Source of the DNA: Hydrogenophaga sp. PAMC20947
GTDB taxonomy: Bacteria > Pseudomonadota > Gammaproteobacteria > Burkholderiales > Burkholderiaceae_C
Assembly (NCBI RefSeq): GCF_004795855.1
Contig: NZ_CP039252.1
Coordinates: forward strand, 2,232,001-2,296,000
Direction: 5' to 3'
DNA: 64,000 nucleotides
The notes beneath the pieces were generated by a model. The model did not search any database. It worked only from the letters and a program-made list of their open reading frames with translations, and was not told the DNA's origin. Of the stretch, positions 1-64,000 are shown in pieces. The translations under genes were made by a program, and so were the position numbers. How positions within the stretch are numbered: position 1 is the stretch's first letter; each line of letters opens with the position of its first letter.

Positions 1-88
1 TTACTACGACACCGCCCAGGTGGCCGCCACCGCCATCGACCTGTTTGAAGGCGTGATCGAAGTCGAAGCCATCGAAACCGACCTCTGA
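1..88 (+). CDS. C-terminal end of an unrecognised protein (partial)
   Basis: Only the last 28 codons are inside the window, in the frame that starts at base 2 and ends in TGA. The visible tail is acidic and ends in VEAIETDL. It is followed 39 bases later by the next gene on the same strand, so the two may be co-transcribed. There is not enough sequence to assign a family. The reading is supported only by the uninterrupted frame and natural-looking amino-acid composition. Confidence 0.5.
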   Translation, partial: YYDTAQVAATAIDLFEGVIEVEAIETDL

Positions 89-127
89 GCGGACCCTGCT
101 TCGCATCCCTTTTAATGACCGATTTTG

Positions 128-808
128 ATGGCTGAAACAACGACCATGACTGCTGCACCCTCTGCCGACCCCACCGGAACCCTCACATCGGTCGCGGCTT
201 TGCGCGCCCTCTATGGCCCCAAGCGCGGCCGCTCGGCACGCAAAGCGATGCCCCGTCTGGACAGCCATGCCACGCGCCTCATCGGCCTCTCGCCCTTTGT
301 GGTGATTGCCAGCGGCCACGCCGATCTCGGCGAGATGGATGCCTCGCCCCGGGGTGGTGAACCCGGTTTTGTGAAAGCGCCCGATGCCCACACACTGCTG
401 ATCCCCGATGCGCCCGGCAACAACCTGCTAGACACCCTGGAAAACATCGCCAGCCACGGACCCAACGGGGCCCCGGTGGGCTTGGTCTTTCTCTTGCCTG
501 GCATGGACGAAACCCTGCGGGTCAACGGCCTGGCCCGGCTCTCCACCCAGGCGCCCGACCGGCAGCGGTGCGCCGAAGCCCAGCGCCTGCCGCCCCTGGC
601 GATCCGCATTGAGGTGCAATCCTGCTATGTGCATTGCGCCAAGGCCTTGATGCGCGCCCAGCTGTGGGATCCAGGCCGCCATATCCAGCGATCCGAGCTG
701 CCCAGCTTGGGCGAAATGCTGCGGGACCAATTGCGCGAGTTCCACGGGGAAGACGTCGCCGCAGAGTCACAGGCCGAGATGGAAGAACGCTACCGCCAGA
801 CCCTCTAG
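128..808 (+). CDS. Pyridoxamine 5'-phosphate oxidase-like FMN-binding protein
   Basis: The protein (about 226 residues) resembles the MSMEG_1061-type branch of the PNPOx-like split-barrel flavoproteins. Supporting stretches are a DSHATRLIGLSPFVVIAS segment near residue 45, a GEMDASPRGGEPGFV segment (residues about 68-82) typical of the flavin-contacting strand, and a C-terminal QSCYVHCAKALMRAQLWDP segment. Family members are cytoplasmic and may bind FMN or F420; the substrate is not predictable. A TTG lies directly before the ATG at 128; I chose the ATG. The gene stands alone, with about 160 bases before the next start. Confidence 0.75.
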   Translation: MAETTTMTAAPSADPTGTLTSVAALRALYGPKRGRSARKAMPRLDSHATRLIGLSPFVVIASGHADLGEMDASPRGGEPGFVKAPDAHTLLIPDAPGNNLLDTLENIASHGPNGAPVGLVFLLPGMDETLRVNGLARLSTQAPDRQRCAEAQRLPPLAIRIEVQSCYVHCAKALMRAQLWDPGRHIQRSELPSLGEMLRDQLREFHGEDVAAESQAEMEERYRQTL

Positions 809-972
809 AGAAGCGCTGCAAAACCCGAATATGCAACAGGGTGTATCGAAAAAATCGGCGTCCCACACGCGAAGGACTCTGTCCGCATATCCCGGACGTT
901 ACACAGACCCGTCTTAGGTCTTTCGACTTAAGGCAAAATCCCTCCTGCACCGGATTTTGGGGAGGAATACGA

Positions 973-1791
973 ATGGCACAGCCATCGAGGCGCCAGCGCG
1001 GCCGCAAGGCCGGAAAACAATTGTGGAAAAACGGACTGATCGTCACGGTTACGGGTGCCGGTTTACTGATGCTTGCGTTCGCCGTGAGCGGACGACATCC
1101 GTTCGTCGCCACGGCGGTCAGCATGCCTGCCTGGTGGGCCCTGGGCTTTGGTGCGCTCATGATGCTGCTGCACCTCGCGACTCGGCTGGCGGGCAAACGC
1201 CGCACCTCACGTATCGAAGAACCCGCGCCAGCACCCGGGCGCAAGCCCACCCAACCCGCAGCAACCGCCATCAAGGCTTTGATTGACCAGATTGAACGGG
1301 AAACCCTGGGCACTGACACACCGCCATCACCATCGCCGGCACCAGAGCACGGACTGACCCAGCCGGTCATTTGGCGCGAAGAGATGCTGACAGGTCTCGA
1401 CAACAACCGCTTTGTGGCCTTGTGCGAGACGATTTTTTCACAAGCGGGTTTTGCAACCCGCCTGTCTGAACAGGACCACGGCAGCGGCGTGGACATCTGG
1501 CTGGAAGTCCCGACCATCCCCGACGCCGTGGCGGTTGTGCAATGCCTGACTGAAAAGGATTCACCGGTCGACGTTGCAAGCATCCGTGCTCTGCAAAAAA
1601 GGATCAGTACCCTTGGGTTGCGATGGGGTGCCTGCATCACTTTGGCCGACTACACGACACCCGCCTTGACTTTGGCCGCCAGCTTCGGCATCCACGTGCT
1701 GGAAGCCCAGGATCTGCTGCTTTTGATCAGCCGACGCTCCCTTGAGCAACAAGCCTTGTTGCTCAAGGTCTTGCAAGGAGAGCCGCGTTGA
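973..1791 (+). CDS. Membrane protein with degenerate Mrr-like restriction endonuclease domain
   Basis: The 272-residue protein has a basic N-terminus, two probable membrane helices (about residues 18-36 and 48-66), a Pro/Ala-rich linker, and a C-terminal domain (about 140-265) patterned like the Mrr_cat nuclease fold. The segment FVALCETIFSQAGF is followed by GSGVDIWLEV and VVQCLTEKD, and then LTLAASFGIHVLEAQDLLLL. In active members the QxK motif supplies the catalytic lysine; here the position reads QCL, so cleavage activity is doubtful. I chose the ATG at 973 because a GGGGAGGA ribosome binding site precedes it; the frame stays open further upstream. It converges on a glycosyltransferase gene. 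Confidence 0.6.
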   Translation: MAQPSRRQRGRKAGKQLWKNGLIVTVTGAGLLMLAFAVSGRHPFVATAVSMPAWWALGFGALMMLLHLATRLAGKRRTSRIEEPAPAPGRKPTQPAATAIKALIDQIERETLGTDTPPSPSPAPEHGLTQPVIWREEMLTGLDNNRFVALCETIFSQAGFATRLSEQDHGSGVDIWLEVPTIPDAVAVVQCLTEKDSPVDVASIRALQKRISTLGLRWGACITLADYTTPALTLAASFGIHVLEAQDLLLLISRRSLEQQALLLKVLQGEPR

Positions 1792-1814
1792 GTGCAACTG
1801 AATCAACACCAGCT

Positions 1815-1846
1815 CGCCAGCCATCCCGTTCTGGATCCGAACGCGC
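1815..1846. repeat. 32-bp dispersed repeat, copy 1
   Basis: The reverse complement of this stretch matches 53125-53156 at 30 of 32 positions. It lies in the 241-base gap between two convergent genes. Read on the minus strand it starts GCGCGTTCGGATCC. No coding gene is seen in this gap. Confidence 0.6.
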
Positions 1847-2032
1847 TTCGCAGGGGTTGTGCAGCGCTTACCCCTGTGTTCTATTTCAATAGGTTCATCA
1901 CCCGGAAAGCGCTGGGAGACTGGCATTGGCTCGCGGCTGCACAATCCGCATCTTCATGGGGCACTGATGCTGAGGGCCCTATTCCAAGAAATGACCCTTG
2001 AACGCTGGAAACGAGCCAACACGAAGGTGTTT

Positions 2033-3097
2033 TCAGTTGCGAAGTCTGGCCATTCGGTTGCCCAACAACATCGACATCAGCACGGCTCCCGCGTAAGCCA
2101 ACCGCACAGAGAAAAATATACCGCCAGCAGCGGCACGCTCCAGCCAGCGCGCGTGCGTTGAGCTGACGAACACGCCAAACGATTGGCGAATATTTCGCTT
2201 GATCGCCACCAGCCATTGCGTGTTCCAGGTCCGGGACAGCACCATCTGAAAAAACAGCCGCAAACTGGATCGCACCTTGCGGTAGCCCAGGAAGGCCACT
2301 TGAAAGGGCACCGTGCGATCGATGTGGTGCTCCATTTCGTCCAATGCCATTAGAATGCTGGCCGAACCCTGATGGACCTTTTTTTGCGCAAAGGCCGACT
2401 CGGTGGCGGATACCTCGTTGTACCGGTAGTGATAGAGCGTATCGCCGATGTAGTACGCCGTGCGGCAGTGCTGGTAGTACTGAACAAGAAACAGCAGGTC
2501 TTCACCCACCGCGATGCGTGTGTCAAAGCGCAATGCGTGTTTGCGAATCGTGTCCATGCGAAAGGCCTTGTTGCAGCAACCTCCGCCGATCAGCAACGTG
2601 CACAACGTGTGTTCGTACAAAGCGTCCAGCGCCAACGCTCCTGAGCCGCACAGCACAAAGGGCTGCGCGCTGTCCGCCCTCACACGGTTGTAAGCGCAAA
2701 CCACCACATCATGGTCAACCATCCTGTCGCCCATCCGTTGGACGAATGCAGGCGCCACATAGTCGTCGGCATCAACGAACACAACATATGCGCCTGTAGC
2801 CAATTCAAGCGCCAGATTCCTGGCGGAGGAAACGCCGCCATTGGCCTTGTGCGTCACGCGCATCCGTGAATCCTGAGCCGCGTAGTGATCACAAATAGCC
2901 CCACTGCCGTCAGTGGATCCGTCATCAATCAGCAGAATCTCGATATGCCGCTCGCTTTGCGCAATCAGCGATTGCAAGCATTGCTCAAGAAAGCTTGCGC
3001 AGTCATAAACAGGAACAACAATCGAAATCAGGGGCGCAGCGGGAAGGTCCCCACATCCGCCGGAGCGCGCGCTTGAGTTCTGGGGGGTTTCAGCCAT
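2033..3097 (-). CDS. Family 2 glycosyltransferase
   Basis: This is a GT-A fold inverting glycosyltransferase that would transfer a sugar from a nucleotide donor to a growing glycan on the cytoplasmic side. The N-terminal domain begins ISIVVPVYDCASFLEQCL (about residues 24-41). It is followed by LLIDDGSTDGS (about 55-65), SSARNLAL and the metal-binding FVDADDY (about 108-114). The C-terminal third carries basic and hydrophobic segments suggesting membrane association. It is the only glycosyltransferase gene here on the minus strand and marks the left edge of the polysaccharide locus. The start is the ATG at 3097. Acceptor and sugar are unknown. Confidence 0.85.
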   Translation of the reverse strand: MAETPQNSSARSGGCGDLPAAPLISIVVPVYDCASFLEQCLQSLIAQSERHIEILLIDDGSTDGSGAICDHYAAQDSRMRVTHKANGGVSSARNLALELATGAYVVFVDADDYVAPAFVQRMGDRMVDHDVVVCAYNRVRADSAQPFVLCGSGALALDALYEHTLCTLLIGGGCCNKAFRMDTIRKHALRFDTRIAVGEDLLFLVQYYQHCRTAYYIGDTLYHYRYNEVSATESAFAQKKVHQGSASILMALDEMEHHIDRTVPFQVAFLGYRKVRSSLRLFFQMVLSRTWNTQWLVAIKRNIRQSFGVFVSSTHARWLERAAAGGIFFSVRLAYAGAVLMSMLLGNRMARLRN

Positions 3098-3278
3098 GCG
3101 ATATCATAGAGGACTAACTTTTGAGCGCCGTGAAACTCTGCATGGCAACGCCGGACTTGGCCACACAAAGCCATTGACAAAAGTCCGTCGACGGTGGAGT
3201 TGCAGGCTGTCTCAAGATCAGCCTGTCGCGATCGCCCAGCCAAAATACAACATCCATTAGCCTGGCAGCAATCTCCCC

Positions 3279-4337
3279 ATGAAAATTCTCTATATCGCTG
3301 GACGGGAAGAAAGCTACTCCAGAACCCGGATTGTCATACGCGCCTTGGAGTTGCGAGGGCATCAGGTCGTCAAGTGCCTGCCCGCTGACAAGTCATTCAA
3401 GCACTACCCTCGAATTCTCTGGCGCGCCATGCTGGCGGCGCCCTCTTGCGACATCGTCTTGACTGGCTTCTACGGCCAACTGCTCACGCCCGCCATGCGC
3501 TTGCTGACGTGGAAACCCATCGTCTTCGACATGTACATCACCACGTACGACACGATGGTGTTCGATCGGCAGAAGGCGAAACCGGGGTCGATCATGGCCA
3601 AGGTCTACGCTTGGGCAGACTGGTTGTCGTACAAATGCGCAAGCCTCTCCATCCTGGACAGCGACCATGTGATCCAGCACTTTGGTACCTATGCACGCAC
3701 CAGCACCGATCGGATGCGCCGCCTTTTTCTTGCCGTGGACGACTCGGTCATCCATCCCCGCCCCATGCTGCGCACCACGGACGAATTCCTGGTTCACTTC
3801 CACGGTGAGTTCATACCGTTCCATGGCGTTCGACACATACTGCACGCAGCCAAGCTGCTGGAGAGCGAAGGCGTCCAGTTTCAAATCGTTGGTCGGGGCT
3901 TGACGTTTGAACAGGACATGGCGCTCATGAAAGAGCTTGACTTGCACAATGTTCGAATCCTTGACCCCGTGCCGTATGCCGGACTGGCCACACTCATGGC
4001 AGAAGCCGATATCTGCCTGGGCATTTTTGGCGACAACGACAGGGCCGAGCTGGTCATCACCAACAAGGCCAATGAAGCCATCGGCATGGGCAAGCCCTTG
4101 ATCACCCGGCGCAATGCCCCTGTGCAAGAGCTGCTGACACATGGTGAAAGCGCCTATTTCGTCGAGCCTGCCGACCCTCGTGCATTGGCCGATGCAATTC
4201 TGCACCTCAAAAACGACCCCGAGCTTCGCGAGCGCATCGCAAAAAATGGGCACGCGCGATTCCAGGAATACGGAACGGTTGAAAAGCTGGGCGAAGGGCT
4301 CGAACGCATCCTCGTAGAAGCCATCGGCCAAGCCTGA
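3279..4337 (+). CDS. Family 4-type glycosyltransferase (GT-B fold)
   Basis: The 352-residue protein has the GT-B layout: an N-terminal domain starting MKILYIAGREESYSRTRIV and a C-terminal nucleotide-sugar domain with FHGEFIPFHGVRHILHAAKLL, FQIVGRG and the E-x7-E type region NKANEAIGMGKPLITR followed by VEPADPRALADAI. It probably extends a lipid-linked glycan in the cytoplasm. It is divergent from the preceding minus-strand glycosyltransferase, so its promoter should lie in the 181 bases between them. The donor sugar is not predictable. Confidence 0.85.
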   Translation: MKILYIAGREESYSRTRIVIRALELRGHQVVKCLPADKSFKHYPRILWRAMLAAPSCDIVLTGFYGQLLTPAMRLLTWKPIVFDMYITTYDTMVFDRQKAKPGSIMAKVYAWADWLSYKCASLSILDSDHVIQHFGTYARTSTDRMRRLFLAVDDSVIHPRPMLRTTDEFLVHFHGEFIPFHGVRHILHAAKLLESEGVQFQIVGRGLTFEQDMALMKELDLHNVRILDPVPYAGLATLMAEADICLGIFGDNDRAELVITNKANEAIGMGKPLITRRNAPVQELLTHGESAYFVEPADPRALADAILHLKNDPELRERIAKNGHARFQEYGTVEKLGEGLERILVEAIGQA

Positions 4338-4388
4338 GCGCGGCGACCCCGACTCGCCCAATCCCCCTGCCATTCACCACGCCTGTTT

Positions 4389-5990
4389 ATGCGCCCACCT
4401 CGTGCCATCTATGTGTTGTCTGTGCTGTTTTTCTTGCAGGCGTGGTTTTTTGGAATCTTCGTCACGCTTCAAGGCGATATCCCAGATGAAAGCGGCCACT
4501 ACGCTTATGTGATCGACATCACCAAAGGCCGCCCTCTGCCGGTTCTTGGGCAAACCGACAAAGGCAGGGGCGTCATCTCGAACAACCTGTGGCGCGACTG
4601 GGGCCTTCCAGACGGGGACCGGTACAACTACATCGTTCAGCACCCACCGCTTTATTACGCCGTCGCGGCGATTCCTTACAGCATCGCCAAGCACTTCACC
4701 AACAACAAGGTAAGACTGGCGCAAGCCACCAGGGTGGTGTCGGCCATTTGCCTGGGGCTGTTGATTTTTGTGTGCTTTCGCATCCTGACCGCAGTGGGCG
4801 TTGAGGAACGGTTGGCCATTGCCGTCGCATCCTGGTTTGGGTTCATCCCCACCGTGACGCACCTCGCCTCAGGCATCACCAACGACATTTTTCTCACCCT
4901 GATGTGTGCCTTGGCCTCGCTTCAGCTGGTGCGCTACCTAGCGTCCCACCGTTTGGCAAATGCCTATGGGTGCGCGTTTTGGCTCGCGTGCGTGGGCGCC
5001 ACCAAGATGACAGGCTGGGTTCTCATTGCCGGGATTCTGGGCATTCTCATCTTTGAATTGCGGCGCACAGGCTGGAAATGGCTGCTCCATGCTGCCATCC
5101 TGAGCCTGATTTCGTGCAGCACGGCGCTCTGGTGGATGCGCAGAAACATCTTCTTCTTTGGCGACCCGTTTTACGTTGGCGGGAGCGATGGGGCGGTCCT
5201 TGCAACCCACTACACCCGAACCAACTACCTCGAGCAACAGCCCTTCTTTGACTGGCTCTTCCTTCACTTCTACGGACTGGAAGGTTTTTCAGGCTTTTGC
5301 AACTCCGCAGAGTCGCTGGCGGTCCTGGAGCGTTTCTGCCACGGCGTCAGAATAACGGTCGTCCAAGGTATCTCACTCAACATCTTCATCTGGGTGGGTG
5401 TAGCCTGCGCCACCCTGTTGCTGGGCGCCACACTGTTTCGGGTTCTGCGCACGGCACCAGCCAATCACGAAGAGGCCTCGATAGCCTCAATGCAGGGGTT
5501 GATTCATCGTGGGCTGACACGCATCCATGCCAACAAGTGGCTCCCAGCTACCCTGCTCGTATTGGCTCTGGGTGGCACGGCTTGGGTGTACGCGCACGCG
5601 TTCAAACTCGATCCGCGATACGCCTACCAGATCCAGGCGGTCGCGGCCCTGCTCGCCATAACGGGCATCGCAGGCTTGGTATTGGTCTTTCTTTCTTCCT
5701 CCGCTGATTCTCGGCTGCTGGCCTACGGGCCGATCTTGCTGTGCTTGTTCACATTGCTGCTTTTCCTCAAGGGACATGAAGCCTATGTGATCGCGCAACG
5801 TGCGGCGGGCATCCAGGGGCGCTACCTCTACCCATTCATTCCATTGCTTCTCGCTTCATTTGGTATCGCCATTCGCCAGATGCGCTTTGCGCTGCCCCTC
5901 TGCGGGCTGGTCACAGCGCTTCTGGCCTGGGCGCATCTAAACGCCGAGATCAACACGCTGATTCCCTTCTTCAACATGGTTCGCCTATGA
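4389..5990 (+). CDS. Multi-spanning membrane protein, GT-C glycosyltransferase-like
   Basis: The 533-residue protein has about ten to twelve hydrophobic segments. The first loop after the N-terminal helix contains GDIPDESGHYAYV, an acidic Asp-Glu motif placed as in GT-C enzymes of the GT39/ArnT and DUF2142 kind, which use polyprenyl-phosphate sugars on the periplasmic face. The following loop has HPPLYYAV, also common in this group. It overlaps the next gene by four bases (ATGA), so the two are probably translationally coupled. The assignment is from topology and this motif only; the substrate is unknown. Confidence 0.6.
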   Translation: MRPPRAIYVLSVLFFLQAWFFGIFVTLQGDIPDESGHYAYVIDITKGRPLPVLGQTDKGRGVISNNLWRDWGLPDGDRYNYIVQHPPLYYAVAAIPYSIAKHFTNNKVRLAQATRVVSAICLGLLIFVCFRILTAVGVEERLAIAVASWFGFIPTVTHLASGITNDIFLTLMCALASLQLVRYLASHRLANAYGCAFWLACVGATKMTGWVLIAGILGILIFELRRTGWKWLLHAAILSLISCSTALWWMRRNIFFFGDPFYVGGSDGAVLATHYTRTNYLEQQPFFDWLFLHFYGLEGFSGFCNSAESLAVLERFCHGVRITVVQGISLNIFIWVGVACATLLLGATLFRVLRTAPANHEEASIASMQGLIHRGLTRIHANKWLPATLLVLALGGTAWVYAHAFKLDPRYAYQIQAVAALLAITGIAGLVLVFLSSSADSRLLAYGPILLCLFTLLLFLKGHEAYVIAQRAAGIQGRYLYPFIPLLLASFGIAIRQMRFALPLCGLVTALLAWAHLNAEINTLIPFFNMVRL

Positions 5991-6703
5991 AGACGTTCTT
6001 GCGCTTGGCAGTGATGCCCCTGGTTTTGACTTTCGCCATGGCCGCAGGCCTCTATGTGGCGGCGGAAGGGTCGTTTCAAAACCACTTTCACGGATCGATT
6101 TCCGATCACACCCCCCAAGCTTCGATCCACCCGATGGTCATCGACTCAGGCTTTACCCTGAGACAAGCCATCGACACCAAAGATTTGAACCACGTCAAGC
6201 GCCGGCTGCGTGAAGCACCGATTTGTCTGTGGTTGCGCCTCGAATACGACCGGGGTGGCAAGTGGACCACCGAAGGCACCCTGCTCCTGCGCCTGTCTAC
6301 AGACTCGAAAGCCTGGACCACGCAAGTAAAATCCAGGCAAATCACCACCTATTTTCAGCCATTCTGCTTTGAAGGGTCGCACGCTGAAGAGGTGTTTGAC
6401 AGAGACACGTTCCTCGACCTGTCCGTTGTAGAGCCCGGCCTGAAACAGGTTGCGATGATCGCACTGGGGCCCGCCAAGGGGCCTACCCACGCGGTGATCA
6501 ACGGCAAACCCAGCGAGTACGCCGCCACCTACAATTTCACGGCCAATCCCGGTCCGAGCACCAAAGATGGCGTCGTGGTGGCCATGGTTTGCTTGTTCAC
6601 ACTGGCATTGCTGCTGACTGTTCTGATGGTCCTGACCAGACCACCAACCGTTCCAAAAGACAACCGGCCTGCCGGTCAACCCTCAAGAGGTGAACACGCA
6701 TGA
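5987..6703 (+). CDS. Unknown bitopic membrane protein
   Basis: I do not recognise the family. The 238-residue protein has a hydrophobic N-terminal segment (about 5-26), a probable periplasmic domain of about 170 residues rich in beta-type segments, a second hydrophobic helix near 198-218 and a polar tail. It overlaps the GT-C-like gene upstream and rfbB downstream by four bases each, so all three are likely one transcript. The tight coupling suggests a partner of the upstream membrane enzyme; this is inference. Confidence 0.6.
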
Positions 6704-7764
6704 TTCTCGTAACCGGAGCCGCAGGTTTCATTGGCGCCAATTTTGTGCTGGACTGGCTCGCACAAAGCGATGAACCCGTCATCAATCTCGACAAGCTGAC
6801 CTATGCCGGCAACCTGCAAAGCCTGGCCAGCTTGCAAGGGGATGAACGCCACATTTTTGTGCAAGGTGACATCGGTGACCGTGCGCTGGTGGACGGAATC
6901 CTGAGCCAACACAGGCCACGCGCGGTGGTGAATTTTGCCGCTGAAAGCCACGTCGACCGCTCGATTCACGGCCCCGAAGATTTTATACAGACCAACGTGG
7001 TGGGCACCTTCCATCTGCTGGAATCTGTGCGCGCCCACTGGAGCGCCCTGGACGACGAGGCCAAAGCGTCTTTCCGGTGCCTGCATGTCTCCACCGACGA
7101 GGTCTACGGCACATTGGGTCCAGATGAAGCCCCATTCACCGAATCCACAGCGTTCGCGCCCAACAGCCCCTACTCGGCCAGCAAAGCGTCCAGCGACCAC
7201 TTGGTGCGTGCCTACCACCACACCTACGGCCTGCCCGTCCTGACGACCAATTGCTCGAACAATTACGGCCCTTACCATTTCCCCGAGAAGCTGATTCCGC
7301 TCATGATTGTGAACGCCCTCGCTGGCAAGCCTTTGCCTGTCTATGGAGATGGCATGCAGGTACGCGACTGGCTCTTTGTCAAAGACCATTGCAGCGCGAT
7401 TCGCAGGGTCCTTGAATCGGGGCGAACAGGTGAAACCTACAACGTTGGGGGATGGAACGAAAAGCCCAATCTCGACATCGTGAACACCGTCTGCGCCTTG
7501 CTCGATGAGATGTCGCCGCGTGCGGACGGGCAAAAATATGCAACCCAGATCACCTACGTGAAAGACCGGCCCGGGCACGACCGGCGCTACGCCGTCGACG
7601 CCACAAAAATTCACCGCGAGCTGGGGTGGAAACCATCGGAAACCTTCGAAACCGGTATTCGAAAAACGGTGCGCTGGTATTTGGACAACCAGACCTGGGT
7701 CGACCAAGTGCAGAGCGGTGAATACCGCAACTGGATGGGCCAACAATACGGAACCGCCTCATGA
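6700..7764 (+). CDS. rfbB: dTDP-glucose 4,6-dehydratase
   Basis: It catalyses the second step of dTDP-L-rhamnose synthesis, converting dTDP-glucose to the 4-keto-6-deoxy sugar. It is an extended SDR of 354 residues, the usual length. The NAD motif GAAGFIG lies at residues 6-12, followed by the TDE signature at 132-134 and the catalytic YSASK with Tyr158 and Lys162. [11 protein letters not shown] is also typical of RmlB. It overlaps the gene before and rfbD after by four bases each. The order rfbB-rfbD-rfbA-rfbC is intact, so the cell should be able to make dTDP-L-rhamnose for this locus. Confidence 0.97.
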
Positions 7765-8648
7765 GGATCCTGATGACAGGCAAGAACGGCCAGCTGGGTT
7801 TTGAACTGCAGCGCGCGCTGGCTCCACTTGGAGAGGTCGTCGCTGTGGGCACTGACGATTGCAATCTGGCCGATGGCGCGGCCCTGCGCGAGCTGATTCA
7901 AAAGGTCCACCCGGATGTCATCGTGAACGCGGCGGCCTACACCGCAGTGGACAAAGCCGAAACCGACCAGGATATGGCCCACGCTGTGAACGCCCAAGCG
8001 CCCGGTATTCTGGGCGAAGAGGCGGCCAAGCTTGGCGCATCGGTGATCCACTTTTCCACCGACTATGTCTTCGATGGCGAAAAAGCCGGAAGCTACACAG
8101 AGACCGATCCAACCAACCCTCAATCGGCCTATGGGCGCACCAAGCTCCAAGGTGAGCAGGGTTTGGCCGAGGCCACACCGCACCATTTGATCCTGCGCAC
8201 GAGTTGGGTTGTGGGCGCCCACGGTGGCAATTTTGCCAAGACCATGCTGCGCCTGGCCGCTGAGCGCGACGAGCTCAAAGTGGTCGCAGATCAGTTTGGG
8301 GCGCCTACATCAGCAGCTTTGCTCGCGGATGTCACTGCCCACCTGGTCCGACAACTGGCCCGCGAGGGTGCCGAAAAATTCCCTTACGGGCTGTATCACC
8401 TAACCGCCGGCGGAGACACTTCTTGGCACGCTTACGCCCAGTTCGTGATCGACCACGCCCTCAAAATGGGCAAACCGCTCAAGACCAGGCCAGAACGCGT
8501 GCTCCCGATACCCGCGGCAAGCTACCCTACCCCAGCCAAACGCCCACACAACTCGCGCATGGACACCACCCGTTTCCAAACGGCGTTTTCGCTGGTTTTG
8601 CCAGATTGGCGATTGGGCGTTGGCCACATCCTTCAAACCATTCTTTGA
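7761..8648 (+). CDS. rfbD: dTDP-4-dehydrorhamnose reductase
   Basis: It catalyses the last step of dTDP-L-rhamnose synthesis, the NAD(P)H-dependent reduction of the 4-keto group. The 295-residue SDR has the RmlD-type GKNGQLG nucleotide motif (7-13), FSTDYVFDG (about 98-106) and the YGRTK catalytic pair Tyr124/Lys128, with [12 protein letters not shown] after it. It overlaps rfbB by four bases and ends 13 bases before the chosen rfbA start. Cytoplasmic. Confidence 0.96.
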
Positions 8649-8661
8649 TCTGGACTTCGCA

Positions 8662-9543
8662 ATGAAAAGAAAAGGCATCATCCTGGCCGGCGGATCGGGC
8701 ACGAGGTTGTACCCTGTGACCCAAGCCGTGAGCAAACAGCTCATGCCTGTGTACGACAAGCCCATGATCTATTACCCGCTGAGCACCCTCATGCTCACCG
8801 GTGTCCGAGATATCCTGATCATCTCCACCCCCATGGACACGCCGCGGTTCCAAGACTTGCTTGGCGATGGCAGCCAGTGGGGTCTCAACCTTCAGTACGC
8901 GGTGCAACCCAGCCCGGATGGCTTGGCACAGGCATTCATCATCGGTGAGAATTTCATCGGCCAGGACCCTTCGACATTGGTGCTCGGGGACAACATTTTC
9001 TACGGCCACGACTTTGCCGAGTTGTTGCGCAACGCCAATGAACGCGAAAGCGGCGCCACCGTCTTTGCCTACCACGTGCACGATCCCCACCGCTACGGCG
9101 TCGCCGAGTTCGATCCAGCGGGACGCGTGCTCAGCCTCGAAGAGAAACCGGCACACCCCAAAAGCCATTTCGCCGTCACCGGCCTGTACTTTTACGACAA
9201 CCAGGTGGTGCAGCTGGCCAAAGACCTGAAGCCATCGCCACGAGGTGAGCTGGAAATCACGGATCTCAACCGCTTGTACCTGGAGCGAAACCAGCTGCAT
9301 GTCGAGCTCATGGGGCGCGGTTATGCGTGGTTGGATACCGGCACCCATGACAGCCTGCTGGAAGCAGGCCAATTCATCGCCACGCTGGAAAAGCGCCAGG
9401 GTTTGAAAGTCGCATGCCCAGAGGAGATCGCCTTTCGCCATCGCTGGATCAGCGCGGAGCAACTCGCAGCCCTCGCACACCCACTCGCCAAAAATGGCTA
9501 CGGGCAATACCTGCAGCAGATTCTCAACGAATCCAAAACCTGA
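8662..9543 (+). CDS. rfbA: Glucose-1-phosphate thymidylyltransferase
   Basis: It makes dTDP-glucose from glucose-1-phosphate and dTTP, the first step of the rhamnose pathway. With the ATG at 8662 the protein is 293 residues, the standard RmlA length; the frame is open further upstream but would overlap rfbD. The nucleotide-binding signature [11 protein letters not shown] lies at residues 10-20, with [25 protein letters not shown] and [10 protein letters not shown] further on. It lies between rfbD and rfbC. Confidence 0.97.
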
Positions 9544-9551
9544 GTCACCCC

Positions 9552-10097
9552 ATGAAAGCTACCCCTCTGGCCATTCCCGACGTCATCCTCTTTGAGCCCA
9601 AAGTGTTCGGAGATGACCGCGGTTTCTTTTTCGAGAGCTTCAACCAGGCCAAGTTTGAAGAAGCTGTCGGCCGTCCTGTGCACTTCGTTCAAGACAACCA
9701 CTCCAAGTCCACCAAGGGCGTTCTTCGCGGTCTGCACTATCAGATTCAGCAGCCCCAGGGCAAACTCGTGCGCGCATCACAGGGCGCTGTTTTTGATGTC
9801 GCGGTGGACCTGCGAAAGTCGTCCCCGACCTTTGGTCAATGGGTTGGCGCGCATCTGAGCGCCGAGAACAAGGCGCAACTGTGGGTACCCGAGGGCTTTG
9901 GTCACGGGTTTGTGGTGCTGAGTGAAACCGCTGAGTTCCTGTACAAGACCACCGACTATTACGCGCCCGCTTTCGAGCGCAGCATCCTTTGGAATGACCC
10001 AGATCTGGCGATCGACTGGACGACCGACCTGGCCCCCGTGCTTTCGGCCAAAGACCAGTCGGCCTCAACACTCAAGTCAGCCGACCTTTTCGATTGA
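9552..10097 (+). CDS. rfbC: dTDP-4-dehydrorhamnose 3,5-epimerase
   Basis: It epimerises C3 and C5 of dTDP-4-keto-6-deoxyglucose. The 181-residue cupin has FGDDRGFFFESF near residue 19, then VRG-type LRGLHYQ with the catalytic His62, and GFGHGFVVLSE and FLYKTTDYY further on. I chose the ATG at 9552, just after the rfbA stop, giving the family's usual length; the frame is open upstream inside rfbA. Confidence 0.97.
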   Translation: MKATPLAIPDVILFEPKVFGDDRGFFFESFNQAKFEEAVGRPVHFVQDNHSKSTKGVLRGLHYQIQQPQGKLVRASQGAVFDVAVDLRKSSPTFGQWVGAHLSAENKAQLWVPEGFGHGFVVLSETAEFLYKTTDYYAPAFERSILWNDPDLAIDWTTDLAPVLSAKDQSASTLKSADLFD

Positions 10098-10159
10098 ACG
10101 GGTAAAGGAGGTTGCGCCAATCGCACTGGCGTCACCTGACCCAGTACGACACGTTGCCC

Positions 10160-11290
10160 ATGAAGGTCCTCCACATTTACCGCACCTACTACCCTGATCC
10201 GCCTGGCGGACTGCAACAGGCCATTCGCCAAATTGCAGCAGGGTGCCAAGCCTTGGGTGTGGAATCCATGGTGTACACGCTCTCGCCCACACCCCATCCC
10301 ATTCGAATAGAGCGGCCAGAAGCCACGGTGTGTCGTGCGCGCTCCTACTGGGCGCCCGCTTCCTGCGATCTGGGGGGCGTCGACGCCTTCAAATTGTTTG
10401 CCGAATGCGCTGAGTGGGCCGATGTTCTCCACTTTCACTATCCTTGGCCCTTTGCCGATGTGCTCAACCTGCTGCCCAGCACCCGGCACAAGGTCAAAGT
10501 CATGACCTACCACTCTGACATCGTCAAGCAAAAGGTTCTGGGCAAGCTGTATGCGCCCCTGATGCGCTACACCTTGGGCAACATGGATGCGGTGGTGGCC
10601 ACATCGCCACGTTATGCGCACACCAGCCCGGTGCTTTCGCGCCATGTGGCGCCCGACCGCCTGCACGTTATTCCCCTGTGCATGAGCGACTCAACGCTCG
10701 AACCCGAATCGCTGGCACCCACCGACGTCATCGAGCGCCTTGGGCTGACCAGTCGCCCGTTTGTGCTTTCGCTCGGTGTGCTGCGCGCTTACAAAGGTCT
10801 CCACGTTCTGGTGGAAGCCGCGAACGACGTCGCGGGTACCCTTGTGATCGCTGGCAGCGGCCCTGAAGAAGCCAACCTGCGAAGCCAGGTGGCCCGCCTG
10901 GGGGTTCACAACGTCGTCTTTGCCGGGCAGGTCAGCGAAACCGAGAAGCACGCCCTGCTAAGGCATTGCGCCGCGTTGGTCTTGCCTTCACACCTGCGCT
11001 CTGAAGCCTACGGCATGGTCCTGCTTGAAGCCGCCATGCACGCCAAGCCGATGATCAGCTGCGAGATTGGCACAGGAACCTCCTATGTCAATCAGGACGG
11101 CGAGACTGGTTTCGTCGTTCCGCCCGAGGAGCCCGCCGCGCTGGCCCAGGCGATCAACCGATTGCTGGCCCATCCCGAACTGAGCCAGGAAATGGGGCAA
11201 CGGGCCCTCGAACGCTACCAGCGCCATTTCACGCCCAACGTGATGGCCGACCTCTATTTCAACCTGTATCAGGAATTGCTCAAGGCCTGA
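10160..11290 (+). CDS. Family 4 glycosyltransferase, WbpZ-like
   Basis: A GT-B glycosyltransferase of 376 residues. The N-terminus MKVLHIYRTYYPDPPGG is of the WbpZ/WbpY kind used in ABC-transporter-dependent mannan and rhamnan O-chains. The C-terminal domain shows LSLGVLRAYKGLHVLVEAA, IAGSGPEEANL and SEAYGMVLLEAAMHAKP, the donor-binding E-x7-E region. It sits directly before manC, wzm and wzt, which fits addition of a GDP-sugar such as mannose; that is inference from context. The ATG at 10160 was chosen because it matches the family N-terminus. Confidence 0.85.
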   Translation: MKVLHIYRTYYPDPPGGLQQAIRQIAAGCQALGVESMVYTLSPTPHPIRIERPEATVCRARSYWAPASCDLGGVDAFKLFAECAEWADVLHFHYPWPFADVLNLLPSTRHKVKVMTYHSDIVKQKVLGKLYAPLMRYTLGNMDAVVATSPRYAHTSPVLSRHVAPDRLHVIPLCMSDSTLEPESLAPTDVIERLGLTSRPFVLSLGVLRAYKGLHVLVEAANDVAGTLVIAGSGPEEANLRSQVARLGVHNVVFAGQVSETEKHALLRHCAALVLPSHLRSEAYGMVLLEAAMHAKPMISCEIGTGTSYVNQDGETGFVVPPEEPAALAQAINRLLAHPELSQEMGQRALERYQRHFTPNVMADLYFNLYQELLKA

Positions 11291-11331
11291 GAGGTACCAT
11301 CTAGGGGTTTCGGACCGCTCACTCACCATTC

Positions 11332-12768
11332 ATGCAAATCATTCCAGTTGTACTTTCAGGCGGCGCAGGAACGCGGCTATGGCCCGTTTCGCGTGAGGCA
11401 CACCCCAAACCTTTCATGCTGATGCCTGATGGCGAAAGCCTGTTGCGCAAGACCTACGCACGGGCTGCGTTGGCTTGCAACGGTGCTGCCCCGCTCACCA
11501 TAACCAACAGAGAGTACTTTTTCTCAAGTCGCGATGCCCTTCTAGAAGCCGGCAACAGCGACCAGGGATTTTTTCTCCTGGAAGCGCAGGGGCGCAACAC
11601 CGCCGGCGCCATCACCATGGCCGCGCTTCAGTTGCAGCAATCGCACGGCGATGAGGCGATCATGCTGGTGCTTCCCGCCGATCACCTGATTCAAAAACAA
11701 ACAGCCTTTCAGGAGGCTGTGCAAGCAGCGACCGAGCTTGCCCAGAAGGGCTTGCTGGTGACATTTGGTGTAGTGCCCACGCACCCGGAAACCGGGTTTG
11801 GCTACATTCAAAAAGGGGCCGCGCTGGCGCCTGGCTACGCGGTTGCACGCTTTGTGGAAAAGCCACCGATCGACACAGCACGGGAATACCTCGCCTCGGG
11901 TGACTACCTGTGGAACTCTGGCATGTTCTGTTTCGGTGTGGGCGCGTTCCTGGCGCAAATGGCGCAGCACGCACCAACGGTGCTCGACGCCTGCCGCCAT
12001 TGCATGGTCGACCTCAAGCCGCGCGAACTGGGCGGCGCGCATGGGCTCGAGATTCCCGATGCTACCTACCGGTTGGTGCCGTCAATCTCGATCGATCATG
12101 CCTTGATGGAAAAATCAGCCGATGTCGCCGTGGTGCCCGCAGACATCGGTTGGTCGGACATCGGGTCATGGACCGCCGTGCGCGACCTCTCTGAGCCCGA
12201 TGACCGGCACAACCGCAGCACCAGCGAAACCCTGTTTATCGACTCGGACAATACCTACGTTCACGGCGACAGCCGGCTCATTGCAACGGTCGGCACCCGC
12301 AACCTCGTGATCGTCGATACCCCTGACGCGCTCCTCATCTCCGACGCCGACCGTGTGCAAGATGTTCGCGAAGTGGTCAGCTTGCTCAAAGGCCGGCAAC
12401 ACCCGGCCTACCAGCTGCACCAGACCGTGGCCCGCCCCTGGGGCACCTACACCGTGCTGGGCGAGGGAGACCGGTACAAACTCAAGCGCATCGAAGTCCG
12501 GCCAGGCGCCAGCCTGAGCCTTCAGATGCACCACCACCGCAATGAGCACTGGATCGTCGTCAGTGGCGTGGCCGAAGTCACCAACGGCGACCGTATCCTG
12601 AAGCTCAATGCCAATGAATCCACCTACATTCCAGCCGAACACCGGCACCGCTTGACCAACATCGGCCCTGACCTGCTGGTCATGATCGAAGTGCAAAGTG
12701 GGTCCTATCTTGGCGAGGACGACATCGTCCGTTTTGAAGACAAATATGGCCGAACTCCTGCAATCTGA
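11332..12768 (+). CDS. manC: Mannose-1-phosphate guanylyltransferase / mannose-6-phosphate isomerase
   Basis: A bifunctional type II enzyme (478 residues, full length) making GDP-mannose. The N-terminal nucleotidyltransferase has GGAGTRLWPVSREAHPKPF (about 10-28), FVEKPP and WNSGMFCF. The C-terminal cupin isomerase domain has PWGTYTVL and QMHHHRNEHWIVVSG (about residue 400) with the metal-binding histidines. No GDP-mannose dehydratase was seen nearby, so mannose itself may be incorporated. Its end overlaps the start of wzm by 23 bases. Confidence 0.95.
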   Translation: MQIIPVVLSGGAGTRLWPVSREAHPKPFMLMPDGESLLRKTYARAALACNGAAPLTITNREYFFSSRDALLEAGNSDQGFFLLEAQGRNTAGAITMAALQLQQSHGDEAIMLVLPADHLIQKQTAFQEAVQAATELAQKGLLVTFGVVPTHPETGFGYIQKGAALAPGYAVARFVEKPPIDTAREYLASGDYLWNSGMFCFGVGAFLAQMAQHAPTVLDACRHCMVDLKPRELGGAHGLEIPDATYRLVPSISIDHALMEKSADVAVVPADIGWSDIGSWTAVRDLSEPDDRHNRSTSETLFIDSDNTYVHGDSRLIATVGTRNLVIVDTPDALLISDADRVQDVREVVSLLKGRQHPAYQLHQTVARPWGTYTVLGEGDRYKLKRIEVRPGASLSLQMHHHRNEHWIVVSGVAEVTNGDRILKLNANESTYIPAEHRHRLTNIGPDLLVMIEVQSGSYLGEDDIVRFEDKYGRTPAI

Positions 12769-13594
12769 ACCCACCGCAAAAAAAGCCCTGAGCGATCACG
12801 CTGACGACTGGTACAACCACGACGGCAGCACCGACATCTGGGTGGCTTTGCGCAACGTGCATGTCTGGGCCGCATTGGGCTGGCACGACATCCGCCAACG
12901 CTACCGCCGCTCGGTCATTGGCCCATTCTGGTTCACGCTGAGCACCTTCATCATGATCGGCGTGCTCGGCCTGCTTTACTCCGAGCTATTGAATCAGGAC
13001 ATCGTGACCTACCTGCCCTACCTGGGCATTGGCTTGGTGCTGTGGCAATACCTGTCCACCAGCATCGTCGAAGGGGCCAACGGATTCATCGGCGCGGGCT
13101 ACCTCATCAAGCAGATTCGCATGCCGGTGACCACCCACATCTGCCGAATTGTGTGGCGAAATTTTTGTATTTTGCTGCACAGCCTGCCTGTTGTCGTGTT
13201 GTTCTCGCTGGCGTTGGGCAATCGTCCCGGCATCAGCTTTGTCCTCGTCATACCTGGCCTGTTTCTTTTGTTGCTCTGTGGCGTGTGGATGGGGATCGTG
13301 CTGGGCATTCTTTGCCTTCGATTTCGAGATGCGCTGCCCATCATCACCAACGTTCTGCAGGTTGCCTTCTTCTTCACTCCCATCATGTGGTCTCCTTCAC
13401 TCCTGAAGGACCGCGCATGGATCGCCCACTACAACCCGCTGTACCACCTGATCGAGATCGTTCGAGCGCCCATGACAGGCGAGCCCATCGAAGCCGTTTC
13501 ATGGCTGTGGGCGATCGGCCTCATTGTGGTTGGTTTCGCCCTGGCGCAGGGTCTGATGAAAAGAACGCGGCACAAACTTTCTTACTGGCTTTGA
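12746..13594 (+). CDS. wzm: Polysaccharide ABC transporter permease (Wzm)
   Basis: It is the membrane subunit of an ABC-2 exporter for undecaprenyl-linked polysaccharide. The 282-residue protein has a soluble N-terminus with LGWHDIRQRYRRSVIGPFW (about 42-60), characteristic of Wzm/TagG, followed by about six membrane helices. The typical IMWSPSLL loop is present near residue 213. The ATG at 12746 lies inside the end of manC. wzt follows after four bases, so both subunits are made together. Confidence 0.92.
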   Translation: MAELLQSEPTAKKALSDHADDWYNHDGSTDIWVALRNVHVWAALGWHDIRQRYRRSVIGPFWFTLSTFIMIGVLGLLYSELLNQDIVTYLPYLGIGLVLWQYLSTSIVEGANGFIGAGYLIKQIRMPVTTHICRIVWRNFCILLHSLPVVVLFSLALGNRPGISFVLVIPGLFLLLLCGVWMGIVLGILCLRFRDALPIITNVLQVAFFFTPIMWSPSLLKDRAWIAHYNPLYHLIEIVRAPMTGEPIEAVSWLWAIGLIVVGFALAQGLMKRTRHKLSYWL

Positions 13595-13598
13595 GCCC

Positions 13599-14381
13599 AT
13601 GACTTCAAGCATCATTGCAAACCACCTGACCGTCGAATTCCCCATTTTCGAGAACTCGCATCGTTCCCTCAAAAAGAAGATGCTGCGCCTCAGCACCGGG
13701 GGCATTATCGGCAACGACGCAGGCAGCCACCCCGTGGTGACCGCACTCAGCGATTTGAGCTTCAACTTTCAAGATGGGGACCGCGTCGGTTTGGTTGGGC
13801 ACAACGGATCGGGCAAGACCACGCTGCTGCGCACGCTTTCGGGCATTTACGCGCCGACGCACGGACAACTGCAACTGCGCGGGCGAACGGCGTCTTTGCT
13901 CGATATTTCCCTGGGCGTGGATCCAGACGCCACTGGGTTCGAAAACATCTACCTGCGCGGCATCATGAACGGGTTCAAGCCCAGCCGCATCAGAGACAAA
14001 ATCGACGAAATCGCCGACTTCACCCAACTCGGCGAATACCTGAACCTGCCGGTGCGCACCTACTCCAGCGGGATGATGCTGCGGCTCACGTTTGCGATCT
14101 CCACCAGCATCGAGGCCGATATCCTGATCATGGACGAGTGGCTGAGCGTTGGCGACACCGAGTTCCAGGATCGAGCCGCAAAACGACTCAAGTCGTTGGT
14201 AGACAAAGCCTCCATCCTCGTGATCGCCTCGCACAGCACCGACCTGATTCAGAGCGTCTGCACTCGGAAGATCCAGCTCGAACACGGTCGCATTGTTACC
14301 GATGAAGCTGTCGTGGCCACCGCCAACGAAACCGAAAAATCGACGGGTGAAACGGCCCCGGCGCTGCCTCTACAACATTGA
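13599..14381 (+). CDS. wzt: Polysaccharide ABC transporter ATPase (Wzt, short form)
   Basis: It powers export of the O-chain together with Wzm. The 260-residue protein has Walker A GHNGSGKTT (67-75), the signature YSSGMML (155-161) and Walker B ILIMDE (175-180). It ends after about 20 polar residues past the ATPase core. It therefore lacks the C-terminal carbohydrate-binding domain of long Wzt proteins, which recognise a modified chain terminus. This is the short type, as in A-band-like systems, where export is thought not to depend on a terminal cap. Confidence 0.93.
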   Translation: MTSSIIANHLTVEFPIFENSHRSLKKKMLRLSTGGIIGNDAGSHPVVTALSDLSFNFQDGDRVGLVGHNGSGKTTLLRTLSGIYAPTHGQLQLRGRTASLLDISLGVDPDATGFENIYLRGIMNGFKPSRIRDKIDEIADFTQLGEYLNLPVRTYSSGMMLRLTFAISTSIEADILIMDEWLSVGDTEFQDRAAKRLKSLVDKASILVIASHSTDLIQSVCTRKIQLEHGRIVTDEAVVATANETEKSTGETAPALPLQH

Positions 14382-14392
14382 GTCGGCACCCC

Positions 14393-15799
14393 ATGCGATT
14401 TGAAGTTCACGCCGATCATCCGGCGCTGCCTTATCTGGAATGGATCTCTGCGCGCCAACCTGTTCGGGCCCTCAAAGGTCTCGTGAGTGCGCAAATGGCC
14501 TACCCGGTGGCCGAGCGGATGGAGCATCGTGACGTGCGCTCCAAGCTGGCAGCGCTGCACGGCACCTACCGCACACCGTTCGAAAAGCGTTTGCCAGCCC
14601 TGCGCGGCCAGATGGCGGACATCGTGAGCTTTGCCCAGCGCGAGGTGCCTTACTACCGCGACACGCTCCAGGCGATCAAATTCGACCCCGAGAAACTCCG
14701 CAACGATCTCCGGTACCTGGACGACCTGCCCTACCTGACCAAAGACATCATCCGGGAACAGGGTGAGCGGCTGCTCAGCCGGCCATTGGCCGACTTGAGG
14801 CACCATGCCTGCAAAACCGGCGGATCCACAGGGCAATCCTGCGTCATCTACTACGACCAGCCTGCCGCCGATTATTCTGCGGCCGTTACCCTGTATTGCA
14901 GGGCCCGCGCAGGGAAGTCCCAGCGTCAGCCCGAGCTGCATTTCGCCTGCCGTTTCCCTGGCGACCCGGTGCCCATGTGGCCATCGCGCGAAGACTTCAA
15001 GTGTTTCGCCATGAACCGCAGCAACATCTTCTTCGGTGCACTCGACGAAGCGGGGCTGGAAGAGATTTGGGCCACGCTGAAGCGCCGCCGGCCCTACCTT
15101 GTCCACGGGCACCCTTCCACCATCTATGCCCTGGCCTGCCACATCGAAAGCACACGTGGGAGCGCCAAGTGTTTTGAGGTGTTCGAGTCCAGCGGTGAAC
15201 TGATGGAAGAATACCAGCGAGCCAAAATCGCGAAAGTGCTGCAATGCCGTGTTGTCAACCGGTACGGCCTTGCAGAGCTCGGCGTGGTGGCCTACGAAAT
15301 GCAGCACCCTTCCGATGGCACGGGCATGCAGCTCCTTGATTCCGAGGCCTGGTGCGAAATGGCGCCAGTCGACAACGAGACCATCGGCGAAGGCCGTGGA
15401 GAGCTGGTGTTCACCGGCCTTCGCAACCGCCTCATGCCCTTGATTCGCTACCGCAGTGGCGACCTCGGCCGCGTGGAGCAGCGCAGCAGTGGCATGTTTC
15501 TCACCGAAGTGATCGGGCGCATTCACGACATGGTGCCCATCAACGGGGTGCCCCATGCCACCCACCATATTCAGGACGTGCTGGACCACCGTGTTGGCGG
15601 CATCCAGGAGTTCCAGATCGATCTTCGCTCTGCGATGCCGGTGCTGCGCATTGTGGTGGACACCCATGGCAATGCTGAGCAGATTCGCCAGCGCATTGAG
15701 TCCTATTGGCCGCAGGCATTTGAGGTGCAGTTCGTCGAACACAGCGATTTTGTTCGGGTCGGCCGGCACGCCAAGTTCCGCCATGTTGTTACAGGGTAA
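14393..15799 (+). CDS. CapK/PaaK-like adenylate-forming protein
   Basis: The 468-residue protein belongs to the phenylacetate-CoA ligase-like (PaaK/CapK) branch of adenylate-forming enzymes. The phosphate-binding loop KTGGSTGQS lies near residue 140. An NRYGLAELG motif near 285 corresponds to the aromatic-acyl family's adenylate-contacting YG-x-E. IRYRSGDLG follows near 348. In capsule loci such proteins are found next to sugar-modifying genes and may activate an acyl or aryl group for transfer; the substrate is unknown. A TTG at 14378 overlapping wzt is an alternative start. Confidence 0.8.
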   Translation: MRFEVHADHPALPYLEWISARQPVRALKGLVSAQMAYPVAERMEHRDVRSKLAALHGTYRTPFEKRLPALRGQMADIVSFAQREVPYYRDTLQAIKFDPEKLRNDLRYLDDLPYLTKDIIREQGERLLSRPLADLRHHACKTGGSTGQSCVIYYDQPAADYSAAVTLYCRARAGKSQRQPELHFACRFPGDPVPMWPSREDFKCFAMNRSNIFFGALDEAGLEEIWATLKRRRPYLVHGHPSTIYALACHIESTRGSAKCFEVFESSGELMEEYQRAKIAKVLQCRVVNRYGLAELGVVAYEMQHPSDGTGMQLLDSEAWCEMAPVDNETIGEGRGELVFTGLRNRLMPLIRYRSGDLGRVEQRSSGMFLTEVIGRIHDMVPINGVPHATHHIQDVLDHRVGGIQEFQIDLRSAMPVLRIVVDTHGNAEQIRQRIESYWPQAFEVQFVEHSDFVRVGRHAKFRHVVTG

Positions 15800-15808
15800 G
15801 GCTTCCAA

Positions 15809-17395
15809 TTGATCCACGTCATTGCACCAGGCAGCGAGCAAGCCACGGCCCAACTGCTGGTCTCGGCGCTGCAACGCAGCTGTGGCCAGGGATCCGCCAC
15901 ACTGGGTAGCGCCTCTTTATTGGCAATCCTGCCGGGCGAGCAACCAGCCGTCTATGTGCTCATCCACCCTCGCGAAGAGTGGACCGATGCACTGTTGAAG
16001 TTGCTGCGCAGTCCGGTCAAGCTGATCCTGCTCGGGCGATTGTCCACAGGCCTGGCCCAGGCCCTCGACGTGACTTTGGCCCACGAGTGGCCCCAAGACT
16101 GGGCCGTGACCACCACCTGCCCCCCTGCCCCGATCCACGGTGCGGCTGAAAGCACCGCCCGGGTCGTCTACCCGGCAACGGCACCCCAGATTGCCAACCG
16201 AGTGCCCGCACAGATGGAGCGCCCTTTTCGGCGCTACGACTATGCCGAGGAATGGAACAACCTGGGCTATGGAGCCATCACGGCAGACGGTACCTGCTGG
16301 AGCATCGCCCAACATGCAACGGCCCAGTCAGAAAACCAGCTGGCCCAGGTCCATCTCGGCGAAGCACTCCTTTGCTCTTTCGCCGCCCTGTGGGACCGCC
16401 CTGCCAGCAGCGTGCTGTGGTTCAACCGTGCTGCGGGGCCCATTGACTCGCAAGAGTGGCGCATTGTCGAAGATTTCCTCTCCTGCCATCGCCACAAAGA
16501 GCTGCCGTGCGAGCCGGTTCTGTCAGAGGTACCTCACGGCTTCGACAGCGCCGTGACCATGCGCCTGGATTGCGACGAAAACATTGAATCCGCACGCGCA
16601 CTGTGGGAGCTGTACCGATCAGAAGCAGTTCCTTTCAGTCTGGCTCTTCATGCCAGGGTGTTAACCGACGAACGCCACCACCGTCTGCCTTGCGAAGTGC
16701 TGGCCGAAGGCGGCGCCATACTCTCGCACACCGCAACCCATGCCCCCAACTGGGGCGGTAACCACGAGGCCGCATTCCATGAAGGCCAAACCTCCGCCGC
16801 CGTCATCGAATCCGCTATCGGGTGCCGTGTGCGCTACGCTGTGTCACCATTTCACCAGACACCCGCTTACGCACGCCTGGGGCTGGCAGACGCGGGCTAT
16901 CAAGGTTGCATCGGCGGCATCATCTGCAACGACCCCGACTTTCTGACCGCTCGCGCAGGGATCCCACCCGCATCTGGCATGGGCTTCATCGGCCACAGCC
17001 AGCAATGCATGCTGCATGGCGACTGCATGCTGGCCGAGGGCGACCCGCTGCGCAGCTTCCGCCAGGCCTTTGATATTGCCCGGACGGGCGGTGCGTTTTT
17101 CGGCTACCTCGACCATCCCTTCTCCGAGCGGTACACCTACGGATGGCTCAATGAAGAACAACGCCTCCAGGCACACAAAGATCTCATTGCACACATCAAG
17201 ACTGCAGGTGGACGCATCTTGTGGGCCAACGAAGACGACGCCATGGACTTCCTGTTTGATCGAGCCCACACTGCAGTGATGTCATTGGACGGCAGCTACC
17301 GAATCAAACGCACAGTGCAGAACTCTTCCTGGCCTCTGAGCGTGCGCCACCGCGGCCAGCACATATGCATCGAGCAAGAAGGGCTGCTGCCATGA
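15809..17395 (+). CDS. Polysaccharide deacetylase-like protein
   Basis: The 528-residue protein has a unique N-terminal half (about 1-240) and a C-terminal half resembling NodB-type deacetylases. TMRLDCDENIESAR (about 250-263) supplies the metal/catalytic Asp pair. LSHTATHAPNWGG (about 308-320) has the paired histidines, and YAVSPFHQTPAYA follows. It probably removes acetyl from an N-acetyl sugar precursor or glycan; no signal peptide is visible, so a cytoplasmic site is possible. The start is a TTG nine bases after the previous stop. It overlaps wecB by four bases. Confidence 0.7.
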   Translation: MIHVIAPGSEQATAQLLVSALQRSCGQGSATLGSASLLAILPGEQPAVYVLIHPREEWTDALLKLLRSPVKLILLGRLSTGLAQALDVTLAHEWPQDWAVTTTCPPAPIHGAAESTARVVYPATAPQIANRVPAQMERPFRRYDYAEEWNNLGYGAITADGTCWSIAQHATAQSENQLAQVHLGEALLCSFAALWDRPASSVLWFNRAAGPIDSQEWRIVEDFLSCHRHKELPCEPVLSEVPHGFDSAVTMRLDCDENIESARALWELYRSEAVPFSLALHARVLTDERHHRLPCEVLAEGGAILSHTATHAPNWGGNHEAAFHEGQTSAAVIESAIGCRVRYAVSPFHQTPAYARLGLADAGYQGCIGGIICNDPDFLTARAGIPPASGMGFIGHSQQCMLHGDCMLAEGDPLRSFRQAFDIARTGGAFFGYLDHPFSERYTYGWLNEEQRLQAHKDLIAHIKTAGGRILWANEDDAMDFLFDRAHTAVMSLDGSYRIKRTVQNSSWPLSVRHRGQHICIEQEGLLP

Positions 17396-18498
17396 AACTG
17401 ATGATCGTTTTCGGCACCCGCCCTGAAGTGATCAAGCTTGCACCGGTGGTTGCCGAAGGGCAGCGCACGCCCGGCATGGAGATCATCACCTGCTCGACCG
17501 GCCAACACCGTCAGATGCTCGACCAGGCGCTGGCCTGCTTTGGCATTCAGCCCGACATTGAGCTGGATCTGATGCGTGAAAACCAGACGCTTCCGTCGCT
17601 GACCGCGCTCTTGCTCGAGCAAATGACGAAAACGCTTCAAGAGCAACGCCCCGATGCGGTCATGGTCCAGGGCGATACAACAACCGCCTTCACTGCAGCG
17701 CTGGCTGCGTTTTACCAACGCATCCCGGTCGCGCATGTGGAAGCAGGGCTGCGCACCGGCGACCCCTATAGCCCATTCCCCGAAGAAATCAACCGCGCCA
17801 TGATTGCGCGCATGGCCAAGTGGCACTTCACCCCCACCGACCAAGCCACGCGCAACCTGCTGGCCGAAGGCATCTCCGCTTCGGCCATCACCCAGTGCGG
17901 CAACACCGTCATCGACGCCGTGGAGCTGATCAAGCAGCAATGGACAACCAGCCCCTATGTCGGTCCGGGCCGCGAATGGTTTCCTGAGCGGAACCTCGTT
18001 CTGGTCACCACCCACCGCAGAGAAAATTTCGGCGAAGGTCTGGAGAATATCTGCTCGGCGCTGCTTCAGCTGTGCAAGGACTACCCTGAACTCGGGTTCG
18101 TGTTCCCTGTGCACCTCAACCCCCAGGTGCAGCAAGTGGTGCGCCAACGGCTACACGGCGCAGCAAATCTGATGCTCACAGGTCCCGTTGACTTTGAAAC
18201 CAGCCTCTATCTGCAAAGTCGATCAACCCTCATCCTGACCGACTCCGGTGGCATTCAAGAAGAAGCCCCCTCCTTTGGTGTCCCTTGCGTAGTCATGCGC
18301 GAGCACACCGAACGGAGCGAAGGCATTGATGCCGGGTTTGCTACGTTGGCTGGAACCGGCCAGGTGGCTGTGCTTTCCGCCGCCAAGGCATGGCTGGAAA
18401 ACACAGAGCACGCTGCACAACTCAAACAACAAGCCAACCCCTATGGGGACGGGCAAGCTGCTTTGCGCATATTCAGTACCCTGACGAAAGACCAATAA
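17392..18498 (+). CDS. wecB: UDP-N-acetylglucosamine 2-epimerase (non-hydrolysing)
   Basis: It interconverts UDP-GlcNAc and UDP-ManNAc in the cytoplasm. The 368-residue GT-B-like fold shows IVFGTRPEVIKLAPVV at the N-terminus. HVEAGLRTGD (about 118-127) and THRRENFGEG (about 204) follow. LTDSGGIQEEAPSFGVPCVVMREHTER contains the conserved substrate-binding residues. No ManNAc dehydrogenase (wecC) was seen in the window, so UDP-ManNAc may be used directly or oxidised by an enzyme encoded elsewhere. The start ATG overlaps the deacetylase stop. Confidence 0.95.
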   Translation: MKLMIVFGTRPEVIKLAPVVAEGQRTPGMEIITCSTGQHRQMLDQALACFGIQPDIELDLMRENQTLPSLTALLLEQMTKTLQEQRPDAVMVQGDTTTAFTAALAAFYQRIPVAHVEAGLRTGDPYSPFPEEINRAMIARMAKWHFTPTDQATRNLLAEGISASAITQCGNTVIDAVELIKQQWTTSPYVGPGREWFPERNLVLVTTHRRENFGEGLENICSALLQLCKDYPELGFVFPVHLNPQVQQVVRQRLHGAANLMLTGPVDFETSLYLQSRSTLILTDSGGIQEEAPSFGVPCVVMREHTERSEGIDAGFATLAGTGQVAVLSAAKAWLENTEHAAQLKQQANPYGDGQAALRIFSTLTKDQ

Positions 18499-18569
18499 TT
18501 CGAAAGTCGCCAGTCTTTTGCGCAAAGCTACCAAATTCCGCAAGATCAATCATCCATTCAATTCAGACC

Positions 18570-19319
18570 ATGACACAACCCACGCAGCCCTCAGTGACTA
18601 TTCACCCTGACGACGATATGTTCTCAGGCTCACTTGAGCATTATGAGTCAGTCGGCAAACAGATGGCGGGCCACATTCAAGCAGCGAGTCGCCTCCAAAA
18701 CTCCACGTCGGCTCCTCGCATCCTTGAACTCCCCTGCGGGTACGGGAGGGTGACCCGCCACTTGGTCTCCATGTTTCCTGCCGAACACATCTGTGCGTCA
18801 GACATCATGGTGCCAGCAGTCAAATTTGTCACCGAGCAGTTTGGCGTCATGGGTCATCCCGCCCAAGCTCCATTCAACGAACTCACCGGCTTGTCCGACA
18901 ACATGTTTGATGTTGCCGGCATGGGCTCTTTGATAACACACCTATCTGCATTCAACTCCACCACACTGCTCAAGCACTTTTTCAGAGTAATCAAACAAGG
19001 GGGCATTGCCGTTGTAACCATCCACGGGGTTCGATCCCGACAACTACTTGCAGAGCGCGATGTTTACGAAATTGGTGAAGTGGCGCGGCAGCATTTAATC
19101 GAAAAATTCGACAAAGAGCAATTTGGTTTTGTCAACTATCTACCAAATCACAATTTCGAAGCCAAGACCGTCGAATACATTGGTGACAGCTACGGTATTT
19201 CGTTGATACCAAATCAATGGATGCAGCACATTGCTGAAGAGCATGAAATGGACCTGATAGAAAAAATCATTGGTGGCTGGGACAACCACCAAGATGTCTA
19301 CTACCTCAAGAAGCGCTAG
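18570..19319 (+). CDS. SAM-dependent class I methyltransferase
   Basis: The 249-residue protein has the SAM-binding motif ILELPCGYGRVTRHL (about 51-65), an acidic post-I segment (ASDIMVPAVKF) and a hydrophobic motif III (FRVIKQGGIAVVTIHG). It probably methylates a sugar of the glycan or a precursor. The ATG at 18570 was chosen because the sequence before it is not conserved-looking and lies inside the wecB 3' end. From here rightward the base composition becomes more AT-rich than in the rfb-wecB block, a sign of different ancestry. Confidence 0.8.
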   Translation: MTQPTQPSVTIHPDDDMFSGSLEHYESVGKQMAGHIQAASRLQNSTSAPRILELPCGYGRVTRHLVSMFPAEHICASDIMVPAVKFVTEQFGVMGHPAQAPFNELTGLSDNMFDVAGMGSLITHLSAFNSTTLLKHFFRVIKQGGIAVVTIHGVRSRQLLAERDVYEIGEVARQHLIEKFDKEQFGFVNYLPNHNFEAKTVEYIGDSYGISLIPNQWMQHIAEEHEMDLIEKIIGGWDNHQDVYYLKKR

Positions 19320-19408
19320 AGAGTACTGGCATCGCCCAAAGGCTGCGAAAATTAGGATAATTGTCACATCAATTCTAACCTACGGTTCTCGGAAAATTGG
19401 CCACTCAA

Positions 19409-20080
19409 ATGCAACTCGACATAAGATCCCAACTGGGCGATATCAACGCCTGCTTTCCCGAATTGCCCATTAAATGCATCTTTGATGTAGGTGCAAACAT
19501 CGGACAGTCGGCCGAAGTATTTCACATAAAGTGTCCTGATGCAGAAGTACATTGCTTTGAACCAACATCAGAATCCTTCGCCAAATTAAGCGAAAAATTT
19601 TTTTCGAATCCACTGTTCAAACTCAACAATGTCGGCCTGTCAGACGCTCAAGTGGAGGTGAGGTTCGACGCCTCGGGAACATCCACAATGAACAGAATGC
19701 GCTCCGATGGTGTTGGTAACGTGACTGTCAAACTTACGACCCTCGATCTGTATTGCAAAACCCATAATATTGAATGCATTGACTATCTGAAAATCGACAC
19801 CGAAGGGAGCGAACTCAAAGTTCTTGAGGGCTCACTTCAACACCTGCAAGATATAAAGTTCATCGAAGCAGAGGCATCTTTGAACCCACACAACAAATAC
19901 CACAATTCGTTTTTCGACATCTACAATAAACTTACCAACAATGGGTTCTACCTTTTTGGAATTTATGAACAAATGAGAGAATGGTCTGGTGGAGGTGTGC
20001 CAATTATGAGAAGATCCAACCCATTATTCGTTAATTCGAAGCTAATCGGTGCACTCCCGCAAGGCGTTATTAGATTCTGA
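19409..20080 (+). CDS. FkbM family methyltransferase
   Basis: The 223-residue protein has IFDVGANIGQSAEVF (SAM motif I, about residue 25), VHCFEPTSES (post-I acidic loop) and the FkbM hallmark LKIDTEGSELKVLEG (about 125-139). FkbM enzymes O-methylate hydroxyls of sugars or polyketides. A TTG at 19397 is an alternative start. It is the second methyltransferase in a row and AT-rich. Confidence 0.85.
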   Translation: MQLDIRSQLGDINACFPELPIKCIFDVGANIGQSAEVFHIKCPDAEVHCFEPTSESFAKLSEKFFSNPLFKLNNVGLSDAQVEVRFDASGTSTMNRMRSDGVGNVTVKLTTLDLYCKTHNIECIDYLKIDTEGSELKVLEGSLQHLQDIKFIEAEASLNPHNKYHNSFFDIYNKLTNNGFYLFGIYEQMREWSGGGVPIMRRSNPLFVNSKLIGALPQGVIRF

Positions 20081-20537
20081 TTTCACTTACCTCCACAGCT
20101 AACACTCACAGTGTGGTGCCAGGGAGGTCCCAAAAAAACTTGGGCGAGGAAAGCACCAGTCCGCAATTGATTGATAGTGGATTTTGCTTTTTTGAATCCA
20201 ATAAGGATTGCTGGTGGTTGTACAAATCCACGAACAAGGCGGAGGTCTTCTCCGGATTTTTCCAAATCTAAGAGAGGTGCGTCGGGAGCACAACCATACG
20301 CCCACTCGAGCGCTCGAGCGCTCGAGCGCTCGACCATGCTGTTGAACTATTCATTGGGGCGTATGAGCTGGCGTGCTACCTAAATTGGAACCACGGTTCA
20401 TTTCATTAATGAAAAGAGATGGGGTCAACCTCGATAAGCGCATTGCCTATGCACGTGAGATGCCTCGCGAATGTACCACAGGCTCTTCTTTCCGGACCGT
20501 GATCGGAGCATTGTTTCATCAAATAATCGTGAAGACT
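20081..20537. other. Intergenic stretch with palindromic repeat, no gene recognised
   Basis: No convincing gene was found. Short frames exist on both strands but match no known family. The region holds the 28-bp perfect palindrome described separately. The reading frame of the next glycosyltransferase extends back into its right end, to a GTG at 20373 and an ATG at 20409. The region could be a recombination scar. Confidence 0.5.
20305..20333. repeat. Tandem palindromic octamer CTCGAGCG (3+ copies)
   Basis: Three complete CTCGAGCG units and a partial fourth give a 28-bp perfect palindrome from 20306 to 20333. It contains three XhoI-type CTCGAG sites. It can fold as a cruciform or a strong hairpin in RNA. 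There is no T-tract beside it, so it is not an ordinary terminator. Confidence 0.85.
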
Positions 20538-21821
20538 ATGCGAAATTTTCGTTCCTTGAAGAAATACACCACTCCAACTGTAGGTATTTCTGCAATCTTC
20601 AAAAATGAAGCGCCTTATATCATCGAATGGCTTGCACACCATCGCTTGATGGGCATTCATGACTTCTTCATCGCTAACAATGACAGCAATGACGGCACGA
20701 CAGAATTGCTGGATGCGCTGCAGTTAGCTGGTTACCTTACACACCATCTATTCCCAACCCCCTTGGGTAAGACACCTCAGGTACCAGCATACGAAATGCT
20801 GCTGAGGGAGCACGGGAAGGAAGTCGACTGGATGGCCTTTATTGACGCTGACGAGTTAATCTGGCCAACCGAAGCAAGCCACGATCTTCCTGCGTTCTTG
20901 GCGAAACTCTACACCAGGCATCCCGACATAGGAGCCCTTGCGCTCAACTGGGCCACCTACGGGTCTTCTGGCCATATTCGACATGACGACAAGCCCATGA
21001 GCACGCGCTTTACCTGGCATGCGGCCAAAGGACACGTGCTCAACAAGCAGTTCAAGTCCATTGTCAAAGTTGGATCGATCGAATACATGGTCGGCCCTCA
21101 CCACGCAAAACTCATACCAAATGCACTCTACTTGCACACAGACGGAGATGAGATAGTCGCACACCCAGGCATCTCGCCGGACCCCTTAATCAACGAATGC
21201 CTAAGTCAGACCACCTGCTGGCAGCATTTTCGGATCAATCACTACGTGGTCAAGTCGTACAGTGAATTCACGAAAAAGAGAGCAAGAGGCCGGGCGTACT
21301 TGCCGGGGATTCGAGACAATTGCTTCTATATCGCGCACGACAACAACGACTTCCACGCACCGCCCTCCACAAGCTATAAAGTTAGTTTAGATGCTGAAAT
21401 TCACTCCATTCGCCAAAAGGCTCGTCTTTTCAGCGCACAAGCTATCGGTACAAATTTGAGAGATGCCACTTCGACATGGAGCATCCCTCATCTTGGCAAC
21501 ATCGACTCTATCGAAAACGGTGACCGGTGCATTCGGCTATTTGGTTGGGCGGCGCCATGGGGAAGCCGTGTGGCTCAATCACTGAAAATGCGCGTCGACG
21601 GAGGCCCTTGGCGCTATCCACAGGCCTTTTCAAGGGTTGATAGAACAGACGTTGTGACGCACCATCCGCTGGCACCAAACGACACAGGCTTCGTCGCCTA
21701 TTTCGACCAACACCCACCAAGCTTGGCAACGGCTGCCATCGAGATCAGAGCCATCGCCAAAGGTGGCCTGGCAACAGACCCCATTGCAATGGGAAAATAC
21801 GCTCGCGAGCACCTCAAGTAA
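20538..21821 (+). CDS. Glycosyltransferase with GT2_4/GT92-like domain and C-terminal accessory domain
   Basis: The catalytic part has GISAIFKNEAPYIIEWLAHH followed by NNDSNDGT and the metal-binding FIDADELIW, the pattern of the Glyco_tranf_2_4 family. About 110 C-terminal residues (from RCIRLFGWAAPWGS onward) form a separate, probably beta-rich domain of unknown role. The frame is open back to 20373 and has in-frame ATGs at 20409 and 20460. I chose 20538 because the KKYTTPTVGISA start fits the family and the upstream codons look unconserved. AT-rich compared with the left block. Confidence 0.75.
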   Translation: MRNFRSLKKYTTPTVGISAIFKNEAPYIIEWLAHHRLMGIHDFFIANNDSNDGTTELLDALQLAGYLTHHLFPTPLGKTPQVPAYEMLLREHGKEVDWMAFIDADELIWPTEASHDLPAFLAKLYTRHPDIGALALNWATYGSSGHIRHDDKPMSTRFTWHAAKGHVLNKQFKSIVKVGSIEYMVGPHHAKLIPNALYLHTDGDEIVAHPGISPDPLINECLSQTTCWQHFRINHYVVKSYSEFTKKRARGRAYLPGIRDNCFYIAHDNNDFHAPPSTSYKVSLDAEIHSIRQKARLFSAQAIGTNLRDATSTWSIPHLGNIDSIENGDRCIRLFGWAAPWGSRVAQSLKMRVDGGPWRYPQAFSRVDRTDVVTHHPLAPNDTGFVAYFDQHPPSLATAAIEIRAIAKGGLATDPIAMGKYAREHLK

Positions 21822-21959
21822 TGCGCCGACGATGCATGGCCGGATGCCGAGAAATCCGCCCCCATTCTCTCTTGGCCCTCCCCAAAAAAGTACCTGCCTC
21901 GCGCAAGGTTTGCATCCAGCCTTGGAAAATCGGCTAGTACGTCGAATCTCACCAACAAC

Positions 21960-23192
21960 ATGTCGATAGCTCAAAACTCCTCCCCACAAACAGCAGGCGA
22001 CTGCTTGCTCTTTGCGACCGCTGACTGGGACACCCCGTACTGGACCAACAAACAACACACTGCCGACCATCTTGTAAAGGCTGGCTGGCGTGTGTTGTAC
22101 ATCGAGAGCATCGGATTGCGGGCGCCTAAGCTGGGCAGCGGCACCGATTGGGGGCGCATTATGCGACGACTCTGGCGCGGGCTCAAAGGGCCTCAACATA
22201 TACGAGAGGGTCTCTGGGTGTTGTCACCACTGGTCATCCCGTTCAAACACGCACACCCCTGGATCAGAGCGCTCAATCAAGGCCTTCTCAGCTGGACCAT
22301 CTCGCGCTTCACCAAACAACAGCGATTTCAGTCGCCCTTGATCTGGACTTACCACCCCTACGTGCTCGAAGTTCTCGATCTGCTCAAATCACGTCATCAG
22401 CAACCCCTCGGGCGCTTGGTGTACCACTGCGTAGACGACCTTTCCGCTATTCCGGGTATTAATGCCGAAGCATTTAGCGCAGAAGAACGTCGCCTTCTGG
22501 CGCTTGCAGATGCCACGTTTACTACCAGCAAGACCCTGTATGCAAAATGCAACAAAATCTCTGAGCGCGTACATAACTTTCCAAATGTTGTAGACGTTCA
22601 GCACTTCTCGCGCGCCCACGATCCTGGAGACTTACCAAGCGATCTCTCAGATATCCCACCACCACGCATTGGCTACGCAGGCGCCCTTTCAGATTTCAAG
22701 GTTGATTTTTCACTCCTGAAGGAAGTAGCAAGCCAAAACCCTCAATGGAGTTTTGTGATCATTGGTGAGGAAATAGAGGGGCAACGAGACTCTACGCTCA
22801 AGGCAATGGTCCTGTTGCCCAACGTCCACTTGCTGGGCCATAAGCCCTACTCAGTTCTTCCAGAATATTTTCGTGGATTTTCTGTAGGTCTGCTACCAAC
22901 CAAAGTTAACGAATATACGCGCAGCATGTTCCCAATGAAGTTTTTTGAATATATAGCAGCCGGATTGCCAGTAGTGTCGACATCTCTAGAATTTACAAAG
23001 GCAAATACTGAATCCATAACGATTGCAGATTCAACATTAGACTTCACAAATGCCATTCAATCTTCGCTTGACTCTGGAAAGCTCTCAAAAATGCGAGGCA
23101 ATAAAATTGTTGGGGAAAACACCTGGGGAAATAGACTAGGCAAGATGCTCGAAATTGTGAACCAAGAGAAACAAGCGAAAATTTCACCATAA
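21960..23192 (+). CDS. GT-B glycosyltransferase
   Basis: The 410-residue protein begins with LLFATADWDTPYWTNKQHTA, as in a group of polysaccharide glycosyltransferases that use this start in place of the usual Gly-rich loop. YHCVDDLSAIPG near residue 160 and TSKTLYAKC, HNFPNVVDVQHF, RIGYAGALSDFKVDF and KFFEYIAAGLPVVST follow, giving a normal donor-binding C-domain. It probably acts in the cytoplasm on the lipid-linked chain. Codon use drifts to AT-rich in the second half. Confidence 0.85.
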   Translation: MSIAQNSSPQTAGDCLLFATADWDTPYWTNKQHTADHLVKAGWRVLYIESIGLRAPKLGSGTDWGRIMRRLWRGLKGPQHIREGLWVLSPLVIPFKHAHPWIRALNQGLLSWTISRFTKQQRFQSPLIWTYHPYVLEVLDLLKSRHQQPLGRLVYHCVDDLSAIPGINAEAFSAEERRLLALADATFTTSKTLYAKCNKISERVHNFPNVVDVQHFSRAHDPGDLPSDLSDIPPPRIGYAGALSDFKVDFSLLKEVASQNPQWSFVIIGEEIEGQRDSTLKAMVLLPNVHLLGHKPYSVLPEYFRGFSVGLLPTKVNEYTRSMFPMKFFEYIAAGLPVVSTSLEFTKANTESITIADSTLDFTNAIQSSLDSGKLSKMRGNKIVGENTWGNRLGKMLEIVNQEKQAKISP

Positions 23193-23237
23193 ACCTTTGA
23201 TGAAGCTTCTCAAACATTTTTGTACCGAACTGACAAA

Positions 23238-24095
23238 ATGATCACCATATACGAACCTATCTACCGGCCAGAGCAGGTACTCTCTGAGAAGAGTTTCATT
23301 GCTTACCCGCATACATCCAATGATAAGTTCAAGAAATGGCGAGAATTCAGGCTGCACATCGAGGTGTACCGAGCAAAGCTATATGAAAATAACAAATTGA
23401 CTGGTATATTCTCACCAAAATTTGGACTAAAAACACATCTAAGTGGCGAAGAATTCATTGCATATTGCCAATCAGCATCTGATGCCGATGTGGTATTCGT
23501 AAATCCATTCCCACAGATGCGGTATCGTTCATACAATATATGGATGCAAGCCGAGTCAAATCATCCTGGCATTACAAACTGTGCCCAAAACTTACTTACG
23601 GCTGCAGGCATCGACATAGACATTGAAAAACAGCCGAGGCACGATCACAAAACGCTAGCCTATTCCAGTTTTTGGGTTGGGAGCCCTACGTTTTGGGAGC
23701 AGTACGTTGGTGGGCTTCTGGAGAAACTCGCCGTTTTTATCGAACACAACGAAAACCATCCTGCTGTAGTTAATGCTCTCGTCGAAACCTTTCACACAGA
23801 TCCAACGCCATTCCTTCCCTTCATAACCGAGCGCTTGTTCACAACCTATCTATCTCTCCACCCAGAATTAAAGGTTAGCAGCATCTCGCTCGATCCTTTG
23901 GATTTCTGCTTGATGGAGGCTGAAAGAAAATTTGTTCAAAGTATTATTCCCGAAATAGATCGTGCAGATCAACTTGGTAGCTTTTCACCCGAATTGGTCC
24001 ACAGAATGGAAGAGCATTGCGATGCATTAGCGCAGGCTGCCAGGGTACATTTTAGAGATACCCCACATCCCCACACTGGAAGAACAATCACCTAA
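23238..24095 (+). CDS. Unknown protein, 'IYEP' family member A
   Basis: I do not recognise a named family. The 285-residue protein is clearly paralogous to the products at 39492-40355 and on the minus strand at 45057-46019. Shared features are the start MITIYEP, IFSPKFGLKT, DADVVFVNPFPQ (about 85-96), HPGI, FWVGSPTFWEQYVGG (about 143-157), and FLPFITERLFTTYLS. The last two blocks recall the layout of DUF4422-type GT-A glycosyltransferases; that is inference. The start at 23238 is fixed by the paralogues' N-termini. It is followed by an RgpF-like gene. Confidence 0.6.
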   Translation: MITIYEPIYRPEQVLSEKSFIAYPHTSNDKFKKWREFRLHIEVYRAKLYENNKLTGIFSPKFGLKTHLSGEEFIAYCQSASDADVVFVNPFPQMRYRSYNIWMQAESNHPGITNCAQNLLTAAGIDIDIEKQPRHDHKTLAYSSFWVGSPTFWEQYVGGLLEKLAVFIEHNENHPAVVNALVETFHTDPTPFLPFITERLFTTYLSLHPELKVSSISLDPLDFCLMEAERKFVQSIIPEIDRADQLGSFSPELVHRMEEHCDALAQAARVHFRDTPHPHTGRTIT

Positions 24096-24143
24096 AATGC
24101 CGATGCCGAGCAAAAATTTAGCCCTAAAAAGACGAATTATGAT

Positions 24144-25328
24144 ATGAATACGCCACTAGGTAAAGTCACTCACTTCGCGGGTGAAGGACGAAAATTTTGT
24201 GTATATTCTCACTTCGATCCCAATGGAAAACTTGCTCGATACGTCAAATTCTATCTAGAGGAAATTACCGCATGTGGATACGATATTATTTTCGTATCCA
24301 CATCACAAATGGTATCCGATAGCGATTGCAAGTATTTAGACAATTTGTGCTTCAAAACTCTGTTTAGACAGAACGTTGGTTACGATTTCTCATCTTATCG
24401 AAAAGGTATAGAAGTACTTTTCGAAAGCGGTATACAGGTAGACTGTCTTTTGATTGCAAACGACAGTGTATTTGGGCCTATCTCGAACCTTAGATCCATC
24501 ATGGTCCAGATGGAAAATCACGTTGCCGAAATGGTAGGCCTAACGGATTCATTCGACCTAAGCTACCACATCCAAAGCTACTTTATTCACTTCAAAGGAA
24601 ATTTACTTTCCAGTCAAGTTTTCAGAAATTTTTGGGATTCGGTCACCCTAATTGACAACACTACGCCAAATTTCAAGCAAGAAATCATCAACCGCTACGA
24701 AGTAGGCGGGACTCAATACTTTATCTCCAAAGGTTACAAGGTAGCAGCATTATTCCCCTTTTCGGATCTTCTAGAGCAGCATTTTTCGGCGGTGCTAAAA
24801 ATATTGAAAAATTCGTCAATGGTTGCTGGAGTAGAACCTATTTCCGAGTTCGATCTTCAATTTCGCCTGAATGCCACGCACTATTACTGGAGATATTTGA
24901 TTGAAATCGGACTTCCCTTCATTAAGAGGGAATTATTGACGAAAAATCCGACCAATACAGATATTTCCAAATGGCCTCAAACGATCAAAGTACATTCTAC
25001 ATACGACCTAACACTGATTAGCGATGCATTGATTGATCTTAATTCCGAACTAGCGATGTATGTAGTAAGCAGATCTGATGCCGAGAAAGCCATCAAAACC
25101 AATTTTGATACTATAACGGTTTCAATTAATGAATGCCTTGCTTCTGATCGTGTCTTGAGCACTCTCCCGAAGGAAATGAAATTTCGGTTTGATGAGCAGC
25201 GATACTTGGAGTCCTATCCGGACGTGAAAGAAGCCATCAAAAGTGGTAGTTTGGCAAACGCGATATCCCACTACCACGCATATGGATCAAAGGAAAATCG
25301 ACTTTTTCCTCTGATTAGAGCAGAGTAG
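24144..25328 (+). CDS. RgpF-like rhamnan synthesis protein A
   Basis: A 394-residue protein with the RgpF domain (about 15-285). FCVYSHFDPNGKLARYV, LFRQNVGYDFSSYRKGIE, LIANDSVFGPI and MVGLTDSF lead to YEVGGTQYF and the NPTNTDISKWP segment. RgpF proteins take part in rhamnan assembly and are probably rhamnosyltransferases, which fits the rfbBDAC genes here. The last about 47 residues are a separate tail with FDEQRYLESYPDVKEA and H-x-x-x-x-G-x-x-E-x-R. This tail motif is shared with the second RgpF-like protein. Insertion-sequence debris follows it. Confidence 0.85.
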   Translation: MNTPLGKVTHFAGEGRKFCVYSHFDPNGKLARYVKFYLEEITACGYDIIFVSTSQMVSDSDCKYLDNLCFKTLFRQNVGYDFSSYRKGIEVLFESGIQVDCLLIANDSVFGPISNLRSIMVQMENHVAEMVGLTDSFDLSYHIQSYFIHFKGNLLSSQVFRNFWDSVTLIDNTTPNFKQEIINRYEVGGTQYFISKGYKVAALFPFSDLLEQHFSAVLKILKNSSMVAGVEPISEFDLQFRLNATHYYWRYLIEIGLPFIKRELLTKNPTNTDISKWPQTIKVHSTYDLTLISDALIDLNSELAMYVVSRSDAEKAIKTNFDTITVSINECLASDRVLSTLPKEMKFRFDEQRYLESYPDVKEAIKSGSLANAISHYHAYGSKENRLFPLIRAE

Positions 25329-25565
25329 ACTGACCAAACGCCCTATCTATCAACCCCTTAGCGTGGTCGCTTGGCCTTCAGCGGCGTCAATGGATTCCAT
25401 TGGAGATGGAAGCATAAATGGAAATAGCGCCATGCCGAGCGCCAGTTAATCATCCAAATTCGAAACTGCAGACGTCAAGCTAATTGACATTGGAGTTGGC
25501 AATCTTCTCGAAAGACCAACGGCCCTGTAGGTAGAATTCTCCAAAAAAGAAATATCAACGTGGAG

Positions 25566-26270
25566 ATGTCAAGATGTACCGACAGCCAGATCATGGATGC
25601 CTTGAAGCGCGTTGATGCTGGCTTGGTAGTGCGTGAAGGGCCTTGAGGACGAGAATCCGCGCCTCAAGAAGGTGTACTTATAGGAAAAGCTCAAGTCCGA
25701 GATCGTGGCGGAGGTACTGGCAAAAAGGCGGTGAGGCCCTCTCGAGGGACAGAGATGGCCAAGTACGAGGTTGAGCAGTGCAGCATCCCCTTACGGGTGG
25801 TATGTGTGGCATTCATGGTCAGCGAATCCTGCTACCGCTATGCGAGCAAACACAACGCCGATGATGAAGCCATTGCCAACTGGCTGATGTGCCTGACGGA
25901 CAAACACCGCACTGGGGATTCAGGCTGTGCTACCTGTACCGGCACAGCTTGAAGAACTTCGACTGGAACCACAAACGGGTGTCCCGCATCTACCGCGAGT
26001 TGGAGCTCAACCTGCGTATCAAACCACGCAAGAGTCAGGGGCGGAGAAGCCGCAGCCACTGGCTGTACCGCAGACCATCAACCTGGTCTAAAACGGGCTC
26101 AAAGACGGGAGGAGCCCGCGCTTGTTCAATGTGATCGACAAATTCAACCGTGAGGCGCTGGGCGTTGAGGCTGACTTCTCGTTGCCTCGTGAGCGGGTGA
26201 TACAGGCGTTGCAGCAGATCAAGGCCTGCCAAGGCAAGTCGCAGGTGATTCTGGACCTCACCGGCTTCAA
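25566..26270 (+). mobile_element. Decayed IS3-family (IS407-like) insertion sequence remnant
   Basis: Fragments of both transposase frames are legible. orfA pieces read CTDSQIMDALKRVDAG and PRLKKVY...EKLKSEIVAEVLAKR, with stops and a missing middle. orfB pieces read SESCYRYASKHNADDEAIANWL, then after a one-base loss WNHKRVSRIYRELELNLRIKPRK, and then LFNVIDKFNREALGVEADFSLPRERVIQALQQI. Frameshifts, in-frame stops and an internal deletion around the expected WSMDFM motif make it inactive. It lies between two AT-rich glycan gene groups. Confidence 0.8.
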
Positions 26271-26272
26271 TA

Positions 26273-26307
26273 GCCGATGAACCGCCCCGGCGGGGCGGTT
26301 CATCGGC
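26273..26307. repeat. Perfect 16-bp inverted repeat with 3-base loop
   Basis: The arms GCCGATGAACCGCCCC and its exact reverse complement flank GGC. It sits exactly where the first transposase fragment ends and the second begins. It has no downstream T-tract, so it is not a typical terminator. It may be a deletion or rejoining scar. Confidence 0.85.
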
Positions 26308-26545
26308 GGGGAAAATGTTGGGACAATGCCGTTGCGGAATCGTTCTTCAGCAGTTTGAAGAAGGTGCGGATCAAGCGGCGTATCTATCCAACCCGTGACG
26401 ATGCGAGGTCAGACGTGTTTGACTACATCGAGGATTTCTACAATCGCGTCCGCAGGCACAGCCATCTCGACCAGCTGAGCCCGATGGACTTCGAGCAACT
26501 TCGAACTGGAAGTTGAAAATTGTCTACAGAAACGGGTGAAGTCCA
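26308..26545 (+). mobile_element. 3' end of a second IS3-family element (IS3/IS51-like)
   Basis: The frame encodes GKCWDNAVAESFFSSLKK, which contains the final catalytic Glu of the DDE transposase. It continues through RRIYPTRDDARSDVFDYIEDFYN and RRHSHLDQLSPMDFEQ to a TGA at 26514. Directly after it, TGTCTACAGAAACGGGTGAAG looks like the terminal inverted repeat of IS3-type elements. The motif version belongs to a different IS3 subgroup from the preceding remnant, so the two are pieces of different elements. Confidence 0.7.
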
Positions 26546-26946
26546 CTCGGTGGATTCAGCCCAAAGCGACATCTGGTCATAGCTGCGTAGTCGTTCTAGC
26601 TCTGTCGACAGTGGCACCTGAGAGGATTACGGGACAGGTCAAAACGAAAGAACAATTCAAAAATTGCCACCTGGACCAAAATCAGAGCGCGCCTCCATTG
26701 TAGATAAAATCAAGTGCAAAGCATGCAGAGATCTAAACATCAGAAGACTCACCTTCCCAGGGGAGATTTACAGACTAGTCCTCAACACGCCTCTATCTCG
26801 CTCGAGAGGCAAGAGGCAAGAGGCAAGAGGCAAGAGGCAACAGCCAAGAGATGCATACATCCACTTCTTCTCAAAAAAAATGGACAACTACTTAGAAGAG
26901 CATCAGAGAATCGAAGATCTTGCGCAAAATATCAGACAACATTAAT
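26546..26946. other. Non-coding stretch with heptamer tandem repeat, upstream of a GtrC-like gene
   Basis: No convincing gene is seen; one short frame runs through but has only low-complexity content. It holds the heptamer repeat described next, and a run of eight or nine A residues about 35 bases after that. The promoter of the downstream gene set probably lies here. Confidence 0.5.
26806..26840. repeat. Five tandem copies of the heptamer GAGGCAA
   Basis: The unit GAGGCAA is repeated five times without mismatch. Heptamer arrays of this kind can change copy number by slippage. It ends 106 bases before the start of a large membrane glycosyltransferase gene. Confidence 0.9.
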
Positions 26947-28914
26947 ATGAACAACAAGGCGAATAAGGCACCTTTAATAATATGCCTAGTTCTATCTTTC
27001 CTCTATATCTCACTGGCAATAAGTACACCTATTTCCATAAACGCTGCAGCGTCTCACGATGACGCTTGGTTCGTCCGAAGCGCTGAAAGCATTTTGCATG
27101 GAAAATGGCTAGGCAATTTTAATGAAATGACCTTAATTAAGGGGATGGGATACCCTTACATTTTGGTAATAAATAGTCTGATTGGCATCCCGATAACACT
27201 GACATTATCGATTCTCTATTTGGCATCATGTGCTGCATTCGCATTTTCCCTCAGAAAGTGCGGCCTTCAAAAGTTTGCAGCGATCGTCCTATTCGCACTA
27301 TTGCTATTCCAGCCAGTCCTATTCCCTACAAGAATAATACGAGACAACATATACACCACACTGCTTCTTTTTTCCACATCGGGACTAATTCTTATAGCGC
27401 TGCATGAAGTAGATAGGCATCGCAATGCGATACTAGGAGTATCCGGGATTTCATTAGGAATGCTTTTTATCACGAGAGAAGAAGGCATATGGGTAGTCCC
27501 AGCAATTATATTTCTCACCATCTACTCATTGTTTGCAAGCTGGAGGAATGGAAAGAGCATTCTTGGCTTTTCGAAATCAGTTGGCATATTCATCGCATTT
27601 TTATCAGTTCCACCACTTACCACCGCTTCTATAAACTGGTATGTCTATGGCGTATTTCAAGACGTTGACATCAAGAACAAAAGTTATGTTAGCGCTCTGA
27701 ACTCGCTGTATAAAGTTAGAGTTGGAAATGAAATTCAATTCATTCCCGTGCATGAAAAGAAAAGGGATGCCATTTACAGGATTAGCCCCGCCTTCAAAGA
27801 GCTTCAACCATTTTTTGAGGACATTGGGAAGCACTGGACAGTTCATGGCTGCGCAGTATACAAACATACCTGCGGCGATTATGCGGGGGGATGGTTCATG
27901 TGGGCATTTCGCAAAGGAGTTAGCTCCCTTGGTTATTATGAAACGCCAGCCTCTGCCGCTCAGTATTACGATAGAATCGTGAATGAAATAGAAATTGCCT
28001 GTGACGAAGGGAAAATCGACTGCGAATTCAATACCCTGCCGTTCGTTCCTTCAATAACGCCAGAGGCAATAAAGAGCATTCCAAAAAAACTCCTTGGCGC
28101 CATTAATTTGACAATCTATAAGGCTCCAGGATTCATGTCGGCTGGAGAAAGTTGGGGGCCAATTGAAAGAATAAACGAGATACGGACCTTCTTGGGGAAC
28201 CCAAGCATATACCCCTCCAAGGAGATCCCTGAGAATACTATAACCGGCTGGTATTACGCTTCAAATGATAAATGGATATCACTAATATGCAGCAGTGATC
28301 CAGGAACAGAAAGAATCACCCCTATCAAGAAAATACCGAGTCCGGATGTGGTAAGGAAATTCAATGATAGTCGTGCAGCCTTACGTAGATTCTCAATTTA
28401 TTTGGTTGAGTCCAGCAATTGTCACATTTCGAGTACGGAATCTGATAAGTTCACACTCCCGATGAGAGAGCCCTCGCAAAATGGTGCTAGAGCCTTCGAT
28501 TTTGGATCCGGCAGAATTCAATTTGATGACAAAAAGCCTTTGGAACCAAGTGCAAGCGCCGGTCTCGCAATAAAAATAATCAATATACTCAACTCCGGCT
28601 TTCAATTTGTTTCAGGCTATCTTTTTGCCGCTGGAACGGCATCTATCCTAGCCGCTATTTTGCATAGTCTCAGAAAAAGAACCTTGCCCAATAATTTGGG
28701 AGTTATATCCATATTTTTATGGACGTTATACTACACACGAATAGCCCTCATGACACTTATTGATGTCACGTCATTTCCCGCAATTAATACACTTTATCTA
28801 GCACCCGCCTTTGTGTTATGGATAAGCGCATCTGTTTGTGGAATATTCTCGCTATTCAATTCCATCTGGCTTCCCGCGAATGCGAGATTGAAAATATCTC
28901 GAAAACCTTGTTAG
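26947..28914 (+). CDS. Large multi-spanning membrane protein, GtrC/GT-C-like
   Basis: The 655-residue protein has about eight N-terminal hydrophobic segments, a polar central region of about 280 residues, and further membrane helices near the C-terminus. The first loop has SHDDAWFVRSAESILHGKWLGNF followed by LIKGMGYPYIL. The Asp-Asp motif and K-G-x-x-Y-P are placed as in GT-C enzymes that use polyprenyl-phosphate sugars in the periplasm. With the GtrB-like and GtrA genes downstream it would complete a Gtr-type glycan-modifying cassette. Strongly AT-rich. The start at 26947 was preferred over an in-frame ATG at 26920. Confidence 0.65.
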   Translation: MNNKANKAPLIICLVLSFLYISLAISTPISINAAASHDDAWFVRSAESILHGKWLGNFNEMTLIKGMGYPYILVINSLIGIPITLTLSILYLASCAAFAFSLRKCGLQKFAAIVLFALLLFQPVLFPTRIIRDNIYTTLLLFSTSGLILIALHEVDRHRNAILGVSGISLGMLFITREEGIWVVPAIIFLTIYSLFASWRNGKSILGFSKSVGIFIAFLSVPPLTTASINWYVYGVFQDVDIKNKSYVSALNSLYKVRVGNEIQFIPVHEKKRDAIYRISPAFKELQPFFEDIGKHWTVHGCAVYKHTCGDYAGGWFMWAFRKGVSSLGYYETPASAAQYYDRIVNEIEIACDEGKIDCEFNTLPFVPSITPEAIKSIPKKLLGAINLTIYKAPGFMSAGESWGPIERINEIRTFLGNPSIYPSKEIPENTITGWYYASNDKWISLICSSDPGTERITPIKKIPSPDVVRKFNDSRAALRRFSIYLVESSNCHISSTESDKFTLPMREPSQNGARAFDFGSGRIQFDDKKPLEPSASAGLAIKIINILNSGFQFVSGYLFAAGTASILAAILHSLRKRTLPNNLGVISIFLWTLYYTRIALMTLIDVTSFPAINTLYLAPAFVLWISASVCGIFSLFNSIWLPANARLKISRKPC

Positions 28915-28929
28915 TCAACGAAATTAAGA

Positions 28930-30084
28930 ATGAAACTTACGATACTTATGCCGTGTCTCAACGAAGCTGAAACGCTTGAAATTTGCATACGGAAGGCCAA
29001 CGAATGGCTCAAACGGACGAACACAGACGGCGAGGTTCTTATTGCCGACAACGGCAGCACCGATGGGTCTCAAGAAATCGCGAGAGGGAATGGTGCTCGG
29101 GTCCTTAACGTCCCAGATAAGGGATACGGATCTGCACTTTTTCATGGTTCAATAGAGGCAAACAGTGAGTACATCATCATGGGAGACTCAGACGACTCAT
29201 ATGATTTTGGTAATCTGGACCCTTTCTTGGAAAAATTGGATCAGGGATTTGATCTAGTAATGGGTAATCGCTTTCTAGGTGGCATCGCTCCGGGAGCAAT
29301 GCCTTGGAAAAATAGATATATCGGAAATCCGATATTGACATGGATTGGCCGCACTCTTTTTAGATGTCCTGCAAAAGACTTTCACTGTGGACTTCGTGGA
29401 TATCGAAAGGATGCATTTCTATGTATGGATTTGCGGACAACCGGCATGGAGTTTGCATCAGAGATGGTTATTAAGGCAAATCTGTTTCGAATGAAAATTG
29501 CTGAGGTTCCAACAACCCTGTCCAAGGATGGTCGCACCCGCCCCCCACATCTTCGCCCTTGGCGAGATGGATGGCGCCACCTCCGATTTATGCTGCTATT
29601 CAGCCCACGCTGGCTATTCCTAGTACCTGGAGTCTCGGTATTTTTGCTAAGCGCCGCTCTGTATTTTTTGATATATGATTCCCCATTGAGGCTCGGAGAA
29701 ATGGTGTTCGACATCAACACCCTCCTCTTTGCTCAAACCGGAATGACGCTTGGACTTATTGCAACTGTCTTAGGAATCATTGTTCGAATGTTCGGCATGC
29801 GAGAAGGTCTACTAAGAGAGCATGCCCTACTGGAGCGATCACGAGCATCCCCAATATTGGAAGTAGGCGGGGTGGCCGGTCTTTTACTTATTTTTGCTGG
29901 CACTTATTTAGGTATAGATCTAGTCTCTGATTGGAGCAACAGAAATTTTGGGGTGTTGCTCCAGGGTGAACTTTTGAGATCGGTTAGCTTGGCAACTTTA
30001 TTGATTACTTTTGGTGGGATTATTTTCTTGGCATCTTTAATCATGGGCTTTTTGGCACTTCCTACCAGAAGAATCCCAAAATAA
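28930..30084 (+). CDS. GtrB-like family 2 glycosyltransferase with membrane anchor
   Basis: The 384-residue protein resembles polyprenyl-phosphate glucosyl/mannosyltransferases. MKLTILMPCLNEAETLEICI, IADNGSTDGSQEIA and the metal-binding MGDSDDSYDF (about 78-87) are followed by DFHCGLRGYRKDAF and KDGRTRPPHLRPWRDGWRHL. Several membrane helices follow in the last 150 residues. It would make undecaprenyl-phosphate sugar at the inner face of the membrane for flipping by GtrA. Confidence 0.88.
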   Translation: MKLTILMPCLNEAETLEICIRKANEWLKRTNTDGEVLIADNGSTDGSQEIARGNGARVLNVPDKGYGSALFHGSIEANSEYIIMGDSDDSYDFGNLDPFLEKLDQGFDLVMGNRFLGGIAPGAMPWKNRYIGNPILTWIGRTLFRCPAKDFHCGLRGYRKDAFLCMDLRTTGMEFASEMVIKANLFRMKIAEVPTTLSKDGRTRPPHLRPWRDGWRHLRFMLLFSPRWLFLVPGVSVFLLSAALYFLIYDSPLRLGEMVFDINTLLFAQTGMTLGLIATVLGIIVRMFGMREGLLREHALLERSRASPILEVGGVAGLLLIFAGTYLGIDLVSDWSNRNFGVLLQGELLRSVSLATLLITFGGIIFLASLIMGFLALPTRRIPK

Positions 30085-30107
30085 ATTTAAAAAAATTTAG
30101 TCAGCCA

Positions 30108-30506
30108 ATGATTTCCGAAAAAATAAAATTTGTTAAATTTCTTGTGGTCGGTGGCCTTGGAGCAATCAGCTACGTAGGAATATCTCATATCTTGACCGAA
30201 AATGGCATGCAAGCCTGGATAGCAAGCCTCTTGACATACTCCGGCCTCATCCCATTTATTTATTTATTGCAACGTCGTATCGTTTTTGAATCCAATGAGA
30301 ACCACTCAAGATCATTTCCCCGCTACTTGATGATTCAACTGATTGGACTAAGTTTTTCAGCCATTTGCCCATATGCGCTCGAAAAATTGAATGTTAACCC
30401 TACGCTATCATTCATTCTTGTTGTTATTCTCATCACTTCCACAAATTTCATATTGCAATTAAAGTGGGCATTCCTCGAAAACCACAAAAATGAAAAAATA
30501 GCATGA
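30108..30506 (+). CDS. GtrA family membrane protein (putative flippase)
   Basis: The 132-residue protein has four hydrophobic segments and the GtrA-type start IKFVKFLVVGGLGAISYVGI. FESNENHSRSFPRYL follows between helices 2 and 3. GtrA proteins are thought to move polyprenyl-phosphate sugars across the inner membrane. It lies 23 bases after the GtrB-like gene and overlaps the methyltransferase gene by four bases. Confidence 0.85.
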   Translation: MISEKIKFVKFLVVGGLGAISYVGISHILTENGMQAWIASLLTYSGLIPFIYLLQRRIVFESNENHSRSFPRYLMIQLIGLSFSAICPYALEKLNVNPTLSFILVVILITSTNFILQLKWAFLENHKNEKIA

Positions 30507-31060
30507 AGTTTCTAGACAAATTTATCCGACAATGGCGTGTGAAAGTTGCCATGAATTCAATTCGAGGTGGTCCCACTGGAGTATTCGATATCGGATGCGA
30601 TGATTGCTACTTATTAAATCTTCTTGACAACGGGGAAAATCGGCTTGGCGGGTGCGATCCCAGATTGACCACTCAAGCTCCTTCGGACAGATTCAAGCTC
30701 TTCAAGGGGTACTTTCCGTCCGCAGTCGAAGGTATTGATTTCTGCGATACATACGATGCAATATTCGCTCTAGCAGTTTTCGAACACTTCAGCGAGGATG
30801 ATTTGATTAAATCGTCCCAACGAATTTCTGAGATGCTCACCGACAATGGTCGGCTAATTGTTACTGTGCCACATCCCTTTGTTGACAAAATACTAGACGC
30901 TCTTGTGTTTTTTCGGCTCATTGAAGGACAAGCGTTAGAAGAACATCACGGATTTGATCCTGAGTCCTTGGTTGAAATTTTGTCAAAGCACCTAAGGCTG
31001 GAGTCAAAAAGAACGTTTCAACTTGGTCTAAACAATATTTTTGTTTTCAAGAAAATTTAG
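30503..31060 (+). CDS. Class I SAM-dependent methyltransferase
   Basis: The 185-residue protein has GVFDIGCDDCYLLNLL (motif I, about 24-39), FALAVFEHFSEDDLI and MLTDNGRLIVTVPHP (motif III). It is coupled to gtrA by an ATGA overlap and may act on the same glycan or lipid intermediate. The target is not predictable. Confidence 0.75.
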   Translation: MKFLDKFIRQWRVKVAMNSIRGGPTGVFDIGCDDCYLLNLLDNGENRLGGCDPRLTTQAPSDRFKLFKGYFPSAVEGIDFCDTYDAIFALAVFEHFSEDDLIKSSQRISEMLTDNGRLIVTVPHPFVDKILDALVFFRLIEGQALEEHHGFDPESLVEILSKHLRLESKRTFQLGLNNIFVFKKI

Positions 31061-31172
31061 CCCTATGAGTCATACATTGAACTCTTTTTAGATTCATTTT
31101 TAGGCCTACTTGGTCTATTTATTACATATTCTATCTAGATTTTTTGCATAATTATTTCATTGGAGAAATCCT

Positions 31173-31468
31173 TTGAAAGCCCTCTTCGCCACCTACCCCA
31201 CGGGCTTCCACACCGCAGGCGGTGGGGAGGTTCAGTTGCTGGTCGATCGAGACCACCTTCCACAAGTGGCTGTGGTGGTTTCGCAGTACGATCTTTGGAG
31301 GCCACGTTTCGACGAGCACGACGTGGTGCCTTTTGCGGTTTCGTAGAACGCTTGCGTAAGCCCTAGGGGATCACATCGAGTCCCTGGATAACTGAAGACA
31401 CACAACATCCATACTTAATGGACGAAATTCGTGCTCAGCTGTCACTGTCCGACCGCATGATCTCCAAA
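31173..31468 (+). pseudogene. Decayed duplicate of the glycosyltransferase gene at 32782
   Basis: The first about 55 codons read KALFATYPTGFHTAGGGEVQ onward and match the N-terminus of the intact gene at 32782-33762 almost residue for residue, then hit a stop. Beyond it the DNA still matches (for example ATGGACGAAATTCGTGCTCAGCTGTC) until about 31468, with small deletions and substitutions. A GGAGA ribosome binding site remains before the TTG start. The rest of the gene is missing and replaced by unrelated sequence up to the next start at 31589. This is a relic of a duplication. Confidence 0.85.
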
Positions 31469-31588
31469 AATTGCCAATCTTCACGTCATGATCGCGCCTG
31501 GGCTACTTCGCCCACCTGATATTCTCGGAAGTACCAACACCGGGACCAAGACCTCTCAAACGACGCCGTCATTGCACGGTTCTTCCAC

Positions 31589-32785
31589 ATGCAAGTGCTT
31601 TTCAACTCCATAGATGGTCAGACGAACCAAGAACACTCGGTCTGCGTATTTTCGCACTATGACCCAAATGGCGTCGTGGAGCCCTATGTTCGCTACTACT
31701 TGCGAGAGCTAAAACGGTGTAATTTTGCTGTCGTGTTCGTCACAACAAGTCCATCGCTTGACGATGAAAGCTTGGCTGCCCTGCGCGAGCTAACCGTCAG
31801 CTGCATCTTGAGAGAGAACATCGGTTACGACTTTGGCTCTTACAAAACGGGCATCGACCATACATTTCTGCGCATACCAAAAGTCAAGCAGCTATTGCTT
31901 ACCAATGACAGTGTTTTTGGGCCCATATATCCGCTTGACAAAGTGCTGGCGACGGCACAAGAGCACGACGTCTTCGGTATGACAGACTCTTTCGATTTTC
32001 ACTACCATCTACAAAGCTATTTTTTGCTGTACAACAAAAAGACCTTGCACAGCCACGCGTTCAAGGCGTTCTGGGGCAGCGTTGAGTCGATAGATGCGGG
32101 TCAACCAGGCTTCAAACAAAAAATTATTCTTCAATACGAAGTCGGTGGCTCTCAGTTTTTTCGAGAGCAAGGTTTTTCACTGAAAGCGGCGTTCCCTTAC
32201 CGGCAACTGATGGTTTCTGAATTCTCTGATTATCTGCAGGTATTGGAACACGTAGAGGAGGAACCTAGATCTTCTGTAAAACCACTGCACATCAAATTCA
32301 ACTCCACACACTCCTATTGGAAAAAGCTAATTCAACAGGGCTACCCATTTCTCAAACGCGAATTGCTGCTGGTCAACCCAACAAACACCGACATCAGTAC
32401 CTGGCCGGCTACTGTCGCGAAGCACTCCAACTATGACCCTACTTTGATCGTATCAGCCCTTCGAAATTTCAGTGGCAGTGACGACTTCTTCTTCCTCACA
32501 AATCCCACGGAAACTTCCCAATCGATGAATTCGGACAGCACACTCACTTTGTCAATTAACCCAGCATTTTTCGCTTGGCAACAAGAGTATGATGTACCCT
32601 CTCTGCGCACCTTCAAATTTGACGAACAGCGATACCTTAACCACTACCCCGACGTTAAAGTCGCAGTAGAACAAGGGAAAATAGAAAATGGAAAGAAACA
32701 CTTTCTATTATTTGGCTACAGTGAAGGGCGGCTTTTGGGTTTGACGCGCTTCGACAATAGCAACGCTGCGTCAGCTAGGTTATGA
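31589..32785 (+). CDS. RgpF-like rhamnan synthesis protein B
   Basis: A 398-residue paralogue of the protein at 24144-25328. The same series is seen: VCVFSHYDPNGVVEPYV, ILRENIGYDFGSYKTGID, LLTNDSVFGPI, GMTDSFDFHYH, YEVGGSQFF and NPTNTDISTWP. The C-terminal tail again has FDEQRYLNHYPDVKVA, and H-x-x-x-x-G-x-x-E-G-R (about 342-385). It is probably a rhamnosyltransferase; this is family knowledge plus the presence of rfbBDAC. It overlaps the following glycosyltransferase gene by four bases. G+C is higher than in the first copy, so the two copies have separate histories. Confidence 0.85.
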   Translation: MQVLFNSIDGQTNQEHSVCVFSHYDPNGVVEPYVRYYLRELKRCNFAVVFVTTSPSLDDESLAALRELTVSCILRENIGYDFGSYKTGIDHTFLRIPKVKQLLLTNDSVFGPIYPLDKVLATAQEHDVFGMTDSFDFHYHLQSYFLLYNKKTLHSHAFKAFWGSVESIDAGQPGFKQKIILQYEVGGSQFFREQGFSLKAAFPYRQLMVSEFSDYLQVLEHVEEEPRSSVKPLHIKFNSTHSYWKKLIQQGYPFLKRELLLVNPTNTDISTWPATVAKHSNYDPTLIVSALRNFSGSDDFFFLTNPTETSQSMNSDSTLTLSINPAFFAWQQEYDVPSLRTFKFDEQRYLNHYPDVKVAVEQGKIENGKKHFLLFGYSEGRLLGLTRFDNSNAASARL

Positions 32786-33762
32786 GAGCGCTATTCGCCA
32801 CCTATCCCATGGCCTTCCACACCCCAGGCGGCGGGGAAGTTCAATTGCTGGCCTACCGCGACCACCTTCCGCAGGTGGGTGTGGACGTAACGCTGTTCGA
32901 TCTTTGGAAACCCCGGTTCGACGAGCACGATGTGGTGCATTTCTTCTCTTGCGTCGGCGGATCGGTGCATTTTTGCGATTTCGTAAAACGCTTGGGCAAG
33001 CCCTTGGTGATCACGTCGAGCCTCTGGATCACCGAAGAAACACAACATCTCTATCCCATGGACGAGATTCGTGCCCAACTGTCACTGGCCGACCGCGTGA
33101 TCACCAACTCCGAAATGGAGAGCGACACCCTGGCGAAAGTCTTGGGCCTGGACCGAAGCCGTTTCGAATCGGTCTACAACGGTGTGGACGCCGTTTTTCA
33201 AGACCGCCCCTCCCCTTCGTTGTTCCGTCAACGTTTTGACGTCGAAGGCCAGTTTGTGCTCAACGTTGGCAACATTGAACCGAGAAAGAACCAGTTGCGG
33301 CTGGCACAGGCCATGGACGCCTTGCCCAACCACACCCTGATCCTGATTGGGCACGTGCGCGACCCGTCCTATTTTCAACAGGTGATGGCGGCGGCGTCTC
33401 CTGGGCGCATTCGGTACCTGGGGCCTGTTGACCACCACGATGCCTTGTTGCGCTCTGCCTACCGTGCCTGCGACCTGTTTTGCCTGCCCAGCACGCTTGA
33501 AACCCCCGGCTTGGCGGCGCTGGAGGCGGCTTCTCAAGGCTGCAAGCTTGTGATCACCGAAGAGGGTTCCACCCGCGAATACTTCCACAACAGTGCAGCC
33601 TATATATCGCCACTGGACACCGACAGCATCCGGAAGGGCCTGGTGAGGGCGGCCAATGAGCCAGATGGGGCGTTCCGCCCAGACCCGCTAAGCATCTGGA
33701 ACCAGTTCGCCTGGCAGAAGGTTGTGGAGAAGCTGAAGAAGGTCTACGAAGGCGTTTGTTGA
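32782..33762 (+). CDS. Family 4-type glycosyltransferase, 'GGGE' type A
   Basis: The 326-residue protein has a GT-B layout. The N-terminal glycine loop is FHTPGGGEVQLLAYRDHL. ITSSLWITEETQHL, VYNGVDAVF, LNVGNIEPRKNQLRLAQAM and ETPGLAALEAASQGC form the donor domain. It is paralogous to the product at 36849 (shared GGGE, NxEP-KNQL and E-x-PGL-x-A-x-EA motifs). A decayed copy lies at 31173. Its coupling to an RgpF-like gene suggests that the two act on the same chain. Confidence 0.88.
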   Translation: MRALFATYPMAFHTPGGGEVQLLAYRDHLPQVGVDVTLFDLWKPRFDEHDVVHFFSCVGGSVHFCDFVKRLGKPLVITSSLWITEETQHLYPMDEIRAQLSLADRVITNSEMESDTLAKVLGLDRSRFESVYNGVDAVFQDRPSPSLFRQRFDVEGQFVLNVGNIEPRKNQLRLAQAMDALPNHTLILIGHVRDPSYFQQVMAAASPGRIRYLGPVDHHDALLRSAYRACDLFCLPSTLETPGLAALEAASQGCKLVITEEGSTREYFHNSAAYISPLDTDSIRKGLVRAANEPDGAFRPDPLSIWNQFAWQKVVEKLKKVYEGVC

Positions 33763-33854
33763 CTTTGCAAGATGCCCAACGACAAGGGCAAGCGATAATT
33801 TGCCATTGAGACACTGCCCACTGCTGCCTATGGCGCAGCCCTTTTTCGCTTTTT

Positions 33855-35669
33855 ATGATCAATCTTTCTTCCGAAGCCTCTACGTCTTCCACCCGGTGGT
33901 TCTATGAACCAGTGACCACGCCGTCGGGCAACCGGGTTCCGTATTTCATGACCCAGCTCAGCACTTTCTGGCCTGATCTGGAAGAAACCCGCAACGCCCA
34001 CATGAAGTCGGAGGAAGGCTATGTCAATACCATGGCTTTTTGGGAAAACCCCTTGCGCCATGGGGCTCCGGACATCGTATGGCCGCCAGACGGTTTGTTT
34101 CCACCGGTTCTGTTTGAGCCCCAGGAAGGGGTTGAACAAGATGCGGTACTGACGATCACCAAAGGCATGGTCGGCGCCAAACAGGTGCGGCCCGACATGC
34201 AGCACTTCGACCTGACTACCCAGTTGGGCAGGCTGCAGTTTGTGCACTGGCGTATCACGCTGGGTTGCCGCGAATACCGTTTTCTGGCGTTGACCGAAGA
34301 AGACATCCGTTTTCTTGAAGCACCAAGCACCGCCCACCATGGTGCCATCAAGCACTTGCCCAGGGTGGCGGAATTCTTGCCCGTGCACTGCTCTGACCAG
34401 CCCGCCTTGGTGGCGAAGCTGTTGTCTGGTGACGTTGCAAGTTTTGATCAGCTCTGGGCAGTGCTCGAACCCAGCCTGCGCGGCATGCTGACCAATGCCG
34501 TGCGTCGATCCACCGAATCAAAATACACGCCCCAGCTGTCCATCGGCACCCACTCCATTGACGGTATCAACGTGGTCGGTTTTGCCACCGGCCAATTCGG
34601 CATCGGCGAAGACGCTCGAACCGCTACCCGCGCGCTGTTGCTAGCGGGCATCCAGCCTACGGTTTACGAGCCGCCCATTCCTCTGGCTTGCGCCGTGATC
34701 AAAGATGGATGGGTCAACGAATACATCAAGCCAGCCCCCACCGCTCGGATCAACTTGTTCACCATGCCCGCGCCAGACACGCTGCGCATGTTTTTCCTGC
34801 AGCAGATTGGTGTGCTGGCTGGCCGCTACAACATCTGTGCGTGGCAATGGGAGCTGCCCAACTGGCCCGATCGCTGGAAGGCCTTGCTGGCCATTCCCAA
34901 CGAAATTTGGGCACAGTCTCGCTATGTACAGCACATGTTCGAGAAGGCAACCGACAAGCCCGTCATCTACATGCCGTTGGCCGTCGAACAGCCCGAATTT
35001 GTGCCCCGTTCGCGCGAGGTGTTCGAGATTCCGGAAGGCCCTTACACCTTCCTTTCGGTGTTTGATTGCAACTCCTGGTTTCAACGCAAGAACCCGCTGG
35101 GGGCCATTCGGGCTTTCCAAAAGGCATTCCCCCCTGAAAACCGCGATGTTCAGCTGGTCGTCAAGATGATGAACAAGCGCGATGTCATGCCGGAATACCT
35201 CGAGCTCATGCGTGTGGCCGCGCTCGACCCCCGCATTTTTGTCATTGACGAGTTTCTCAGCAGAAGCGACATGCTTGCTTTGCTCGACTGCGTGGACGTG
35301 TTCGTTTCGCTTCACCGCTCAGAGGGTTTTGGCCGAGTGGTGGCGGAAAGCATGCTGATCGGCAAGCCCGTGATTTCAACCAACTACTCCGGAAGCGTGG
35401 ACTTCGCCTTTGAGGGCACCGCCTATGTGGTTGACGGTCCATTGGTGGCCTTGAAAAAGGGCGACTATTCGGAATTCGAAGGTCAGCATTGGATGGATCC
35501 CGATATCGGCCATGCAGCACAAGCCATGCGCCAATGCGTGGAAGACCAGGCGGGAACGGCTGCCATGGCGCTGCGAGGCCAAAAGATCATCGAACAGAAC
35601 CACAGCATTGAAGCTGTGTCCAAGCGCTACGCGCAACGGTTGCTTGAACTGGGGGTAAAAATCGGATGA
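33855..35669 (+). CDS. Glycosyltransferase with long unique N-terminal region
   Basis: The 604-residue protein is much longer than a single GT-B enzyme. The first about 230 residues match no family I recognise. From VVGFATGQFGIGEDARTATRALLLAG (about 237-262) it follows the pattern of LPS glycosyltransferases. It has CAWQWELPNWPDRW, FLSVFDCNSWFQRKNPLGAI and SLHRSEGFGRVVAESMLIGKPVI, with the donor-binding E-x7-E. It overlaps the next glycosyltransferase gene by four bases. The N-terminal part may be a second, degenerate or novel domain. Confidence 0.8.
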   Translation: MINLSSEASTSSTRWFYEPVTTPSGNRVPYFMTQLSTFWPDLEETRNAHMKSEEGYVNTMAFWENPLRHGAPDIVWPPDGLFPPVLFEPQEGVEQDAVLTITKGMVGAKQVRPDMQHFDLTTQLGRLQFVHWRITLGCREYRFLALTEEDIRFLEAPSTAHHGAIKHLPRVAEFLPVHCSDQPALVAKLLSGDVASFDQLWAVLEPSLRGMLTNAVRRSTESKYTPQLSIGTHSIDGINVVGFATGQFGIGEDARTATRALLLAGIQPTVYEPPIPLACAVIKDGWVNEYIKPAPTARINLFTMPAPDTLRMFFLQQIGVLAGRYNICAWQWELPNWPDRWKALLAIPNEIWAQSRYVQHMFEKATDKPVIYMPLAVEQPEFVPRSREVFEIPEGPYTFLSVFDCNSWFQRKNPLGAIRAFQKAFPPENRDVQLVVKMMNKRDVMPEYLELMRVAALDPRIFVIDEFLSRSDMLALLDCVDVFVSLHRSEGFGRVVAESMLIGKPVISTNYSGSVDFAFEGTAYVVDGPLVALKKGDYSEFEGQHWMDPDIGHAAQAMRQCVEDQAGTAAMALRGQKIIEQNHSIEAVSKRYAQRLLELGVKIG

Positions 35670-36715
35670 AAGTCCACATTGTCTCGCCTGACATTCGCGA
35701 AGGCGATGCGGTGGGCAATCACTGCATCTACCTAGCGCAAGCGTTGCGCCAAGCTGGCGTCGAGACTGCGCTCTACGCCAAGCGCCACGATTCGCCCGCG
35801 GAACCGGTTTTCTCACTGGAATCCCTGGTCGAAACCTGTGGTGCTGAAGACGTTCTGTTGTTGAGTTTTTCAACGTTTCAACCGCAGCTGCCCGCTCTGC
35901 TGAGGTTGCCTTGCCGCAAGATCGTCTATTTTCATGGCGTAACACCTGTGGATCTCTTGCTGGATCAAGACCCCGTGGCCGCGTACTGGTCCTCCAAAGC
36001 CTTGTTGCAGGTTCCTCAGTTGATGCGATGCGATACCTTGATCGCCAACTCGCACTGGAACCTGGAAGACCTGCTCAAGCATTTTGAACAACGCCCTGGT
36101 AGCGAACGCCTTGATGTGATCCCGCCCATCACGCCAGATCTCCCGATCTTCCGGGAATCCCTTCGCGAGCAACCAAAGGGCGATCCATTTGAGGTGATTG
36201 TGGTGGGGCGCGTTGCACCACACAAGAAAATTGAATGGGCGATTGAGATGATCGCGCAGCTGGGCAACAAGGGATTGAATGCTCATCTTCGGATCATCGG
36301 TTCATCACACAACGGGCACTACCTGAGCCTGTTGCGAGCCACCTCAGAGCGGCTGCATCTGCAAAATCGGGTGCACTTTGATGGCCAGGTCTCCCAGGCC
36401 GACCTCATCAACGCATTTCGCCACGCGAGTGCCTTGCTGGTCACCAGCGAACACGAAGGGTTCTGCATACCCGTGCTCGAAGCCATGCACATGGGACTCC
36501 CTGCGCTCGTCAGAACCGGCACGGCCGCTTCGGAGGTGGGTGGAGATGCGGTTGCCGGTTTCACGACTGTCGCCGAGGGTGTTGAGGCACTTCAACGGCT
36601 GATTCAAGAACCGGGGCTAAGAGACGCAATGGTAAAATCAGGACGACGCAAAGCCGCTGAATGGCTTGAACATGCCTCTCCTGGCAACTGGCTGAAACAG
36701 CTTTCTACGGACTGA
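35666..36715 (+). CDS. Family 4 glycosyltransferase
   Basis: The 349-residue GT-B protein has an N-terminal loop GDAVGNHCIYLAQALRQAG, YFHGVTPVDLL, NSHWNLEDLL, IVVGRVAPHKKIEWAIEMI, LRIIGSSHNG and SEHEGFCIPVLEAMHMGLPAL, the donor-binding region. It is coupled by overlap to the preceding 604-residue enzyme, so both probably work in sequence. About 130 non-coding bases separate it from the next gene. Confidence 0.9.
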   Translation: MKVHIVSPDIREGDAVGNHCIYLAQALRQAGVETALYAKRHDSPAEPVFSLESLVETCGAEDVLLLSFSTFQPQLPALLRLPCRKIVYFHGVTPVDLLLDQDPVAAYWSSKALLQVPQLMRCDTLIANSHWNLEDLLKHFEQRPGSERLDVIPPITPDLPIFRESLREQPKGDPFEVIVVGRVAPHKKIEWAIEMIAQLGNKGLNAHLRIIGSSHNGHYLSLLRATSERLHLQNRVHFDGQVSQADLINAFRHASALLVTSEHEGFCIPVLEAMHMGLPALVRTGTAASEVGGDAVAGFTTVAEGVEALQRLIQEPGLRDAMVKSGRRKAAEWLEHASPGNWLKQLSTD

Positions 36716-36848
36716 AGAGACCAGTTATTTGCCCGCTCCATCAGTTGCTGGTGAGCAGCGAATCCTTTTTTTTAGCATCTTGGACACATCCATTCTTGAC
36801 GGAATTCTACGCAGACCCCACGGCAAGCCGTCCTGAAGCGATAACACC

Positions 36849-37817
36849 ATGATGCAGTATCCCAGAGTTCTGTTAACAACCTACCACCATGCATTCCTCA
36901 AGAAGGGTGGAGGTGAATTTGAAATTTTCTCGATTTCCGAGAAACTCAAACGTCATGGGTTGATCGCGGATATTTACGGACCCCACTCTCGCTCACTTGA
37001 GCACTACGATGTCGTTTTGCATTTTTCAGTTCACGGTGGTGGGTTGGAAATGCTTCAGCATATCAACAGCCAGGGCAAGCCCATGGTGCTATGGCCAAAC
37101 CTATGGTTGACCGAGGCCGGCAACGAGTTAACACAACTGGTCAACCAACATGTTGGACTAGCAAACAGTGTCGTGTTCAAATCTCGTTCCGAAGAACAAA
37201 TTTTCGCCAACCTATTTGACTTGCCTGCAGAAAAAACCCGACACTCGCTGACGCTTGCAGACAGCGCTTATCTCAAGCCATCGCCTCACCAACTGTTTCC
37301 AGACCTTTACAACCTTAAAGATTACGCCATTTGCCTGGGGATCATTGAGCCGAACAAGAACCAATTGGCCACCATCAAGGCACTCAAAGCAGCTGGAATA
37401 ACTCCCGTGATGGTTGGCGGTCACCGAGATGAGGTTTACTACCAGGCTTGCCGCGAAGCAGGTGGTGAAGGCGCAGTGTTTCTGGAGGCTCTTCCTTCCA
37501 AATCGGAAATCCTGCGATCCGCCTTGCGGGATGCACTTTTCTACATTGAAACCTCGTTTGAACCACCCGGTCTATCGGCTATTGAAGCAGGCCTGGCGGG
37601 CTGTCGACTGGTGGTGAGTGACTCCGACTGGACGCGTGAACATTTCGCCGACCTGGTCCTCTACTGCGATCCGTACGACCTCGAATCGATTTCTGCAGCC
37701 ATCGCACAGATCAGATTGACCACGCCGGGTGGTAACGCGCTCCAGAGCCATCTGAAAAAGCACTGCGCGGATGAGTCCATCACACAACTCGTCGCCATCC
37801 TGAGAGGAGCCACCTGA
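36849..37817 (+). CDS. Family 4-type glycosyltransferase, 'GGGE' type B
   Basis: The 322-residue GT-B protein is paralogous to the product at 32782. It shares a KKGGGEFEIFS loop, LWPNLWLTEAGNEL, LGIIEPNKNQLATIKAL and EPPGLSAIEAGLAGCRLVVSD. It overlaps the histidine phosphatase gene by one base (TGATG). The donor is unknown; by paralogy it may use the same donor as the type A enzyme. Confidence 0.85.
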   Translation: MMQYPRVLLTTYHHAFLKKGGGEFEIFSISEKLKRHGLIADIYGPHSRSLEHYDVVLHFSVHGGGLEMLQHINSQGKPMVLWPNLWLTEAGNELTQLVNQHVGLANSVVFKSRSEEQIFANLFDLPAEKTRHSLTLADSAYLKPSPHQLFPDLYNLKDYAICLGIIEPNKNQLATIKALKAAGITPVMVGGHRDEVYYQACREAGGEGAVFLEALPSKSEILRSALRDALFYIETSFEPPGLSAIEAGLAGCRLVVSDSDWTREHFADLVLYCDPYDLESISAAIAQIRLTTPGGNALQSHLKKHCADESITQLVAILRGAT

Positions 37818-38437
37818 TGCGACTCTGGCTTGTCAGACACGGGCAATCTTTGGCCAACCAGCAGAAGCGCGTCACCGGCACCCAGCTGGACCCTCTGGCG
37901 CCCGAGGGTCGATTGCAAGCCATTGCTCTCGGTGAATTGCTAGGAAGTATTTCATTGCGGCCCGACCGCTTAATCTGCAGCCCGTGGTTGCGCGCGAAAC
38001 AGACGGCAGAATTGGCCCTTCCTTCAAAAACCCTGCATTTCGACGGTCGGATCGGTGAAACCGATGCGGGCCAGGCAGCAGACCTTCCTTTATCCGAGTT
38101 TCTCCATTCATTTCCTGAATTCTATAAAAACGCAGGAAATCGCTACCCCGGCGGCGAGTCACATCTGGAGTTGAATAGCCGAATGGCAGACTGGATCGAT
38201 GAGCTGCGCTCAAAAGGATTCAGTGAAGTACTTGCGATTTGCCACTCGGGGCCCATCTGCTGCCTGCTGCAACGGGCATTAAACATACCCATGACAAGCT
38301 TTCCCGCACTGCTTCCTGCGCACGCAAGCTTAAGCATGATCGAGTACGGTGATGCATCTTTCAGTGACGGGCAGGTTAAGCTGTTTTCTCAAATATCAAA
38401 GCTGGGCCTCCAGCAAATGGTGAGCACCAAGGCATGA
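37817..38437 (+). CDS. Histidine phosphatase superfamily protein
   Basis: The 206-residue protein has the branch-1 signature LVRHGQSLANQ (about 5-15) with the phospho-accepting histidine. ICSPWLRAKQTAEL (about 53-66) and AICHSGPICCLLQ (about 138-150) carry the second catalytic histidine. Relatives include phosphoglycerate mutases, CobC and SixA. It is coupled on both sides to glycosyltransferase genes, so it may dephosphorylate a glycan precursor or product; that is inference. It has no signal peptide. Confidence 0.82.
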   Translation: MRLWLVRHGQSLANQQKRVTGTQLDPLAPEGRLQAIALGELLGSISLRPDRLICSPWLRAKQTAELALPSKTLHFDGRIGETDAGQAADLPLSEFLHSFPEFYKNAGNRYPGGESHLELNSRMADWIDELRSKGFSEVLAICHSGPICCLLQRALNIPMTSFPALLPAHASLSMIEYGDASFSDGQVKLFSQISKLGLQQMVSTKA

Positions 38438-39495
38438 GGACGCTCAAGGTACTGGCGCTACAACGCGAATCACACGTAGCTCCGGGTGTTCCATCGTTAT
38501 CTGTTGCAGCCAGAATCACTGAAGTTTTGGATTACCTGCAACAAAACGGCTCGCTTGAATACACATCCATAGCCGAAAACAACCCAGCATCTACAAATGG
38601 CGTGCGTTGGGCCGATGTGCTGATTCTGAGCAAGCACAGCTCACCAGCCGCACTGGAACTGGTGCGCTTGGCCAAACAGTCCGGGAAACGCATTATTTAT
38701 GATATCGACGATTGGATTTTTTCCTTCCCAGAATACAGTGGCGGGAAAAAACCCAATGTCAAAACTTCACTCATTCTGGAGATCCTGAGTTTCTGTACTG
38801 AAATCACCGTGGCAAATCAGCGGCTCAAGGAGAGGATCTCCGGATTTATCCCTGAATGCCACCATGTTCCCAATGGAATATGGGTTGAAAAATATGCAGC
38901 GGTGCTGCCAAAAGAACCTCGTCCAGAAGAAAAAAGGATCGTATTCACCAATGCAGATTTTCTCAAGCTGGAAGCATCAAAAGAGCTGATCCTGACCGCC
39001 CTACAACTGTTCTTCATGAAACATCCAGAGTTTGTGCTGGATTTCTATGGCGATCCGTTTCCAGAAATCGTCTCTCTACCCTTTCTCCACTACACCAACC
39101 GCATGCCTTACGACGAGTACATGCAATCACTGGTGTCTGGTCAGTACCTCTTGTCGATCACGCCATTGGGTGCTGCCGAGGATGCAAAGGCAGCTGAATT
39201 CAACGCATGTAAAAACCCGTTTAAGTACCTGAACTATGGTGCGGCGGGCGTCCCGGGCATTTACTCAAAATCCCCCATATACACCGACTGTGTTGTCCAC
39301 GATGAAACGGGATGGTTGGTTGAAAACACTCCGAAGGAATGGCTTGGCGCACTCGAGACCCTTGCCTTCGACCACTCCTTGCGGCAGCGCATCCGCACAC
39401 AGGCTTACGACGACGTGAGCGACCGCCATCACATCAAGGCCAGCGCACAAGCACTCATGACGCTGCTTGCGCCAGCAGTTCGAGGTTGCCGATGA
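38434..39495 (+). CDS. GT-B-type glycosyltransferase
   Basis: The 353-residue protein starts LKVLALQRESHVAPGVPSLSVAARI and contains IIYDIDDWIFSFPE (about 89-102), a DxDD motif common in LPS glycosyltransferases that lack the usual N-terminal Gly loop. A weak donor domain follows with HVPNGIWVEKYAAV, FNACKNPFKYLNYGAAGVPGIYS and DETGWLVENTP. It is coupled by ATGA overlaps to the phosphatase and to the next unknown-family gene. Confidence 0.75.
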   Translation: MRTLKVLALQRESHVAPGVPSLSVAARITEVLDYLQQNGSLEYTSIAENNPASTNGVRWADVLILSKHSSPAALELVRLAKQSGKRIIYDIDDWIFSFPEYSGGKKPNVKTSLILEILSFCTEITVANQRLKERISGFIPECHHVPNGIWVEKYAAVLPKEPRPEEKRIVFTNADFLKLEASKELILTALQLFFMKHPEFVLDFYGDPFPEIVSLPFLHYTNRMPYDEYMQSLVSGQYLLSITPLGAAEDAKAAEFNACKNPFKYLNYGAAGVPGIYSKSPIYTDCVVHDETGWLVENTPKEWLGALETLAFDHSLRQRIRTQAYDDVSDRHHIKASAQALMTLLAPAVRGCR

Positions 39496-40355
39496 CGCGA
39501 ATTTATGAGCCAATCTACCTAGAACACCAACGCCTTGTGGAGCCGCTATTTCTCCCGCTTCATCTCACTGAAAACCGGTTTTCAGCTTGGCGGGAGTTTC
39601 GAATTTTGGTTGATTTTTACCGAGAAAAACGCCATCTCGAGGGAAAGCGCAATGGCATCTTTTCACCCAAATTTCACCTGAAAACGCTTGTTTCAGCTGA
39701 TGCATTTTTGGCGTTCTGCGATCGGCATGCCGATGCAGATGTATGTCTGATCAATCCGTTCCCTCAGTGGAGCTACTTTGCCTACAACGTGTGGATGCAG
39801 GGAGAAAGCTACCATCCCGGCCTGGTTCAATGTGCGCAGGACTTGCTCGATGCCGCTGGACTGTCCCTGCAAATCAGTTCGGTGGGTAGGCATGGCCCAG
39901 CGCTGATGGCTTATTCCAACTTCTGGGTTGCCAGCCCTGGTTTTTGGGATCGGTATGTGGGCGGTGTGCTGGATCCCATTGCGAAATTTCTGGAGAGCGA
40001 CCCCACCCATCCCGCGGCCCTCGCGGTCATGGCCGACACGTACCACACCGACCAGGCTCCCTTCCTGCCGTTCATTGCTGAAAGACTTTTCAGCACGTTC
40101 CTGTCTTTCAATCCCGACCTCAAAATCGCCGCTTACCAATTCGAGTCTGTTGATGCACATTGTTTGAACGACGTCCAAAGGGCAATGGTCGCCTGCATGC
40201 AGCCAACGGTGGATGCCGCTGACGCAGCAGGACGGTTTGACGAAGGGTTGGTTCGACACCTGCAATACATATGCAGTCGGGAAGCTGAGCTCACGAAAGC
40301 GCACTTTTTGCACCATCCCCACCCCCATACTGGACGAACCATTCAGCAGGCATAG
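39492..40355 (+). CDS. Unknown protein, 'IYEP' family member B
   Basis: The 287-residue paralogue of the products at 23238 and 45057 (minus). It has MTRIYEPIYLEHQR, GIFSPKFHLKT, DADVCLINPFPQ, WMQGESYHPGLVQCAQ, FWVASPGFWDRYVGG, FLPFIAERLFSTFLS and the shared end HPHPHTGRTI. Identity to member A is high across the whole length. The start is fixed by the MxxIYEP alignment and by its ATGA overlap with the preceding gene. G+C is normal here, unlike member A. A glycosyltransferase or sugar-modifying role is inferred only from context. Confidence 0.65.
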   Translation: MTRIYEPIYLEHQRLVEPLFLPLHLTENRFSAWREFRILVDFYREKRHLEGKRNGIFSPKFHLKTLVSADAFLAFCDRHADADVCLINPFPQWSYFAYNVWMQGESYHPGLVQCAQDLLDAAGLSLQISSVGRHGPALMAYSNFWVASPGFWDRYVGGVLDPIAKFLESDPTHPAALAVMADTYHTDQAPFLPFIAERLFSTFLSFNPDLKIAAYQFESVDAHCLNDVQRAMVACMQPTVDAADAAGRFDEGLVRHLQYICSREAELTKAHFLHHPHPHTGRTIQQA

Positions 40356-40384
40356 AATTTCGTACCGTTTTCCCGGAGCCACTC

Positions 40385-41335
40385 TTGAAACTCATCATCC
40401 AGATCCCCTGCTACAACGAAGCCGAGACACTTGGCATCGCCCTTTCTGCGCTACCGCGCGAGGTCCCCGGCTTTGACCAAGTGGAATGGCTGATCATTGA
40501 TGACGGCAGCAAGGACGACACGGTCAAGGTGGCCTTGGCGCACGGCGTGGATCATGTGGTCCGCCACACCCGAAATCAAGGTCTTGCCCGTGGGTTCATG
40601 AACGGGCTCCAGGCTTGCCTGGAGTACGGGGCTGACGTGATCGTCAACACCGATGCAGACAACCAGTACAACGCTGACGACATTCCCCTGTTGACCCAAC
40701 CCATCGTGGATGGCAAGGCGGACATTGTGGTGGGGGCCCGCCCCATCCAGGCCATCGAGCATTTCAGCCCCGTGAAGAAGCTGCTTCAAAAGCTGGGCAG
40801 CTGGGTGGTGCGGGTGGCAAGCAAAACAGACATTCCCGACGCGCCCAGTGGTTTTCGTGCCATGAGCCGCGCCGCGGCGCGCCGCCTGATGGTGTTCAGC
40901 GACTACACCTACACGCTGGAAACCATCATTCAGGCCGGTCAAAAGAACATGGCCATCACGTCGGTCCCGATCCGGGTCAATGGCGATCTTCGACCTTCGC
41001 GCTTGGTCAAGAGCATTTCGTCATACATCCGGCGCAGCGTCATTACGATCGTTCGGGTTTTCATCATCTACCGGCCATTTCGCTTTTTCGGCTCCATCGG
41101 ATTGTTCCTTTTCGGTGTTGGCTTTCTGATCGGTTTGCGCTTTTTGTTCAAGTGGATCGGTGCAGAAGCCGGGTACGAAGGCCACATTCAGTCGCTCATA
41201 CTGGCCAGCTCGCTCATGGTGGTTGGGTTCCAGACCATCCTCATCGCCTTTGTGGCAGACCTGCTCTCTGCGAACCGCAAGCTCATGGAAGAAGTGCGAA
41301 CACTGACGCTAGAAAATCGCGATTTCCGCAACTGA
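40385..41335 (+). CDS. Family 2 glycosyltransferase, polyprenyl-phosphate sugar synthase type
   Basis: The 316-residue protein has LIIQIPCYNEAETLGIAL, IIDDGSKDDTVKVA, RNQGLARGFMNGL and the metal-binding NTDADNQYNADDI. SGFRAMSRAAARRL and two C-terminal hydrophobic helices follow, as in dolichyl-phosphate-mannose synthase-like enzymes. It likely builds an undecaprenyl-phosphate sugar for a periplasmic GT-C enzyme. The start is a TTG with GGAG about 10 bases upstream; there is no nearby ATG. Confidence 0.85.
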   Translation: MKLIIQIPCYNEAETLGIALSALPREVPGFDQVEWLIIDDGSKDDTVKVALAHGVDHVVRHTRNQGLARGFMNGLQACLEYGADVIVNTDADNQYNADDIPLLTQPIVDGKADIVVGARPIQAIEHFSPVKKLLQKLGSWVVRVASKTDIPDAPSGFRAMSRAAARRLMVFSDYTYTLETIIQAGQKNMAITSVPIRVNGDLRPSRLVKSISSYIRRSVITIVRVFIIYRPFRFFGSIGLFLFGVGFLIGLRFLFKWIGAEAGYEGHIQSLILASSLMVVGFQTILIAFVADLLSANRKLMEEVRTLTLENRDFRN

Positions 41336-41431
41336 TGTCTGTCAACAGGCAGGTGTACTGCGCAAGAGTCGCTTGATGGGCTGGGCCCGCCCACTTGCCT
41401 GAACTGTTTTCCGTAGAGCCTGGATCGTTCG

Positions 41432-42370
41432 ATGATTGCAATCACTGGAGCCACTGGCTTTGTGGGAAGTGCGCTGAGCAAGCACCTGCTGATGCAGGGG
41501 ACAAATGTGCGGCGCTTGGTGCGAACCCAGACGAAGGACCCCCAAGGCGCCGATGTGGTGGTCGGCGATATTGGGCCGGACACACCATGGACGCAGGCAT
41601 TGGCGGGTGTTGATTGCGTGATTCACTGCGCTGCAAGGGTGCATGTGATGGCCGACGGCGAAAGCGACCCGCTTGCCGCTTACCGCCGCGTCAATACCCT
41701 GGGAACAGCGCAGCTGGCCGAGTCGGCCGCAGCGCGCGGGGTGCGCAGGTTGATATTTCTGAGCTCGATCAAAGTGCTCGGGGAGCAGACGCCCGCCAAC
41801 CAGCCATTCCACGCGAACAGCCCCGCCCAGCCACAAGACGCCTATGGCCAATCCAAATGGGAAGCCGAGCAAGCAGTGGCGGACATTGCTCAGCGCACCG
41901 GGCTGGAGGTGGTGATTGTTCGACCGCCATTGGTCTATGGACCGGGTGTAGGAGCCAATTTTCGTGCCCTGGCCAAAGCGGTGCAACGTGGCCTCCCTTT
42001 GCCGCTGGCGAGCATCCAGAATCATCGATCCCTGGTCGGCCTGTCCAACCTGCTGGACCTTCTTGCCCTGTGCATCCATCACCCAGGCGCTGTGGGTCAG
42101 ACCTTTTTGGTGTCTGACGGTGCCGATCTCTCTACCCCCGAACTGGTGCGCCAGATGGCTGCGGCGTTGAACACTGGCGCCAGACTGGTTCCTTTTCCGG
42201 TCGCCGGTCTGCGTCTGGCGGGTCGACTGGCCGGGCGCTCGGCTCAGGTGAGCCGGCTCACAGAATCCCTTCAAGTTGAAATCGGTGACACCACACGCAA
42301 ACTCGATTGGCGCCCCCCCTGCTCGATCACCGAAGAGTTGGTTCGGACATTCAAGACATTGAATCCATGA
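41432..42370 (+). CDS. NAD-dependent epimerase/dehydratase, WbpV-like
   Basis: The 312-residue extended SDR has ITGATGFVG (4-12), CAARVHVM, SSIKVLGE and catalytic Tyr138/Lys142 in YGQSK. VRPPLVYGPGVGANF follows. The location between a polyprenyl sugar synthase and the sugar-1-phosphate transferase plus WbpM-like dehydratase is the wbpV-wbpL-wbpM arrangement. It would reduce or epimerise UDP-4-keto-6-deoxy-GlcNAc to a QuiNAc- or FucNAc-type sugar. The exact product cannot be told from sequence. Confidence 0.8.
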   Translation: MIAITGATGFVGSALSKHLLMQGTNVRRLVRTQTKDPQGADVVVGDIGPDTPWTQALAGVDCVIHCAARVHVMADGESDPLAAYRRVNTLGTAQLAESAAARGVRRLIFLSSIKVLGEQTPANQPFHANSPAQPQDAYGQSKWEAEQAVADIAQRTGLEVVIVRPPLVYGPGVGANFRALAKAVQRGLPLPLASIQNHRSLVGLSNLLDLLALCIHHPGAVGQTFLVSDGADLSTPELVRQMAAALNTGARLVPFPVAGLRLAGRLAGRSAQVSRLTESLQVEIGDTTRKLDWRPPCSITEELVRTFKTLNP

Positions 42371-42927
42371 AACGCTTGTTTGACTTTACCTTGGCCTCCC
42401 TGCTCTGCCTGGTATTCGCGTTGCCGTTGATCTTGGTGGCGCTGGCCATTCGCCTTACGTCGCCCGGCCCAGCCATTTACTGGAGCGATCGGGTCGGCAA
42501 AGACAACCGAATCTTTCACATGCCCAAGTTCAGGTCCATGCGCGTAGACACCCCAGCGGTCGCCACGCACCTGCTCTCGGATCCCGGTGCGCATCTCACG
42601 GTCATGGGCTCCTTCATTCGCAAAAGCAGTATCGACGAGTTGCCTCAACTGTGGAGCATTCTGAAAGGTGACATGAGTTTTGTAGGCCCTCGGCCTGCCT
42701 TGTTCAACCAACACGACCTCGTCGAGCTTCGTACCCGCCATCACGTGCATACACTGGTGCCCGGATTGACTGGCTGGGCACAAATCAACGGCCGGGACGA
42801 ATTGTCCATCGCGGACAAAGTGGCACTCGATGCGGTGTACCTGCAGCGCCAATCGTTCATTTTTGACCTGAAGATCATTGCGCTGACCTTTGCTCGGGTG
42901 CTGTGCAGCCAAAAGGTCTCGCACTGA
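42367..42927 (+). CDS. Sugar-1-phosphate transferase (PglC-like phosphoglycosyl transferase)
   Basis: The 186-residue monotopic enzyme transfers a phospho-sugar to undecaprenyl phosphate, starting the chain. It has the single N-terminal re-entrant helix (about 4-28), and GKDNRIFHMPKFRSM. DELPQLWSILKGDMSFVGPRP contains the catalytic Asp-Glu pair (about 80-101). It lacks the multi-helix N-terminus of WbaP/WcaJ. It overlaps the WbpV-like gene by four bases, and its probable substrate is that enzyme's product. Confidence 0.92.
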   Translation: MKRLFDFTLASLLCLVFALPLILVALAIRLTSPGPAIYWSDRVGKDNRIFHMPKFRSMRVDTPAVATHLLSDPGAHLTVMGSFIRKSSIDELPQLWSILKGDMSFVGPRPALFNQHDLVELRTRHHVHTLVPGLTGWAQINGRDELSIADKVALDAVYLQRQSFIFDLKIIALTFARVLCSQKVSH

Positions 42928-43000
42928 AGGTCTGAAACAGGCATTTCCGTTTAGCGAGCTGCCACAGTAAAATCAGCAAGCTTCACAACACCGTCCCTAG

Positions 43001-44956
43001 ATGCCGATTACCCGCCTTGCACCGCCGATTCTGGGTATGCCCCGTGCAGCCAAGCGCGTCGTTGTTTTGGCCGTAGACACCTCCCTGTGCATCCTGGCTG
43101 TCTGGCTGGCTTACTACCTCCGGCTGGGTGAATGGGTCAAGCTGTCGGGCGATCCGTACTGGTTACCTATGTGGGCGGTTGGCGTTTCCTTGGCGGTGGC
43201 GCTGCCCATCTTCATCGTCAACGGTTTTTACCGCGCCATCTTTCGATACGCAGGGCTCACCGCGCTCATGACGGTGGTCAAGGCCATGGGGGTCTACGGA
43301 CTGGTGTATGCCACGATTTTCACTGCGATCGGTGTAACCGGCGTGCCCCGCACGGTCGGGGTGATCCAACCCATACTCTTGCTGGTTCTGATCGGCACTT
43401 CACGCATGCTGGCCCGATTCTGGCTGGGTGGCATTTACCGGGATCAAGTGCGCAATGCCTCGCTGCCCAAGGTGCTGATCTATGGTGCGGGGAACGCTGG
43501 CCGGCAGCTCGCGGCGGCCATGGCGAACAACCATGACATGCATGTGATCGGGTTCCTGGACGACGACGATCGCCTGCATGGCCATGTGCTGAACGGCTTG
43601 ACCATCTACAGCCCGGCGGACCTGCCCGGCATGGTGACCTCGATGGGGGTCACCACCGTGCTGTTGGCCATTCCCTCAGCCAGCCGCCACCGGCGCAACG
43701 AACTGATCACGAAAATGCTCAGCGCACATGTGCTGGTGCGTACCCTCCCCGGCGTGAGCGAACTCGCCCAGGGACACGTCGGCACCTCGGATTTGCGGGA
43801 TCTGGACATTGACGACCTGCTGGGCCGGGAACCGGTGCCCCCCAACCACATCTTGCTGGGCAAAAACGTGGTCCACAAAGTGGTCATGGTCACTGGCGCA
43901 GGTGGCTCCATCGGCAGCGAGTTGTGCCGGCAGATCGTGGGCATCGGACCGGCGGTGCTGCTGCTGATTGAACAGAGTGAATTCGCCCTGTACGAAATAC
44001 ACCAACAACTGGAGCAGCGGACGAATTCCGCGTCCATTCGCCTGGTCCCACTGCTGGCCTCGGTGCAAGACGAGAAGCGTTTGCACGAAATCATGGCCGC
44101 GTGGAAGCCTCACACGGTCTACCACGCTGCGGCCTACAAACACGTTCCTCTGGTCGAGCACAACCCAGTGGAGGGCTTGCGCAACAACAGCTGGGGCACG
44201 CTGGTAGCGGCAAACGCCGCTGCAGAAGCGGGTGTCGCAGATTTCGTCCTGATCAGCACGGACAAGGCGGTTCGCCCCACCAACATCATGGGGGCCAGCA
44301 AGCGACTTGCCGAAATGATTCTGCAAGCGCTCAGCGAAGTCCACACACAGACGCGTTTTTCGATGGTGCGATTCGGCAATGTGCTGGGATCTTCCGGCTC
44401 AGTGGTACCCAAGTTTCGCCAGCAGATTCGCGACGGGGGTCCCATCACCCTCACGCACGAGGACATGACGCGGTACTTCATGACCATTCCGGAGGCCGCC
44501 CAGCTGGTCATTCAAGCCGGCGCGATGGCCCGTGGGGGCGACGTGTTTCTGCTCGACATGGGTGAGCCCGTGAAGATCCTCGATCTGGCGTATCGCATGA
44601 TCGACCTTTCCGGGCTCACTGCGCGCGACGCTGAGAATCCCGATGGGGACATTGGTATTCAGATCACCGGGCTGCGACCTGGGGAAAAACTGTTTGAGGA
44701 ATTGTTGCTGGGGACCAGTTCGATGCCCACCTCACACCCCCGGATCATGACTGCACACGAAGAGTTCCTGCAGTGGCCACAGCTGACTTCGCGTCTCGAG
44801 GCGCTGAAAGCCGCGATGGACGCGGGCGAGGTGGGTACCATCCGGCAAAACCTCGCTGAATTGGTTTCAGGATACGAAGGCAAAGGGGACGTGGTTGACT
44901 GGGTGCTGATGGAAAAGGAAATCACCCGACAGGGAGCCGTGGTCAACCACCGGTAG
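43001..44956 (+). CDS. Membrane UDP-GlcNAc 4,6-dehydratase (WbpM/CapD family)
   Basis: The 651-residue protein has four N-terminal membrane helices (about 15-130), a first Rossmann-like domain (VLIYGAGNAGRQLAAAM, about 160) and a C-terminal catalytic SDR domain. The latter has VTGAGGSIGSEL (about 295-306), AAAYKHVPLVE, STDKAVRPTN and the Ser-Met-Lys type catalytic triad in NIMGASK, typical of WbpM/FlaA1 enzymes. LRPGEKLFEELL lies near the C-terminus. It makes UDP-4-keto-6-deoxy-GlcNAc at the membrane. Confidence 0.95.
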   Translation: MPITRLAPPILGMPRAAKRVVVLAVDTSLCILAVWLAYYLRLGEWVKLSGDPYWLPMWAVGVSLAVALPIFIVNGFYRAIFRYAGLTALMTVVKAMGVYGLVYATIFTAIGVTGVPRTVGVIQPILLLVLIGTSRMLARFWLGGIYRDQVRNASLPKVLIYGAGNAGRQLAAAMANNHDMHVIGFLDDDDRLHGHVLNGLTIYSPADLPGMVTSMGVTTVLLAIPSASRHRRNELITKMLSAHVLVRTLPGVSELAQGHVGTSDLRDLDIDDLLGREPVPPNHILLGKNVVHKVVMVTGAGGSIGSELCRQIVGIGPAVLLLIEQSEFALYEIHQQLEQRTNSASIRLVPLLASVQDEKRLHEIMAAWKPHTVYHAAAYKHVPLVEHNPVEGLRNNSWGTLVAANAAAEAGVADFVLISTDKAVRPTNIMGASKRLAEMILQALSEVHTQTRFSMVRFGNVLGSSGSVVPKFRQQIRDGGPITLTHEDMTRYFMTIPEAAQLVIQAGAMARGGDVFLLDMGEPVKILDLAYRMIDLSGLTARDAENPDGDIGIQITGLRPGEKLFEELLLGTSSMPTSHPRIMTAHEEFLQWPQLTSRLEALKAAMDAGEVGTIRQNLAELVSGYEGKGDVVDWVLMEKEITRQGAVVNHR

Positions 44957-45056
44957 AGCCGGTCGCCCGTGGACCGCGCTGCATCAACTCTCGGTCACAC
45001 GGTCCGTTGAGCCACGACACCCCCCAAAGCGTTTGAGATCAACAGCGACGGAACGG

Positions 45057-46019
45057 TCAGCACGTTTGAAGCAGCTCAAGTTGCTCGGAGCGGAACCAGG
45101 GCAGGTGCGGGCGGGGGTCTCCATGGTCGAAGCTGACAGGGTGCCGGTTCATGTACGCCAGCCATCCGTGCCCCGAGTGGCGAGCGGCGTCATGGAAGTA
45201 CGCCATGGCTTTCGCGTCGTAACGACCCTCAGCATCCCAAGCGTCCACGTCATCACCAAACATTTGAACGCACTCCCGCTCAAAGGGGAAAACGCAGCAG
45301 GCCAGTATTTCTTCACGGGTGCGCGGATAGAAAGCCGCTGAGCTTCCAAATTCCGACTGGATGTAGAGGTTGGTCGCGCGTTCAAGAAAGAACGGCAACC
45401 CGCCCGGTCGATGGGCTGCCTGCCCGTAGTAGCGCACCGGTTGGTACAGGAAATCGTGCAGCTCGGAGCCCAGTTCAGACCGGCTCAGGTTGATCACCGG
45501 TGTCACCAGCTCGGTCACGAATTTCGCCCAGAAGCGTGGGGAACCAAACCAGTAGCTGCAAAGCCCATAGTTGCCATTGTGCTGGCGACCGATCGCCTCA
45601 TAATTCAGTGGAATACTCGCAGTGTCGAGAACCCGCTGACAATAGCTTGAGAAGTCCGGTACACCGTGGACGATCTCGGAGCGGACGTTGCTGTTGAAGT
45701 TGGCATAGCTCAATTGAGGCCAGGGGTTGACCACATAAACGTCTTTGCCTGGATCGGCGCGAATCCACCGACGCACGTCGTGTCCATCGATCAGGCCCTT
45801 TGCCTGAAACCGGCTCGACAAAGCGCCAAGAATGTCGGCTTCCAGGTGAAGCCCATTTTGATGGATATGCTCGAAAATCTGGAACTCGCGGCAATCTGGC
45901 CTGGCGTTCACGCGAAAGTCCAAAGAATCAAATCCCGGAATCAAAGCTGAGAAATGGCCTGGGTTAATACAGTTTTGAAGCAGGTTGATGCGCATCGGTT
46001 CGTGGATGGTGGCGTTCAT
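45057..46019 (-). CDS. Unknown protein, 'IYEP' family member C (divergent)
   Basis: The 320-residue protein is a divergent paralogue of those at 23238 and 39492. It has MNATIHEPMRI, DVYVVNPWPQLSYANFNSNVRSE, GVPDFSSYCQRVLDTASIPLNY, YWFGSPRFWAKFV and LPFFLERATNLYI. Each aligns with a block of the other two. It has an extended C-terminal segment. I chose the ATG at 46019 from this alignment; the frame is open to 46151. It is the only gene here on the minus strand and is convergent with the WbpM gene. Confidence 0.6.
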   Translation of the reverse strand: MNATIHEPMRINLLQNCINPGHFSALIPGFDSLDFRVNARPDCREFQIFEHIHQNGLHLEADILGALSSRFQAKGLIDGHDVRRWIRADPGKDVYVVNPWPQLSYANFNSNVRSEIVHGVPDFSSYCQRVLDTASIPLNYEAIGRQHNGNYGLCSYWFGSPRFWAKFVTELVTPVINLSRSELGSELHDFLYQPVRYYGQAAHRPGGLPFFLERATNLYIQSEFGSSAAFYPRTREEILACCVFPFERECVQMFGDDVDAWDAEGRYDAKAMAYFHDAARHSGHGWLAYMNRHPVSFDHGDPRPHLPWFRSEQLELLQTC

Positions 46020-46401
46020 GTTGAGGCGGAACTCTGTCGTTCTCGCAGGCGGCGAGGTAAAACATTTTGTCGCATTTTGACCGGAATTCGAAGCGCGCAA
46101 GGGAACGCTTGAACCCACCGATGACGTCAAGGGGTGCATTCTGCGGGCCAACCACGGGGCTGCCGGTTTTTCCGCCGTTCAAAACACACCCATCACAACA
46201 CGGCGCCCCTTGAGGCGGCCACCAATCAAAGGCCGTGGCGCACAGCAGCTCGAACACCCGAAAATGATCGCCCAATCGATTAACCTTGAACTTGGACGAC
46301 CAACTTTCGATTGCTCAGCCTGAAGGGCGTGTCGGTCACCCATCAGCTGGCCAGCAACCACGAGGGACGCAACCTCCACTTTTCACAAGGCTCAAACAGA
46401 A
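46020..46401. other. Divergent intergenic region, no gene recognised
   Basis: The gap lies between the minus-strand family member C and the plus-strand acyltransferase. Frames on either strand have no recognisable content. Both promoters should lie here, but I could not assign -35/-10 boxes with confidence. Confidence 0.5.
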
Positions 46402-48378
46402 ATGACCGAGGAACACAGTGGTGCCTTGCCGAGAACCCACTACCGGCCCGATATCGATGGACTGCGCGCCATCGCTGTCATCGCGGTTGTGCTGCACCAC
46501 GCCATGCCGGCGGCTCTGCGCGGCGGGTTTGTCGGTGTCGATGTCTTTTTCGTCATCTCGGGCTATCTGATCAGCTCCATCGTCCTGACGCAGCTGAGCG
46601 ATAGGCGTTTCAGCTTCGCCAACTTCTATGCGCGTCGAATCCGCCGGATTTTCCCGGCCCTGATCCTGGTTCTGCTGGGCACATTCGCGGTGGGCTGGTG
46701 GTGGATGACGCCGCTGGATCTGAAGCATCTGGGCAAGCACATGCTGGCCGGCATCAGTTTTCTCGCGAATGTGGTCTTCTGGCGCGAGGCGGGCTATTTC
46801 GACGATGCATCGTCGGTCAAACCATTGCTGCACCTGTGGTCGCTGTCCATTGAAGAGCAGTTCTACCTGCTTTGGCCACTTTCTCTGTGGGTACTGCACC
46901 GCTGGCGAGCCAACGCCCTGCGCTGGACGCTTGCCTTGTTGCTGGCGTCCTGGGTATTCAACATGGTGCTGGTGCGCAACGACCCGACAGCCGCTTATTA
47001 CCATCCCTTGGGGCGATTCTGGGAGCTCATGGTGGGTGCGCTGCTGGCGTCCATGCATGTCTACCAAGTGGGCTGGCGGGGGCTTGTCGGCTTGCCCGGG
47101 CCCGGTTCAGTCGCCCCCGTCTCTCAGTCCCTCTGGCGCAAGCATCTGCTGGCAATCATGGGACTGGTCTTGCTGTATCTGGCATTTTCACGCATCCACC
47201 CCGAACGCAAATTTCCAGGTGGCTGGGCCTTGCTGCCCACAGTGGGCACAGCACTGCTGATAGCTGCAGGGCCACATGCTTGGCTGAACCGGCGGGTGCT
47301 GTCGTTCCGGCCTTTGGTCTGGATCGGGCTGATCAGCTATCCGCTGTATCTGTGGCATTGGCCATTGATGGCTTTTGCCAACCTGAAGGCCGGGGGGCAA
47401 GCATCCACATCCGTTCTCGCAAGTTTGGCCTTGGTCAGTGTGTTGCTCGCTTGGCTCACCTATGTGTTGGTGGAAATTCCCGTCCGGTACGGCCGGTTCA
47501 ATCGGCGCGCTGTGACTGGGCTTCTGATCGGACTGATGTTCGGCATTGGTGCACTGAGCATCTGGAACTGGCGCCAGAACGGCTTTGAAACGCGATTCCC
47601 GTCGATCGTGCGCGATATGACAGCGCGGGGAGGCAGCGCGGTCATCACGGAAGGCTGGCGCTACCATGATTGCATCCTGGAACCCGGTGTCGACCCGTCG
47701 CACTACAAGGATTTTTGCATCGAAGAGAACCGCCGTCCGCTGGTGTTTCTGTGGGGTGATTCCCATGCCGCTTCGCTGTACCCGGGCTTCAAGGCTTTGC
47801 AGGACGGTGGCAAATTCCAGTTTGGGATCGGAGAACGCGCTGGCGCCATATGCCCTCCCATTCTGGGCACGAATCCCAGGCCCATGTGCCTGGAACAGAA
47901 CGAGTCCAATATGGAGGCGATCCGCCGCAGCCGCCCAGACATCGTGATTCTGTACGCGTGGTGGCACCATCCGCGCTACGACCTCAAGCCCCTGGAAGCG
48001 ACCATCGCCGAAATTCGCCGGGCAGGCGTTTCGCGCATCATCCTCCTGGGAGCTGTTCCCTACTGGCACAAGCCGTTGCCTCAACTGCTGATGGATGCCT
48101 GGCGCAAAGGACCCTACTCCCAGCCACCACCGCTGCGCTTGCTCGATGGCCTGGATCCTCAGCTGACAGAAATTACCGCGCAAATGCGCGCCCGCTCAAA
48201 GGAAATGGGCATCGAGTTCATCTCGGGCATGCAGTTCTTCTGCGATGAGGAGGGCTGCCTCACCCGCCTGAACGAAGAAGCCAAACAGCCACTCAGCTAC
48301 GACTATGGCCACCTGTCCACCAGCGCGGTCATCTACTATGTCGAACAGCTGGCTCCGCTGATTTTCCAGCACCCCTGA
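46402..48378 (+). CDS. OafA/YrhL-type acyltransferase with SGNH domain
   Basis: The 658-residue membrane protein has an N-terminal acyltransferase-3 domain of about ten helices starting YRPDIDGLRAIAVIAVVLHH (catalytic His about 32-33) and FVGVDVFFVISGYLI. A periplasmic SGNH hydrolase-like domain follows with LWGDSHAASLYPGF (about 450) and DYGHLSTSAV (about 634). These proteins O-acetylate cell-surface polysaccharide. It is the last gene of the locus, and a bidirectional terminator follows. Confidence 0.92.
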   Translation: MTEEHSGALPRTHYRPDIDGLRAIAVIAVVLHHAMPAALRGGFVGVDVFFVISGYLISSIVLTQLSDRRFSFANFYARRIRRIFPALILVLLGTFAVGWWWMTPLDLKHLGKHMLAGISFLANVVFWREAGYFDDASSVKPLLHLWSLSIEEQFYLLWPLSLWVLHRWRANALRWTLALLLASWVFNMVLVRNDPTAAYYHPLGRFWELMVGALLASMHVYQVGWRGLVGLPGPGSVAPVSQSLWRKHLLAIMGLVLLYLAFSRIHPERKFPGGWALLPTVGTALLIAAGPHAWLNRRVLSFRPLVWIGLISYPLYLWHWPLMAFANLKAGGQASTSVLASLALVSVLLAWLTYVLVEIPVRYGRFNRRAVTGLLIGLMFGIGALSIWNWRQNGFETRFPSIVRDMTARGGSAVITEGWRYHDCILEPGVDPSHYKDFCIEENRRPLVFLWGDSHAASLYPGFKALQDGGKFQFGIGERAGAICPPILGTNPRPMCLEQNESNMEAIRRSRPDIVILYAWWHHPRYDLKPLEATIAEIRRAGVSRIILLGAVPYWHKPLPQLLMDAWRKGPYSQPPPLRLLDGLDPQLTEITAQMRARSKEMGIEFISGMQFFCDEEGCLTRLNEEAKQPLSYDYGHLSTSAVIYYVEQLAPLIFQHP

Positions 48379-48400
48379 GAGCAAGACCCTTCAGGCGAAA

Positions 48401-48425
48401 AAAAACCGGGCCAGGCCCGGTTTTT
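48401..48425. terminator. Bidirectional Rho-independent terminator
   Basis: A perfect 11-bp stem AAAAACCGGGC / GCCCGGTTTTT with a CAG loop. T-tracts face both ways, which fits the convergent acyltransferase and helicase genes on either side. Confidence 0.9.
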
Positions 48426-48457
48426 CCATTGGGGCCTAAGCCCCCGGGTTCTCACAT

Positions 48458-50416
48458 TCAGCGCGGCTGGCGGCGGGCCACCGGACGGGCAGGACCCGAA
48501 CCTTCAGGACGTCGCGGGGCAAACTCACCGCCACGCATCGCAGTGCGCTCGGAATTGCCACGGTCGCTGAAACGGTCACCGGTGCTGCGGGGAGCGCTGG
48601 CGTTGTCGTTGCGACCGAAGCTGGAGAAGCCTGCCTTCGCACCGGGCCGAGCTGGCGCACGGTCGGCAAAATTGCCACGGGGCGCAGCTGGACGGCTGTC
48701 GCCACCGCGTGGGTCGAAACGGGGTTCCTGGCGTTGTTCGCCACGGTTCTCGAAGCGGCTGTCAGCACGGGGAGCTGCAGCACGGTTCTCGAAACGGCCT
48801 TCAGGGCGCTGCTGTTCGAAACGGCCACCTTCGCTGCCACGCTTGTCGAAGCGGTTGCCTTCGAAGCGAGGCGCGTCTGGACGACCTTCGGCACGGGGAC
48901 CGCGCGGAGGTGCACCCCGGCGATCACCAAAACGCTCATTGCCACGCGATGCATTGGCATAGTTGCGGCCCGGAGCGCCACGGCCCATGGGTTCGTTCTG
49001 AGGCGCACGCTGGCGTGGCTCCATACCGGTCACGGTGTCCACAGCAATGCGCTGGCGCGTGAAAGCTTCGATGTCGAAGATTTTGCGGCGATCGCGCATT
49101 TCGGCAAACGTGATGGCCAAGCCATCGCGGCCGGCACGGCCGGTGCGGCCAATGCGGTGGGTGTAATCCTCGGCCTTCATAGGAAGACCAAAGTTGAACA
49201 CGTGGGTAATTGTGGGCACGTCAATACCGCGAGCGGCCACGTCGGTAGCCACCAGGATCTGCACCTGGCCACTGCGCAAGGCCATCAGGCGGCGGTTGCG
49301 AATGCCCTGGCTCAAAGCGCCGTGCAAGGCCACTGCTGCAAAGTTGGATTGCTGCAGGTCGTTGGCCAAACCATCGCATTCGATTTGCGTGCTGCAAAAC
49401 ACAATCGCTTGGTTGATCGTGGTGTCACGCAACCAGTGGTCCAGCAATGCGCGCTTGTGTTGGGCGTTGTCGGCCCAGAACAGTTTTTGCGAAATGTTGC
49501 TGTGTTGCTCTTGCGGGCTGTCGATCTGCACTTTTTGCACGTGCTTGCCGCCATCGTGCATCACACGCATGGCGAGCTGCTGAATGCGGGGAGCAAACGT
49601 GGCCGAGAACATCATGGTCTGGCCGCGCTGGCTGGTCAGATCGTTGATATCGGCGAGGTCGTCGGAGAAACCGAGATCCAACATGCGGTCGGCTTCGTCG
49701 ACCACCAGGAACTGAACCTTGTCCAGCTTCAATTGCTGTGAGCGCTGCAGGTCGAGCAAACGGCCAGGGGTTGCAACCACGAGATCGGCATTTTGCAGCT
49801 TGGCAATTTGCAACTGGTAAGGCATGCCGCCCACCACGTTGGCCACGCGCAGGCCACGGCAATGGCGCACCAGGTCGATGGCGTCATTGGCCACCTGCTG
49901 AGCGAGTTCGCGCGTTGGGCACACGATCAGGGCGCCAGGGGTTGGAGCCTTGAAATTGCGTGGGTTGGTGGGGTCCTTGCGCTTGGGGCGCTTGGGTGCG
50001 GCTTCGCCGTTGGCCACAGCATCGGCTGCGGCCTGGTCGAATTCGGCGCGTTCCTGGGCTTCCTCTGCGGCGCGTTGTGCCAGCAGCGTGTGCAACACAG
50101 GCAGCAAGAAGGCAGCGGTCTTGCCGCTACCGGTCTGACTCGAAACCATCAAGTCAGCAAAACGCTTCTCACCCTCGCCCAGAAAGGCTTTGGGGATCAC
50201 GTTTTTCTGCACGGCCGTGGGCTGTGTGTAGCCGAGGTCGGTACAGGCTTGCACCAACTCAGGCGCCAGGCCCATGGTCACAAAACCATTGGGCTCGGCA
50301 ACAATCGTTTCATCCGCAGCTTGCTCGGTTGCTTGCTCGGTTTCCTGATCGTTGATCGAGGTGTCGGGGGATTGATCGGGCGTGAATTCGCCGCGGTCTT
50401 CAAAAGAGTCGCTCAT
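48458..50416 (-). CDS. DEAD-box ATP-dependent RNA helicase, RhlE/DeaD-like
   Basis: The 652-residue protein has a short acidic N-terminal extension and the helicase core: Q motif region, SQTGSGKT (93-100), PTRELAQQV, VDEADRMLDLG, SATFAP, and the C-lobe ATDVAARGID and HRIGRTGRAG. From about residue 470 a 180-residue tail rich in Arg, Gly, Glu and Phe repeats units like RFENRG and RFDPRG. It probably remodels RNA or ribosome precursors, with the tail binding RNA. I chose the ATG at 50416 (MSDSFED). Confidence 0.9.
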   Translation of the reverse strand: MSDSFEDRGEFTPDQSPDTSINDQETEQATEQAADETIVAEPNGFVTMGLAPELVQACTDLGYTQPTAVQKNVIPKAFLGEGEKRFADLMVSSQTGSGKTAAFLLPVLHTLLAQRAAEEAQERAEFDQAAADAVANGEAAPKRPKRKDPTNPRNFKAPTPGALIVCPTRELAQQVANDAIDLVRHCRGLRVANVVGGMPYQLQIAKLQNADLVVATPGRLLDLQRSQQLKLDKVQFLVVDEADRMLDLGFSDDLADINDLTSQRGQTMMFSATFAPRIQQLAMRVMHDGGKHVQKVQIDSPQEQHSNISQKLFWADNAQHKRALLDHWLRDTTINQAIVFCSTQIECDGLANDLQQSNFAAVALHGALSQGIRNRRLMALRSGQVQILVATDVAARGIDVPTITHVFNFGLPMKAEDYTHRIGRTGRAGRDGLAITFAEMRDRRKIFDIEAFTRQRIAVDTVTGMEPRQRAPQNEPMGRGAPGRNYANASRGNERFGDRRGAPPRGPRAEGRPDAPRFEGNRFDKRGSEGGRFEQQRPEGRFENRAAAPRADSRFENRGEQRQEPRFDPRGGDSRPAAPRGNFADRAPARPGAKAGFSSFGRNDNASAPRSTGDRFSDRGNSERTAMRGGEFAPRRPEGSGPARPVARRQPR

Positions 50417-50774
50417 GTTCGTCCTTGCGCATTTCGCGCAATTGATCGAAACCAAAGCTCAGGCCAAGTCAGCCAATGCATGGCTGACGCTCCTGGGCGC
50501 AGGATCCGTTCGTGGTTACAAAACACCAACCATCAAACGGATAACGCGCCATGGGTCACAAACTATCAAGTGACGCCGGGAGCGAAGACCTCATCCAGAT
50601 TGCCATCGGTTGGAACCGTGGCAGGTGGGTTGAGAACCGCGCTGTGGGCGCAGACAACCACCGAATCCGGGAGGCCTGTGTGTGAGGCAGATGCACAAAT
50701 CAGCACAGTTTCCTGCGCAGCCTTGGATTATGGCAGATTTCTAGGGAAAACCCTAGAATTATTTTCAGATCCGA
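50417..50774. other. Gap upstream of the helicase gene, no gene recognised
   Basis: No coding sequence is seen in these 358 bases. It holds the helicase promoter and, by analogy with cold-shock helicases, perhaps a long leader; the sequence alone does not show that. The PiT gene on the same strand ends at the right side. Confidence 0.4.
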
Positions 50775-52361
50775 TCAACGGAGCACGGCCGAGACGATCT
50801 GAAAGAGCACCGCAGCCAGGATGGCGGTTGCGGGCACGGTGATGATCCAGGCCGCGACGATTCGCAGAACAGCCGAACGTTTGACGATCTCTTTTTTGTA
50901 GGCTTTCTTGAAAGCCTTGCGCTCGTTTTTGGCGAACATCGCCCCTTCAGCCGCCTCGCGCAACTTCGTGCGCTGCTTCATGTCCGCCAACATGCGCTTC
51001 TTCTCGGTGACTTCAGCGGCTTCAAAACGTTGCAGGTAGGTTTCAACTTCACCCCGGTCTTCACCCTGGTGACCCGCGAACACCACCGACTCCATCTTGG
51101 CGTAGTTCACCTTGAGCAGCTCACGCAGGAAACCCACTCCGAATACCGCGCCGATCGAAATATGGGTCGTGGACACGGGCATGCCCAGCTGGGAGGCCAC
51201 AATCACCGTGATGGTGGCGGCCATGGCAATGGAATAGGCGCGCATGTTGTCGAGCTCGGTGATTTCCTTGCCGACGGTGCGGATCAGGCGCGAACCGTAC
51301 AAGGCCAGGCCCACGGCGAGCCCCAAGGCCCCCAGCACCATCACCCACAGTGGCGTCGAGGCCTTGGACGCGATGGCGCCCGCCTTGACCGCTTCGTAGA
51401 TCGCGGCCAGCGGACCCACGGCATTGGCCACATCGTTGGCGCCGTGTGCGAAGCTCAACAGGGCTGCTGAACAGACCAGGGGCCAGGTAAAGAGGCGGTT
51501 CACCCCTTCCTTGGTGTTCACCTGCACCGCGGCCATGCGGGCAATGGGTTTGCGCACCACCACCACCACCACGGCGGCGAAAGCCGCGCCGACGAACAAC
51601 GCCGTCAGGAATCCCACCTTGATCAGCTGACTGAAGCCCTTGAGCATCATGTAGGTCCCGAAGGCCCAAGCCATGATCGCGATCAGCCAGGGCACCACAC
51701 GGCCCGCTGCGTCGGTCATTTCGCTGCGGTAGGTGATGCTGCGTTTGATGAGATAGAGAAACCCCGCCGCAATGGCGCCGCCCAGCACAGGCGACACCAC
51801 CCAGCTCATCACGATGGAGCCGATCGTGCCCCAGTTCACCAGCCCCCAGCCTCCGGCGGCAATCCCTGCGCCCATGACGGCGCCAATGATGGAGTGCGTG
51901 GTCGAAACCGGCGCACCGATGGCCGTGGCAAGGTTGAGCCACAAGGCGCCTGCGAGCAATGCAGAGAACATGACCCAGGCGAACAGCGCTGGGTCGGTGA
52001 TCTGATTGGGGTCAATGATGCCGCCCTTGATGGTCCCCACCACATCCCCGCCCGCGACGATAGCGCCCATCGCTTCAAACAGGGCGGCCACGAAGATGGC
52101 CGTGCCCATGGTCATGGCGCCAGAGCCCACGGCGGGACCCATGTTGTTGGCCACATCGTTGGCGCCGATATTCATGGCCATGTAGCCACCGACCACAGCA
52201 GAAATGATCAGCAACCACACCGATGCGGTGGACAAACCCAACGCATTGGCCCCTGTCAGCGACGCGTACAGGCCCACCAGCAACAAGAATGCCAGCGAGG
52301 CGCCGAGTTGAACCACGTCCTGGTGGCGGGATAGAAAAGCTTTGCGGGAACGTTTTGTCAT
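50775..52361 (-). CDS. pitA: PiT-family inorganic phosphate transporter
   Basis: The 528-residue membrane protein has about ten to twelve helices and the duplicated PiT signature GANDVANNMGPAVGS (about 66-80) and GANDVANAVGPLAA (about 310-323). GAPVSTTHSIIGAV and GMPVSTTHISIGAVFG follow as the paired second motifs. It imports phosphate with a cation. I chose the ATG at 52361 (MTKRSRK) over an in-frame upstream ATG at 52382 from the basic start of relatives. The C-terminus is long and basic. Confidence 0.92.
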   Translation of the reverse strand: MTKRSRKAFLSRHQDVVQLGASLAFLLLVGLYASLTGANALGLSTASVWLLIISAVVGGYMAMNIGANDVANNMGPAVGSGAMTMGTAIFVAALFEAMGAIVAGGDVVGTIKGGIIDPNQITDPALFAWVMFSALLAGALWLNLATAIGAPVSTTHSIIGAVMGAGIAAGGWGLVNWGTIGSIVMSWVVSPVLGGAIAAGFLYLIKRSITYRSEMTDAAGRVVPWLIAIMAWAFGTYMMLKGFSQLIKVGFLTALFVGAAFAAVVVVVVRKPIARMAAVQVNTKEGVNRLFTWPLVCSAALLSFAHGANDVANAVGPLAAIYEAVKAGAIASKASTPLWVMVLGALGLAVGLALYGSRLIRTVGKEITELDNMRAYSIAMAATITVIVASQLGMPVSTTHISIGAVFGVGFLRELLKVNYAKMESVVFAGHQGEDRGEVETYLQRFEAAEVTEKKRMLADMKQRTKLREAAEGAMFAKNERKAFKKAYKKEIVKRSAVLRIVAAWIITVPATAILAAVLFQIVSAVLR

Positions 52362-52417
52362 GAAAAGTCTCGTGAATGTCACGATTTTGACATGTCAACT
52401 GACAGGGTGGCCAATCA

Positions 52418-52445
52418 GACCCAACGCGCAGCGTCGCGTTGGGTC
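52418..52445. terminator. Hairpin between orn and the PiT gene
   Basis: Perfect 11-bp arms GACCCAACGCG and CGCGTTGGGTC around a six-base loop lie just after the orn stop. No clear T-tract follows on the minus strand, so this could be a terminator or an RNA-stabilising hairpin. Confidence 0.5.
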
Positions 52446-52453
52446 GGGTTGGA

Positions 52454-53068
52454 TCAGCGCAGAAAGTGCGTGCGGTAATGCTCGAGTTCGTCGATGGACT
52501 CGTGCACATCGGCCAGCGCCGTGTGTTTCTGGTGTTTCTTGAAGCTGTTGTAGATCTCCGGGCGCCAGCGCTTGGCCAGCTCCTTGAGCGTGCTCACATC
52601 CAGGCAGCGGTAATGAAAGTAGGTCTCCAGTTTGGGCATGTACTTGACCAGGAAGCGGCGGTCCTGGCTGATGGTGTTGCCACACATGGGCGAGCCATTG
52701 CGGGGCACATATTTCCCGATAAAAGCCAGCAACTCGGCCTGCGCCTGTTCTTCGGTGACGGTACTGGCCTTCACCTTGTCGATCAGGCCGCTCCTGCCAT
52801 GGGTGCCTTTGTTCCAGGCATCCATCGCGCCGAGCACAGCATCGCTCTGGTGCACCACGATCACAGGGCCTTCCACCCTGGGGGTGAGATGGGGGCCGGT
52901 GATCACCACCGCGATTTCCAGCAAGCGTTCTTTTTCCGGGTCCAGACCACTCATTTCACAGTCGAGCCAAATCAGGTTCTGGTCGCTTTTGGTGAGCGTG
53001 GCGGCGGGTACGGGTGCATTGACAGCGGCAACAGCGCCGTCCGTCGAGGGGGTCAAGTTTTGCGTCAT
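52454..53068 (-). CDS. orn: Oligoribonuclease
   Basis: This DEDDh 3'-5' exonuclease degrades 2-5 nt RNAs. The 204-residue protein has [22 protein letters not shown] (Asp36, Glu38), [22 protein letters not shown] and [14 protein letters not shown] with the conserved His and Asp. The N-terminal about 28 residues are a low-complexity extension not usual in E. coli Orn. Cytoplasmic; usually essential. Confidence 0.96.
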
Positions 53069-53398
53069 GCCCTATTTTCACCGATGCCCGGGCACCGTGG
53101 GACGGTGTTCAAAACGCCCGCCATGCGCGTTCGGGTCCAAAACGGGATGGCTGGCGCGCTTGCCTGGCGGGTCAGACGCCCATTTTGAGCCGAGCCCATA
53201 TGGGTCGTGGGTTTGTGGGCCCCTATACGAAGCGCAGATTTCGTCGCGAATTCAGGGCAGCCGTCCAGGCTGACCCTGGAATTCGCGCCTCGCGCCATAT
53301 CCCGCAAGTCCACGCCGCGCAGGTCGCGGGTGTTGAACACCCTCCCTTGCTTCGCCCTGTTGCCACCGAATGCCTGCCGGGTTCGATAGACTCGGTCC
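53069..53398. other. Divergent intergenic region between orn and the M48 protease
   Basis: No gene is supported in these 330 bases. The region contains copy 2 of the dispersed 32-bp repeat. Promoters for both divergent genes should be here. Frames on either strand are shadow-like. Confidence 0.5.
53125..53156. repeat. 32-bp dispersed repeat, copy 2
   Basis: It matches the reverse complement of 1815-1846 at 30 of 32 positions. It starts GCGCGTTCGGGTCC and ends GGGATGGCTGGCG. Both copies are intergenic. Confidence 0.6.
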
Positions 53399-54667
53399 AT
53401 GCAAACTTCCGATCTCGTGTTTTCTCTGGTTTTTGGCGCTCTGTTGATCGCCGGTCTTGTGGTGCGCACCTGGCTGGCCAGCCGGCAGATCCGCCACGTC
53501 GCCCGCCACCGAGGCGCCGTTCCCGCGGCATTTGCCGACACCATCACACCGCAGGCCCACCAGAAAGCGGCCGACTACACCATCGCCAAGACCCGTTTTG
53601 GCCTGCTGGACGGCGCGTTGGAGGTGGCCTTGCTGCTGTGCTGGACCCTGTTTGGTGGTCTGCACTGGCTGAACCAGGCTTTGCTGTCGGTCATGGGCGG
53701 TGGCATGTGGCAACAGCTGGCGCTCGTGGCGGCGTTCAGCGTGATCGCAGGGTTGCTGGGGCTGCCCGCAGCCTGGTGGTCTACCTTTCGCATTGAAGAG
53801 CGTTTTGGGTTCAACAAGATGAGCCTGGGACTGTGGCTGGGCGACCTGCTGAAAAATGCCGTGGTGGGCGCCTTGCTGGGCTTGCCCATCCTGGCCCTGG
53901 TGTTGTGGCTCATGGGGGCGGCCGGATCCATCTGGTGGCTGTGGGCATGGGGCGCCTGGATGGGATTCAACCTGCTGATGCTGGTGGCCTACCCAACCTT
54001 GATCGCGCCCTTGTTCAACAAATTTGAGCCCTTGCAGGACGAAGCCATCAAGAGCCGCGTCAGCGCCCTGATGGAACGCTGCGGGTTCGCGGCCAAAGGC
54101 CTGTTTGTGATGGACGGCAGCAAGCGCAGCGCGCACGCCAACGCCTATTTCACGGGCTTTGGGGCCTCCAAACGCGTGGTATTTTTTGATACCTTGCTGA
54201 AGCAGCTGGCGCCCGAAGAAATCGATGCGGTGCTGGCTCACGAGCTGGGCCACTACAAACGCCGCCACATAGTTCAGCGGGTGGTCCTGATGTTTGCACT
54301 CAGCCTCGTGGGCTTTGCGTTGCTGGGCTGGCTGTCCAACCAGAGCTGGTTTTACACCGGCCTCGGTGTCATGCCCTCGCTGACCGAGCCGAACCATGCG
54401 CTGGCTATCTTGCTGTTCATGATGGTGGTGCCACTGTTCACGTTTTTCCTCTCGCCACTGATGGCACGGCTGTCAAGGCGGCATGAATTCGAGGCGGACG
54501 CCTACGCCATGGACAAGACCGATGGCCTGGATCTGGCCAGCGCCCTGCTCAAGCTTTACAAAGACAATGCGAGCACGCTAACGCCCGACCCGCTTTTTGT
54601 CCGCTTCTATTACTCCCACCCACCCGCCGGCGAACGGATTGCTCGCCTGCAGGCGAATGGCGCTTAA
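53399..54667 (+). CDS. M48-family zinc metalloprotease (Ste24/CAAX protease-like)
   Basis: The 422-residue membrane protein has several helices and the zinc site HELGHYKRRH (His281, His285) with the third ligand in FEADAYAM (about 366). The N-terminal M48_N-type domain has RIEERFGFNKMSLGLW. Relatives process or degrade membrane proteins. The pterin dehydratase gene starts 13 bases after its stop. The start is an ATG with no overlap with orn. Confidence 0.93.
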   Translation: MQTSDLVFSLVFGALLIAGLVVRTWLASRQIRHVARHRGAVPAAFADTITPQAHQKAADYTIAKTRFGLLDGALEVALLLCWTLFGGLHWLNQALLSVMGGGMWQQLALVAAFSVIAGLLGLPAAWWSTFRIEERFGFNKMSLGLWLGDLLKNAVVGALLGLPILALVLWLMGAAGSIWWLWAWGAWMGFNLLMLVAYPTLIAPLFNKFEPLQDEAIKSRVSALMERCGFAAKGLFVMDGSKRSAHANAYFTGFGASKRVVFFDTLLKQLAPEEIDAVLAHELGHYKRRHIVQRVVLMFALSLVGFALLGWLSNQSWFYTGLGVMPSLTEPNHALAILLFMMVVPLFTFFLSPLMARLSRRHEFEADAYAMDKTDGLDLASALLKLYKDNASTLTPDPLFVRFYYSHPPAGERIARLQANGA

Positions 54668-54680
54668 GAACACCCACCCC

Positions 54681-55001
54681 ATGAACCCCATCCATCAAAA
54701 CCGCCGCGCCCTTTCCGCTACCGAAATCGTCACCCAGCTGACCCAGCTCAACGGCGAGTCCGCCCAAGGGTGGAAACTGATCGATGGCGCCATTGAAAAG
54801 ACCTTCAGCTTTCCCAATTTTCACGAAACCATGGCTTTTGTGAACGCCTTGGCCTGGGTGGCCCACCGCGAAGACCACCACCCCGATCTGGCCCTCAGCT
54901 ATGGTCGATGCACCGTTCGTTTCAACACCCACGATGTGGACGGCATCTCGGCCAGCGATACCTTCTGCGCCAAGGCCGTGGACAGCTTGCTCAAAGACTG
55001 A
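54681..55001 (+). CDS. 4a-hydroxytetrahydrobiopterin dehydratase (pterin carbinolamine dehydratase)
   Basis: The 106-residue protein dehydrates the 4a-carbinolamine formed by aromatic amino acid hydroxylases. The core has KTFSFPNFHETMAFVNALAWVA, HREDHHPDL with the catalytic histidines, and VRFNTHDVDGIS. No phenylalanine hydroxylase is nearby. An upstream in-frame ATG at 54657 overlaps the protease gene and is an alternative start. Confidence 0.9.
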   Translation: MNPIHQNRRALSATEIVTQLTQLNGESAQGWKLIDGAIEKTFSFPNFHETMAFVNALAWVAHREDHHPDLALSYGRCTVRFNTHDVDGISASDTFCAKAVDSLLKD

Positions 55002-55055
55002 GCCCCCTTTTCAAACCCATCGACACCCCATGTACCGCCCTGCCGGCCCTCGCCC

Positions 55056-56045
55056 TTGAACCGCCCTTCCAAAAAGCCCTCGCAGGGCTCTGGCTCCCCC
55101 ATAGCAACCCAGGCCGGGTTGGTGGTTGCCTCATTTGGACGCCATTGCCTCGTCGAGAGCGCGGATGGCCAGCGCCGCATCTGCCACCCACGTGGGAAAA
55201 AGAGCCAGGTGGTGGTGGGCGACCGGGTGCAATGGTCCTCCACGGCCGATGAGGGCAGCATCGAACAGGTCAACCCGCGCAACAACCTCTTCTACCGCCA
55301 GGACGAGCTGCGCACCAAGTCGTTTGCATCCAATCTGGACCAGATTCTCATGCTGGTGGCCGCAGACCCCGAATTCTCAGAGCGGCAACTTGCGCGCGCA
55401 CTGATCGCGGCCGAAGCGCAAAACATCCCCGTGTTGGTGGTGCTCAACAAGAGCGATCTGCAGCCGGCTTTTGACCGCTCCTGGCAACGCCTGGCGCCCT
55501 ACCGCGAGATGGGCGTTGAGGTGCTGCCCTTGCGGCTCAAGGCCGAGACCGCTGCCAGCAGCGAAGCGGGCGTCGTCGAACTTGAAGCCCGCCTGGCTGG
55601 CAAAACCACGCTGGTGCTGGGCCCATCGGGTGTCGGCAAAAGCACGCTGGTGAACCGGCTCGTGCCCCACGCGAGTGCCCTCACGGGCGAGATATCCCGC
55701 GCCCTCAATTCGGGCAAACACACCACCACCAGCACCACCTGGTATTGGGTAGACCCGGAGAACCGTGTCACCGCCCTGATCGACTCGCCCGGCTTTCAGG
55801 AGTTTGGGCTCAACCACATCGAGCCCATGCAGTTGGCACACCTGATGCCCGACTTGCGGGCCAGGCTGGGCCATTGCCGCTTCTACAACTGCACCCACCT
55901 GCACGAACCGGGCTGTGAGGTACGGTCGCATGTGAGCCAAGCGGCCGGCCAGGCAGAAACCGGCGGTGACGCCAGCATCAACGCCAACCGGTATCAAATT
56001 TACGGCGAGCTGTTTGCCGAACTTTCAGACCGCCGAACCTATTGA
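55056..56045 (+). CDS. rsgA: Ribosome small-subunit GTPase RsgA
   Basis: A circularly permuted GTPase for 30S maturation. The 329-residue protein has an OB-fold N-domain. NKSD (G4, about 128) comes before GPSGVGKST (G1, about 188-196) and DSPGFQEFGL (G3, about 243). A zinc knuckle C-x4-C-x-H-x5-C lies in CRFYNCTHLHEPGCEV (about 275). The start is a TTG, 55 bases after the dehydratase stop; no suitable ATG exists nearby. Confidence 0.95.
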   Translation: MNRPSKKPSQGSGSPIATQAGLVVASFGRHCLVESADGQRRICHPRGKKSQVVVGDRVQWSSTADEGSIEQVNPRNNLFYRQDELRTKSFASNLDQILMLVAADPEFSERQLARALIAAEAQNIPVLVVLNKSDLQPAFDRSWQRLAPYREMGVEVLPLRLKAETAASSEAGVVELEARLAGKTTLVLGPSGVGKSTLVNRLVPHASALTGEISRALNSGKHTTTSTTWYWVDPENRVTALIDSPGFQEFGLNHIEPMQLAHLMPDLRARLGHCRFYNCTHLHEPGCEVRSHVSQAAGQAETGGDASINANRYQIYGELFAELSDRRTY

Positions 56046-56186
56046 ATGAACGGAGACCACGCAATCCAGCGTGGGGGGCTCACACCAATTGGCGTTCAAA
56101 TCAGGAACATGGCGCGAGGCCACAAACAGTGCTGTCGCACGGCAAGTCCGAACCAGCCCTCCGCTTGCTTTGAAGGCGGCCCGGTA

Positions 56187-57119
56187 TCAGCCCAACAGGC
56201 GTGAGAGCGTGAGCAGTGCCAGCAGCAGCATCCAGAGCACCACGCTGCGCCAGACCAAGCCGACCGCACTGGCCAGATGCGCCAACTGGGGCTCGGCACG
56301 CGCACTGCCATCGGTGTTTTCTTGGGTCGTGCCTTCGGCGACCTCCACCAGGCGGACCCCCAGAGCGCCCGAGGTGGCCGCCAGCAACACACCGTCGTTG
56401 CCCGGTGCAAAGCGGTTCGACTCGCTGCGCCAGCTCGCCACAGATTCCTCAAAATTCCCGACCACCGCAAAGCCCAGGGCCGTCACACGGGCAGGCACAA
56501 AATCGACCCAGCGCCAGGCTTGCGTGGCCGCCTCTCGCAGGCCGTGGCTGGAGGTACCGTCGGCATGCCCACGCCAGACGCGCGACAAGTACTCAGCCAT
56601 GCGGTAAAGGATGGCGCCCGCAGGCCCCATGCCCAACACCCAGAACAGCACAAAACAGGCGAGCACGCCAAAAACGTGGCGATGGGACGACAGCACAGCG
56701 TGCTGGATCACCTGCCGCAGCAGCTCTGCGCGAGGCAAGCTGCTCACCTCAACACGCAACCACCGCGCCAGCTTTTCCCGTGCGCCCACTTCATCGCCCG
56801 TTTCCAGCGACTGGCGGATATCGGTGAAGTGGTGGCTGAATTGGCGGAAACCCACCGTGACGTAGAGCACAGCCACCAGCCACACAAAAGCCAGCACCGT
56901 GCTGAAGCGCCACAACCCCCAATACACCAGCCCGGTCAAGGCAGCGGGCAAGACCGCAGCCAGCACCCAGGCCAGCCAGCCGTGCGCACGCTCACCTGCG
57001 TCGAGATTGCGGCGCACCACGCGCGCCCAGGCACGCAGCCCGGCGTGCACAGCGTTGTCATGACCGAGGGGACGAACTTGTTCCAGCAAGAAAGCCAGAA
57101 GAATGGCAAAGAAACTCAT
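56187..57119 (-). CDS. CobD/CbiB-family membrane protein
   Basis: The 310-residue protein has about four to six membrane helices and the CobD/CbiB-type start FAILLAFLLEQVRPL. Other conserved pieces are DNAVHAGLRAWARVV, GDEVGAREKLARW and FDFVPARVTALG-like WVDFVPARVTALG. CobD makes adenosylcobinamide phosphate in cobalamin synthesis. This copy stands apart from any cobalamin gene, so another role is possible. It is convergent with rsgA. Confidence 0.75.
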   Translation of the reverse strand: MSFFAILLAFLLEQVRPLGHDNAVHAGLRAWARVVRRNLDAGERAHGWLAWVLAAVLPAALTGLVYWGLWRFSTVLAFVWLVAVLYVTVGFRQFSHHFTDIRQSLETGDEVGAREKLARWLRVEVSSLPRAELLRQVIQHAVLSSHRHVFGVLACFVLFWVLGMGPAGAILYRMAEYLSRVWRGHADGTSSHGLREAATQAWRWVDFVPARVTALGFAVVGNFEESVASWRSESNRFAPGNDGVLLAATSGALGVRLVEVAEGTTQENTDGSARAEPQLAHLASAVGLVWRSVVLWMLLLALLTLSRLLG

Positions 57120-57208
57120 GCCCCAATCATAGTGTCAGAGAACAGGGCCATTCTTGAAGCCTCGCCTGAAAGGGCAAAGGTGGCGGAGAGAAGGTCAATT
57201 GCCAGGAT

Positions 57209-57895
57209 TCAGGCACTGAGGAAACGGTAGAAATTGCGCAACATACCCGCGGTCGCGCCCCAGATGAATCGCTCTTGTCCAGCATCGTCGTATGGCATGG
57301 AGTACCACTCACGAACCGCACCCTCCCAATTCCATGCGTGGCGGCGGTGGTTGGATGGGTCCATGAGGAAGTCCAAAGGCACCTCGAACACATCGGCCAC
57401 CTCATCCGGATTGGGTGCCAGCTCAAAACCCGGTTGAATCAGGCCCACCACCGGGGTCACGATGAAGGACGTTCCCGTCACATATTCGGGCAACACCCCC
57501 AGCACCTCGACACGCCCGGGTTCAATGCCAATCTCTTCATGGGTCTCCCGCAGCGCTGCGGCCACGGCATTGGCATCGCCGGGATCAAGCTTGCCGCCGG
57601 GCAAGGCGATCTGGCCCGAATGGCTGTTGAGGTGTGCCGACCGCAGGGTCAGCACCAGGCTCAACCGGTCTCGCATCACCAACGGGAGCAACACGGCCGC
57701 ATGCGTCGGCACCCGGTCGCCAAACCGCTGCTCTCGGACCAATTCGGGCACCCACGGGGGTGGCTGGGCAAACAACGCCCTGAGGCCGGCAGGCGTCAGC
57801 CGCTCAGGATGGGCTGGGTACAGGCGTTCACTGCCCAGCTGCGGGACGATGGGCACGTCGCGAGGATTGAAAAGCGGCAACGTTGGAGAGGACAT
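57209..57895 (-). CDS. Nudix hydrolase, CoA pyrophosphatase-like
   Basis: The 228-residue protein has HSGQIALPGGKLDPGD...ALRETHEEIG, the CoA-type Nudix box with the preceding UPF0035-like segment. It would cleave CoA and derivatives to phosphopantetheine and 3',5'-ADP. The frame is open back to 58120, but the sequence before the ATG at 57895 runs through the rplS terminator, so I set the start there. Confidence 0.88.
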   Translation of the reverse strand: MSSPTLPLFNPRDVPIVPQLGSERLYPAHPERLTPAGLRALFAQPPPWVPELVREQRFGDRVPTHAAVLLPLVMRDRLSLVLTLRSAHLNSHSGQIALPGGKLDPGDANAVAAALRETHEEIGIEPGRVEVLGVLPEYVTGTSFIVTPVVGLIQPGFELAPNPDEVADVFEVPLDFLMDPSNHRRHAWNWEGAVREWYSMPYDDAGQERFIWGATAGMLRNFYRFLSA

Positions 57896-57990
57896 GGTTG
57901 GAGAGCTTACGGCAGGCGGCGTAAACGGCATGGCCACCTGGCGACAACCCCTGCGAGAGCCTGGCAGATGGCCGGGGAAATATTTGGGCG

Positions 57991-58020
57991 AAAAAAAACC
58001 GCCCCAGCTGGAGCGGTTTC
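57991..58020 (-). terminator. Rho-independent terminator of rplS
   Basis: On the minus strand, a stem ACCGCTCC / GGGGCGGT with an AGCT loop is followed by a run of eight T. It lies just after the rplS stop, with one G-T type mismatch in the stem. Confidence 0.9.
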
Positions 58021-58037
58021 TTTGGAAGCCCAAGGGC

Positions 58038-58394
<357 letters not shown>

Positions 58395-58552
58395 GGTTTC
58401 CTGATTTCACGATCATGCCCGCGCTGCACTAAAGGCCACGATTCCGGCAGGGCTCCGTCCCACACACCTTCCGTGAGAAAGGCTTCCACAAGGGAAGTGT
58501 GAGCGAGGTGGCCCGGTCGCGGCGGCCGGTCAGAGGATCGAAAAGCCTTGGA

Positions 58553-59328
58553 TTATAGCTTTTTAATAGAACGCAGGAAAGATTCGTCTGTCTTTGTCAA
58601 TTGGCCGTCGGACCGGGCCTGCTCCACGAGCTCCGGACGCAGCCCCTGGGAGAGCGCGAGGCTTTGCTCGCGGCGGTAGCGCTCGATGCGCTCGTGATGC
58701 CCGCCCAGCAACACATCCGGCACACCCACCGGACCACGAGGGCCCTCCCAAATTTCAGGCCGCGTGTGGTGTGGGCTGTCCAGCAGGCCACTCAAGGCTG
58801 GATTGAAGCTGTCTTGCTGGTGGCTGCCCGCGTCGTTCAACACCCCGGGCATCAAACGGGCCACGGCGTCAAGCAACGCGATCGCTGCGATTTCTCCTCC
58901 CGACAGCACAAAATCACCCAGGCTGATTTGTCGGTCCACGCAAGCGTCAATGAACCGCTGATCAATGCCCTCATAGCGGCCGCAAAGCAACACTGCCCCA
59001 CTGCTCTCCGACCAACCGTTGGCCATGGCATGGTTGAGGCGGTCGCCGATCGGCGAAAACAGCACCACAGGAGCCGGGTCTTCTGCCGATTCGGAGCGAT
59101 CCAGACGGATCGCCTGCAGGCAGCACCACAAAGGCTCCGCCATCATGACCATGCCCGGCCCACCGCCAAAGGGCCGGTCATCTACCCGGCGGTAATTGCC
59201 TTGCGCAAAGTCGCGCGGATTCCACAGCCGCACGTCCACCTGCCTGGACTCAAACGCACGGCGCGTGATCCCGCTCTTGAAAAGGGCTCGAACAGCTCGG
59301 GGAAAAGGGTGATGACGTCAAAACGCAT
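58553..59328 (-). CDS. trmD: tRNA (guanine-37-N1)-methyltransferase, with apparent frameshift
   Basis: It makes m1G37 in tRNAs and is normally essential. The N-terminus MRFDVITLFPELFEPF is read from the ATG at 59328. After codon 16 the frame is lost, and the rest (KSGITRRAFESRQVDVRLW onward) continues in another frame to the stop. Sequence there reads CCC TTT TC AAG AGC where one base is expected to be inserted. The body has GGGPGMVMMAEPL, LSPIGDRLNHAMA and the SPOUT knot LCGRYEGIDQRF, with LGDFVLSGGE. Restored length would be 258 residues. Most likely a sequencing error or a real disruption. Confidence 0.85.
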
Positions 59329-59349
59329 GAAGGTATTGTGAGGGAAACC

Positions 59350-59410
59350 TCCCCCCGCGCCGCCTTCGGCGTCACCCCCCAGGGGGCGGCACTGGCGGCC
59401 GGGCAAAGCC
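59350..59410. repeat. GC-rich dispersed repeat between trmD and rimM
   Basis: It starts CCCCCCGCGCCGCC and matches the reverse complement of 61918-61981 over about 60 bases. The 262-base gap between trmD and rimM is otherwise without a recognised gene, which is unusually large for this operon. Confidence 0.75.
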
Positions 59411-59590
59411 CGTTTTGCGGTGCCCTTGGGGAAGACACGCCTGTCAATCGATTTATAGGCGATTGGCGAAAAAAATCCAGTGGAGAGAGGTGACTCTTTC
59501 CAGCGAACGCTGCGGAACCGGCTTTGCCGGGCCGAGGCGTTGCCCCCAACCTCCCCGAGAAGGGGGAGGCCGCGTCAGTGGCGCAAGGGG

Positions 59591-60184
59591 TCAGTAATCA
59601 AGTCCCCAGTCAACCGTGATCAAGCGCTCAGCCTGATCCACTTTGTCAACGTAGGCATCCACGAACGGGATCATGCGCTCGGCCACCTGCGTTTCACCTT
59701 CAGCGGTGGTCTCGGTGAATTCAAGCACGAGCACGGAATTTGGCCCTGTGGATATGAGGTCGCGCACCACACCCATGTCCACACCTTCGCGGTTGACCAC
59801 TCGCAACCCGATCAGGTCAACCCAGTAATACTCGCCTTCGGGTGTGGCTGGAAAGGCCGATCGCGGTACGTGGATGCGCACACCTTTGAGGGCTTCGGCC
59901 AGGTTGCGGTCGTCCATCCCTTCCAGGTGGGCGACTATGCCGGCGGTTTGGGTCTTGATTTCCGCCACGGTGACCGAAACCGTGCCACTGAACGCAGAAA
60001 AACCACGCGCGAACTTGGGTTCGGGTGGTTCCAGATGCCAGACTTTGGAGGCAAACAGCGCATCGGTGTCGGCGCTGTGGGGATGGATGCGGACCCACCC
60101 CTTGATGCCAAACGCTTCTTGAATCCGGCCCACCTCAATGGCATCAGCCGGCAAAGGCGATGCGGGAAACAGACCAGAATTCAT
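59591..60184 (-). CDS. rimM: Ribosome maturation factor RimM
   Basis: The 197-residue protein binds S19 and helps 16S rRNA processing. It has VGRIQEAFGIKGWVRIHPHS (N-domain), EGMDDRNLAEALKGVRIHVPR, YYWVDLIGLRVVNREG (PRC barrel) and a RMIPFVDAYVDKVD end. It follows rpsP by about 50 bases. Confidence 0.96.
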   Translation of the reverse strand: MNSGLFPASPLPADAIEVGRIQEAFGIKGWVRIHPHSADTDALFASKVWHLEPPEPKFARGFSAFSGTVSVTVAEIKTQTAGIVAHLEGMDDRNLAEALKGVRIHVPRSAFPATPEGEYYWVDLIGLRVVNREGVDMGVVRDLISTGPNSVLVLEFTETTAEGETQVAERMIPFVDAYVDKVDQAERLITVDWGLDY

Positions 60185-60233
60185 GAAACGCAGGGAATTG
60201 GAAAGGCCATCCCTCAGGGAATGGCCATCACCA

Positions 60234-60512
60234 TCAGGCTGCGGCAGGCGCTGCAGGTGCAGCGGCAGCAGCTTTGGCGCCTTGCTTGATCAAACGGTTC
60301 ACGGTATCCGAAGGCTCGGCACCGACACCCGTCCAGTACGTCAGGCGATCGGCAGCGATACGCAGAGGCTCTTCACCACCACGGGCCAGCGGATTGTAGA
60401 AACCGATGCGTTCGATGAAACGGCCATCGCGGCGGTTGCGCTTGTCAGCGACCACGATGTTGTAGAAAGGACGGGCTTTGGAGCCGCCGCGGGAAAGTCG
60501 GATGACGACCAT
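60234..60512 (-). CDS. rpsP: 30S ribosomal protein S16
   Basis: The 92-residue protein starts [20 protein letters not shown] and has [11 protein letters not shown] and [16 protein letters not shown], as in all S16. The Ala/Pro-rich C-terminal tail is common in betaproteobacteria. It is the first gene of the rimM/trmD/rplS operon; its promoter lies in the 249 bases up to the GNAT gene. Confidence 0.98.
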
Positions 60513-60761
60513 GATTTATCCTTCGGGTGGGAGGCAGCCACTATTGACTACCTCACCGGGCCAACACCGGAGCGATCAGATCGCCCCGACAAATAGCCCG
60601 TTTCATTGCAACGCTTGAGACACACGACTGACCACCCGGCCAGCGAAACGCTACACAACCCGCAATTATAGCGTCTTGGGTCACCCCCGTGCATGAAGGT
60701 TGACGTGTTTCGGCGAGAATCTGATTTCGCACTCCCCCTATTGGCTCCAAATTACCCGCTC

Positions 60762-61301
60762 ATGCCCACCATACGCCCCAGCCTGGACAGCGATCTGCCC
60801 GCCATCACCCGCATTTACGCTCACCACGTCTTGCACGGCACCGGCACCTTTGAGACCACCCCGCCCACCGAGGTCGACATGAGCACCCGGCGCAACGATG
60901 TCCTGAGCAAGGGCTTGCCCTGGCTGGTGATTGAAGAAGGCGCGCAGATCCGGGGTTTCGCTTACGCCAACTGGTTCAAACCGCGCCCGGCTTACCGGTT
61001 TTCATGCGAAGACTCGATTTACATGGCACCGGAATCGGCGGGCAAAGGACTGGGCCGGGCGCTGCTGGCCGAACTGATGGCTGGCCTGGAGCGCGCAGGG
61101 GTTCGCAAAGTGATGGCGGTGATCGGTGACTCGGCCAATGCCGGATCGATCGGTATCCACAAAGCGCTGGGCTTCGAGCCGGCAGGGGTGATCCACAACT
61201 GCGGCTGGAAATTCGAACGTTGGCTCGACATCGTGCTCATGGAAAAAACGCTTGGGGTGGGCGCGTCCACCCCGCCTGACGAGAAACCTGCCACACCATG
61301 A
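60762..61301 (+). CDS. GNAT N-acetyltransferase, phosphinothricin acetyltransferase-like
   Basis: The 179-residue protein has IRPSLDSDLPAITRIYAHHV, SIYMAPESAGKGLGRALL with the acetyl-CoA loop (about 91-105), and NAGSIGIHKALGFEPAG (about 129). It resembles PAT/MddA-type enzymes that acetylate phosphinothricin or methionine analogues. I chose the ATG at 60762 (MPTIRP). It overlaps the next gene by four bases. Confidence 0.88.
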   Translation: MPTIRPSLDSDLPAITRIYAHHVLHGTGTFETTPPTEVDMSTRRNDVLSKGLPWLVIEEGAQIRGFAYANWFKPRPAYRFSCEDSIYMAPESAGKGLGRALLAELMAGLERAGVRKVMAVIGDSANAGSIGIHKALGFEPAGVIHNCGWKFERWLDIVLMEKTLGVGASTPPDEKPATP

Positions 61302-61759
61302 GCCGCTCAAATAGTAAAAACAAGACACTTGCTGCGTGGCTGGCTGTGCTGTTTGGCAGCATGGGCGTGCACCGCTTCTATCTGCGGGGCCTGGGTGACT
61401 GGATCGGCTGGCTGCATCCCATGGCTGCCGCTCTGGGCTGGTGGGGGGTAGAGCGGGTACAGCTCTACGGCCTGGATGACAAGCTCTCCTGGATCTTGAT
61501 TCCGTTTCTGGGCGTCAGCATCGCGGCCGCCTGCCTGGCAGCCATCGTTTATGCCTTGAGCGACCGCCCCAAGTGGAACCGCTGGTTCAACCCCGGCCTG
61601 GAAGACGAAGACGCCGCCGGGGCCACCAACTGGTTCACCATTCTGGCACTGGTGCTGGCCTTGCTGATGGGCACCATTGCCTTCATGGGCAGCCTGGCGT
61701 TTGGTGTGCAGCGTTACTTTGAATACCAGGTGGAAGAAGCCCGCAAGATCAGTCAATAG
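61298..61759 (+). CDS. TM2-domain membrane protein
   Basis: The 153-residue protein has three or four hydrophobic segments and the TM2 pattern: AAWLAVLFGSMGVHRFYLRG (about 12-31). A polar loop with KWNRWFNPGLEDED and a last helix follow. Function of this family is not known. Translationally coupled to the GNAT gene. Confidence 0.78.
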   Translation: MSRSNSKNKTLAAWLAVLFGSMGVHRFYLRGLGDWIGWLHPMAAALGWWGVERVQLYGLDDKLSWILIPFLGVSIAAACLAAIVYALSDRPKWNRWFNPGLEDEDAAGATNWFTILALVLALLMGTIAFMGSLAFGVQRYFEYQVEEARKISQ

Positions 61760-61764
61760 CTGTG

Positions 61765-61982
61765 GATCCCCCCGCGCCGCCTGCGGCGTCACCCCCCAGG
61801 GGGCAATGCGTGTGGCCCGGCAAAGCCGGCTCCACCGCATCTTGCGGCGGAGACATTTCGCGCCGAAGAAGGGCGAGGCGCAACGAGGGGTAGCTCAACC
61901 CAGGGCACCGCGGAACTGGCTTTGCCAGGCCGCCAGTGCCGCCCCCTCGGGGGGTGACGCCGCAGGCGGCGCGGGGGGATCT
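61765..61982. repeat. Pair of inverted GC-rich repeats between convergent genes
   Basis: The left arm (61765-61803, GATCCCCCCGCGCCGCCTGC onward) is the near-exact reverse complement of the right arm (61942-61981). The right arm plus its inner flank also matches the repeat at 59350-59410. The spacer has no gene. It separates the TM2 gene and the minus-strand transporter gene and could act as a bidirectional terminator or a mobile repeat. Confidence 0.8.
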
Positions 61983-62939
61983 CTAGTTGATCCAGGACAT
62001 CACCAGCATCACCAGAGTCAAGGTGAACAGGGACAAACCGGTCGACAACACCATGCTGGCCGTGGTGAGATCCTGGCCCACCTCGTAGCGCTGGGCAAAC
62101 ATGAACACGTTGGCGCCCATGGGCATGGCGGCTGCCACCACCATCACCGTCAACGGCAACCCGGTGATACCAAACACCCAGGCACTGATGCCCACCATCA
62201 GGGGCAGCAGCAGGTTTTTGGACGCGGTGATCCACAGCGCTGGGCGAATATGCCCGCCCAGCGGCGTGCTGGCCATGGTCACACCCACCAGCACGAGTGC
62301 GATCGGACCAAAAGCGCTGCCCAGCAACATCAACGGCTTGTCTACCACCACAGGCAAGGTCCAGCCGGTTTGCGCAAACAGCAAACCCGTGATGATCGGC
62401 AGAGGAATCGGGTGAATCAACGCGTTCTTGAAGGCTGACCAGGTGGTTGCCAGCAGGTGCGGCGCTTCCATGCCCTGCGCGCGGTTTTCGCCGGCGACAG
62501 CCAGTTCCAGCGTGATGGTGGTCACGGTCAGCAAAATGATGGCGTGCAAGGACACCACTGTGAGCAAGGTGACCAATCCCTCTTTGCCGTAAGCCAGCTG
62601 CACCACGGTGATGCCGATCATGACGAGGTTTGAGAACACCCCTCCGAGCGCCATGACCACACTTTTCCGGTTGAAGCCGCGCCAGAAGACGGAGCCGCCC
62701 AGCAGCAGCAACGCGGCCAGGAAATAGGCGACCAAGGGTCGAAGGTCCAGCGTTTCGACATGCACGGCGCTCATCGTGCGAAACAACAGCGCCGGGATCA
62801 GCAGCAAAAACACCAGGTTGGACAAATCCTTGATCGCGGCGGCGCGGATCCACTGCAATCGCCCGGCCAGGTAGCCGCATGCAATCAAAATAAAGACAGG
62901 CGTCAGCGACGCGACAACGGGGTGGTCAGTGATATTCAC
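61983..62939 (-). CDS. AEC family transporter (auxin efflux carrier-like)
   Basis: The 318-residue membrane protein has about ten helices and the AEC pattern: FILIACGYLAGRLQW near the start and LVLVGVTMASTPLGG in the second half. AEC members export or import carboxylates and related compounds; the substrate is unknown. The start is GTG at 62939. Confidence 0.85.
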   Translation of the reverse strand: MNITDHPVVASLTPVFILIACGYLAGRLQWIRAAAIKDLSNLVFLLLIPALLFRTMSAVHVETLDLRPLVAYFLAALLLLGGSVFWRGFNRKSVVMALGGVFSNLVMIGITVVQLAYGKEGLVTLLTVVSLHAIILLTVTTITLELAVAGENRAQGMEAPHLLATTWSAFKNALIHPIPLPIITGLLFAQTGWTLPVVVDKPLMLLGSAFGPIALVLVGVTMASTPLGGHIRPALWITASKNLLLPLMVGISAWVFGITGLPLTVMVVAAAMPMGANVFMFAQRYEVGQDLTTASMVLSTGLSLFTLTLVMLVMSWIN

Positions 62940-63007
62940 GGGTCGATGTTAGCGCCCTGCCCGCTCAACGCACGCCACACAGGTCTTGCCAGCGACTGGG
63001 CCTGCGC

Positions 63008-63544
63008 TTATTTCACCTGTCGTGCGCCAGTCATGCGGTAGTACAAGCCCTGCGGGTCGTCTTTCAACACCTGAAACCGGCCCTCGATCACCAGCACATT
63101 CTGGGAGTACTTCAAGGGTTTCGTCGTGCGCACCTCCACCATGCTTTCGGCCCCACCGGGCACGCAGAACGGGCAGGTCGGTGGCACCGACAACAAGAGA
63201 AAATGCCGGTGCGAAGTGCCAGCCTCGAGTGGGGCCATATAGCCCTGCATCTTGACGGTGGTGCCGTTGAGCTGGCGCACCTTGTCCGTGAACGTGGTGG
63301 TGATGCGCGGTTTCTGGAACACCACGGACACATCGGTCAACACCGACCACGGCACCACATCGGCCCGCTCCACCAAGGGCGGAAAGGCGCTGCCGGCACC
63401 GTGTATGCCAGGTCCTTGCCCGGCGGCAACAGGGGCATCAGGCGCGGAGCCCATAGGCGAACTCAACACTTGCGCCCCCACCACAGCACAGCCGCTGAGC
63501 ATGCCCAGACCCAGCAGGCAAACCGCCCAATCTTTCCGTTTCAT
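63008..63544 (-). CDS. DUF3299-type lipoprotein
   Basis: The 178-residue protein has a signal peptide with lipobox LSGC (Cys about 19) and an exported domain with VRQLNGTTVKMQGYMAPLEAG, FLLLSVPPTCPFC and VIEGRFQVLKDD, as in DUF3299. The CPFC pair could bind metal or form a disulfide. It lies 3' of a small Cys/His-rich gene and an ABC permease gene on the same strand, suggesting one transport-linked unit. Confidence 0.75.
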   Translation of the reverse strand: MKRKDWAVCLLGLGMLSGCAVVGAQVLSSPMGSAPDAPVAAGQGPGIHGAGSAFPPLVERADVVPWSVLTDVSVVFQKPRITTTFTDKVRQLNGTTVKMQGYMAPLEAGTSHRHFLLLSVPPTCPFCVPGGAESMVEVRTTKPLKYSQNVLVIEGRFQVLKDDPQGLYYRMTGARQVK

Positions 63545-63563
63545 GCTTGCTCCTGGACCAGGC

Positions 63564-63806
63564 TCAGTGCGCGTGCTTCATGCCACAGTATTTTCCAATG
63601 GCCAGACCCTTGCAGGCCTTCTGCAGTTCGGCCAGGCAGGCTTTCTCGCCCTTGCCGGCTTCCATGCATTGGGCAGCGGCCTCGTGGGCGGCGGCCATTG
63701 CGCGGTGCCGCGCAATGTCTTCTTTGGCCTCTTCGACAGAGTGCTGGGCCAGAGCCGATGTGCACACCAGCGCGGAGGAAAAAAGCACCCCAATCGATTT
63801 CTTCAT
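63564..63806 (-). CDS. Small Cys/His-rich periplasmic protein
   Basis: I do not recognise a family. The 80-residue protein has a signal peptide (LFSSALVCTSALAQ) and a mature part of about 60 residues with four Cys spaced C-x9-C-x7-C-x8-C and a C-G-M-K-H-A-H end. The spacing suggests two disulfides or metal binding; this is inference. An alternative ATG lies at 63815. Confidence 0.7.
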   Translation of the reverse strand: MKKSIGVLFSSALVCTSALAQHSVEEAKEDIARHRAMAAAHEAAAQCMEAGKGEKACLAELQKACKGLAIGKYCGMKHAH

Positions 63807-63816
63807 CAGTTCCATT

Positions 63817-64000
63817 TCAAGACCTTGCGTTCAACAAATGGGTCACGTCGACCCGATAAGCGCTGATCGACGGCACCAGCGCCGCGATCACCGCCACCCC
63901 AAAGGCCATCAGCGGTATCCCTGCTTCATAGGGAACCCACCGCCAGCCTTCAATCGAAAGCGATTGCTCGGACATGGCCATCGCACCCACCATGGCCATC
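63817..64000 (-). CDS. ABC transporter permease, C-terminal part (FtsX/MacB-like)
   Basis: Only the last 60 or so codons are inside the window. The hydrophobic segment IPLMAFGVAVIAALVPSISAYRVDVTHLLNAR is the usual end of FtsX/MacB-type permeases, where the last helix is followed by a short basic stretch. It lies 10 bases before the small Cys/His-rich gene on the same strand. Confidence 0.75.
   Translation of the reverse strand, partial: MAMVGAMAMSEQSLSIEGWRWVPYEAGIPLMAFGVAVIAALVPSISAYRVDVTHLLNARS

Follow-up and report, generated by a model that had tools for sequence, protein, structure and literature searches.

The window analysed here, the whole stretch of 64,000 nucleotides from Hydrogenophaga sp. 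PAMC20947, raises the question of what three similar proteins of no named family (A, B and C) do in a polysaccharide locus, and whether they arose there. A sequence-only reading had described them as three paralogues, and open frames were found for all of them: A at 23238..24095 (plus strand, 285 aa), B at 39492..40355 (plus strand, 287 aa) and C on the minus strand, where the frame from 46019 has 320 aa. On comparison with its relatives, the start of C is likely 45995 instead of 46019, giving 45057..45995 for this gene. The usual C-type start is M-x-I-R-L-L-Q-N-C, and an IHEP upstream of it occurs in one of 40 C-type proteins, C itself; the start MxxI[YH]EP proposed for all three thus fails for C. 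A looser [IVL]-x-E-P was present within the first 45 residues of 104 of the 120 B-type proteins listed.

Protein A, of the B-type subfamily, was 47% identical to B over 285 aligned positions (E 4e-102), and B was 27% identical to C over 241 aligned positions (E 3e-23), in agreement with the earlier view that A and B are close and C divergent. The blocks D-V-x-x-NP(F/W)PQ and (N/S)(F/Y)W...FW were common to the three proteins as described, and so was LPF-x-x-ER at the end, but C reads LPFFLERAT and not LPFIxERLF. In hhalign, the profile of the divergent C-type subfamily matched the B-type profile at 100% probability over 256 columns, and DUF4422, GT8 or RgpF at no more than 0.5%. Judged from these comparisons, A, B and C are homologous beyond chance. 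The description as three paralogues in a polysaccharide locus thus holds for frames and homology, not for the shared start, and its count was incomplete: the source genome encodes six members, three inside the window and three outside, the latter being a tandem of one C-type and one B-type gene some 67 kb beyond the window end and a lone C-type gene some 750 kb beyond it.

In line with the sequence-only reading, which recognised no family in them, Pfam and NCBIfam have no model for A, B, C or their relatives (window proteins, 78 members and 52 proteins scanned). The 78 members are those of alignment A1, taken from the 160 proteins then known at less than 72% identity, with 2 of 80 chosen left out. 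The best Pfam/NCBIfam row, Anticodon_1, was scattered and weak (8 of 78 members, E 0.0025) and, like a valine-tRNA ligase model (2 of 52 proteins, E 0.0027), was taken as chance; the precomputed label PF22674 of protein P0277 was rejected, as hmmscan matched no family. Sequence searches of the PDB gave no usable match, and the plasmid collection searched gave no family match. No description of the family was found in open-licence PMC papers, in which a nameless family is not searchable by name.

Relatives at E ≤ 0.001 numbered 234 for B and 39 for C, and a profile of more distant relatives matched 173 proteins; no functional name occurred among the matches listed (the best 120 of 234 for B, the 39 for C and the best 120 of 173 distant ones). 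The family is spread over many Burkholderiales, and relatives were found in records titled Alphaproteobacteria, Coxiellaceae, Bdellovibrionales, Cyanobacteriota and Planctomycetia, several of which are metagenome bins; the last two are among the titles of the distant matches listed. With the source genome counted, the family was matched in 4 of 398 genomes of a phylum-wide sample and in 14 of 200 genomes of its own taxonomic family (E ≤ 1e-10), where the matches of the other 13 were distant (best E 4e-35 to 3e-22). Six copies per genome are therefore unusual in these samples.

Protein B, the sole window protein modelled, was predicted to have a GT-A Rossmann-like fold. In both structure comparisons of this model WbbM ranked first (N-terminal domain DUF4422/GT111, PDB 6u4b), and the fold of this domain was matched; the best Foldseek E-value was 0.0077 (TM 0.46). 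The best 50 rows of the other comparison comprised WbbM, GT6-type enzymes and mannosylglycerate synthase, all of which we take to be GT-A enzymes. The GT6 enzymes (alpha-1,3-galactosyltransferase, blood-group enzymes, BoGT6a) differed from B in showing 5-9% identity, no visible sequence link and a Z lower than that of WbbM.

The sequence comparison pointed the same way. The whole set of 149 sequences matched an alignment of 12 DUF4422 domains with an hhalign score of 56.6 and a probability of 92.6, against 23.3 for the best of 29 column shuffles, 10.4 for the reversed alignment, 12.4-18.2 for eight further families encoded in these loci (families of window genes that had five rows or more), 17.0 for GT8 and 16.5 for RgpF (PF05045; hhalign range 13-18); hhalign E-values are here those of single comparisons. 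The DUF4422 alignment covered 12 of 16 loci: L065 was partial, L066 and L067 were under the cut-off, and L076 was a near copy of L075. Smaller sets reached lower probabilities, 78% for the whole set against the six short DUF4422 rows alone, 31% for a 13-row family set, 8.0% for the B-type and 0.2% for the C-type profile alone. The distant relatives gave 93.9% against DUF4422 and 100% against each of the two subfamilies, so that the sequence link rests on them, the B-type and C-type profiles being unconvincing by themselves.

The block order is that of DUF4422, and several positions correspond: E35 to the E of CELT, G55 and K60 to the G and R of GLxHYRR, D83 to the D of D(I/V), N143 to the N of NMF and E197-R198 to E-R. 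However, the DUF4422 motifs GDxTGDNIS, CELTxxYWxWKN and GLxHYRR are retained at the E, G and basic positions only: the GDxTGDNIS block is absent and GLxHYRR is replaced by G-x-x-S-x-K/R. B also has extra C-terminal helices (227-246 and 251-274) past the aligned part. PF14393 matched none of the three window proteins, none of 78 members (E ≤ 1) and nothing in the source genome (E ≤ 0.001). By the features tested in their sequences, A, B and C are not members of DUF4422. The earlier interpretation as DUF4422-like GT-A enzymes is supported by the first rank of WbbM and by the profile match that the controls lack; its other two parts, a conserved acidic pair and local expansion, did not hold. From the homology of the three proteins, the GT-A prediction for B, the invariant residues, the cassette and the lack of any match to a known galactofuranose (Galf) donor enzyme, A, B and C probably belong to a single nameless family of GT-A-fold glycosyltransferases acting in the cytoplasm, a putative remote sister of DUF4422/GT111; both catalysis and the cytoplasmic site would follow from this reading.

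The window appears to be an ABC-exporter O-antigen locus, since it encodes rmlB, rmlD, rmlA and rmlC of the dTDP-L-rhamnose donor pathway (6700..10097, plus strand), the GDP-mannose donor enzyme GMP_PMI (11332..12768, plus strand; TIGR01479), a Wzm/Wzt-like ABC exporter (12698..14381, plus strand), wecB and a polyprenyl sugar-phosphotransferase-like protein (42307..42927, plus strand; best match TIGR03025, below the cut-off). Here the three proteins could be true GT111 enzymes that transfer Galf like WbbM and have only diverged, a reading that differs in donor and membership alone. WbbM, an O-antigen polymerase (PMC12269835; Clarke et al. 2020, on WbbM, is cited in PMC11231755), is the nearest solved structure, the profile link is to DUF4422, and GT111 is described in a 2025 paper as a UDP-Galf transferase family with a single characterised member (PMC12269835). 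The best NCBIfam matches of the exporter were galactan exporter models, under their cut-offs. However, UDP-galactopyranose mutase (PF03275, GLF) had no match in the source genome, a single contig rated 100% complete. In 13 other carrier genomes, of unstated completeness and covering 14 of 16 loci chosen (two of the loci share one genome), it was matched in 2 and not in 11; the same search matched in 4 of 14 control genomes. Because the GT111 enzyme uses UDP-Galf and the mutase is missing from the source genome and 11 of 13 others, Galf is an unlikely donor for most carriers. Together with the lack of PF14393, HYRR and the GDxTGDNIS block, this makes true GT111 membership improbable. The donor of the unnamed family would then not be UDP-Galf, which presupposes that there is no unknown mutase and relies on 13 carriers, a small number; dTDP-L-rhamnose and GDP-mannose are the first candidates, as the window cluster makes both. 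The family resembles GT111 in its predicted fold and perhaps also in working without metal.

Across the 149 rows, many of them related and thus not independent observations, E35, G55, S58 and E197 were invariant, R198 and K/R60 were kept in 148 and D83 in 146. The conserved acidic pair expected by the sequence-only reading was not seen: no DxD-type pair is kept among the columns examined, its presumed place reads S-x-K/R, and column 81 is mostly G, with D at column 83 in 146 of the 149 rows. The DxD acidic pair is not universal among GT-A glycosyltransferases. HYRR or S-x-K/R would occupy the place that DxD has in classical GT-A enzymes, with the basic residue taking the role of the metal; the conserved S58-x-K/R60 ... 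K64 may hold the donor diphosphate without metal, and E197-R198 would lie within the active site. The missing DxD pair, and a family gene that often stands directly beside another glycosyltransferase gene, would also suit catalytically dead or scaffold GT-A-fold proteins that aid assembly by the neighbouring glycosyltransferases. Such a role is quite improbable, since at least seven positions, charged ones included, are kept in at least 146 of 149 rows, as an active site would show, and in WbbM itself the aligned residues are MHYRR and no DxD. CMP-Kdo synthases and GlmU appear among the weak Foldseek rows (probability ≤ 0.25), which would suit sugar nucleotidyltransferases of similar Rossmann fold, activating sugars and not transferring them; this reading is very improbable.

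Glycosyltransferase genes adjoin A and B. On one side of A is a group 1 glycosyltransferase gene and on the other, directly after it, an RgpF gene (24144..25328, plus strand; PF05045, 2.8e-27), and a second RgpF-domain protein is encoded at 31589..32785 (plus strand; PF05045, 1.2e-23). B is the final gene of a conserved plus-strand cassette, closing a run of five glycosyltransferase genes and a histidine phosphatase gene: group 1 glycosyltransferases at 32782..33762, 33855..35669 (604 aa), 35666..36715 and 36849..37817 (PF00534), the phosphatase (branch 1) at 37817..38437 (PF00300, 9e-34) and a glycosyltransferase-like gene at 38434..39495 (PF13524 at 24.3 bits and PF00534 at 22.8 bits, each slightly short of the cut-off), which B overlaps by 4 bases (ATGA). 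C has a polysaccharide biosynthesis gene (PF02719) on one side and, on the other, an acyltransferase-like gene whose best model scored under the cut-off.

The cassette was counted in 33 of 48 loci (L007-L039, the distant L040-L054 being left out), which are not independent, several pairs coming from one genome. The neighbouring glycosyltransferase occurred within 10 kb in 26 of the 33 and the phosphatase likewise in 26, and one or the other was directly upstream on the same strand in 24. The order varies, with the phosphatase before or after the neighbouring glycosyltransferase, and the cassette was found in Burkholderia, Paraburkholderia, Hydrogenophaga and a Polynucleobacter. It is absent from seven loci; five of these (L009, L017, L024, L025 and L029) belong to genomes that carry the cassette at a different locus of the 33, and L020, also one of the seven, is a contig of 3.9 kb.

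As members of this glycosyltransferase family, A, B and C would each use a nucleotide-sugar donor to extend the lipid-linked O-antigen by one sugar, ahead of its export through the Wzm/Wzt-like transporter; B would work together with its cassette glycosyltransferases, and A with the adjoining RgpF protein. RgpF is also fused to the family domain in L041 (9e-15), and in L043 and L046 the family gene has an RgpF-like gene on either side, but RgpF has no profile similarity to the family and no Pfam match was found in A, B or C. A distant family domain in L057 (1414-3387) is joined to a C-terminal part that matches a glycosyltransferase model weakly (PF13524 at 19.5 bits, under the cut-off). Among open frames of 562-1054 aa considered as fusions, the extra length in L099 and L101 lies upstream and seems a mere open frame. 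The genes around the tandem pairs in L089 and L017 and around the single copy in L090 are of other kinds than glycan genes, which counts against a purely O-antigen role.

This reading gives a function class to proteins named only hypothetical in the lists examined, and fills a vacant place in an O-antigen glycosyltransferase cassette. GT111, for which one characterised member is described (PMC12269835), also gains a remote relative; should the donor be other than Galf, the two families would show a donor change on a metal-independent GT-A scaffold. The finding, predicted glycosyltransferases of a nameless family that stands beside GT111, is real, useful and moderately novel. It is proposed tentatively, the case being nearly balanced, that this is a new widespread family meriting its own CAZy number, metal-free, with a basic S-x-K for DxD and a donor other than UDP-Galf, possibly dTDP-L-rhamnose.

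The local expansion suggested earlier was not supported, since each of the three clusters with proteins from elsewhere, mostly on metagenome contigs: the nearest rows were P0110 for A (64%), P0004 for B (80%) and P0122 for C (83%). In a quick tree of 175 rows, C and two of the genome copies fell in a branch separated at 100% SH-aLRT; this tree is limited by long branches and 47 weakly supported forks, neither of which unites A, B and C. The three therefore look like separately inherited or acquired lineages. A recent duplication inside the window locus, an explanation of origin and not of function, would suit the presence of three copies in 23 kb and of six genome-wide, yet it is most improbable given these nearest rows and the different deep branch of C. 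The G+C content was 44-51% at 18001-32000, which contains A, 51-57% at 32-40 kb, which contains B, and 57-63% in most of the window; this pattern would suit a foreign origin, for A at any rate. Positions 25889-26516 (plus strand), situated between the RgpF gene that follows A and the gene beyond it, hold what are presumably broken pieces resembling an IS3-type transposase.

The C-type/B-type tandem recurs in L017, L020 and L089. In L089 (9295-11104), a replication-initiator gene and phage-type and IS-type integrases lie within 5 kb upstream, with nucleotidase and cytochrome genes downstream. The lone C-type gene of L090 (8443-9414) is directly downstream of a carbonic-anhydrase-like gene, as judged by eye.
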